Shown here: positions 1 through 30,772 of the stretch, piece after piece
Position numbering within the stretch: the first letter of the stretch is position 1
How the letters are laid out: the number at the start of each line of letters is the position of its first letter
IMG/VR virus record: IMGVR_UViG_3300033273_000016
Coordinates: 1-30,772 of that record
Strand: one strand, 5' to 3'
Length of the DNA: 30,772 bases
From: a virus
Program-made: the position numbers and the translations under genes
Notes under the pieces: model-generated
The model's input: the letters and a program-made list of their open reading frames with translations, nothing else
Databases searched by the model: none
Told to the model about the DNA's origin: nothing

Positions 1-2
1 AG

Positions 3-263
3 CAAGATAAAGACAAACCTCATCTAGGGTTAGACAATGCCCACGACATCCTCAATACGATGTTATCTGTAGTCAATGGATTACAATCTAGTTTGCGAAG
101 AGGTGGTATGAATGATAACAACTACGAAATTAACGATTCTCCAACTGCCACGCAATTTGAAGATAGATTTGAAAATCTACTTACAGGGTGGTCTTTACTA
201 TTGAATGTTGAAGTGCCTAATAATGATATGGGGCTTATTAATAGCGATGGCACTCAATGCTAA
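3..263 (+). CDS. Partial phage protein, probably head-tail or tail completion
   Basis: The reading frame is open from the left edge of the window, so the N-terminus is missing; an internal ATG at 60 is unlikely to be the true start because the upstream residues read as ordinary protein. The 86 visible residues have no domain I can name. They include a hydrophobic C-terminal stretch (GWSLLLNVEVPN). The stop overlaps the start of the neck-like gene by 7 bp, suggesting translational coupling and a role in the head-tail junction. That role is inferred from position only. Confidence 0.55.
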   Translation, partial: QDKDKPHLGLDNAHDILNTMLSVVNGLQSSLRRGGMNDNNYEINDSPTATQFEDRFENLLTGWSLLLNVEVPNNDMGLINSDGTQC

Positions 264-823
264 ATAAATTCAAAAATACAAAAGCCTACCTCGACAACTA
301 TTCTAAGGAACTTGTTAAATTACTAAAGATAGAAGTTGGTCGTAATAGAACTAGAACCTACGCTAGTGGTACTTATAATTCACCTATAGACGCTAGTGGG
401 AAGCTAAAGCAATCTATTGAAGCTATTGCCAAAGAATCTAGTAAATCTCTTAGATTTAATATTATGGCAAACGATTATGCCTTAAATGTAGATGAAGGTA
501 GAGGTCAAGGTAAGTATCCACCTGTAGAAGATATAATAGATTGGATTAGGGTAAAAAGAATAAGAATAAGAGATGCTAAGGGTAGATTTAAAACTTCTAG
601 TGATTATGAAGTTAGAAAACTAGCCCATAACATTTCTAGAAAAGTTGCTAGAGAAGGAATACAACCAACTAACTTTATAACAGATGCGATTAACCAGTCA
701 ATGGATAAATTAAATAAGTTAGGAGCTGCTGTTAGTGAAGATGTCTCACTAAACCTAGATGACATTTTAGTAAAAGCAGGTTATGTTAAAAAGGGAGAAA
801 ATTACATTATAGAAAATGAGTGA
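257..823 (+). CDS. HK97 gp10-like neck / tail completion protein
   Basis: The 188-residue protein has the look of the HK97 gp10-like family: a basic N-terminal helical part, a central YALNVDEGRGQGKYPP motif (a strand followed by a glycine and proline turn), then a WIRVKRIR helix and a second helical half. Such proteins sit at the head-tail interface and help attach the tail. It overlaps the preceding gene by 7 bp and the next by 8 bp. Its place at the head of the tail genes agrees with the call. I base it on pattern recognition without a profile search; a different minor tail protein is possible. Confidence 0.6.
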   Translation: MLNKFKNTKAYLDNYSKELVKLLKIEVGRNRTRTYASGTYNSPIDASGKLKQSIEAIAKESSKSLRFNIMANDYALNVDEGRGQGKYPPVEDIIDWIRVKRIRIRDAKGRFKTSSDYEVRKLAHNISRKVAREGIQPTNFITDAINQSMDKLNKLGAAVSEDVSLNLDDILVKAGYVKKGENYIIENE

Positions 824-2447
824 TGTTAGAATAAATACTAGGAGTCCATATTACATTGAGGCAAACCCTACAGCACCAGACCCAGTAGAAATACCAGACC
901 CAATAGAGGAGAATACTCCTCCTACAGTTACAATTACAGCTAGTAATGAAAACCCCTTCGTAAACGAAACAGTTACTTTGACTGCGGTAGCAACAGATAG
1001 TGATGGCACTATAACTAACTACCTATGGGGAGGTACTACCACTCCACAAACTACAGTTTCTATAGATGTAACAAGTTCTACTGTTCAATCTAAAATATTT
1101 TATGTTGTAGTAACAGATGACGATGGAGATACTGCAAACGCTCAAATTACTATTAATTGGCAAGAAATACCTGAGCAAATAATAAATACTGATATAGATG
1201 TCGAATGTGGTGATATTATAAATGAAGGGTCGTTTTCTGGAACTAAAACCTACAATCTAGTTGGAGTGGGTAATAAGGTTGGTGATGTAGAGATTGAATT
1301 TTTAGGGGGCGGAGGAAATCAAAATCACCCTGTAGTATTTGACCTTAGTTGGAATGGTGCTACAGTAACTAGTGGATATATTGGAGACTCTAATTCGGTT
1401 GATGGAACACTACAATACACAGACAATACAGGAGACCCTACAACAAAGGGAGAACCTACAACATTAACAATAAATAAATCTGCTGCCAGTCCATCTGAAG
1501 TTGTTTTAACGGCTAGACCTTTTGAAACAAATGATAGTTATAGTTTTAGACTTAATTGCCCACAAGTAGATATTGAACAAACATTCTATTACACCTTGAC
1601 TGGTACTTGTACTAGTGGGACTACAGAATTTACCTACACAGATGTAAATGGAGTAACACAAACAGTTGAACTAGAAAACGGAGAAGTAGAGTTAGTATCA
1701 GCTCAAGAAGATACAGTTTCATTAGCTGTATGTACTGGTATAACTGAAAAAGGTGGAGAAAGTTTTGAACTAGGAACTCCAACACTAGAATTAAATGACA
1801 AGGTAGAAATAAATATAATATTTGATGATTCTGGTTCAATGAATTCTACTCTAGAGCAATTAGAGAGAATGACCGAAGGAACGCTAAAAAATGAATTAAT
1901 ATCAGCATATAATGATGATTCTTCAGAATATTCTAAAAGAGTTACTGTATTGAATGCTTCTCAGGTATTAAGAGATTATGGGGGATTTGAATCAGCACCT
2001 TTTATTAGTGCAAGTGATATGGAGAGATATTTAAGAACATTAACTTTGTTAGAAAAGAGAAATACAGACTCAACCAAAGTTGTTAACATATTCTTCTTAG
2101 ATGAAGTTCTTGGCGCTTATAAAACTGGTTCTGGTGTTGGATATTCTGCGGCAAATCAAAACTATATAGATGACTTAGCTTCATATAGAAGTTTCTTAGA
2201 TACAGTATCGTATGGCACAAATCTTTCTGTACTGGCAAAAGTTGATTTTGAAAATGCAGATGGAAATGCTTTCATATCTAATATATACAACGGAACAAAT
2301 GGATTTGAAGGAAGCAAAGGTCTTTCAGACAGGTCAGAGGCAAAAATAATAACTAGTGTTCAGGATGGTAATGACTATTCTAGTAATCCAACATATTATT
2401 CAGATATAGTATTACAAGCACTAAGAGAATTTGGTTATAATATATAA
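816..2447 (+). CDS. Virion protein with PKD-like and von Willebrand A-like domains
   Basis: This 543-residue protein appears modular. Residues 35-115 form a PKD or Ig-like domain (PPTVTITA, then TDSDGTITNYLW and VVVTDDDGD). Residues 120-250 form a second beta-rich region. From about 333 there is a von Willebrand A-like domain with a MIDAS-type DxSxS motif (D337, S339, S341 in IIFDDSGSMN), followed by alternating helices and strands. There is no signal peptide, as expected for a virion component. It lies between the neck gene and the large tail proteins, so tail tip or tail decoration is likely. The MIDAS metal would suggest metal-dependent binding to a partner or surface, which is inference. 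Confidence 0.6.
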   Translation: MSDVRINTRSPYYIEANPTAPDPVEIPDPIEENTPPTVTITASNENPFVNETVTLTAVATDSDGTITNYLWGGTTTPQTTVSIDVTSSTVQSKIFYVVVTDDDGDTANAQITINWQEIPEQIINTDIDVECGDIINEGSFSGTKTYNLVGVGNKVGDVEIEFLGGGGNQNHPVVFDLSWNGATVTSGYIGDSNSVDGTLQYTDNTGDPTTKGEPTTLTINKSAASPSEVVLTARPFETNDSYSFRLNCPQVDIEQTFYYTLTGTCTSGTTEFTYTDVNGVTQTVELENGEVELVSAQEDTVSLAVCTGITEKGGESFELGTPTLELNDKVEINIIFDDSGSMNSTLEQLERMTEGTLKNELISAYNDDSSEYSKRVTVLNASQVLRDYGGFESAPFISASDMERYLRTLTLLEKRNTDSTKVVNIFFLDEVLGAYKTGSGVGYSAANQNYIDDLASYRSFLDTVSYGTNLSVLAKVDFENADGNAFISNIYNGTNGFEGSKGLSDRSEAKIITSVQDGNDYSSNPTYYSDIVLQALREFGYNI

Positions 2448-2449
2448 TT

Positions 2450-3529
2450 ATGGCAACACTATCATCAGCAAAATTAGAACTTTGGATATATAGCGGTCAG
2501 ATATTAAGTTATTCTGGAAATCCTCAATATACTATAACCAAAACAAAATTACCAAATGAAGATACTATATTATTCGAAATATCTGAGTTGATAAAAGATT
2601 ATGTAGAAATATCTTTTGATGGAGATTATGGAGCGGCAAATTTATCTTCTTGGGCTTCTTGGAGAATAACAAATACATTTGATGACAATTCAACAACTAT
2701 AAATCAAGGCACTAGACTTGTAACTCACGGATATGGTTACTTCGAGGATGAAATAAATCCACAACTTACTTCACCTTTACAACAATCTAATAACTGTATT
2801 TATTGGAAGAAAGATGAGAAGGTTAGAGTGCCTCTTTATAAGGAAAATGAATTATATAGTGTAGAATTCTTTGAAGGGACTGTGTCTTTGAGAACTCAAA
2901 CATTTGGCAAAACAGTTAAAGATTTAACTGCTGATACAACAGATTATACAGCAGACACAACTGGAATTAGGGCAGATGCTACAAGTATAATGGGTAGCAC
3001 ACCAACAAGTATTACTTCAGGAGTGAATGCTCCTTTAGGGACTGATAAGGTAATAATAACAACTGAAGATAATAAGACTATTACGTTAACTGTAACATAT
3101 ATAGACGAATGTAAAAATACACCTTACAAAATTACATTCCTGAATAAGTTCGGTTCATTACAAGATATATGGTTTTTTGGTAGAAGAAAGGAAAATGCCA
3201 ATGTAACTAGAGACCAATATAAAATAAATACTATTCAGGCAACAGCCACAAGTAAGTTATACCCCACATATTCTCCTACTGACAAAACATTTAATGTTGA
3301 ATCCAAGAAATCACTTACATTGAATACTGGGTTTATTTGCCAAGATTACAATGAGGTAGTACAACAGATGATGCAATCTGAATACGTTTGGATTCATGAA
3401 AACAATAAAGTATTCCCAGTTACACCAACAGATAATGATATAACCTATAAAGACGAGCGATACGATAAATTGTTAAACTTCACAGTTAAGTTTGAATATG
3501 CTTATAGTGAGATAAACAATGTTAGATAA
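2450..3529 (+). CDS. Tail structural protein of a Bacteroidota-phage type
   Basis: The 359-residue protein starts two bases after the previous stop and overlaps the next gene by one base (TAATG). It is beta-rich and contains a YKITFLNKFGSLQDIWFFGR segment that I associate with a structural protein of Bacteroidota phages. Around residues 159-178 there is a short threonine- and aspartate-rich repeat (TADTTDYTADTTGIRADAT) that looks inserted between two globular halves and recurs in the protein at 15047. Position suggests a distal tail or baseplate role. No enzymatic motif is visible. Confidence 0.5.
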   Translation: MATLSSAKLELWIYSGQILSYSGNPQYTITKTKLPNEDTILFEISELIKDYVEISFDGDYGAANLSSWASWRITNTFDDNSTTINQGTRLVTHGYGYFEDEINPQLTSPLQQSNNCIYWKKDEKVRVPLYKENELYSVEFFEGTVSLRTQTFGKTVKDLTADTTDYTADTTGIRADATSIMGSTPTSITSGVNAPLGTDKVIITTEDNKTITLTVTYIDECKNTPYKITFLNKFGSLQDIWFFGRRKENANVTRDQYKINTIQATATSKLYPTYSPTDKTFNVESKKSLTLNTGFICQDYNEVVQQMMQSEYVWIHENNKVFPVTPTDNDITYKDERYDKLLNFTVKFEYAYSEINNVR

Positions 3530-5883
3530 TGCAGAGACTCCAGTTATATATAGAAGAGACAGAAAATGTCTATACTCTTGTAGACTTATTTGATAACGAA
3601 AATGTACAACTTACCTCTACAATTCAAGATATAAGAGATATAAGTAAAGTTTTTACTGATTATTCCCAGACATTTGTAGTTCCAGCATCTGAAACAAACA
3701 ATAAAATATTTCGCCACTTCTACAACTATTATATAACAGGTGGTGCGTATGACGCTAGAAAGAAAAAGAAAGCTAGGTTAGAAATAAACTATCTTCCATT
3801 TCGTAAAGGAAAAATATTCTTGAATAGCGTTAAGATGAAAAACAATAAGCCTTATGCGTATGAGCTTATATTTTATGGGGAAACTGTATCGTTAAAAGAT
3901 TTGCTAGGAGACGATGAGCTTACTGATTTGGCAATAAATAGAGATACAAAAGAATCTCAATATTTATCAAACTACAACCATGAATACAATGAGACTAATG
4001 TTAAAAGTGGGCTTACAAATGGGATTGATTTTCTTATAGATGGTGTAGTTCAGGAAGAGGCAATTATATATCCTCTTATAACTTCCAAGAAAAGATTGTA
4101 TTTTCATTCTGCAACACCATCTTTTAATGCGGATGGTAATATATATCACGATGAATCATTAACCCCAGATGGAGACCCAGATAGAGGATTAAAGTTTACA
4201 GACCTTAAACCTGCAATTAAGGTAATCCATATCATCGAGGCAATAGAAAGTGTTTACAATATATCTTTTACCAGAGACTTCTTTACGGCAGACCTAGAAG
4301 AAGGTACACCCAAGAACCCTGCATTCTACAATTTATATATGTGGGTAAATAGTAAGAGGGGTGAATTTAATGATTTAGATGACGATGAAGAATACTTGTT
4401 CTCATATACTTTAACTGGGTATAATGAAACTTATGGGGGACAGGTTGTTTACCCACAAGAAATAACTATAACTGGTTCTAATATTGAATTAGCTATGGAG
4501 AGAGCTGGTGCTTTTCCAGTTACTCAACCTAAGTCAAGATACAAGTTTAATTTAGACATTGTAGTTTCTGACCAAAACATTGATTATGATGTTATATTAA
4601 GAAATAAAACAACTGGAGCTGAAGATAAAAAAAGTGGCTTAGGAGATGATAGTTTTAGCTGGGAAATAATAGAAGTTGATTTTACAAATACAGATGATAA
4701 TTTTATAACATATAATTATGAAATAGAGGTAAAGTCTAAGGAGGTTTTAACAGTAGTTTCTGCTGATGTAAATATACAAGATAGTTTTAATTACTTCCCT
4801 TTCGATGATAATTATTATGATACGTCTACAAATGAATTAACAGAAGCCCATCTATTGATGGAAGATAGGTTGCCCAAAATGAAGGTGATTGATTTCTTAA
4901 CAGGACTATTTAAGATGTTTAATTTAACAGCTTATTATATAGATGACCCAGCAGATGCTAATGATGGGAAGATATATGTTGATACTTTAGATAATTATTA
5001 TGCTGATGCTGTAAACAATAAATTAGGGGGTCTTATAGATTTAGATAAATATTTAGATGTTAGCTCTCATACTGTAGATGCAACTTTGCCATTTACTGAT
5101 ATTGAATTTAAGTATCAAGAAACAAATACAGTATTGATGGAGAATCACTTTGAACAATTCAATGAGGTGTTTGGAGATGCTGAATTTAACGTGAGAAGGG
5201 CTTTTCCTAATAAAATAGATAGAGGCAAAAAATATGAGATTAAGTTACCTTTTTCCCATCTTAAATATGAAAGATTATTAGACCTCAATACTAATTCAAC
5301 AGCCCCTAGTAGAGAAACTGATATACAATGGGGATATTGTGCTGGAGGAGATTTTACGGCAAATACAAGCGTTACCCCTAATACTGGTGATTATGATACG
5401 ATGCTAATAAGACCATTGTTGTTTTATGGGATAAATGTTACTGGCTTACCTGCCGCTAGTCCATCAAATGGCAATAGGAGTGGTAAAATAAACTGGATTT
5501 CTACATCACCTCCAACAGGACTTACAAGTTATTGGAGACCTTCCAATAGTAATGATGAGGGAACAGCTTCAGTAGCTCCAACTTATTCTTTAAACTTCGA
5601 TAATGAATTTGATGAATGGCAAAGAATAGATTACGGAGATGACAGCAATTCTCTGTATAGTGTGTTTTATAAAAGTTATGTGGAAAGTGTATTTAATGTG
5701 GCAAAAAGAATGTTTAAAGTTACAGCATACTTACCTCCAAATATTCTTGTAAACTACAAATTAAATGACCAGATTAAGATACAAGATAAGATATTTCGGA
5801 TTAATTCAATAAGTACTAATTTGATGACAGGCAAATCTGAATTAGAATTGCTAAACATCTTTGAAGGAGAAATAGTAGAATGA
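3529..5883 (+). CDS. Large tail / baseplate protein
   Basis: At 784 residues this is the largest protein here. The N-terminus (LQLYIEETENVYTLVDLFDN, then VFTDYSQTFVVPASETNNKIFRHFYN) is a recognisable start of a large tail protein family in Bacteroidota phages. The rest is mostly beta-rich, with a C-terminal ILVNYKLNDQIKIQDKIFRI stretch like the end of a baseplate hub or tail-associated protein. I see no lysozyme or peptidase motif. It lies between another tail protein and the tape measure gene, so it is probably part of the distal tail or hub. Confidence 0.55.
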   Translation: MQRLQLYIEETENVYTLVDLFDNENVQLTSTIQDIRDISKVFTDYSQTFVVPASETNNKIFRHFYNYYITGGAYDARKKKKARLEINYLPFRKGKIFLNSVKMKNNKPYAYELIFYGETVSLKDLLGDDELTDLAINRDTKESQYLSNYNHEYNETNVKSGLTNGIDFLIDGVVQEEAIIYPLITSKKRLYFHSATPSFNADGNIYHDESLTPDGDPDRGLKFTDLKPAIKVIHIIEAIESVYNISFTRDFFTADLEEGTPKNPAFYNLYMWVNSKRGEFNDLDDDEEYLFSYTLTGYNETYGGQVVYPQEITITGSNIELAMERAGAFPVTQPKSRYKFNLDIVVSDQNIDYDVILRNKTTGAEDKKSGLGDDSFSWEIIEVDFTNTDDNFITYNYEIEVKSKEVLTVVSADVNIQDSFNYFPFDDNYYDTSTNELTEAHLLMEDRLPKMKVIDFLTGLFKMFNLTAYYIDDPADANDGKIYVDTLDNYYADAVNNKLGGLIDLDKYLDVSSHTVDATLPFTDIEFKYQETNTVLMENHFEQFNEVFGDAEFNVRRAFPNKIDRGKKYEIKLPFSHLKYERLLDLNTNSTAPSRETDIQWGYCAGGDFTANTSVTPNTGDYDTMLIRPLLFYGINVTGLPAASPSNGNRSGKINWISTSPPTGLTSYWRPSNSNDEGTASVAPTYSLNFDNEFDEWQRIDYGDDSNSLYSVFYKSYVESVFNVAKRMFKVTAYLPPNILVNYKLNDQIKIQDKIFRINSISTNLMTGKSELELLNIFEGEIVE

Positions 5884-6026
5884 TAAAGCAAATATTGGAA
5901 TTACTTAACGCTAGTGATTGGTATGGGGTTTCTGAGAATATAGATATTGCTAAAGGCAAATATAAGGCTGTTTCTAATTTAACTGAAGCTAAACAACAAA
6001 TAAAGAGATACTATTATGGCAGATAA
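5880..6026 (+). CDS. Small protein upstream of the tape measure gene
   Basis: A 48-residue ORF fills the gap before the tape measure gene. Its ATG overlaps the preceding stop as ATGA, and its end overlaps the tape measure start by 11 bp. The product (LELLNASDWYGVSENIDIAKGKY then a basic tail) has no known domain. In many phages the tail assembly chaperone sits here, but this protein is far shorter than usual and I see no slippery frameshift site, so that identity is only a possibility. Confidence 0.5.
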   Translation: MIKQILELLNASDWYGVSENIDIAKGKYKAVSNLTEAKQQIKRYYYGR

Positions 6027-8157
6027 GAAGGTCATTGCGATTGAAATAAAGGTAACCGAAAGAGATGCCGCTAGAGCAGTAAAGACAACAAAGAAAGCTG
6101 TTGATGGATTAGCTGATTCTACTGAAAGATTAGCAAGAGCCAATAATAAAAATAGGGCTCAGTCTGGTCTTAATAATGCCATACTTATTGAATCAGGTCG
6201 TGTAGCTTCTGATGCCGCTTATGGTATTCAAGGTATGGCTAACAACATCGGTAGATTAATAGAACTTGGTCAAGAGTTTGCTCGTACAAATAAAGAAAGA
6301 GGTATAGGAGGTGCTTTGTCAGACCTTAGAAAATCATTCTTTGGTGTTGGAGGTATATTGATTGGAATTCAATTATTATTATCTTTCTTGCCTAAAATAA
6401 TGAAAGCATTTGAAAGTGCTGGTGCTAAAGCTAAAAGATTTAATGAGGAATTAGAAAAAATAGGACAGGAAACAGAACAAACGAGACAAGGGCTAGAAGC
6501 ATATTTTACAGTTCTTAATGAATACAATCTAACACAAGAAAGACGCTCTAACTTAGAGCAACAATTAATTGATAAGCTCCCAGATATAGAGAAGCTAAAT
6601 ACTAAATCTAAAGAGGGTATTGATAAATTAAGAAAATCTATAGAATTATATATTAAGCAACAAGAAATAAGAGCCGAAATAGATTTACTTATAGAAGAAA
6701 ATGCAGAAGGGTTTATAGAAGATAGAAGGAGAAGGGATGTTTTAGAAAATTTAAGATTAGCTAAAACTCAAGAAGAGCAAGTTGCTATCATAAAAAAGAA
6801 TACAAATATTCTACAAAGACTTGCTATTGAAGCAATGGGAGCTGATGGAAAGGGATTAATAGCTCGTCTTATAGAAGGTGATAGATATGAGACAACAGAT
6901 TTAATAAAGGGTTTTGAGGATTTTGTAAATAAAGAGGGTAGCGGAGTAGCTGCTGCTAGAGATAGAATTGCTGAACTTACAGCACAACTTGTAGGGTACT
7001 CTAAAGCAACTGGCAATTCAAGAGAGTCATTAAGAACGTTTAAACAACAATTTTTAGACTTTGATAAAGATGTAGAAAAACTTAGACAACAATCATTAGA
7101 CCAGTTTGTAAAAGACCAAGAAACTAAGATAGCAAAAGAATCTACTGATTTGATGATGATGTTTAGAATTAGAACAGAAGATTTTAAACAAAGACAAAAA
7201 CAAAGACTTGAGGAGTTTTTAGAAAGTAAAGCTACTGATAAAGAAAAAGCAAAAGCTAGAATAGAATATAATGAATCTATTGCTCTTGCGGAACAGGAAT
7301 TAGCAGATGTTCTTATTGCTATAGAAGAAAGAGCAGAATCAAAAAGAACTGAATTTAGACTAAAAAGAACTCAAAACGTATTACAGACACTATATAAAAT
7401 ACAACAGGCAGAAGCTAATTTAGCAGATGTTCAATTAATGATACCTAAGAAGTTTACTGAGAATTCTATTCAAGAAAGAATGAAGCAGCTTAAATTTGAA
7501 ATAGAATTACAGAAGGGATTAGTAGATGTATATGAAGAAGGAACTGAACAAAGAGCAAATGCTGAATTAAAATTAGCACAATTACAAAAAAATTTAATAG
7601 ATGAAAATGTAAGGTATCAGAAACAAAGATTTGCTCAAATACAAGAGATATATAATCAAGGAGCTTCTACAATAGGATTTATATCTGATGCTATAAAAAA
7701 TAGAGAAATAAGAAATGCTGGAGAGTCTGCTGAAGCAATAGAAGCAGCACAAAAGAAGGCTTGGCAAATAGAAAAAGCATTAAAGATAAGTAGAGTTATA
7801 ATGGACACTTATCAAGCTGGATTTGTAGCATATGGTTCACAATTAATAATTGGAGACCCAACCTCTCCACTTAGAGCTAAAATAGCACAAGCATTAACTT
7901 TAGCGAATGGTATTGCACAAATAGCTGCTATATCATCTACTCAATTTAATTCTAAATCATTAGGAGGGGGAGAAGGAGGAAGAGTCCCAGTAGAAGCTCC
8001 AGACTTTAACGTAGTTGGTGCATCTCCAGAATCTCAATTAGCACAATCAGTATCTCTGCAACAAGAGAAACCAATCAGGTCTTTTGTAGTATTAAAAGAT
8101 ATTCAAGATGCTACAGATACTCACGATATGATTTTTAATAGTAATTCGCTGGATTAA
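6016..8157 (+). CDS. Tail tape measure protein
   Basis: The 713-residue protein is strongly helical, with long charged coiled-coil stretches (about 135-600) and a glycine-rich hydrophobic segment near 113-130 (GVGGILIGIQLLLSFLP) typical of tape measure proteins, which cross the membrane during DNA delivery. The C-terminus has an alanine-rich amphipathic region, then a flexible Gly-Pro part. Using about 0.15 nm per residue, the tail would be roughly 100 nm. It follows the tail genes, and the next CDS starts the head module. Lack of a contractile sheath gene in the window fits a siphovirus. Confidence 0.8.
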   Translation: MADKKVIAIEIKVTERDAARAVKTTKKAVDGLADSTERLARANNKNRAQSGLNNAILIESGRVASDAAYGIQGMANNIGRLIELGQEFARTNKERGIGGALSDLRKSFFGVGGILIGIQLLLSFLPKIMKAFESAGAKAKRFNEELEKIGQETEQTRQGLEAYFTVLNEYNLTQERRSNLEQQLIDKLPDIEKLNTKSKEGIDKLRKSIELYIKQQEIRAEIDLLIEENAEGFIEDRRRRDVLENLRLAKTQEEQVAIIKKNTNILQRLAIEAMGADGKGLIARLIEGDRYETTDLIKGFEDFVNKEGSGVAAARDRIAELTAQLVGYSKATGNSRESLRTFKQQFLDFDKDVEKLRQQSLDQFVKDQETKIAKESTDLMMMFRIRTEDFKQRQKQRLEEFLESKATDKEKAKARIEYNESIALAEQELADVLIAIEERAESKRTEFRLKRTQNVLQTLYKIQQAEANLADVQLMIPKKFTENSIQERMKQLKFEIELQKGLVDVYEEGTEQRANAELKLAQLQKNLIDENVRYQKQRFAQIQEIYNQGASTIGFISDAIKNREIRNAGESAEAIEAAQKKAWQIEKALKISRVIMDTYQAGFVAYGSQLIIGDPTSPLRAKIAQALTLANGIAQIAAISSTQFNSKSLGGGEGGRVPVEAPDFNVVGASPESQLAQSVSLQQEKPIRSFVVLKDIQDATDTHDMIFNSNSLD

Positions 8158-8192
8158 TAACAAAAATTACTTTTTATAGTTAATTTAATAAT

Positions 8193-9533
8193 ATGAGAAT
8201 AATAGAACTACTTATTGACGAAGAAGAATTGCTATCGGGCATTGAAGCTATTAGTATAGTTGACCGACCTGCAATTCAAGAACATTTTATAGCACTTAGC
8301 GAACAACCTAAAGTTGAACTAGCTGAAGTTGATAAAGAGAAAAGAATCCTTATGGGGGCTGCATTAGTTCCTAATAAGAATATCTACAGAGCCGATGGCG
8401 AAGATGAATATTACATCTACTTCTCAGAAGATACAGTTAGAAAAGCATCTGAGTTATTCTTGATGAGAGGCAATCAAAATGAATCTACTTTAGAACATGA
8501 AGCTAAACTCTACGGACTATCAGTTGTAGAGAGCTGGATTATTGAAGATGAAACCCACGATAAGAGTAGAAAGTACGGAATGGAATTACCTATTGGTACT
8601 TGGATGGTTTCGATGAAGGTCAATAACGATGATGTTTGGAATAACTACGTTAAGACTGGTAAGGTAAAAGGATTCTCTATTGAGGGGTATTTTACCGATA
8701 AAGTTAATATGGGCGAGATTAATCAAATTAGCGAGGAAGAAGCAGAGGAGATTCTAGTCGAGATGGCTGATTACATCGCTTCTAAGAAGCTAAATCTAAA
8801 GACATATAGTGATTACCCTCAAGGAGTCGTAAACAACGCTAAGAGAGTCTTAGAATGGGTTGATAAGAATGGTTGGGGGTCTTGCGGTACTGCGGTAGGG
8901 AAGCGTAGAGCCTCCCAGTTAGCATCAAAATCTAACTTAACAGTATCAACAATTAAGAGAATGTACAGTTTCTTGTCTCGCCACGCTAAAGACTTAGAGG
9001 CATCTACAAGCTATTCAGATGGGTGTGGGAAATTGATGTATGATGCTTGGGGAGGTAAGGCAGCCCTTAGATGGAGTAGAAGCAAACTAAAAGAACTTGG
9101 TGAAATAGATTTAGCGGAGGTAGGAGAAAAGGGCGGTATTAAATCATCTCCTAAAGCACCTAAATCAGATACTCCTAACCCTAATCCAAAAGGAGAGGGA
9201 ACAGCTAAAGGTAGTGCGAAGGGTAAGACAGGTGCTAAAGTATCTGAAGCAGATAGAGCTACTCTTAAAAAAAAAGCTGACGAATTCAACGACAGATACC
9301 GAGAGAAACTTAATTATAGCGTTACAGTTGGTATGTTGGCTTCTGTTTTTCAAAGGGGGCTTGGTGCTTTTAACACCAGTCATTCTCCGAAAGTAAGAAG
9401 TGCTAAACAATGGGCTTTAGCTAGAGTAAATGCTTTCTTATACCTTATGAAGAATGGTAGACCACAAAATCCAAAGTACACAACTGATTACGATTTATTG
9501 CCAAAAGACCACCCAAAATCAAGTAAAAAATAA
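8193..9533 (+). CDS. Prohead protease (XkdF / S78-like) fused to two extra domains
   Basis: Residues 1-170 resemble the XkdF-type prohead protease family (Peptidase_S78_2): the LIDEEELLSGIEAISIVDRPAI start, LMRGNQNESTLEHE with likely catalytic H102, and KGFSIEGYF with likely catalytic S162. Residues 205-303 form a second domain (VVNNAKRVLEWVDKNGWGSCG then YDAWGGKAALRWSRSKL) that often accompanies such proteases. A disordered Pro/Gly/Lys linker (304-352) leads to a third domain at about 355-440 with QWALARVNAFLYL and YTTDYDLLP, a conserved phage domain of unknown role. The protease should cut scaffold and capsid precursors during maturation, matching the scaffold and capsid genes downstream. 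Confidence 0.72.
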   Translation: MRIIELLIDEEELLSGIEAISIVDRPAIQEHFIALSEQPKVELAEVDKEKRILMGAALVPNKNIYRADGEDEYYIYFSEDTVRKASELFLMRGNQNESTLEHEAKLYGLSVVESWIIEDETHDKSRKYGMELPIGTWMVSMKVNNDDVWNNYVKTGKVKGFSIEGYFTDKVNMGEINQISEEEAEEILVEMADYIASKKLNLKTYSDYPQGVVNNAKRVLEWVDKNGWGSCGTAVGKRRASQLASKSNLTVSTIKRMYSFLSRHAKDLEASTSYSDGCGKLMYDAWGGKAALRWSRSKLKELGEIDLAEVGEKGGIKSSPKAPKSDTPNPNPKGEGTAKGSAKGKTGAKVSEADRATLKKKADEFNDRYREKLNYSVTVGMLASVFQRGLGAFNTSHSPKVRSAKQWALARVNAFLYLMKNGRPQNPKYTTDYDLLPKDHPKSSKK

Positions 9534-10612
9534 TGATAAAGAAAAGAAGAAGATATACCCCATCTAAATCATCACCTAAAGGAGGCAAGAGAGGATGTTT
9601 GTGTGAGGATAATACTTATTCATCTAAATGTTGTGATGGTTCTCTTCAGGCACAAGGGATTGGAAGTATAACTATGGGGGAGGTTGATAGTGCTGGAACT
9701 ATAATTAGACAAGATACAACTACCTCCTCAAGCTCAACATCTACAACTGAAGCAAGTCAAGGTAGTTCTACTGTTATCCATAGAGATACAACAAATACTA
9801 TAAATAATTCTAGTTCTACTAAGGTAATTAGTATGAAGATTACAGAAGGAACTTATAGTGTATCAGACCCATTGCCTTTAGTAGCTACATTTAATAGCCC
9901 AGTAAATGTAGATACAACTGAAGGTACACCTACTGTAGATGTAAATATAGATGAGAATACTAGAGAGTTTTCGTATACTGAGGGAAGCGGAACTGAGGAT
10001 TTAACTTTTGAATATACTTTAGTAGAGGAAGATGCAGATTTTCAAAATGTAGAAGTTGCTACAGATATAGAACTTAATGGAGGAACAATAACAGATGAAG
10101 GAGGCGATTCCATAGAAACCACTACTGAATCTATTGTAGTAACAACTGAAAATGTTACTCCACCTTCTGTAACTATAACTACACCTGAAGTTATACCTGA
10201 TGCAAATACTTCTAACTTATATAGAGGCGTTAAGTCTGTAAGAAATGCCGAGAATGATATACTTATAGAGCCTTTTGATTTTTGGACTACAACACAGATA
10301 AACACATATCACAACACTACTTATGAACAAGGGATTTTTTGGACCTTTTATGCAGATACTGAATCTTTAGAAGTAGGTTCATTCCTGTATGAGGCTAATG
10401 GGTATATATATGATGATAACAATACTCAACAGACAGGAACTACTAATTATACCGCTTGGGAAGATTTAAGTGATGAAAATTACATTCCACTACAAGCTAA
10501 TTTAGGTGATTTTATTGTAGGGGGAAATTGGAACTTGTATCCAGTATATAAATTTGAAAAGATAGATGGATACCTTAGATGTACCCAGATAATAACTTCT
10601 CCACCATTATAA
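9533..10612 (+). CDS. Virion-associated protein with Cys-rich N-terminus and adhesin-like beta domain
   Basis: This 359-residue protein starts at the last base of the protease stop (TAATG). Residues 1-45 are basic, with GGKRGCLC and KCCDGSLQAQGIGSI (C22, C24, C33, C34), a pattern I recall in Bacteroidota phage proteins near the capsid. Residues 60-97 are a Ser/Thr linker. Residues 98-200 match the repeat domain of large bacterial adhesins (GTYSVSDPLPLVATFNSPV, FSYTEGSGTEDLTFEYT, LNGGTITDEGGD). The C-terminal third is aromatic and unassigned. Between protease and scaffold, it may decorate the capsid and bind a surface; that function is inferred. Confidence 0.55.
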   Translation: MIKKRRRYTPSKSSPKGGKRGCLCEDNTYSSKCCDGSLQAQGIGSITMGEVDSAGTIIRQDTTTSSSSTSTTEASQGSSTVIHRDTTNTINNSSSTKVISMKITEGTYSVSDPLPLVATFNSPVNVDTTEGTPTVDVNIDENTREFSYTEGSGTEDLTFEYTLVEEDADFQNVEVATDIELNGGTITDEGGDSIETTTESIVVTTENVTPPSVTITTPEVIPDANTSNLYRGVKSVRNAENDILIEPFDFWTTTQINTYHNTTYEQGIFWTFYADTESLEVGSFLYEANGYIYDDNNTQQTGTTNYTAWEDLSDENYIPLQANLGDFIVGGNWNLYPVYKFEKIDGYLRCTQIITSPPL

Positions 10613-10678
10613 TTTGTAGTACAAAAATCTAACACTTAGTTAGCAAACAATTATTTTATATAAATCTTAATAATTATT

Positions 10679-11200
10679 ATGAAGGCAACAACTATTTTAA
10701 ATGAAATTCTCGAGAAGTTGTCTGTGTTAACAAAAGAAGATGAATTAGCTCAAGAGCTTTCTTCTAACGAAGAAGTTCAAGAGGAATTAGTCGAAGCTGT
10801 TAGCGAGACTGCTGAAGAAGTTAAAGAGGAGACTACAGAACTATCTGAAGAAGTTGCTACTGAAGAAGTAGAGGCTTCTAGCGAGGAAGAAGTAGTAGAA
10901 GAAGAAACTGAGCTAAAAGATGGCTATGTTTCGGAGGAAAAGTATGTGGCTGATATGGGAGCTATGAAAGCTGAAATCGAAGCCATTAAGAAGATGATTG
11001 AAGTTGAGATGAGTGAGGTTAAGAAAGAGAAAGAAATGCTTTCTGAGCAAGTAAAAGAACTTTCTAAAGAACCTGCTGCTAAGCCAATCAAGCATAGCCC
11101 TGAAGAAGAGGCTAAACCAAGTTTGAACCTATATGCACAAGGTAGAGGAATGACTACTGCTGATAAGGTTTTACAAAGAATATCTAACATTAAAAAATAA
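10679..11200 (+). CDS. Acidic coiled-coil, scaffold-like protein
   Basis: The 173-residue protein is dominated by Glu-rich helix from about residue 20 to 130, with low-complexity EEV/EEE runs, then a short basic conserved C-terminus (AKPSLNLYAQGRGMTTADKVLQRI). Its composition and position directly upstream of the capsid gene fit a scaffold that shapes the prohead and is then cleaved or expelled. The 66-bp gap before it ends in an AT-rich leader without a clear Bacteroidota promoter. An alternative is a capsid-associated accessory protein. Confidence 0.6.
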   Translation: MKATTILNEILEKLSVLTKEDELAQELSSNEEVQEELVEAVSETAEEVKEETTELSEEVATEEVEASSEEEVVEEETELKDGYVSEEKYVADMGAMKAEIEAIKKMIEVEMSEVKKEKEMLSEQVKELSKEPAAKPIKHSPEEEAKPSLNLYAQGRGMTTADKVLQRISNIKK

Positions 11201-11218
11201 CGACTAAATCTAAATAAA

Positions 11219-12175
11219 ATGCCAACAACAACTAGTTTAACAACTACTTATGCAGGTGAATTTGCAGGACAATATATTTCTGCCGCTCTATTAAGTGGTT
11301 CAACAATCGAAAACGGAGGGATTACAGTTAAGCCTAACGTTAAATTTAAAGAAGTAATTAAAACTATTTCTACTGATGACATCGTAAAAGATGCTTCTTG
11401 TGATTTTACTGCTACAAGTACTATTACTCTTGATGAGAGAGTACTTCAACCAGAAAGTCAACAAGTAAACTTACAATTATGTAAAAAGGATTTTCAAGGA
11501 GACTGGGAAGCTATCCAAATGGGATTCTCTGCCCACGATACTTTACCTCCTTCTTTTTCTGACTTCTTAATTTCTCACGTTGCTGCTAAAGTAGCACAAA
11601 GAACTGAGCAGTCTATCTGGGAAGGTTCAACTGCTACAAGCGGACAATTTGATGGTTTAACTACATTAGTAGCTGCTGATGCTAACTTACCACAAGCTAA
11701 CGAAGTTACAGGTACTACAGTAACTGCTTCTAATGTAATTACTGAATTAGGTAAAATTGTAGATGCCATTCCTTCTACTCTTTACGGAAGTGAGGATTTA
11801 TATATCTACGTTTCTCAAAATATTGCTCGTGCTTATGTAAGAGCATTAGGAGGGTTTGGTGCTAGTGGATTAGGTGCAGCAGGTACAAATGATATGGGTA
11901 CTCAATGGTGGAACAATGGTTCACTTTCTTTTGATGGTGTCAAACTATTTGTTGCTAATGGTCTTGCAAATAACGTATCTATGGCTGCTGAAAAATCTAA
12001 CTTATACTTTGGTACAGGATTGCTCTCTGACCACAACGAAGTAAAAGTTATTGATATGGCTGACATTGATGGGTCTCAAAACGTAAGAATCGTAATGAGA
12101 TTTACTGCTGGTGTACAGTATGGTATTGTTGATGATATTGTAACTTATGGTATCACTAACTCTGCTAACGACTAA
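11219..12175 (+). CDS. Major capsid protein, HK97-fold type
   Basis: The 318-residue protein sits directly after the scaffold-like gene and before a strong terminator. Its composition is capsid-like: few charged runs, many Ala, Gly, Thr and Asn. Segments such as SAHDTLPPSFSDFLISHVAAKVAQRTEQSIWEG, read in parts, give the long spine helix with an FSDFL... motif, and FDGVKLFVANGL is a typical P-domain strand. The end (MRFTAGVQYGIVDDIVTYG) is a usual C-terminal strand. I infer the HK97 fold from position and pattern. The absence of a second candidate supports it. Confidence 0.75.
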   Translation: MPTTTSLTTTYAGEFAGQYISAALLSGSTIENGGITVKPNVKFKEVIKTISTDDIVKDASCDFTATSTITLDERVLQPESQQVNLQLCKKDFQGDWEAIQMGFSAHDTLPPSFSDFLISHVAAKVAQRTEQSIWEGSTATSGQFDGLTTLVAADANLPQANEVTGTTVTASNVITELGKIVDAIPSTLYGSEDLYIYVSQNIARAYVRALGGFGASGLGAAGTNDMGTQWWNNGSLSFDGVKLFVANGLANNVSMAAEKSNLYFGTGLLSDHNEVKVIDMADIDGSQNVRIVMRFTAGVQYGIVDDIVTYGITNSAND

Positions 12176-12197
12176 TAAATAATAATTAATCAATAAG

Positions 12198-12234
12198 AAG
12201 GGTAGGTGGTAACTAATCTGCCTACCCTTTTTTA
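12198..12234 (+). terminator. Intrinsic terminator after the capsid gene
   Basis: A 9-bp stem (AAGGGTAGG at 12198-12206 with CCTACCCTT at 12221-12229) with a 14-nt loop runs into a T tract. It lies 22 bp after the capsid stop and should end or attenuate head transcripts, raising capsid mRNA relative to genes downstream. Confidence 0.85.
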
Positions 12235-12250
12235 ATAAAACAATAATACT

Positions 12251-12799
12251 ATGGCTTGTGATTTAACTGGTGGGAGACTAAAACCTTGTAAAGATGCCGT
12301 AGGTGGTATAAGAAAGATTCACTTTGTTGACTTCGGAGATTTAGGAACTATTTCCTTGACTGATGACGAAGTAACTGATATGGATGGGACTTTCACTTAT
12401 CACTCTTACGATGTTAAAGGGAATTCTTCCTTAGAAACAAATATCCAAACTTCTCTTGAGAATGGTACAACATTCTTTGAGCAAGTTGTAAACTTAACTC
12501 TCCATAAACTAACAAAAGAGGACAACAAAGAGCTTAAATTAATGGCATTCGGTAGACCTCACGTTTTTGTAGAGACTTTTGATGGTAAGTTATTATTAGT
12601 TGGTAGAGAACACGGAGCAGAGGTAACAGGAGGTACGGCAGTAACAGGAACTGCAATGGGAGACCTACAAGGTTATACTCTTACTCTAACTGCTAACGAA
12701 ATAACTATGCCTAACTTTGTAAATGGTGCTACTTCGGCAGACCCATTTGCTGGAATGAGTAGTGCTACTGATACTGCATCTTCTCAAAGAACTGTATAA
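12251..12799 (+). CDS. Probable major tail tube protein
   Basis: The 182-residue protein opens with MACDLTGGRLKPCKDAVGG and has a conserved run of beta strands (FFEQVVNLTLHKLTKED, then LMAFGRPHVFVETFDGKLLLVG). It ends in a glycine/threonine-rich part containing GTAMGDLQGYTLTLTANE. I recall this family as a structural protein of Bacteroidota phages. A single beta domain, flanking terminators on both sides (high-level separate unit) and a single copy fit a tail tube subunit. A head decoration protein is the main alternative. Confidence 0.5.
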   Translation: MACDLTGGRLKPCKDAVGGIRKIHFVDFGDLGTISLTDDEVTDMDGTFTYHSYDVKGNSSLETNIQTSLENGTTFFEQVVNLTLHKLTKEDNKELKLMAFGRPHVFVETFDGKLLLVGREHGAEVTGGTAVTGTAMGDLQGYTLTLTANEITMPNFVNGATSADPFAGMSSATDTASSQRTV

Positions 12800-12815
12800 T
12801 TAGACTACTATTTTA

Positions 12816-12877
12816 AATTCAATAAGGGGGGTATTTACTCCCCTTTTTTTGTACCTTAGTGAAAACAATTCAATAGG
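12816..12877 (+). repeat. Two copies of the AATTCAATAGG intergenic motif
   Basis: AATTCAATA occurs at 12816-12824, running directly into the G tract of the terminator, and AATTCAATAGG at 12867-12877 just downstream of it. The second copy is followed by GGTAAGGTTATTTTG, which resembles but does not exactly match a Bacteroidota -7 box. The same motif recurs in two other gaps of the genome. Confidence 0.6.
12824..12850 (+). terminator. Intrinsic terminator after the tail-tube-like gene
   Basis: An 8-bp stem including one G-T pair (AAGGGGGG at 12824-12831 with CTCCCCTT at 12838-12845) has a 6-nt loop TATTTA and is followed by a run of T to 12850. Its left flank and stem resemble the terminator at 30561. 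Confidence 0.85.
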
Positions 12878-12894
12878 GTAAGGTTATTTTGTAT

Positions 12895-13236
12895 ATGGAT
12901 ATACTCCCTACATCAGGAACTCAAGAATTAAAGGTAATTCCAAGAAAGGATGCCGTTTCCCCAGTTATAAAACTTACGGATAAGGCAACTAGAACTACAA
13001 CTGCTATTACTCCAAGTAAATCACTTGATGGAGATTATATGGTGTTAAATGGAACATTTAATTTGGTTGAGGATAACTTATATACCTACAGAGTGCAAGT
13101 CTCAGCAGAAAATGATGAAGAGATATACAGAGGTTTAATCTATTGTAGCGACCAAGCATCTTTAGATAAGTATTTTATAAACAAAGACGAATACACAGAG
13201 GAGACCAGCTTTGATAATGAATATATATTTGTATAA
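12895..13236 (+). CDS. Small structural protein of unknown role
   Basis: The 113-114 residue product begins at ATG 12895 (MDILPTSGTQELKV); a TTG at 12889 in the same frame is a less likely start. It is beta-rich, ending with NLYTYRVQVSAENDEEIYRGLIYC and a Tyr/Asn-rich tail (DNEYIFV). I recall similar small proteins among Bacteroidota phage structural genes but no assigned function. It overlaps the portal start by one base (TAATG), suggesting co-translation with the portal. Confidence 0.55.
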   Translation: MDILPTSGTQELKVIPRKDAVSPVIKLTDKATRTTTAITPSKSLDGDYMVLNGTFNLVEDNLYTYRVQVSAENDEEIYRGLIYCSDQASLDKYFINKDEYTEETSFDNEYIFV

Positions 13237-14474
13237 TGTCAAGAAAAAATTATAATAAGCAATTAAACAAGGTTAAGGATGCAATTCACGTTGTAAATCT
13301 TGCCTCTTATACTGCACCTGAAGTTATCGAATCTAAGAGATACGATTGGGTAGAGTACGGAGATGATAATATGTATTTTCAGTATCTTATAGATAGATAC
13401 AATGGGTCTCCAACAAATAACGCTTCTATTAACGGCATATCTGAGATGATATACGGAAGAGGATTAGATGCTACTGATTCTGAAGAAAAGCCTAGAGAGT
13501 ACCAAGAAATGAAGGAACTCTTTAAGAAGGATTGTATGAAGAAGATTTGCTACGATTTCAAAATGATGGGACAAGCTGCCCTACAAATAATCTATAGTAA
13601 AGATAGAAGTAAAATCGCTCAAGTAGCCCATATGCCGATTGAAACATTGAGAGCTGAGAAGGCTGTAGATGGAGATATAAAAGCATATTACTATTCTAGC
13701 GATTGGTCTAAGGTAAAACATAATGATAAGCCTAAGCGTATTGCTGCATTCGGCACTAGCAAGGACAATATTGAGATTCTATATATCAGACCTTATAGAG
13801 CAGGATTCTATTACTATAGCCCAGTTGACTATCAAGGGGGACTTCAGTATGCTGAGTTAGAAGAAGAGATTGCCAACTACCATATTAGCAATATACAGAA
13901 TGGCTTACAACCAAGTATGTTGATTAACTTCAACAATGGTACTCCTGATAAAGAACAGAGAGATTCTATCGAAAGAGCAATCTACGAGAAGTTTAGCGGT
14001 ACATCTAACGCAGGTAAATTTATCTTGGCATTTAACGATAGCAAAGAACTAGCTGCAACTGTTGACCCAGTAATGATTAACGATGCCCATCAACAATATC
14101 AGTTCTTATCTGATGAGAGTATGAAGAAAGTAATGGTATCCCATCGTATTGTGTCTCCAATGTTAGTTGGTATTAAGGATAATACTGGGCTTGGTAATAA
14201 TGCAGAAGAACTTCAGACTGCTTCTTTATTGATGGATAATACTGTTATCAGACCGATGCAGGTTACAATATTAGATGAGCTTGAAAGAATATTAGATTAC
14301 AATAATATTGAATTAGATATTTACTTTAAGACTTTACAGCCTCTAGAGTTTACTGATTTGACTAATGCTCTTACAGATTCTGAAGTAGAAAAAGAAACTG
14401 GAGTAAAGAATGGGGGCTCAGAAGGACAGACTCAACAAGAACAAATTGACGAACAAATTGAAGGATTAGAATAA
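13236..14474 (+). CDS. Portal protein
   Basis: The 412-residue protein fits the portal family of PBSX/HK97-like phages: an N-terminal YGDDNMYFQYLIDRYNGSPT segment, FKMMGQAALQIIYSKD in the clip/wing region, the conserved helical part DAHQQYQFLSDESMKKVMVSHRI read in pieces, SPMLVGIKDNTGLGNNAEEL (a hallmark loop), and a Gln-rich acidic C-terminus. It forms the dodecameric channel at one capsid vertex through which terminase pumps DNA. It overlaps the next gene by one base, which encodes a likely connector. It is odd that it lies after the capsid gene and far from the large terminase. Confidence 0.8.
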   Translation: MSRKNYNKQLNKVKDAIHVVNLASYTAPEVIESKRYDWVEYGDDNMYFQYLIDRYNGSPTNNASINGISEMIYGRGLDATDSEEKPREYQEMKELFKKDCMKKICYDFKMMGQAALQIIYSKDRSKIAQVAHMPIETLRAEKAVDGDIKAYYYSSDWSKVKHNDKPKRIAAFGTSKDNIEILYIRPYRAGFYYYSPVDYQGGLQYAELEEEIANYHISNIQNGLQPSMLINFNNGTPDKEQRDSIERAIYEKFSGTSNAGKFILAFNDSKELAATVDPVMINDAHQQYQFLSDESMKKVMVSHRIVSPMLVGIKDNTGLGNNAEELQTASLLMDNTVIRPMQVTILDELERILDYNNIELDIYFKTLQPLEFTDLTNALTDSEVEKETGVKNGGSEGQTQQEQIDEQIEGLE

Positions 14475-14977
14475 TGGCAACTGCACTATTTATAAAAAGA
14501 GCTGACTTAGTTAAGAATACTGCTTTGAGTGGGAATGTAGATACTGATAAGTTTATTCAGTTTATCAAACTTGCTCAAGAGATTCACGTTCAAAACTATC
14601 TTGGCACAGACCTATATAATAAGATAAGTAGTGATATCATTTCTAGTAGTTTAACTGGGGATTATTTAAACTTAGTTAATGACTATATACAGCCGATGTT
14701 GATTCATTTTGCGATGGCAGAATATTTACCTTTTGCTGCTTATACAATAGCAAATGGAGGAGTATACAAACATTCCTCTGAGAATTCAATACAACCTTTA
14801 AAAGAAGAGATAGATAGCCTTATTGCTAAGGAGAGAGATTATGCTGAATATTATGCCAATAGATTTATTGAGTATATGAGCTTTAATGCGAGTAGCAAAT
14901 TTCCTGAATACTTTAGTAATAATAATGAGGACATCTACCCAGATAAAGACGCATTATTTCAAGGATGGGTACTATAA
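14474..14977 (+). CDS. Head-tail connector-like protein
   Basis: This 167-residue, mostly helical protein has the pattern of the small connector or head completion proteins found next to Bacteroidota phage portals: FIKLAQEIHVQNYLGTDLYNKI, then YIQPMLIHFAMAEYLPF, then a GGVYKHSSENSIQP turn and a long helix of charged residues. I recall such proteins as a DUF6712-type family, but this is from memory. It probably docks below the portal ring and seals or attaches the tail. The start overlaps the portal stop (TAATG). Confidence 0.6.
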   Translation: MATALFIKRADLVKNTALSGNVDTDKFIQFIKLAQEIHVQNYLGTDLYNKISSDIISSSLTGDYLNLVNDYIQPMLIHFAMAEYLPFAAYTIANGGVYKHSSENSIQPLKEEIDSLIAKERDYAEYYANRFIEYMSFNASSKFPEYFSNNNEDIYPDKDALFQGWVL

Positions 14978-15084
14978 GAGAAAAAAAACAATACAAACCT
15001 AAGAAAGAGAACATTATTAAATTAAGTAATTACTTAAAAAAGAGAGATGGCAAATTCAATAGATTGGGGAAAGATATACTGTGA
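14965..15084 (+). CDS. Small basic ORF in the connector/fibre junction
   Basis: A 39-residue Lys-rich ORF (MGTIREKKQYKPKKENIIKL at its start) overlaps the connector end by 13 bp and the next gene by 38 bp. It fills an otherwise empty 69-bp gap. Composition is protein-like but the overlap with a well-supported start makes it uncertain. No function can be given. Confidence 0.35.
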   Translation: MGTIREKKQYKPKKENIIKLSNYLKKRDGKFNRLGKDIL

Positions 15085-15271
15085 TATGGAAGCTAACGAT
15101 GCCTTTGGTGTCGATGAGCAATACACAACATATTTTATTCCTGACTTTTCTGCTCCAACTTGTTGGGGGGTAGTTCCAGTAACACCATTTACAGCAGATA
15201 TGATTAGCTATTTCGGAGGAGATTTAAGAGCAGATACAACACAATTTACGGCAGATAAAACACAATTATAA
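15047..15271 (+). CDS. Small virion-type protein with ADTT repeat tail
   Basis: The 74-residue protein starts MANSIDWGKIYCDMEANDAFG, a pattern I recall in short proteins beside tail-fibre genes of Bacteroidota phages. It ends in RADTTQFTADKTQL (residues 61-74), the same short repeat type seen inside the tail protein at 2450. No catalytic motif is present. It may be a structural or assembly partner of the fibre proteins that follow. Confidence 0.55.
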   Translation: MANSIDWGKIYCDMEANDAFGVDEQYTTYFIPDFSAPTCWGVVPVTPFTADMISYFGGDLRADTTQFTADKTQL

Positions 15272-15281
15272 ATAAAATAAA

Positions 15282-16151
15282 ATGGCAAAACAAACGATTA
15301 ATATTGGGACTACTGCAAACGATGGTACTGGAGACCCTATAAGAAGTGCGTTTGATAAATCTAATGACAACTTTGATGAGATTTACGCAGACGATTTTGT
15401 TACCTCAGCGCGTATAGCAGACGAAGCTATAACAGAGGCTCACTTAGACGCTACTAATACTCCTACGGATAACTATATTTTAAGTTACGATAGTGCTTCT
15501 AGTGGATTTACTTGGGTGCAGCAATTCGATGGAGATATTACCTCAGTAGTCGCAGGAGATGGGCTAACAGGAGGTGCTACAGATGGAGACGCTACCTTAA
15601 ACGTAAACGTAGACGATTCTACAATAGAAATAGATACGGATACAGTAAGAGTAAAGGCTTTAGGCATAGATACTGCGCAACTAGCAGCAGACGCAGTTAC
15701 AGGAGCAAAAATTGCAGACGATTCTATTGATTCAGAACATTACGTTGATGGTAGTATTGACACCGCACACCTTGCAAATGATTCAGTCACTCACGATAAA
15801 CTTGAAGCGCGATTTACTGCAAAACAAGATATTTCAACAACAAGTGGAACAATCAACTTGGATGCTTCTTCTTATGGAATTTTTGAATTAACGTCTGACC
15901 TTACTGGTGCAACGACATTAAATATTCAAAATATCAAGAAAGGACAAGTAATTGATATTTTGGTAAGTGGTTCGCAAACCATCACAATAGCGGATGACTT
16001 CACAACTTCAGCAATTAATCAAGCGGGAAGTGGAACTTACGATGGTGCTTCAGATAACCATATTCAAGTTGTATGTATTGATGACAACGATTCAGATGCA
16101 ATTTTAATTTATTCAGTTGCAACTTATACAAGCGACACAAACCCAGCATAA
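15282..16151 (+). CDS. Tail fibre protein
   Basis: The 289-residue protein opens with INIGTTANDGTGDPIRSAFDKSNDNFDEIY, read in parts, a fibre N-terminus widespread in marine phages. Residues 45-55 and 130-174 have short repeats of the type LAADAVTGAKIADDSIDSEHY, typical of fibrous trimeric shafts, and the last 110 residues form a beta-rich head (LTGATTLNIQNIKKGQVIDI). It probably attaches the receptor-binding part. Codon choice here and in the next two genes includes more GCG and CGC than elsewhere, a possible sign of exchange. Confidence 0.65.
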   Translation: MAKQTINIGTTANDGTGDPIRSAFDKSNDNFDEIYADDFVTSARIADEAITEAHLDATNTPTDNYILSYDSASSGFTWVQQFDGDITSVVAGDGLTGGATDGDATLNVNVDDSTIEIDTDTVRVKALGIDTAQLAADAVTGAKIADDSIDSEHYVDGSIDTAHLANDSVTHDKLEARFTAKQDISTTSGTINLDASSYGIFELTSDLTGATTLNIQNIKKGQVIDILVSGSQTITIADDFTTSAINQAGSGTYDGASDNHIQVVCIDDNDSDAILIYSVATYTSDTNPA

Positions 16152-16163
16152 AAATAATATAAA

Positions 16164-16625
16164 ATGAAAGGAATTAATATAAACGGTACAATCAAAACTT
16201 ATTCATCAGTTCCAAAAACTTGGGGCAGTATTCTTGGAGTGAATTATATGTCGGATGAAGATTTAAAGACACTTGGATTTTATGATGTCGTAAGACCTTC
16301 AACAAGCAATTCGCAAGAACTTGGCGACATTTATTTTGATGCTGACAATGAAGTTTTCACATACCCCGTTGAATCAAAAACATTAACACAAACGGTTGCT
16401 GAACTTAAAGAACAAAAAATTGCAAATTTGAAAGCATTATACAATAATGAACTTGCAAAAACTGATTGGATTATTATTCGTGACCAAGAAATTGGAAATA
16501 CAACTGACCAAACAATTCTTGACGACCGCGCACAATTAAGAACAGACTGCGCGACACACGAAACCGCAATCAATGCTAAAACAACAAAGGCAAGCGTTGT
16601 TGATTACGAACTTCCAAACTTATAA
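16164..16625 (+). CDS. Tail-fibre-associated protein, assembly-chaperone-like
   Basis: This 153-residue protein lies between two fibre genes. Its second half has a helical layout with TDWIIIRDQE (T100-E109) and a repeated-helix region ending in a short tail, similar to small phage tail assembly chaperone families (Phage_tail_APC/DUF4376 type). The N-terminal half has a Trp/Gly-containing strand region (KTWGSILGVNYMSDEDL). A role in folding or attaching the neighbouring fibre is likely but not proven. Confidence 0.5.
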   Translation: MKGININGTIKTYSSVPKTWGSILGVNYMSDEDLKTLGFYDVVRPSTSNSQELGDIYFDADNEVFTYPVESKTLTQTVAELKEQKIANLKALYNNELAKTDWIIIRDQEIGNTTDQTILDDRAQLRTDCATHETAINAKTTKASVVDYELPNL

Positions 16626-16627
16626 GA

Positions 16628-17662
16628 ATGGGTTTAAATAAAAGACTTATTGACCAAGCGGGTGGTGCTGCGGGTGTTACAAATACTGACAATTTTGACA
16701 TTGTTACTTATACAGGAAACGGAAGTACGCAATCAATTTCTTCGCTTGATTTCCAACCTGATTTTATATGGATTAAAAACCGCTCAACAAGTTCTAATCA
16801 TATTTTACAAAATACTGTTTCAGGCATAAATCATCCTCAATATTCTGATGCGACTTATTTAAGTTATGCCGATTCAGTATTTGGTCACGTTAATTCAGTT
16901 CAAAGCAATGGATTCGAAGTAGATGAGGGCAATTCAGGAGAAGCTAATGCAAACAAATCAAACAGTAACTACGTTGCTTGGTGTTGGAAGGGCGGAGGAA
17001 CTGCGGTAAGCAATACAGATGGTTCTATTACTTCTTCTGTAAGTGCTAATCAAGATGCAGGGTTTAGTATTGTGAAATATACAGGTGGTGGTACTTCAAA
17101 TTACACAGTAGGACACGGACTTTCTTCAGCTCCTGAACTAATTATAGTAAAAAACAGAGACCAAACCGATGGATGGCTTGCTTGGACAACTGTTATTGAT
17201 GGTACAAGTGATTATTTATTTTTAAATTCCACAGGAGCAAAAGGTAATTCGGGTCAATCATTGCCAACAAGTACTGTTGTTGAGGTTCAATCAGATGGCG
17301 GTGGAGAATCAAATACTTTAAATGAAGACTACATAATGTACTGCTTCCACTCCGTAGATGGGTATCAGAAGATAGGGAGTTATACGGGGAATGCTTCAAG
17401 TATAAATACAATAAGTGTTGGATTTGCACCAAGATTTGTAATGTTTAAAAGAACCGATTCATCTGGGGGTTGGAGGATGTTTGATTCAACACGCGGAACA
17501 GACAAATCAATACAAGCACAAGATAGTGGAGCGGAATATGACGATACACAGAATTATGTTGATTTCACTTCTGATGGTTTTGAATTTAATAGAACAGTTA
17601 CTCAAACCAATGCCGATTTAAACTCAACAAGCGGAACTTACATCTACTTAGCAATAGCATAA
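16628..17662 (+). CDS. Receptor-binding tail protein with three repeated beta domains
   Basis: The 344-residue protein has three related units of roughly 100 residues. Each begins with a strand like IVTYTGNGST / IVKYTGGGTS / IGSYTGNASS, then LDFQPDFIWIKNR / LSSAPELIIVKNR / VGFAPRFVMFKR, and ends with a Trp/Tyr strand (YVAWCWK, YIMYCFH, YIYLAIA). This unit is common in receptor-binding proteins of marine phages. It should lie at the distal fibre and set host range. The gene ends in TAATG with the lysis region following, and its base use is more GC-containing than that of neighbours. Confidence 0.65.
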   Translation: MGLNKRLIDQAGGAAGVTNTDNFDIVTYTGNGSTQSISSLDFQPDFIWIKNRSTSSNHILQNTVSGINHPQYSDATYLSYADSVFGHVNSVQSNGFEVDEGNSGEANANKSNSNYVAWCWKGGGTAVSNTDGSITSSVSANQDAGFSIVKYTGGGTSNYTVGHGLSSAPELIIVKNRDQTDGWLAWTTVIDGTSDYLFLNSTGAKGNSGQSLPTSTVVEVQSDGGGESNTLNEDYIMYCFHSVDGYQKIGSYTGNASSINTISVGFAPRFVMFKRTDSSGGWRMFDSTRGTDKSIQAQDSGAEYDDTQNYVDFTSDGFEFNRTVTQTNADLNSTSGTYIYLAIA

Positions 17663-17802
17663 TGGAACAACTAAAGATATATTTATTGAACGCAGTAGCA
17701 TTAGCAATTAGTATAACAGAAGTTAATCCGTACTTACAAACTATGTCTTTAGTATTAGCAATAGTATATACGGCAATTCAAATAACAAAGAAACTAAAAT
17801 GA
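17662..17802 (+). CDS. Small membrane protein, holin-like candidate
   Basis: A 46-residue ORF overlaps the preceding stop by one base and the next start by 4. It has two hydrophobic segments (residues 5-19 and 24-42) split by a short TEVNP turn, and a basic KKLK end. Size and topology resemble small holins or anti-holins, and it is the first gene of the lysis region. The stronger holin candidate is at 18883, so this could be a helper. Function is inferred. Confidence 0.5.
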   Translation: MEQLKIYLLNAVALAISITEVNPYLQTMSLVLAIVYTAIQITKKLK

Positions 17803-18083
17803 GTAAGATAGACATTGACGGAGATGGCAAAGCTGATTTTTCAATCAGTATCACACAAATTATAACTATAGCTGCAATGTTTGCTTCTATTATAGGGTCT
17901 TATTATACGTTATCTAATAGAATAACTATTGCAGAAGAAGAAGTAAGTAAACTTAAATACAACCAAAAAGAATATACTTGGAAGAATCAAAGGGCTTTAG
18001 AAGATGAAGTAAAGTCAATGAGGTTAGAGATGAGAGACTTTATGAAAGATTTAGAGTGGATACAAAAAGAAAAGAAAAGATGA
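17799..18083 (+). CDS. Membrane-anchored coiled-coil protein in lysis region
   Basis: This 94-residue protein has an N-terminal acidic DIDGDGKADF motif (a DxDxDG calcium-loop-like pattern), one membrane segment at about residues 18-39 (ITIAAMFASIIGSYYTL) and a long charged coiled-coil to the end. It starts with ATGA overlap. The layout of a single membrane span followed by coiled-coil resembles inner-membrane spanins, and the lipoprotein at 18719 could be its outer-membrane partner. Alternatively it is a holin-associated protein of the XhlA type. Confidence 0.5.
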   Translation: MSKIDIDGDGKADFSISITQIITIAAMFASIIGSYYTLSNRITIAEEEVSKLKYNQKEYTWKNQRALEDEVKSMRLEMRDFMKDLEWIQKEKKR

Positions 18084-18238
18084 TAAAAAAATATTGGACA
18101 TTAGCTAAACAGTATGTTAAAGATTATATTACTATTAATTGGAATAGTGATAGCATATTTAACAAAGGCAAAGTAATCTTTATAGGACTTGTTGCTTTCT
18201 TCCTTATTTGGAAACTATTGTATGCTATATTCGTATGA
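18080..18238 (+). CDS. Small single-span membrane protein
   Basis: The 52-residue product starts at ATG 18080 (ATGA overlap); a GTG at 18056 in frame is less likely. It has a charged N-terminal half and a C-terminal membrane span (VIFIGLVAFFLIWKLLYAIF). It sits directly before the endolysin with another ATGA overlap. A holin or regulator role is plausible, but no family is recognised. Confidence 0.5.
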   Translation: MIKKYWTLAKQYVKDYITINWNSDSIFNKGKVIFIGLVAFFLIWKLLYAIFV

Positions 18239-18591
18239 ACCTTAATTACTTTACTCTCTCGGAATTTGACAGTCCTGATTTACCTAATTCAGGCGTTAAT
18301 ATGGATGAACAGTTTCTTGCCAAATTGGAACAAGCAAGAGAAATCGCTTCTATTCCATTTAGAATCACGTCAGGTTATAGAAGTAAAGAACACAATGCCG
18401 AAGTCGGTGGAGTACCAAACTCATCCCACCTTATTGGAGTCGCAGCAGATATTGCTGTTGGAGGAGGAGCAGATAGGTTTATCATTCTCTCCGCACTTAT
18501 TAAAGCAGGGTTTAAAAGAATCGGAGTTGCAAAAACCTTTATCCATTGCGATACCGATGACTCCAAGCCAAACTCAGTTTGGACATACTAA
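18235..18591 (+). CDS. Peptidase M15-type endolysin
   Basis: The 118-residue protein carries the M15 (VanY/M15_3-like) signature: SGYRSKEHN (46-54), VGGVPNSSHLIGVAADI with zinc ligands H65 and D72, and FIHCD with H104 and D106. Enzymes of this family cut peptide bonds in peptidoglycan, so this should be the phage lysin. It has no signal peptide, so release through a holin is expected, in line with the neighbouring membrane proteins. ATG at 18235 is chosen because of the ATGA overlap and because the conserved domain starts at NYFTLSEF. Confidence 0.85.
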   Translation: MNLNYFTLSEFDSPDLPNSGVNMDEQFLAKLEQAREIASIPFRITSGYRSKEHNAEVGGVPNSSHLIGVAADIAVGGGADRFIILSALIKAGFKRIGVAKTFIHCDTDDSKPNSVWTY

Positions 18592-18609
18592 TACTGTAGG
18601 AAGTACAAT

Positions 18610-18792
18610 ATGGCTGAAATAAAAATAAAATCTAATGGGTTAAGAAATGAATTAAAAGCCATTAAACAATCCATAGACAAACTAACGGAGGCAATCCTCC
18701 AACAAACAAACAAACGCTATGAGAATAATAACAATATTACTTGCTGCAACGATGTTGAGTTGTGCAAGTGCAAGAAAGCAAAAGATAGCTGA
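18610..18792 (+). CDS. Small coiled-coil protein overlapping a lipoprotein gene
   Basis: A 60-residue ORF starts 18 bp after the lysin. Its first half is a coiled-coil-like basic helix (LRNELKAIKQSIDKLTEAIL), while the second half (CCNDVELCKCKKAKDS) has a strange composition because the DNA there also encodes the lipoprotein in another frame. It lacks a membrane span. It may be a partner of the lipoprotein, in the manner of overlapping Rz/Rz1 pairs, although the inner-membrane anchor expected of Rz is absent. Confidence 0.45.
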   Translation: MAEIKIKSNGLRNELKAIKQSIDKLTEAILQQTNKRYENNNNITCCNDVELCKCKKAKDS

Positions 18793-18883
18793 ATACAAAG
18801 AATTAACAAAAGACATCTGCAGAGACAATAAACACGAAGTTAGATTAGCACAAATACTGTATAATAAAATGCTGAACAAATAA
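18719..18883 (+). CDS. Spanin-like lipoprotein (Rz1-like), embedded gene
   Basis: A 54-residue ORF in another frame starts inside the gene at 18610. It begins with a lipoprotein signal (MRIITILLAATMLSC, with the lipidated Cys at 15), followed by a short charged chain (KIAEYKELTKDICRDN). Its stop overlaps the holin start by one base. Such short lipoproteins in lysis cassettes are outer-membrane spanins that help fuse membranes at lysis. The lipobox (MLSC) is looser than the classic LAGC form but acceptable for Bacteroidota. Confidence 0.6.
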   Translation: MRIITILLAATMLSCASARKQKIAEYKELTKDICRDNKHEVRLAQILYNKMLNK

Positions 18884-19263
18884 TGTGGAAATTATTATTA
18901 GGTCTTTTAAAAGGAGGCAACGGCAGAAAATCAGTAGCAGGTAATTTAGCTTGGGAAATTAGGGAAGCTATAAAAGGCAAAGAACTTGACCCTAATCAGC
19001 TATTAGAAATACAAACTAGAATTAACGAAATTGAAGCACAACACCGAACAGTATTTGTAGCAGGGTGGAGACCTTTTATAGGGTGGGTTTGTGGAGTAGC
19101 ATTAGCATATAACTTTGTAATTAGGGATTTGTTTATTTGGGCAATAAAACCTGAAACAGTTCCTCCTGCGTTACAAATGGAACATTTAATGACTGTTCTT
19201 TTGGGTATGTTGGGACTTGGTGGACTTAGAACTTATGAGAAATTAAAAGATAAAGTTAAGTAA
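18883..19263 (+). CDS. Holin, 3-TM (GTA-type) family
   Basis: The 126-residue protein matches the 3-TM holin family: an amphipathic N-terminus, EAQHRTVFVAGWRPFIGWVC with a membrane span at about 57-80, then a second at 101-115 (HLMTVLLGMLGLG) and the conserved GGLRTYEK end. It forms lesions in the inner membrane that let the endolysin escape. It starts at TAATG on the lipoprotein stop, in a cassette with the M15 lysin. The residues named are those I recall as conserved. Confidence 0.8.
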   Translation: MWKLLLGLLKGGNGRKSVAGNLAWEIREAIKGKELDPNQLLEIQTRINEIEAQHRTVFVAGWRPFIGWVCGVALAYNFVIRDLFIWAIKPETVPPALQMEHLMTVLLGMLGLGGLRTYEKLKDKVK

Positions 19264-19266
19264 GTA

Positions 19267-19401
19267 ATGGCAAAACTCCCTATATTTGCATATAAGAAAA
19301 AGACCAAGAATAAGCGTAAAGGAGTCCACGCAAAAAGTAAGTCTAGTAAGATTAAGACCTCACGAAACTATAAGAAGCCCTATAGAGGTCAGGGCAAATA
19401 A
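19267..19401 (+). CDS. Very basic small protein
   Basis: A 44-residue ORF three bases after the holin stop encodes a Lys/Arg-rich peptide (KKKTKNKRKGVHAKSKSSK) ending NYKKPYRGQGK. Small proteins with this ending are common in Bacteroidota phages in my recollection. The charge suggests nucleic-acid binding or capsid-related contact, but no function is known. The internal TATATTTG at 19281 is probably chance within coding sequence. Confidence 0.55.
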   Translation: MAKLPIFAYKKKTKNKRKGVHAKSKSSKIKTSRNYKKPYRGQGK

Positions 19402-19421
19402 TAACCTTTAATATATAAATA

Positions 19422-19664
19422 ATGACAGAAGATTTGACTATTCGTAAATTAGCTGAAAAGATTGCTACTGATTTTGCCTTGAGTATAAAAGAGCGTACTG
19501 ATATGATATTAGAACTTGATGCAATTCAATATACCAATCTGGGAATTGATTCTACTAAAACCGAGAAAAAAAAAGTTAAGTCGGATAGCAAACATCTGTA
19601 TCGCCAAATAAAAGGTTTTAATGAACACGATGGAAATCTATTACTAAACCACTTGGATAAATAA
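19422..19664 (+). CDS. Small helical protein, unknown
   Basis: The 80-residue product (MTEDLTIRKLAEKIATDFAL at its start) is mostly helical and has a basic middle. I recognise no family. It is the last gene before a regulatory gap and a terminator-promoter region, so it ends the long late operon. Confidence 0.55.
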   Translation: MTEDLTIRKLAEKIATDFALSIKERTDMILELDAIQYTNLGIDSTKTEKKKVKSDSKHLYRQIKGFNEHDGNLLLNHLDK

Positions 19665-19714
19665 ATGTGAATTTAATAGGGTATTATTTGGAAATGTGAA
19701 TTCAATAGATGTAT
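19663..19714 (+). repeat. Direct repeat AAATGTGAATTyAATAGRgTAT, two copies
   Basis: Near-identical 22-23 bp units lie at 19663-19684 and 19692-19714, 29 bp apart start to start, both containing the AATTCAATAGG-type core (AATTTAATAGG at 19670, AATTCAATAG at 19699). The second core lies between the -33 and -7 boxes of a promoter, a position where a regulator would affect initiation. Confidence 0.65.
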
Positions 19715-19719
19715 ATTTG
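19687..19719 (+). promoter_or_regulatory. Bacteroidota-type promoter (TTTG-N21-TATATTTG)
   Basis: TTTG at 19687-19690 and TATATTTG at 19712-19719 are separated by 21 nt. Transcription would begin near 19724. It points toward a short segment ending in a terminator, not toward an obvious gene. Confidence 0.65.
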
Positions 19720-19723
19720 TAGT

Positions 19724-19807
19724 AAGAGTTTAATTCCCTGTGTTTTTAGACAATTCTTGTTTATCTTTGTTTAGTTAGAGGAGTAGCTGAAAAGTTGCTC
19801 CTTTTTC
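19724..19807 (+). ncRNA. Candidate small RNA between promoter and terminator
   Basis: About 80 nt lie between the predicted start of the promoter at 19687 and the terminator at 19779. I find no convincing ORF; the only ATG (19709) begins inside the promoter. It ends in the 9-bp terminator hairpin. A leader or attenuator for the ERF gene, or an antisense/regulatory RNA, are the options. Function is unknown. Confidence 0.3.
19779..19807 (+). terminator. Intrinsic terminator
   Basis: The stem AGGAGTAGC (19779-19787) pairs with GTTGCTCCT (19794-19802), 9 bp with two wobble pairs and a 6-nt TGAAAA loop, followed by TTTTTCT. It separates late transcription from the ERF promoter. Confidence 0.85.
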
Positions 19808-19817
19808 TACTAAAAGA

Positions 19818-19848
19818 TTTGTCAGTTGGAAAACATTTTATATATTTG
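19818..19848 (+). promoter_or_regulatory. Promoter of the recombination operon, leaderless arrangement
   Basis: TTTG at 19818-19821 and TATATTTG at 19841-19848 are separated by 19 nt, matching the Bacteroidota consensus. The predicted start is about 19852, within a base or two of the ATG at 19853, so the mRNA would have almost no leader. Confidence 0.75.
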
Positions 19849-19852
19849 ACTT

Positions 19853-20395
19853 ATGAAAACAATCAATGATAAACTGGTGGATATTCAGGGGAGGCTGAAA
19901 GCACCGAAAAATCAAAGGAATAGTTTCGGTAATTACAACTATAGAAGTTGTGAGGATATATTAGAAGCTATTAAGCCATTACTTACAGAACATAAACTAG
20001 TAGTAAATTTGACTGATGAGGTTATGGAATTAGGAGGATTACTATTTGTTCAGGCAACTGCTGTAATTAGTGATGGGGAGAAGTCTATTGCTGTTAAGGC
20101 ACAGGCTGGAATAAACCCTAATAAGAAGGGTATGGATATAGCACAATCTTTTGGAGCATCTAGTAGTTATGCTAGGAAGTATGCTTTAAATGGGTTGTTC
20201 CTTATTGACGATACTAAGGATGCCGATGCTACGAATGACCATAAAGGTGAAAGTAATAATAAAGCGTGGTTAAACAAGGGTACTCCCCAGTTTACTAACG
20301 CTAAGAAGGCAGTCCAGAGTGGACAGTATACTATTCAAGACATTAAGTCTAAGTATAATGTGAGTAACGAAGTAGTTGAATTACTACAAAACTAA
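19853..20395 (+). CDS. ERF-family single-strand annealing protein
   Basis: The 180-residue protein has the ERF pattern: FGNYNYRSCEDILEAIKPLL near residues 25-44, then GLLFVQATAVISDGEKSI strands, and the hallmark GASSSYARKYALNGLFLIDDTKDAD at about 101-125. ERF proteins coat single-stranded DNA and anneal homologous strands in phage recombination. It heads an operon whose next gene is SSB-like, with a RecB-like nuclease downstream. The C-terminal 40 residues look like a small helical domain. The start ATG sits at the predicted transcription start. Confidence 0.85.
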   Translation: MKTINDKLVDIQGRLKAPKNQRNSFGNYNYRSCEDILEAIKPLLTEHKLVVNLTDEVMELGGLLFVQATAVISDGEKSIAVKAQAGINPNKKGMDIAQSFGASSSYARKYALNGLFLIDDTKDADATNDHKGESNNKAWLNKGTPQFTNAKKAVQSGQYTIQDIKSKYNVSNEVVELLQN

Positions 20396-20419
20396 TTGTT
20401 TAATTTTTATTTATTAATT

Positions 20420-20698
20420 ATGAGTAACGAGAAAAAAAGAGAGTATGTTGGAAAAGGTGTTAAGGCTGGTCAGTTTGACCTAACTAACATCTCAGTTTGT
20501 ATTGATGCCTGTGAACCCCATATTTTTGAGTACAATGGGAAAAGGTATGTTAAGTTGACTGTTGGAGGTCTTAGAGAACCAGACCAATATGGGAAAACCC
20601 ATAGCGTTTGGATTAATGACTATAAGCCAAATGAAAACAATAGCAACAACGCTCCTAAACAAGCTGTAGCTGATAGAGGCAATGATTTGCCGTTTTAA
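20420..20698 (+). CDS. SSB-like protein with DLPF tail
   Basis: Start ATG 20420 is chosen over the in-frame TTG at 20396 because the conserved part begins with MSNEKKREYVGKG. The 92-residue protein has a beta-rich body (FDLTNISVCIDACEPHIF, KRYVKLTVGGLREPDQYG) and a flexible Asn-rich linker (69-80) ending in NDLPF. The acidic/hydrophobic terminal tip is like that of bacterial SSB, which recruits partners. It follows ERF, so it probably binds single-stranded DNA. It is smaller than a typical SSB, so the fold needs confirmation. Confidence 0.6.
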   Translation: MSNEKKREYVGKGVKAGQFDLTNISVCIDACEPHIFEYNGKRYVKLTVGGLREPDQYGKTHSVWINDYKPNENNSNNAPKQAVADRGNDLPF

Positions 20699-20706
20699 TT
20701 CTAATC

Positions 20707-20742
20707 GGAGGCGGAGATTATATCAAAGCCTCCTTTTTTTTT
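20707..20742 (+). terminator. Intrinsic terminator after the SSB-like gene
   Basis: GGAGGC at 20707-20712 pairs with GCCTCC at 20728-20733, a 6-bp GC-rich stem with a 15-nt loop, followed by T residues to 20742. Confidence 0.8.
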
Positions 20743-20761
20743 ACTAGATAAACAATTATAT

Positions 20762-21067
20762 ATGGGACAGTTTATAACAATAAATTTTAAGAAGATGGAA
20801 GATTACGACTTGAATAACAATGAAAGTATCGTGCTAGAGTATATTGATTCATTATGTAAAAATGGTACTAAGGAATACTGTTTTGCCAGTAACAAAACAA
20901 TGTCAGAAACCACAAAGATTAGCGAGAGAACACTCTATAGAATATTATCAAAATTAGAAACCAAAGGTCTTATAACAAGAAAGACTAAATCTATCGGCAA
21001 ACAAGGGAAAGAAAGAAGGATTTTAAGTAACCTTCCAAGTGCCAATCTGGCAGATATATATAGATAG
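20762..21067 (+). CDS. Winged-helix DNA-binding protein, possible replication initiator
   Basis: The 101-residue product has a winged helix-turn-helix: helix (NNESIVLEYIDSLC), then NKTMSETTKISERTLYRILSKLETKGLI with the recognition helix near residues 55-68, and a basic wing (RKTKSIGKQGKERR). Proteins like this are found as phage replication initiators or helicase loaders (O/DnaD N-terminal type) or as regulators. Three iterons begin in its last codons and run toward the primase-helicase gene, which supports an origin-binding role. That link is inferred. Confidence 0.6.
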   Translation: MGQFITINFKKMEDYDLNNNESIVLEYIDSLCKNGTKEYCFASNKTMSETTKISERTLYRILSKLETKGLITRKTKSIGKQGKERRILSNLPSANLADIYR

Positions 21068-21124
21068 TACTAACTATGTTATATAGATAGTACTAAGTAT
21101 ATAAATAATATAATACTAAGTATA
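21057..21124 (+). repeat. Three iterons with 23-bp period, candidate origin
   Basis: TATATAGATAGTACTAAcTAT at 21057-21077 and TATATAGATAGTACTAAgTAT at 21080-21100 differ at one base. A third, partly matching unit starts at 21103 and shares TACTAAGTATA (21091 and 21114). The starts are 23 bp apart each time. The first two contain the palindrome TAGTACTA. Surroundings are extremely AT-rich. Such spacing fits binding sites of the adjacent winged-helix protein or a replication origin. Confidence 0.6.
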
Positions 21125-21132
21125 ATACAAGG

Positions 21133-22905
21133 ATGATACAAGAATTTACTAATCTAGGGATTCAGCTCAGGGGTAATTCACCTCAACAGAAAACTAAGTG
21201 TCCAAAATGTTCTTTAGATAGAAAGAACAAGTTAGACACACCACTATCCGTAAATTTAAAGGATGGGGTTTTTAAGTGCCACCATTGTAATTGGCAAGGA
21301 AGAGTTGGTTCACTAAATAACAATAATTATATGGAGAACAAAGTATATTCATTGCCTAGTGAGAATGTATTACAACCGCTTTCTGGTAAAGGCAAAGAAT
21401 TCTTAAATTCAAGGGGAATAACAGATGATATAATCCAATCTAACAATATCAAAAGCTCAAGCGATGGTAGTAAGATAGTTTTCCCATACTATAGAGAAGG
21501 CAAACTAATTAACTATAAAACTAGGGGTATAGATGGCAAACATTTTACTCAGGCAAAAGATGCTGAAGCTATTGTATATAACTACGATAGTCTAGTTGGC
21601 AGTAAAGATATTGTTATAAGTGAGGGCGAGATAGATTCACTAAGCTGGGCAGTAGCTGGAGTCAGAACCCATACTTCTGTTAATATGGGGGCTCCAAACG
21701 TACAAGATAAGAATATAGATAAGAAACTACAATGTATAGATAACTGTTATAATGTGTTTGAAGATGCCAAAACAATATATATTTCTGTAGATAATGATGA
21801 CAATGGAAGATACCTACAAAAGGAGCTTATTAGACGTATTGGAGTAGAAAAGTGTAAAATAGTCGATTTAAGCCCTTTTAAAGATGCAAATGAGGTATTA
21901 GTCCACGAAGGCGTAGAAAGTCTCGTAGAGAGGCTTAAAAACGCTTTACAGCCTAAAATAGAAGGTGTCTTTGAAGTAAATGATATTAGAGACAGTTTAA
22001 TAGATGGGTTTTATAATGGAGTTGAACGAGGCACAACTACTTATATCCCTAGTATTGACAATGCTTGGACTTGGAGAATGGGGGAAGTTAATGTTTGGAC
22101 TGGGTATCAGAACGAGGGGAAGTCTTTGTTCCTGAATCAACTTTGCTGTTTGAAATCGGCAATGGAAGGATGGAAGTTTGCATTTTTTACCCCAGAGAAT
22201 ATGCCGATGAATGATTTCTTTAATGATATTGCTGAGATGTATATTGGTAAAAGTAGCGACCCCCACCATAAAAGTTCCCAGATGGCAATAGAGGAATATA
22301 GAGAAGCCCTTGATTTTATACAAGACCATTTCTATGTTATATATCCTAATAAGAATTTTCTGCTGGAAACTGTATTGAATAAGGCTAAACTACTTGTAAG
22401 GCAGAAAGGTATCCGTAGTTTGATAATAGACCCCTATAATACTATCCAACATAAAATGAGGGTGGGAGAAAGGGAGGATTTATATATCAGTAGGTTTATG
22501 AGTGAATTGAAAAGGTTTGCAGTTGATAACGATGTGGCAATCCATTTAGTAGCCCATCAAATAACCCCTCGTAAAGGAGACGATGGTAGGTATCCAAAGC
22601 CTGATATAAATTCAATAAAAGGTGGTGGTACATTTGCCGACAAGGCTGATAATGTAATGTTTGTTTGGAGACCGAATAGGGCTATCGATTTTTCTGATAA
22701 ATTTGTTACCTTTGGTTCACAGAAGATTAAGAAACAGAAATTAGTCGGTATCCCACAAGAGGTTGAACTCATCGAATTTAACATAAAGGAGCAACGTTAT
22801 TACTTTAATAACGAAACACCTTTTACTAAAGTAGATGAAAAAAGAAGAAAAGAAAGAAGTAGCCCTATCATTACCTCTGTTTATAAAAAACAGAAACAAT
22901 CGTAG
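21133..22905 (+). CDS. Bifunctional primase-helicase (T7 gp4-like)
   Basis: The 590-residue protein has three parts. Residues 20-55 form a zinc ribbon with C23, C26, C49 and C52. Residues 110-265 form a TOPRIM primase region with SEGEIDSL (E164) and the D220/D222 pair. Residues 310-570 form a DnaB/RecA-like helicase with Walker A GYQNEGKS (324-331), Walker B IIDPYN (D433) and a GGGTFADKADNVM region. It should unwind the fork and make primers. It follows the iterons, so it starts the replication operon. It overlaps the RusA-like start by 71 bp. Confidence 0.9.
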   Translation: MIQEFTNLGIQLRGNSPQQKTKCPKCSLDRKNKLDTPLSVNLKDGVFKCHHCNWQGRVGSLNNNNYMENKVYSLPSENVLQPLSGKGKEFLNSRGITDDIIQSNNIKSSSDGSKIVFPYYREGKLINYKTRGIDGKHFTQAKDAEAIVYNYDSLVGSKDIVISEGEIDSLSWAVAGVRTHTSVNMGAPNVQDKNIDKKLQCIDNCYNVFEDAKTIYISVDNDDNGRYLQKELIRRIGVEKCKIVDLSPFKDANEVLVHEGVESLVERLKNALQPKIEGVFEVNDIRDSLIDGFYNGVERGTTTYIPSIDNAWTWRMGEVNVWTGYQNEGKSLFLNQLCCLKSAMEGWKFAFFTPENMPMNDFFNDIAEMYIGKSSDPHHKSSQMAIEEYREALDFIQDHFYVIYPNKNFLLETVLNKAKLLVRQKGIRSLIIDPYNTIQHKMRVGEREDLYISRFMSELKRFAVDNDVAIHLVAHQITPRKGDDGRYPKPDINSIKGGGTFADKADNVMFVWRPNRAIDFSDKFVTFGSQKIKKQKLVGIPQEVELIEFNIKEQRYYFNNETPFTKVDEKRRKERSSPIITSVYKKQKQS

Positions 22906-23233
22906 AAGATGGTTAACTATGAATAATTATAGGAATTGGCATTATCAAGTTAGCAATGATATTAAACGAAGGTTTAAGTCTGAAATTACTCCTTTGCTGA
23001 ATTTTAAATTTGATGGTAAGATTAGAATTGAGTATTTTTATTTTGCCCCTGATAAACGAACTAGAGATTTAATGAATGTGATTTCTGTAGTAGATAAGTT
23101 TTTTCAGGATGCAATGGTTGAGAATGGTTGTATTGAATCAGATGATTTGTCAACTGTTGTAGAGGTTAATTCTTGTTATATGGGAATAGATAGAGAAGAG
23201 CCCAGATTAGATGTGATGATTAGTAAATTATAA
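22835..23233 (+). CDS. RusA-like Holliday junction resolvase
   Basis: The 132-residue protein fits the RusA family: LPLFIK and NYRNWHYQVSN N-terminal part, then RDLMN (D78, N81), DKFFQDAM (D92) and ESDDLSTVV (D103, D104), the conserved acidic residues. RusA resolves four-way junctions in recombination and packaging. ATG 22835 is used because the family needs the LPLFIK strand; it overlaps the primase-helicase gene by 71 bp in another frame. A shorter start at 22919 would lose that strand. Confidence 0.75.
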   Translation: MKKEEKKEVALSLPLFIKNRNNRRRWLTMNNYRNWHYQVSNDIKRRFKSEITPLLNFKFDGKIRIEYFYFAPDKRTRDLMNVISVVDKFFQDAMVENGCIESDDLSTVVEVNSCYMGIDREEPRLDVMISKL

Positions 23234-23236
23234 ATT

Positions 23237-23401
23237 ATGTATATACAATTTTTTCCTGTTTATGGGTTGATGGTTGGTTTCAATTACTGGAATACAACTA
23301 TGGATGAGGTTCAAGACCCAGATGCTGAAGAGGTAGAACATTTGTTTCAATTTATTCTTGGCATTATTGGAATATCAATCCACGTATGGAGGAGCAAGTA
23401 A
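23237..23401 (+). CDS. Small membrane-like protein, unknown
   Basis: A 54-residue ORF fills the gap between RusA and sigma-like genes and overlaps the latter by 16 bp. It has an aromatic N-terminus (MYIQFFPVYGLMVGFNYW), an acidic centre (DEVQDPDAEEVEH) and a hydrophobic C-terminus (FQFILGIIGISIHVW). Similar short phage proteins exist in my memory but without function. Confidence 0.55.
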   Translation: MYIQFFPVYGLMVGFNYWNTTMDEVQDPDAEEVEHLFQFILGIIGISIHVWRSK

Positions 23402-23934
23402 TAAAAACACTAGGTGATAAACACCAAGATTGGTTCTATATGGCTAAGTCTTTTGGAGTTAGTGATGAAGATGCCAATGAATTAGTCCAGCAAATGTACG
23501 TTAGGATATGTGGGTATGTGAAGGACGTGGGGAAGATAATGTACAATGATGATGAGGTTAATACTTACTATGTTTATGTAACGCTAAGAAATCTATATTT
23601 ATCTAACTTCCATAAGGGAAGTAGTAAAATGGTGTACTTAGATGACTTGGCAAATGATATAAGCGAGATGTATAGTACTAATATGAAGCTGGAGAATGAA
23701 AAGGAATACTTTGACAAAGTTATAGACAAAGTGGAGTCTCTTGTAGATGATTGGTATTGGTACGATAAGAAAGTATTTAATATCCATTTCTATGGGAAGA
23801 TGTCAATGAGAAAGATAGCGAGGGAAACTAAAATAAGTTTAAGTTCAATATTCAATACTTTAAGTAATGGTAAAAACAAAATCAAAGAGGGTGCAATCAA
23901 AGAGTACCAAAGATACCTCGAATCAAAAAACTAA
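23386..23934 (+). CDS. Sigma-70-like factor (phage RNA polymerase sigma)
   Basis: The 182-residue protein has sigma region 2-like helices (DEDANELVQQMYVRI, then TYYVYVTLRNLYLSNFHK, about 10-78), a linker, and a region 4-like helix-turn-helix (YDKKVFNIHFYGKMSMRKIARETKISLSSIFNTL, read in parts, about 126-160). It lacks regions 1 and 3, like ECF factors. It could redirect host RNA polymerase to phage promoters. The repeated intergenic motifs seen here are candidates for its sites, which is inference. Confidence 0.65.
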   Translation: MEEQVIKTLGDKHQDWFYMAKSFGVSDEDANELVQQMYVRICGYVKDVGKIMYNDDEVNTYYVYVTLRNLYLSNFHKGSSKMVYLDDLANDISEMYSTNMKLENEKEYFDKVIDKVESLVDDWYWYDKKVFNIHFYGKMSMRKIARETKISLSSIFNTLSNGKNKIKEGAIKEYQRYLESKN

Positions 23935-24286
23935 ATCTACTGGGCTTGGTGATTCAGTAGAGAAAGTTTTCCAAGCTACTGGAATAGATAAGGTAGCCAA
24001 GTTTGTTCTAGGGGAGGACTGTGGCTGTAGTGATAGACGTGAGGTTCTCAATAAGATGTTTCCCTATCAGAAACCTAATTGTTTAACTGAGGATGAGTAC
24101 AACTATTTAACTGGGTACTTTTCTAAAAGAGTAAGTAAAATTTCAGGTAAACAACAAGAAACTTTAGTTGCTATATATAATAGAGTCTTTAATGATAAGG
24201 CACAAACAACTGGGTGTAACAGTTGCTTTTTAAACAACATCCATAAGAAACTAGAGAGAGTATATAGAGAATACGACAATGAGTAG
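23867..24286 (+). CDS. Conserved phage protein with clustered cysteines
   Basis: The 139-residue protein overlaps the sigma-like gene by 68 bp. A disordered basic N-terminus (1-25) leads to GLGDSVEKVFQATGIDKVAKF, a DCGC pair (C52, C54) with C72, and CNSC (C117, C120). I recall this family from Bacteroidota phages next to replication genes. The two cysteine groups may bind zinc. No catalytic function is known to me. Confidence 0.55.
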   Translation: MVKTKSKRVQSKSTKDTSNQKTKSTGLGDSVEKVFQATGIDKVAKFVLGEDCGCSDRREVLNKMFPYQKPNCLTEDEYNYLTGYFSKRVSKISGKQQETLVAIYNRVFNDKAQTTGCNSCFLNNIHKKLERVYREYDNE

Positions 24287-24674
24287 TTTAATACGCAATA
24301 GTAAACAAGTTAGTCAATCTATAGATTTCACAGGAGTTGAAAATAATAACATCCATCCTACTGATATAGATTTCGTATTGGAGTTTGACAATGAGGTATT
24401 GATTCTAGGGGAGGTTAAAAAGAAAGGAAATAAATTGCCAATAGGTCAAAGGCTAGTATTGGAACGGATGGTAGATAGATGGGGGAGTAAAGGAATTGCA
24501 TTAAAAGTAATCCACTCCCATAGAGATGATAATACTGATATACCTTTGTTAGATTGCTTTGTTGAGGCTTACTATCTTGAAGGCAAATGGACAATGCTGA
24601 AAGCTCCCCATAGCCTAGTTGCTTTTATAAATGGGTTAGGTAAAAAATGGAATAACAATAAATGTAGATTTTAA
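24279..24674 (+). CDS. PD-(D/E)xK nuclease-like protein
   Basis: The 131-residue protein has a nuclease-type core: HPTDIDFVLEF with D29/D31, then LILGEVKKKG with E45 and K47, the D...ExK arrangement of the restriction-like fold. The C-terminal half has a helix (GQRLVLERMVDRWG) that fits the family. Substrate is unknown; a structure-specific or recombination nuclease is likely given its neighbours. It overlaps the preceding gene by 8 bp and the next by one base. Confidence 0.5.
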   Translation: MSSLIRNSKQVSQSIDFTGVENNNIHPTDIDFVLEFDNEVLILGEVKKKGNKLPIGQRLVLERMVDRWGSKGIALKVIHSHRDDNTDIPLLDCFVEAYYLEGKWTMLKAPHSLVAFINGLGKKWNNNKCRF

Positions 24675-24946
24675 TGGGAAAGAAACATAGTTTAAGAAAG
24701 TGGATTGAGATGCAGTTCGGTGATGGATGGACAATGGATTCAACATACTCCCATAATGAATTGCCAAAAGACCCAATAGTAGAACAGGTAATTCAAAAGA
24801 TGAGAAGTAGAAGTGGAGATGGGATTATAAAGTATGGGACTACACTATATGATAGCCCTGATGGATTCTATAAGTTCTTAAACCATCTACAGGAAGAACT
24901 TTTAGATGGTGCATTATATATAGAGAAACTGAAGCAACAGAAATGA
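24674..24946 (+). CDS. MazG-like or related small helical protein
   Basis: The 90-residue protein has a MSRSGDGIIKYGTTL-like segment (residue 43 onward) followed by HLQEELLDGALYIEKL, a pattern like the acidic helices of all-alpha nucleotide pyrophosphohydrolases (MazG-like), where Glu and Asp bind metal. Other acidic residues of a full MazG site are not evident, so a role in nucleotide clean-up is only a possibility. It lies in the replication operon. Confidence 0.45.
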   Translation: MGKKHSLRKWIEMQFGDGWTMDSTYSHNELPKDPIVEQVIQKMRSRSGDGIIKYGTTLYDSPDGFYKFLNHLQEELLDGALYIEKLKQQK

Positions 24947-25095
24947 AAGAAATAAAACTGATTAAAATGCAGAACGACCTAAAGCTAACACAACAGGCTT
25001 TAGTAGTCGCTTTAAATAGAATAGAGAAAATAGAACAACAATTAAAACCAAAAGAAAATGCCACTATTAAAACCAAAGAAGTACGAGACAAATAA
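24943..25095 (+). CDS. Small coiled-coil ORF
   Basis: The 50-residue product is a Lys-rich helix (KLTQQALVVALNRIEKIEQQ). It overlaps the preceding stop by ATGA and the next ORF by 38 bp. No function is known. Confidence 0.5.
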   Translation: MKEIKLIKMQNDLKLTQQALVVALNRIEKIEQQLKPKENATIKTKEVRDK

Positions 25096-25213
25096 AGATT
25101 TTATCCGTAGATGTATGGGGAATGCTAAGATGGGAGAGGAATACTCCGATAGAGAACAGCGTTATGCAGTTTGCCAAACAATATGGAAGGATAACTTTAC
25201 TCCTAAAAAATAA
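25058..25213 (+). CDS. Small protein with RCM...AVC motif
   Basis: A 51-residue ORF with FIRRCMGNAKMGEEYSDREQ and RYAVCQTIW. This short two-cysteine pattern is common as a small phage protein or as the tail end of larger head proteins, and the two cysteines (C19, C39) may hold a metal. It precedes a promoter gap and ends the replication cluster. Confidence 0.5.
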   Translation: MPLLKPKKYETNKDFIRRCMGNAKMGEEYSDREQRYAVCQTIWKDNFTPKK

Positions 25214-25222
25214 TTAGAGTTA

Positions 25223-25255
25223 TTGTAGTTTATTAACATTTTATTTATATATTTG
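25223..25255 (+). promoter_or_regulatory. Bacteroidota-type promoter
   Basis: TTG at 25223-25225 and TATATTTG at 25248-25255 are 22 nt apart. The -7 region AACATTTTATTTATATATTTG resembles the one at 19818. A start near 25260 would leave a 13-nt leader before the gene at 25273. Confidence 0.6.
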
Positions 25256-25272
25256 TTTTAAACAATAGATAT

Positions 25273-25473
25273 ATGAAGGTAATTAAGCTACTTTTTAAGT
25301 TCCCTCAACTTACTCTTGTATTTGTCCTACTTGGATTACTTTTCATATTTGAAGGTATTGTTATGGTACTAACAAGTCCATTCTATTTTATATTACAAGG
25401 AATTGAATGGGCAATTAAACAATTATTAACACTAATAAATTACAATTATGGGGAAAACAAAAGAAATGTTTGA
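25273..25473 (+). CDS. Small membrane protein
   Basis: The 66-residue protein has one long or two short hydrophobic spans (residues 11-32 and 36-50: LTLVFVLLGLLFIFEGIVMV, then FYFILQGIEW). It is the first gene after a promoter, so it may be an early protein acting on the host membrane. That is inferred from position only. Confidence 0.5.
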   Translation: MKVIKLLFKFPQLTLVFVLLGLLFIFEGIVMVLTSPFYFILQGIEWAIKQLLTLINYNYGENKRNV

Positions 25474-25609
25474 GAAATTAAACCACGAACAATCAGCAGT
25501 TGATTTTTACAACAGACTGAGATTGTTGAAACAATGGGAGGAGGAGCTGGTAGACCCTAAAGTCCCAGAGAGTGTAAAGCGTATAATCATTAAAAGTATT
25601 TTAGCATAA
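25448..25609 (+). CDS. Small helical protein, unknown
   Basis: A 53-residue ORF overlaps the membrane protein end by 26 bp and the exonuclease start by one base. It is helical and charged (FYNRLRLLKQWEEELVDPKV). Nothing recognisable. Confidence 0.5.
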   Translation: MGKTKEMFEKLNHEQSAVDFYNRLRLLKQWEEELVDPKVPESVKRIIIKSILA

Positions 25610-26397
25610 TGGAAAATACAATAACAACACTCGATGGTGTATTTTGGGATAAGCAAGAAATACTATCCCAGATGATGGATGATAAATTCTACTATAATTA
25701 TCTTAGGCAAAATGCTTTATCTAGTTCAGCTTGTAATAAGTTATTAGAATCACCACTTGTCTATAAAAATAGTTTAGGTGGGAGTTCTGGTAGTAACAAT
25801 CAGAGTCTAAGGGATGGTTGGTTATTCCATTGTAAAGTATTAGAACCTGAGAAATATAATAAACTACACTTTGTAGATGTCCAGAGTAAAAATACTAATG
25901 CTTATAAACTAGCGGTTGAGGAATATGGTCAAGTGTTTACTAGTAAAGAGAAATACGAAGCTGAACAAATGGCAAGTGTTTTCCTTAACAATTCAAATAC
26001 AGCTCACTATCTTACAGGGACTCGTACTGAAGTACCTGCTGTAGGGGAGATTGATGGGTTGCCGTTTAGAGCTAAGGCTGATATATTAGGAGGTAAGTTT
26101 ATTGTAGATTTAAAGAGTACTAGTAAAGGCGGACTCCAGAAATTTAAGTGGAGTGCTGATAATTTCGGATACGATGTGCAATGTTATATTTATTGCGAAT
26201 TGTTTAATATAAGTTATAAGGATTTTACTTTTGCCGTAATCGAAAAGGAGACCCATTTGATGGGGCTGTTTGAATGTAGTAAGGAATTCTACGAGAGAGG
26301 TCGTTATAAGACTGAGGAAGCTATCCAGATATATAGAGACTTCTTTTTAGAGAAGAAAAAACCAGTAGAAGAATTTTATTTATACGATGTACTCTAG
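25609..26397 (+). CDS. RecB/Cas4-like exonuclease (DUF3799-like)
   Basis: The 262-residue protein has the full RecB-family nuclease set: GWLFH with H74, PFRAKADIL with D158, FIVDLKST with D167 and K169, and QCYIY (QxxxY, Q191). Families of this type (DUF3799-like) act as 5' to 3' exonucleases that produce single-stranded ends for an annealing protein. The ERF gene is in the same genome, so these should form a recombination pair, although they lie 5 kb apart. It starts at TAATG on the previous stop. Confidence 0.8.
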   Translation: MENTITTLDGVFWDKQEILSQMMDDKFYYNYLRQNALSSSACNKLLESPLVYKNSLGGSSGSNNQSLRDGWLFHCKVLEPEKYNKLHFVDVQSKNTNAYKLAVEEYGQVFTSKEKYEAEQMASVFLNNSNTAHYLTGTRTEVPAVGEIDGLPFRAKADILGGKFIVDLKSTSKGGLQKFKWSADNFGYDVQCYIYCELFNISYKDFTFAVIEKETHLMGLFECSKEFYERGRYKTEEAIQIYRDFFLEKKKPVEEFYLYDVL

Positions 26398-26563
26398 TAA
26401 AGAAGAATGTTATACTGATGTTTATACTTCTTTATGTTTAGGCATATTAGATGAAAAGGAAGTTAGGCATTTACTAGAATACTACAAAGATATAGAACAC
26501 TATGAATGTTGTCAGGGTATAGTTGAAGCATACGCTGACTTTAAGAAAAACCCAGTAAAATGA
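26387..26563 (+). CDS. Small acidic protein with CC motif
   Basis: The 58-residue ORF overlaps the exonuclease end by 11 bp and the DnaA-like gene by 4. It is acidic (DEKEVRHLLEYYKDIEHYEC) with four cysteines (C8, C17, C41, C42). Unknown. Confidence 0.5.
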   Translation: MYSSKEECYTDVYTSLCLGILDEKEVRHLLEYYKDIEHYECCQGIVEAYADFKKNPVK

Positions 26564-27099
26564 TAGAACAAATAAAAAAGAGAGAAAGATACAAGGAATT
26601 AGCCAATTCAATAGTATGTGGATATTATGGGATTGATATTGGTCAACCAACCAGAATAAGAAAATATGTAATTGCAAGGGCTATGTATTATAAAATACTA
26701 AGAGCCAATACCAATATGAGTTTTCAGGAGATTGCCAAAATATTCAATAAACACCACGCTACTGTACTCCATTCTATAAAACAGTTAGATGGTATAATGG
26801 AACAGGACTATTCGTTAAGAAGTGATTTCTTAGTTATAAATACTAAGTTTACTGATGCTATAGAAAAAATATACTCAGATAATTTAGATGAATTGCTTAC
26901 TGTAGAGGAAGAATCTGAGGAGTATTATATGTTGCTTAGTGATTTTAATGATTTGAATCAAAGACACAGAGCATTAAGAATAGCCCATAAAGAACTTATT
27001 GAGTCAAATGAGAAACTCAATGAGAAGTATAAGAAACTAAAGAATAAACACGAAGAGAGAGAATATTATTACCAGAGAAACGGATATGTATTAAAATAA
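26560..27099 (+). CDS. DnaA domain IV-like DNA-binding protein with coiled coil
   Basis: Residues 33-80 read like the DnaA C-terminal DNA-binding domain: RKYVIARAMYYKILRANTNM, then SFQEIAKIFNKHHATVLHSI, which matches the DnaA signature around the H-x-TV recognition helix. The rest is a hinge followed by a coiled coil (about 130-165). A full DnaA ATPase is absent. It could bind DnaA-box-like sites and act in phage replication or host take-over. I infer this role. It starts with ATGA overlap. Confidence 0.65.
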   Translation: MIEQIKKRERYKELANSIVCGYYGIDIGQPTRIRKYVIARAMYYKILRANTNMSFQEIAKIFNKHHATVLHSIKQLDGIMEQDYSLRSDFLVINTKFTDAIEKIYSDNLDELLTVEEESEEYYMLLSDFNDLNQRHRALRIAHKELIESNEKLNEKYKKLKNKHEEREYYYQRNGYVLK

Positions 27100-27102
27100 A
27101 TT

Positions 27103-27474
27103 ATGGAAGAAAAAGATAAACCAAAGAAAGTAGATGGGAGAAGGAACAATGGGGCGGTAAAAGGAGTCTATCGAGGGCAGGGTAGACCCCCTAAGATTAA
27201 GGAGAAAGAGACTAATGCTCTGACTCTCAAGGCATTAACTAAAGCGTTTGGTAGTGAGGAAAAGGCTTGGATTCACGTTGCCAAAAAAGCCGCTGAAGGA
27301 AACTTCAACTACACTAAGATGTTATGGGAATACCGATATGGGAAGCCAAAAGAACAGCAAGATATAAATGTAAATACTAACGTGAATATCCCAGTTGTGG
27401 ATTTCGCTAAACCTAAAACAATAGATGTCGACCACGAAGAAATCAAAAAAGGAACTAAGGATTCACGACAGTAG
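27103..27474 (+). CDS. Candidate terminase small subunit
   Basis: The 123-residue protein has a basic N-terminus (GRRNNGAVKGVYRGQGRPPK), a helical core (ALTLKALTKAFGSEEKAWIHVAKKAAEG read in parts) and WEYRYGKPKEQQD, a pattern of small terminase-like or DNA-packaging proteins upstream of the large subunit. It lies about 800 bp before the large terminase in the same direction. The HTH is not sharply visible, so I keep this tentative. Confidence 0.5.
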   Translation: MEEKDKPKKVDGRRNNGAVKGVYRGQGRPPKIKEKETNALTLKALTKAFGSEEKAWIHVAKKAAEGNFNYTKMLWEYRYGKPKEQQDINVNTNVNIPVVDFAKPKTIDVDHEEIKKGTKDSRQ

Positions 27475-27571
27475 TAAATTCCCAGATGATTTCTGGAATT
27501 ATTACGTCAATCCAATACTAGGGTATTATTATAACCACGATGTAAAAAAAGATAGAATTGAAGGATACTAA
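27425..27571 (+). CDS. Small ORF overlapping terminase-like and nuclease genes
   Basis: A 48-residue ORF starts inside the preceding gene in another frame, overlaps it by 50 bp and the next by 14. Its C-terminal part KFPDDFWNYYVNPILGYYYN is protein-like and explains the otherwise empty gap at 27475-27557. Function unknown. Confidence 0.5.
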   Translation: MSTTKKSKKELRIHDSSKFPDDFWNYYVNPILGYYYNHDVKKDRIEGY

Positions 27572-27950
27572 CTATATAGGATGTTATGGGGAAACCTTAT
27601 TCTTTGCCGAATGTATAAAGAGAGGTTTTTCAGTTAGCAAACCATTGCTAGATTCAAGTCCCTATGATTGCATAGTCGACACCCATAACAATTTATATAG
27701 AGTACAAATTAAATCAACTGGGAAAGCCCCTGAGGAAGGAGACCCTAATATCAAGACCCACCTTCAAAACAATAAATCTATTTACTTAGCCTCAGTTGTA
27801 GATTACTTTGCAGTATATTCTACTTATTACAACGGATTCTTTATATTTAGGAATGAGGGGAATATGCAATCTATTCGGTTTAGTCTTAGTGGCAAATGGA
27901 AAGATTGTTTTAATAATTATAAATTCGATAGAGATGAGCAGAAAGGGTAA
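27558..27950 (+). CDS. PD-(D/E)xK endonuclease-like protein with TTG start
   Basis: The 130-residue protein has NYIGCYGETLFFAECIKRGF (E12), SSPYDCIV with D37 and LYRVQIKST with Q50 and K52, the D...QxK core of PDDEXK endonucleases. It resembles short endonucleases of the PDDEXK_5 type. Start choice: a stop lies in frame at 27543-27545 and no ATG precedes the conserved fold, so TTG 27558 is the only common start codon available. It may cut DNA at packaging or be a homing-type nuclease. Both are inferences. Confidence 0.6.
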   Translation: MKDTNYIGCYGETLFFAECIKRGFSVSKPLLDSSPYDCIVDTHNNLYRVQIKSTGKAPEEGDPNIKTHLQNNKSIYLASVVDYFAVYSTYYNGFFIFRNEGNMQSIRFSLSGKWKDCFNNYKFDRDEQKG

Positions 27951-28050
27951 GCTATCAAGAATAAGAAGGAGACGTAAATGGAGAGGCAATTCAAAGGAAG
28001 AGCTAAAAAGAAATGAGATAATAGAAGATATATATAACAGTAAAAGATGA
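27934..28050 (+). CDS. Small Arg-rich protein
   Basis: A 38-residue ORF (MSRKGKLSRIRRRRKWRGN at its start) begins at ATG 27934, overlapping the nuclease end by 17 bp. A longer reading from 27808 is improbable because it lies wholly over the nuclease. The basic part may bind nucleic acid. Unknown. Confidence 0.5.
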   Translation: MSRKGKLSRIRRRRKWRGNSKEELKRNEIIEDIYNSKR

Positions 28051-28229
28051 ATCCTAAGAACAAAATGATAAATAAGTTTTATCCTGATAATCAGGTTATA
28101 TCCGAATGGGATATTGATAAACAGTTGTTTTATATTAAAATATGGGATGCTCGTGCCAATAAAAATATATATCGTATTGAGCCTGATTATTTAACTGAGA
28201 ATGATTTATGGCATTGTGATAATAAGTGA
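28047..28229 (+). CDS. Small protein, unknown
   Basis: The 60-residue product has an aromatic beta-like body (SEWDIDKQLFYIKIWDARAN). It begins with ATGA overlap and ends 30 bp before the likely start of the terminase. Nothing more can be said. Confidence 0.5.
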   Translation: MNPKNKMINKFYPDNQVISEWDIDKQLFYIKIWDARANKNIYRIEPDYLTENDLWHCDNK

Positions 28230-28258
28230 GAAAATATTCAGAAAAATCTGAAATCAAT

Positions 28259-29476
28259 ATGGCAAATAAAATAGATTTAAATCCTAAGTATCAAACGCTA
28301 TTCAATAGCGATAGTAGATACTTTGTAATAACAGGAGGTCGAGGTTCTGGTAAATCATTTGCCGTAAACACATTCTTAGTCCTTCTAACGTACGAACAGA
28401 ATACAAAGACACTATTTACTCGTTATACAATGAGTAGTGCCTCTATGAGTATTATTCCTGAGTTTATGGAAAAGATAGAGCTGATGGGGGTAGCTGAATT
28501 CTTTACTATCACTAAGACTGAGATTACCAATAAGCTAACTAATAGTTCTATATACTTTAGTGGGATTAAAACAGCGAGTGGAGACCAGACCGCAAAGCTG
28601 AAATCAATTCAAGGGGTAAATACTTTTGTATTGGATGAGGCTGAAGAGTTGAACGATGAAACTGGCTTTGATAAGATTGACTATTCTATTAGGAGTAAGG
28701 TTGCCAAGAATAGATGTATATTGATTCTAAACCCTACTACAAAAGAACATTGGATATACCAAAAGTTTTTCCAGAATAGAGGTATCCCAGATGGGTTTAA
28801 CGGCACTAAAGAAGGAGTAACTTATATCCACACAACATATTTAGACAATATTGACCACCTATCTAAATCATTCGTTAACGAGATTGAAAAGATTAAAGAA
28901 CGTAGACCAGAAAAGTACGCCCATCAAATTATGGGGGGGTGGCTACAGAAAGCAGAAGGAGTAGTCTTTACTGATTGGCAAATAGGACAATTCAATAGTG
29001 AGATAGATTCAATATTCGCACTTGATTTCGGATTTGCCCGAGATAACACAGCTTTAGTAGAGATTGCCATAGACAAAGAAAGAAAAATTATTTGGCTCAA
29101 GGAACACCTATATAAGAAAGGATTAGTAACTTCCCAGATATACGAGCATTGCCGTAGAGTAGCAGGTAGGAAGCTAATTGTTTGTGATAATTCTGAACCT
29201 AGATTATTGTCTGAGATGAAGATGAAGAACCCACCTCTGAATGTTACCCCTACAATAAAGAAGAAAGGAAGTATATTGAGTGGGATTGCTTTGATGCAGG
29301 ATTACAATATAAATTTAGATGGGGAGAATTTAGTCAAAGAGTTCAATAACTACGTTTGGGATATTAGGGGGGTAAAGCCAATAGATAACTACAACCACCT
29401 TATAGATGCAAGTAGGTATGGGATTCAATATATACTAACTAGGTCAGTTCCTAAAGGAATGTATATTGTAAAGTAA
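28259..29476 (+). CDS. terL: Terminase large subunit
   Basis: The 405-residue protein has Walker A GGRGSGKS (26-33), Walker B TFVLDEAEE (D126, E127) and the nuclease residues in FALDFGF (D256) and VCDNSEP (D310), so it powers and cuts DNA during packaging (PBSX/Terminase_3-like group). I chose ATG 28259 because family proteins start just before KIDLNPKYQ; a GTG at 28226 in frame overlaps the previous stop as GTGA and could also be used. It is followed by a terminator. It is remote from the portal gene, which is unusual. Confidence 0.9.
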   Translation: MANKIDLNPKYQTLFNSDSRYFVITGGRGSGKSFAVNTFLVLLTYEQNTKTLFTRYTMSSASMSIIPEFMEKIELMGVAEFFTITKTEITNKLTNSSIYFSGIKTASGDQTAKLKSIQGVNTFVLDEAEELNDETGFDKIDYSIRSKVAKNRCILILNPTTKEHWIYQKFFQNRGIPDGFNGTKEGVTYIHTTYLDNIDHLSKSFVNEIEKIKERRPEKYAHQIMGGWLQKAEGVVFTDWQIGQFNSEIDSIFALDFGFARDNTALVEIAIDKERKIIWLKEHLYKKGLVTSQIYEHCRRVAGRKLIVCDNSEPRLLSEMKMKNPPLNVTPTIKKKGSILSGIALMQDYNINLDGENLVKEFNNYVWDIRGVKPIDNYNHLIDASRYGIQYILTRSVPKGMYIVK

Positions 29477-29541
29477 AATATTTTTTGTATATTAGTCGTA
29501 GAATTTTTTGTTTGATGTTTTTTAAGTTAATGTAGGGAAAG

Positions 29542-29573
29542 GAGGGATTTAGAAATATTTCCCTCTTTTTTTT
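29542..29573 (+). terminator. Intrinsic terminator after terminase
   Basis: GAGGGA at 29542-29547 pairs with TCCCTC at 29560-29565, a 6-bp stem with a 12-nt loop, then a run of T. It closes the operon of the terminase. Another stem in the same stretch (GGGAAA with TTTCCC) may compete. Confidence 0.75.
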
Positions 29574-29581
29574 ATAATTTA

Positions 29582-29611
29582 TTTGGCAGTTGGAATATTT
29601 TTTATATATTG
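29582..29611 (+). promoter_or_regulatory. Promoter resembling the ERF promoter
   Basis: TTTG at 29582-29585 and TATATTG at 29605-29611 (one T short of consensus) are separated by 19 nt. The 30-bp stretch 29581-29610 matches the promoter at 19817-19846 at 26 positions. A start near 29616 would give a 23-nt leader. Confidence 0.65.
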
Positions 29612-29638
29612 CGGTATAATTTTAAAACAAAGATAATT

Positions 29639-29881
29639 ATGGCAGAGACAAAAGAACCAGAGTTGCGAATCGAGGATGAACAACTTTATTCAGTAGGGTA
29701 TGAATTCTATAAGTTTTATTCAGCATTCAAGGATAAGCTATATGAGAATTACGCTAAAGAACAGGAGGAAGATGAAGTTTTAGACTTTGATAGTCAGTTC
29801 CCAGTATTTTGCTTTAGGGCATTTACTACTTCCTTTTTAGAATATCAAAAAAAAATAAGTAATTATGGCAATAGAAAATAA
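29639..29881 (+). CDS. Small acidic protein, unknown
   Basis: The 80-residue protein starts at ATG 29639; the frame is open to a TTG at 29609 but that lies in the promoter. It is acidic and helical (LYENYAKEQEEDEVLDFDS), without a known family. First gene of a short operon of small unknown genes, so possibly early and host-directed. Confidence 0.6.
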   Translation: MAETKEPELRIEDEQLYSVGYEFYKFYSAFKDKLYENYAKEQEEDEVLDFDSQFPVFCFRAFTTSFLEYQKKISNYGNRK

Positions 29882-30029
29882 AACAGTATCTATACCCTTA
29901 ACAAGCGATGAGATAGACGTATTGTTAAAGTTAGTATGGGATTTCAAAACAGAATTAATAAGAAGAGAGAGCTGGAGTTTTGTAGATGAGATGGAAGAGC
30001 TTTATAATAAATTAGATGTAGATGAATAA
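29865..30029 (+). CDS. Small acidic protein, unknown
   Basis: A 54-residue ORF overlaps the preceding gene by 17 bp. It begins MAIENKTVSIPLTSDEIDV and continues as a charged helix with WSFVDEMEELYNK. Unknown. Confidence 0.5.
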   Translation: MAIENKTVSIPLTSDEIDVLLKLVWDFKTELIRRESWSFVDEMEELYNKLDVDE

Positions 30030-30186
30030 GTATAAGTTCAAACTGAATTCAAAGGAACTCCACCTACTCGAGACTTGCCTAGCACAAACCATTGGCAAGA
30101 GAAAGACCTATAACCTTCCCACAAAGGAGTATAGGGATTTATTAGTCAAGATTGACAAACAAGTATTAAAACAACTAGAAAAATGA
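30022..30186 (+). CDS. Small basic helical protein, unknown
   Basis: A 54-residue ORF overlaps the previous gene by 8 bp and ends in ATGA with the next. It is helical and basic (TKEYRDLLVKIDKQVLKQLE). Unknown. Confidence 0.5.
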   Translation: MNKYKFKLNSKELHLLETCLAQTIGKRKTYNLPTKEYRDLLVKIDKQVLKQLEK

Positions 30187-30410
30187 GAATAAAAATACAG
30201 GACAATAACGGAAACCATTTATGTGAATTTAACGTAGGTGGTTTTCTGGGGGACAGAAAAATGGGAGGAACACAATTTAGACTATCAGGATTTAGAGACT
30301 GTTCATTATCTGAAATAGAAAAAGACCATATAGGAACTTTTGTATTTATACAAACAGAACAAGATTTTACTAATCAATTAAAACAAATAGAAAATGGAAC
30401 AAGTAGTTAG
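30183..30410 (+). CDS. Small beta-rich protein, unknown
   Basis: The 75-residue product has a beta-like body (IKIQDNNGNHLCEFNVGGFLG, read in parts) with a charged C-terminus. It overlaps the next gene by 17 bp. Unknown. Confidence 0.5.
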   Translation: MRIKIQDNNGNHLCEFNVGGFLGDRKMGGTQFRLSGFRDCSLSEIEKDHIGTFVFIQTEQDFTNQLKQIENGTSS

Positions 30411-30504
30411 TCATTGTTGCGGTGCACCTTTATTGCCGATTGAAACTGAAATTTGCTCAGAATGTTACGAGCATTGTGAAGCAATTCAATACACTATCGA
30501 ATAA
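30394..30504 (+). CDS. Zinc-ribbon-like microprotein
   Basis: A 36-residue ORF with HCCGAPLLPIETEICSECYEHC, read in parts: C8/C9, C21, C24 and C28 plus two histidines could bind zinc. I recall such short proteins in Bacteroidota phages. It ends at the first intergenic motif copies. Confidence 0.5.
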   Translation: MEQVVSHCCGAPLLPIETEICSECYEHCEAIQYTIE

Positions 30505-30563
30505 ATTCAATAGGCATAAATTCAATACCTAAATATGAATTCAATAGGTATAAATTCAATAGG
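30483..30563 (+). repeat. Five copies of AATTCAATA(GG) with a duplicated 24-bp unit
   Basis: Motif starts are 30483, 30504, 30519, 30538 and 30553 (spacing 21, 15, 19, 15). The 24-bp units 30504-30527 and 30538-30561 differ at one base (C/T) and lie 34 bp apart. The first copy lies in the end of the microprotein gene, the rest are non-coding. The last runs directly into a terminator. Confidence 0.7.
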
Positions 30564-30591
30564 GGGGTCAGACTTGATTCCCCTTTTTTTT
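30561..30591 (+). terminator. Intrinsic terminator
   Basis: AGGGGGGTC (30561-30569) pairs with GATTCCCCT (30576-30584) with two G-T pairs and an AGACTT loop, followed by eight T. The left arm overlaps the last repeat copy, as at 12824. Confidence 0.85.
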
Positions 30592-30656
30592 GTTTTGCTA
30601 TTCTTATTTAGACTAAATATAAATTAACATTTTATCCACAATTTCATAGAAAAACA

Positions 30657-30688
30657 TTTGGTAAATTATTTTTTTTATTCTATATTTG
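30657..30688 (+). promoter_or_regulatory. Bacteroidota-type promoter of the last gene
   Basis: TTTG at 30657-30660 and TATATTTG at 30681-30688 are separated by 20 nt. The predicted start is near 30692, giving a leader of about 45 nt with a small hairpin (GTGGA/TCCAC at 30693-30705) at its 5' end. Confidence 0.75.
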
Positions 30689-30736
30689 TCAGGTGGAAAA
30701 TCCACTAAGACAAATACTAACTAAAATTTAAACACA

Positions 30737-30772
30737 ATGAAAAAAAGACTTTTTAACTTTTTAAACAACCCA
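30737..30772 (+). CDS. Start of a gene cut by the window end
   Basis: An ATG at 30737 after a strong promoter and A-rich leader begins MKKRLFNFLNNP and is open to the last base. Too little is visible for identification. Confidence 0.5.
   Translation, partial: MKKRLFNFLNNP

Follow-up and report, generated by a model that had tools for sequence, protein, structure and literature searches.

A directional, clade-specific repeat element at transcription borders in a group of uncultivated marine phages

The window analysed here, i.e. the whole of a 30,772-base IMG/VR virus record, is a siphophage-like contig with nearly all its genes on the + strand. We find that AATTCAATAGG, a word dispersed in its intergenic gaps, is a member of an oriented element of the form TRTV-AATYYAATA-(GG+ or CC+), and there is good support for reading it as a control element that is directional, confined to one clade and placed at transcription borders. 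The carriers are uncultivated marine phages, whose hosts are probably Flavobacteria.

Sequence, orientation and placement of the copies

The consensus derived from deduplicated contexts reads T-R-T-V-A-A-T-Y-Y-A-A-T-A, followed by a G-run or a C-run; the element is thus short and asymmetric, with 13 nt plus the S tail, and in the same contexts a T is almost never seen at its position -1. The core with GG or CC after it was counted in 22 long related contigs (662 kb) that have a core genome in common with the window: 191 copies lie on the coding strand, as against 3 on the opposite strand. In the window itself the exact form AATTCAATAGG is present four times on the + strand, each time in a gap, and never on the - strand. 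Similarly, all six copies of AATYYAATA with GG or CC are on the + strand and intergenic, with none on the - strand, in a sequence that is 7.2% intergenic (binomial p = 1.4e-7), while dinucleotide-shuffled intergenic DNA yields on average 0.03 such copies, and at most one. Hence, the intergenic enrichment implied by the original prediction survives control for composition. Its caveat that the core is also found in genes is correct for the bare 8-mer ATTCAATA (13 of 20 plus-strand copies are genic), and leaves the enrichment of the longer form unaffected.

Every copy named in that prediction is present, the one at 30483 being doubtful, and the gaps that it had described as free of copies (25214-25272 and 29477-29608) contain none. 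All the features that follow are on the + strand. In the first gap, AATTCAATAAG (12816-12826) enters the 5' arm (12824-12845) of an intrinsic terminator of the form GGGGGG..CCCC with a T-run (12824-12851); this is followed by a host-type -7 box, TACCTTAG (12852-12859), and by a copy of AATTCAATAGG (12867-12877) in the presumed 5' leader of an operon whose start is a little upstream of the portal gene. This gap is kept in relatives, with the next copy about 40-42 nt on. In the erf region, AATTTAATAGG (19670-19680) begins 6 nt after a stop codon, and AATTCAATAGA (19699-19709) sits within the -33/-7 spacer, between the -33 box TTTG (19687-19690) and TATATTTG (19712-19719), the -7 box of promoter P1, confirming the proposed location between promoter boxes. 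The third group comprises the doubtful copy AATTCAATACA (30483-30493) at the end of a short ORF (30396-30506), and an array of four: AATTCAATAGG overlapping a stop codon (30504-30514), AATTCAATACC (30519-30529), and two further copies of AATTCAATAGG (30538-30548 and 30553-30563). The last of these enters the 5' arm (30561-30584) of the intrinsic terminator 3' of the array (30561-30592), such that the predicted continuity with terminator stems is seen at both 12816 and 30553.

The label host-type refers to the Bacteroidetes promoter pattern, with TTTG at -33 and TAnnTTTG at -7. Across the relatives, copies are single or paired around such promoters, whereas arrays of 3-7 copies are found in 3' gaps, notably the one after terL. 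The -7 boxes near copies are predominantly in the sense direction (187 vs 43 antisense), and 51 of 104 distinct arrays (49%) have a T6 run within 55 nt downstream, as against 11.3% of random intergenic sites. Other copies lie straight after stop codons, before terminators or between a promoter and a start codon. The element is independent of promoter geometry: its distance and order relative to the -7 box vary among orthologous gaps in which the host-type boxes are intact. For instance, in the erf gap both copies in the window are upstream of the -7 box, in the relative G004 the box is between the copies, and in L328, L346 and L350 there is no copy, though some such relatives keep the same promoters and terminator.

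In one subclade an opposite-strand gene lies beyond terL (2655-3080, minus strand, of the reoriented contig G023:C1, with orthologues in G013, G021, G024, G031 and G038), and the arrays inside it are still oriented rightward. The antisense copies in the N-terminal part of this gene encode GIKFT/GIEFT-like peptides; in other relatives its orthologue is on the + strand.

The distances between neighbouring copies show a further regularity. Up to about 50 bp, 123 copy-to-copy distances are odd and 9 even, counts that are not independent as the contigs are related, with many loci contributing. The 22 contigs account for 95 odd and 4 even distances up to 50 bp, above which the parity bias is gone, and 11 further contigs for 28 odd and 5 even, each of the latter being 16. 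Counted as distinct spacers, 176 have an even and 24 an odd length, and orthologous spacers differ in length by 2 in 99 pairs and by 1 in 25 pairs. The rule spans many loci, including the gap holding both a terminator and a promoter: in relatives, the spacers corresponding to 12816-12867 have lengths of 40 or 42 nt, apart from one of 39 and one of 41, which differ by a single G in the G-run. As controls, the intervals between a stop codon and a copy, or between a copy and a start codon, are mixed or show less regularity. Neither helical phasing nor codons nor hairpin symmetry accounts for the rule, and palindromic pairing of neighbours together with pairing within the spacer shows no excess. 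That the reader senses a two-nucleotide register between sites is a long shot; such a register, if real and functional, would make for a kind of recognition that has no precedent among operator families.

Distribution across phages and bacterial genomes

A TerL search recovered 80 related marine contigs, and most of those with a gap after terL carry copies there, without exception on the coding strand; when viral contigs were scanned for the pattern of two copies side by side, at least 119 stretches matched. The nearest isolates are the Nonlabens phages P12024S and P12024L (TerL 52%), which suggests flavobacterial hosts. The element family is absent from P12024S, and in the sister clade of P12024S-like phages 80 loci around TerL (831 kb) have 7 versus 5 occurrences by strand, i.e. 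background, an absence confirmed in 17 longer sister records. Blastn against isolated phages retrieved no array.

Scanning 84,980 bacterial and archaeal species genomes (257 Gb) with the pattern AATTYAATAGG-N(2-12)-AATTYAATACC gave 5 matches, which is the chance level; two of the five are in a single Flavobacteriales MAG that might include phage contigs. With so few matches, a host origin of the element was rejected. Given the background level in the sister clade and the nearly empty genome scan, the element is phage- and clade-specific. The original proposal of a phage-specific control element thus agrees with the strict orientation, the placement in gaps at promoters and terminators, the conservation throughout the clade and the chance-level matches in cellular genomes.

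Modes of action

The reading that we tentatively prefer, at somewhat less than even confidence, is that the element is an oriented recognition site of a clade-encoded regulator at transcription-unit borders with an operator/stoperator-like action: a protein would bind it at the DNA level, with an effect on transcription. One or two copies over the -33/-7 region or the transcript start would function as operators, and the 3' gap arrays of 3-7 copies, often beside an intrinsic terminator, would restrict read-through in the rightward direction, with an operating principle like that of the operators and stoperators of mycobacteriophage L5. Action on rightward transcription, as expected of such sites, would explain why rightward arrays are kept across the opposite-strand gene. 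The stoperators of L5 and Cluster A phages are asymmetric 13-mers; a genome has more than 20 of them, located in promoters and in short gaps between genes, with one orientation relative to transcription that matters for repression (PMC9283540, PMC6550527). The element reported here is comparably short, asymmetric, intergenic, repeated and in one orientation (191 vs 3); however, it differs in sequence and hosts, and in its terminator-near arrays of 3-7 copies, free G/C tail and odd distances. Neither the freedom between C-run and G-run nor the odd distances are predicted by a stoperator mechanism. An L5-type monomeric repressor (HTH plus stoperator domain) was not recognised in 30 ORFs of the window with PHROGs, or in 10 with Pfam, where remote homologues are possible; likewise, an integrase, a repressor, parABS or lysogeny genes were not recognised in the 30 scanned ORFs of this incomplete contig.

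A second parallel is offered by T1-like phages such as Stevie and TLS, which are lytic siphophages carrying 16-21 copies of an asymmetric repeat of 21-22 nt, oriented and mainly intergenic; their authors compare these to stoperators and name the function an open question (PMC4319613, PMC11447400). The present element similarly is oriented and mainly intergenic in siphophage-like genomes, while the T1-like repeats differ in being single copies upstream of start codons in phages of Enterobacteria, and the elements of their consensus ATAGCAC-N-TTG-N-TAAAA are absent from TRTV-AATYYAATA-SS. Oriented intergenic repeats of lytic phages such as T1 and TLS have been a puzzle for years, and the element is a second, unrelated case, much denser and spread over a large marine phage group with hundreds of natural variants. 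The motif-free sister clade as a control, together with the few clade-restricted proteins, makes the function of such repeats testable.

The strict orientation would be just as natural in an element that acts as RNA. The main rival explanation, which we consider possible though somewhat less probable, is that a protein of the phage binds RNA and reads AAUYYAAUA in the 5' leaders and at the 3' ends of phage transcripts, with an effect on stability, translation or termination. It would fit the strictly sense direction and the copies that directly follow stop codons, precede terminators or separate promoter from start codon; moreover, R at -3 could pair with U7 (UGU or UAU with AUA), and the predicted fold of the candidate reader described below is weakly dsRBD-like. 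Against it, structural covariation is absent, with the pair-restoring G in only 6 of 10 C7 variants, and compensatory UGU/ACA changes are too few. In arrays the tail runs are as often equal (126) as complementary (137; Fisher p = 0.71), and G-run and C-run tails are interchangeable; no extra folding is seen in 104 arrays relative to spacer-resampled arrays (mean z -0.03), and Rfam has no match at the gathering threshold in window 12700-30772. As these tests of run complementarity, folding and known families all came out empty, a structured RNA is unsupported, and the equivalence of G and C tails, without complementarity or extra folding, is better suited to recognition of a duplex. Furthermore, copies upstream of -7 boxes fall outside the transcript of that promoter. 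Two specific structures were considered and rejected: loops of GGG-[motif]-CCC hairpins can be drawn in many arrays with no excess, equal and complementary runs being alike frequent, and a CsrB-like array of loop-presenting hairpins is at odds with the absent arm complementarity and extra folding.

Alternatively, the orientation could follow the genome strand rather than transcription, as for a replication, packaging or recombination site (iterons, chi-like words or module-boundary homology); since the genes are nearly all one-way, strand and transcription are not fully separable. Like the arrays, lambda-type iterons are direct repeats about 15-21 bp apart in groups of four, but they occur at one origin. 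The arrays too are direct repeats, several copies per genome lie at module borders, and the orientation is retained even across the opposite-strand gene. Nevertheless, unlike iterons, the copies occupy operon borders at many loci, their distances varying; they track promoters and terminators, the distances are out of helical phase, and occupancy of a border is optional, as the empty erf gap in three relatives illustrates. We consider a site of this kind unlikely.

The original prediction had also linked the element to the sigma-like factor of the phage, encoded at 23386-23934 on the + strand. We weighed this protein as the reader, and rejected it. Copies do gather near -7 boxes in phages that encode such a protein; however, its relatives are found in 44 of the 80 motif-free sister loci and in P12024S. 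Moreover, arrays are placed before terminators, and promoter elements would not tolerate the shifting order and spacing relative to intact host-type -7 boxes that orthologous gaps display. A promoter element read by this factor is accordingly very improbable. A chance or host-derived AT-rich word, suggested by the frequency of the core 8-mer inside genes, is refuted by the shuffles, the strand bias, the sister-clade control and the bacterial genome scan.

Candidate readers and neighbouring words

A comparison of the core genes with the sister clade singled out a protein of about 80 aa encoded downstream of the terL array, the promoter or start codon of which is usually flanked by copies on both sides. 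A profile of this protein matches in all of the 31 motif-rich contigs that extend to the locus and in 0 of 18 sister records, and has no match in unrelated contigs that fit the pattern by chance. The window stops before this gene and has a sole, weak profile match, inside the exonuclease gene; the fragments G017 and G022, in which TerL is accompanied by no more than about 18-25 kb of other sequence, may also stop before the locus. The co-occurrence of protein and motif spans a single clade, and therefore perhaps reflects a single event. AlphaFold predicts an alpha-beta-beta-beta-alpha arrangement (pLDDT 85), for which the Foldseek matches in the PDB are mostly double-stranded-RNA-binding domains with weak scores (E 0.03 or worse, TM at most 0.5; best rows E 0.03, TM 0.46); such a fold, if real, would favour RNA as the target. 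The best rows from VIA are unrelated folds with scores as for common arrangements, and an AP2/integrase-arm fold, guessed from the sequence, was absent from the fold search. Distant relatives in the Flavobacterium phages FL-1 and FCL-2 are inside operons, with no such repeats. The protein may be the reader of the element, as a weak candidate, and two clade-restricted small proteins, encoded at window 26387-26563 and 20396-20698, are no less likely candidates. In one subclade (L063:14830-15414 and L070:14635-15252) the protein of about 80 aa is fused behind a domain that by eye resembles GIY-YIG.

A second clade-restricted, promoter-linked word, TGKCAGNTGGAA, is present in the window at 19820-19831, 29584-29595 and 30687-30698. 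It lies about 20 bp upstream of -7 boxes, with 16 occurrences on the + and 12 on the - strand in the 662 kb of relatives and 0 in the 831 kb of the sister clade; in several relatives it adjoins AATTCAATA copies at the promoter of the protein of about 80 aa. In the leader before erf (19712-19848), the -7 box is followed by a conserved TTGTTTATCTTTGTTT, then by a terminator hairpin whose sequence varies, and finally by another promoter immediately ahead of the start codon, an order common to many relatives; this leader may give rise to a short terminated RNA or serve in antitermination. The same order recurs in the gap after terL (29470-29610), in the form of TATATTAG, a hairpin with a T-run, TGGCAGTTGGAA and TATATATTG, with no AATTCAATA copy. 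P12024S has a word of its own, TTTCCGTTAATA, placed directly before start codons with the ATG a few bases on, in at least three copies (L198 near 5396, 23945 and 25185).

Follow-up and report, generated by a model that had tools for sequence, protein, structure and literature searches.

The viral record IMGVR_UViG_3300033273_000016 of IMG/VR (30,772 bp, classed as linear, referred to here in its full length as the window) carries a short array of direct repeats at the junction of a winged-helix gene and a primase-helicase gene, which raises the question of whether this array is a replication origin and which protein would recognize it. The first-pass annotation of the window read the array as the origin of an adjacent initiator gene and knew of no description for this type of phage. 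We found no published description either, and no paper on the origin of this phage group or on its named relative, Tenacibaculum phage JQ. The comparisons of sequence presented below suggest that the array is probably the replication-module copy of a two-site origin in lytic phages of marine Bacteroidota, with a solo winged-helix protein as the initiator. The gene order at the locus is ERF, SSB-like, winged helix, array, and primase-helicase (Table 1).

Table 1. Features of the repeat locus in the window.
Feature	Position	Strand	Basis or remark
Exact match to a Bacteroidota-type promoter, TTG-N19-TATATTTG	19819..19848	+	before the ERF-SSB-winged helix-primase run
ERF single-strand annealing protein	19853..20395	+	first gene of the conserved run; family matches
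Small protein ending ...NDLPF	20420..20698	+	from sequence; SSB-like by tail and position, no family match
GGAGGC...GCCTCC hairpin with T-run, terminator- or attenuator-like	20707..20742	+	by eye; loop too long for the hairpin scan
Solo winged-helix protein, 101 aa, proposed initiator (DNA-binding domain only)	20762..21067	+	Pfam HTH_36, PHROG, AlphaFold and PDB matches
Dyad TGCCAATCTGGCA (TGYC-N5-GRCA)	21040..21052	.	within the winged-helix gene, at its 3' end; sole match in the window
68-bp minimum of thermodynamic stability in the window	21054..21121	.	coincides with the repeats; candidate unwinding element
Repeat unit 1	21057..21079	+	overlaps the winged-helix stop codon
Repeat unit 2	21080..21102	+	21/23 identical to unit 1; contains TAGTACTA and TACTAAGTA
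Repeat unit 3	21103..21125	+	weaker, about 16/23 against unit 2; contains ATACTAAGTAT
Primase-helicase	21133..22905	+	zinc-finger cysteines, TOPRIM, DnaB-C-like helicase; phrog_239

All three units described in the first-pass annotation are present where it had placed them. The reported match of units 1 and 2 at 20 of 21 core bases was reproduced, with TAGTACTA common to both. When the same 91 bp were dinucleotide-shuffled 5000 times, no shuffle reached such a match at one offset (the best had 19). Unit 3 reads TAATACTA. An equally good pair at a spacing of 12-60 bp occurs at one other place in the 30.8-kb window (at 30504), and the 17-bp core has no further occurrence in the window with three or fewer mismatches. 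The array of the window itself escapes a best-10-mer test, in which 67 of 200 shuffles were as good; its significance rests on the tandem-pair test instead. The array does lie between the winged-helix and primase-helicase genes as had been proposed, but it is only partly intergenic: the winged-helix gene, with its stop codon at 21065-21067, runs 11 bases into unit 1. The description of the DNA as very AT-rich holds: the repeat tract has an AT content of 84% and the lowest stability in the window over both 50 and 68 bp, with -0.946 kcal/mol per step at 21054-21121 against a window mean of -1.219 (sd 0.066). GC skew, which had been suggested as a check, increases steadily across the window and does not turn at 21 kb; this counts neither for nor against the origin reading, and a turn would be masked because the genes are co-directional. 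An explanation of the tract at the RNA level was also considered and rejected, as there was no Rfam match and its folding was no better than that of shuffles (z -1.1).

The protein encoded immediately upstream of the array matches Pfam HTH_36 (1e-8), which is present in 40 of 41 relatives' winged-helix proteins, and the PHROG replication-initiation families phrog_270 (1e-11), phrog_428 (5e-11), and the O-like phrog_678 (3e-9), these family matches reaching only the N-terminal part of each profile. Its AlphaFold model is a winged helix (pLDDT 80), and the best PDB matches of the model are the DNA-binding domains of plasmid initiators, namely 4pql (E 1.4e-4, query-normalised TM 0.62), 4pt7, and 5kbj. 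MarR-type proteins and DnaD come after the plasmid initiators in the fold search, and since MarR-type regulators score nearly as high, the fold alone does not say initiator. The same gene slot in relative L080 and in phage JQ is occupied by full-length initiators (275 or 247 aa) that match phrog_270 over most of their length, which indicates that the window group has the DNA-binding domain only. No C-terminal domain contacting a helicase or helicase loader is present in the 101-aa protein, and Pfam RepA_N (PF06970) is not among the families listed for it or for the 41 relatives. The best reading is that this protein corresponds to the DNA-binding domain of initiators of the O-like or DnaD-like kind and lacks their C-terminal domain. 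The initiator-domain matches and the full-length proteins in the same slot support in kind the first-pass reading of an initiator gene beside its origin.

Relatives of the window were gathered by primase scans, giving 70 distinct winged-helix/primase junctions, and 64 of these have an AT-rich tract of 28-152 bp between the two genes (referred to as the first site), where the local AT maximum falls in most relatives. The repeat words of these tracts are palindromic and lineage-specific, and few or no copies of them occur in the rest of the loci. The word is TACTWAGTA in the window group and L100, TAACATGTTA in the L042 group, TACACTWAGTGTA in L057 and L070, TACAWTGTA in L033, and TCATAATATGA in L015, L020, and L059. 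Repeat counts exceed those of nearly all shuffles in the clades with long tracts, and are not above shuffles in the AT-only tracts (L012, L013, L022, and L031). The exact 23-bp period claimed for the array holds for units 1 and 2 in the window and in its close relatives, but unit 3 lies at 22 bp in L001 and L004, and spacings among relatives overall range from about 14 to 30 bp; a search for the same spacing did not find it to be a conserved signature. The tract is missing between the two genes in L039, L045, L052, L068, L072, and L074. Inverted AT-rich repeats are present about 2 kb upstream of the primase gene in three of these (L068 at 2896-3307, L072 at 2325-3002, and L039 at 3016-3532); in L068 and L072 they closely follow a good promoter of the Bacteroidota type. 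The first array may have been relocated to this upstream position.

The words vary along with the protein to some extent. All 10 tracts whose protein has E or Q at residue 55 of the recognition helix have at least two TAGTA half-sites, compared to 3 of 24 for D, in an exploratory comparison where the residue was picked after seeing the data and kinship is ignored. A Mantel test of word against protein gave a partial r of 0.29 given the primase, compared to 0.11 for the primase given the protein; this is modest support, the test being weak because the tract touches both genes.

A second element is found next to the array. The dyad occurs 11-46 bases before the winged-helix stop codon in 35 of the 70 junctions (a manual count that omits a distant match in L020), against a background of 0.035 per kb; second matches in the coding DNA of some genomes were not counted as sites. 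The Ala or Val codon within the dyad has a wobble C in 25 of 26 cases, although in the window GCC and GTC account for 12% and 7% of their respective codon families. The second codon after it ends in G in 25 of 26 cases through six different amino acids. In L009 and L010, a shared frame change shortens the winged-helix protein; the flanking DNA is unchanged, and so is the dyad, which is retained though out of frame. Judging from these patterns of codon usage and retention, the dyad is conserved as DNA in half of the junctions.

A dyad search of the long records led to intergenic DNA 11-13 kb downstream of the first site, upstream of a late gene (TLGQYQKY family) that is present in 20 of 40 records. 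Neither this gene nor the site is in the window, because the record ends too early. The AT-rich array upstream of the late gene (referred to as the second site), which has a dyad in most cases, carries the word of the same genome's first site. It has six TACACTTAGTGTA-type repeats in L178 (the genome of L070), TACAWTGTA in L182 (L033), ACATGTTA in L180 (L049), and TACTTAGTA in L175 (L111), while in L174 (L005, the closest long relative) it has ATACTAAGTATAATA, which is a stretch of the window's own array. In a comparison of 18 genomes, the first and second sites of one genome share 8-mers at 0.182, vs. 0.086 for sites of different genomes (0 of 10,000 permutations), with only a small excess in an AT-rich control region of the same loci (0.055 vs. 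0.044); in several AT-rich genomes, another genome's second site matches better (the own site ranks 2-11). Most likely, the system has two sites rather than one.

The presence of the second array also follows that of the protein. G040 has the winged-helix protein and TACTAAGTA arrays at both sites. A scan with the pattern of the window's word had many unrelated contigs among the matches listed, and only those beside the late gene were used. L072 has kept its second-site array without a first array, while L074 lacks the tract and shows no obvious second array. In seven records (G048-G054, 26-33 kb), the late gene is present and a profile search found no winged-helix gene; in the 250 bp upstream of their late genes, a dyad was found in none of the seven and repeats above shuffles in none. 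These phages are also more distant (late-gene identity to L005 of 45-49%), so descent and absence of the protein are not fully separated in this comparison. Taken together, the word that co-varies at an unlinked site and the absence of the second array where the protein is missing extend the initiator reading beyond the single junction where it was made, and the protein and its two sites appear, on the sequences compared, to evolve together.

Based on the array, the dyad and its conservation at the DNA level, the word common to the two sites, and the co-occurrence of the sites with the protein, we propose the following mechanism. The winged-helix protein would bind the palindromic AT-rich repeats at 21057-21125, and perhaps also the dyad, probably as a dimer; the bound protein would open the least stable stretch of the genome, where the primase-helicase encoded directly downstream would load, and host polymerase would then extend. 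As no DNA polymerase of family A or B was found in the long records tested, host replication proteins are probably used. The second array, about 12 kb downstream ahead of the late gene in relatives, carries the same word and may act as an origin as well, such that one initiator would serve two cognate origins, and both sites would change together with the protein as the word changes between lineages. The more far-reaching proposal is that a bare DNA-binding-domain initiator and the phage's own primase-helicase make up a two-origin replicon in which the recognition word has been repeatedly rewritten, the protein and both unlinked origins changing in concert; to this we give an even chance.

Alternatively, the winged-helix protein could be a transcription regulator, and the two arrays the operators of the primase-helicase and late genes, each site immediately preceding co-directional genes. 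The winged-helix fold is most frequent in regulators, the regulators MepR and SlyA are near the initiators in fold-search score, and two operators would likewise yield co-varying words. We nevertheless consider this unlikely. The promoter -7 element TANNTTTG is present in none of 64 first sites and none of 19 second sites (and in 8 of 69 in a wider, more distant set), while Bacteroidota-type promoters cluster 1.2-1.5 kb upstream, before ERF; in the window, the promoter listed in Table 1 is the nearest of its type upstream of the array. Further, the families best matched by sequence are replication initiators, full-length initiators occupy the same slot, and no DNA of the window is less stable than the array. 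One protein could, however, fill both roles, and promoters specific to the phage may exist. The window also encodes a sigma-factor-like protein (23386-23934; weak match to region 4), which may be a sigma factor of the phage and bears on the existence of such promoters.

It is less probable still that the array is an origin recognized by another protein, such as the DnaA C-terminal-domain protein encoded at 26560-27099 or a host factor, with the winged-helix gene a mere neighbor. Such a protein is indeed encoded (DnaA domain IV match, 3e-11; it has a coiled-coil-like tail and no DnaA ATPase domain was seen), and the dyad word is constant across clades, as expected of a conserved partner. However, no DnaA-box cluster is present at the array, boxes with a single mismatch are below chance in the window, second arrays are missing exactly where the winged-helix gene is missing, and the word type tracks recognition-helix residue 55 (in the post hoc comparison above, which ignores kinship). 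A host DnaA origin at the array was rejected, as it has no boxes and the only exact TTATCCACA of the window is at 30632. Of very low probability, in our view, is a non-replicative site for packaging, partition, or recombination that is carried twice. Each genome has two related sites with inverted words, and recombination between the copies is possible as the phage encodes ERF annealing and RusA-like proteins; but replication accounts better for a location next to the primase-helicase and initiator-like genes and for a tract that is prone to unwind. Packaging sites usually accompany the terminase genes, from which one of the two sites is 7 kb away.

Some other features of the window and its relatives are recorded here. 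The hairpin in Table 1 is between the SSB-like and winged-helix genes, and stem-loops of different sequence are present at the same position in L039, L045, L052, L068, and L074. Near the right end of the window, a non-coding AT-rich stretch contains AATTCAATAGG-type repeats (30483-30566; a 34-bp spaced pair and a period-15 array) and the sole exact DnaA box of the window (30632-30640), the latter 50 bp before a TATATTTG promoter element. A motif similar to AATTCAATAGG is found near the second site in L174 (about 1060-1120), L187, and L039.

As for the host, the nearest named primase is that of phage JQ (48%), and no near-identical named phage was found. The JQ-like primase and the Bacteroidota-type promoters before ERF indicate that the host is probably a marine flavobacterium. 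The GTDB genome collection contained no prophage relatives, which suggests a lytic life style. If the proposed origin pair is real, it would map two origins and name an initiator for a common group of uncultured marine Bacteroidota phages, and would offer an example of initiation by a bare DNA-binding domain and a natural series of dozens of protein/site pairs with different words. The specificity code of a small winged-helix initiator would then be directly testable, as would the joint change of two unlinked origins, and the protein/site pairs could serve as plasmid origins for flavobacterial genetics.

The nearest named phages with the second-site late gene (32-33%) are the Nonlabens phages P12024S and P12024L (Inhavirus), which are of similar size and have an ERF-containing module. 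They differ in having another primase, a late gene directly after the terminase gene, and no solo winged-helix gene annotated near the primase.

Among better-known replicons, RepA_N initiators (those of pSK41 and pTZ2162, and the satellite PLE RepA) have a winged-helix domain and semi-palindromic direct repeats in an AT-rich origin (PMC7145576). The system described here resembles them in its best structural matches and in its semi-palindromic repeats in AT-rich DNA, and differs in lacking a C-terminal domain and being a phage module with its own primase-helicase. The O protein of lambda and Stx phages binds, as a dimer, iterons that adjoin an AT-rich tract and are located in its own gene or next to it (PMC7466680). 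Similarly, an O-like winged-helix domain is encoded here, with iterons and an AT-rich tract at its gene; unlike in lambda, the iterons overlap only the end of the gene, a second array is present, and the words differ between relatives. Accordingly, the system is filed neither as RepA_N, for which no match was listed, nor as a full O-type initiator, as the C-terminal domain is absent. In Bacillus phage SPP1, oriL and oriR are about 13 kb apart, one in the initiator gene and the other in the late region, each with direct repeats and an AT-rich unwinding element, and both are bound by the initiator gp38 (PMC6316719). The present system differs from SPP1 in that the initiator is a solo domain of 90-105 aa, primase and helicase are fused with no separate loader among the identified genes (a separate DnaB-type helicase and loader being the SPP1-type arrangement), the repeat word varies between lineages, and origin activity is predicted from sequence. 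As in SPP1, one array lies beside the proposed initiator gene and another, with the same word, in the late region, which is seen in the relatives that extend beyond the end of the window.
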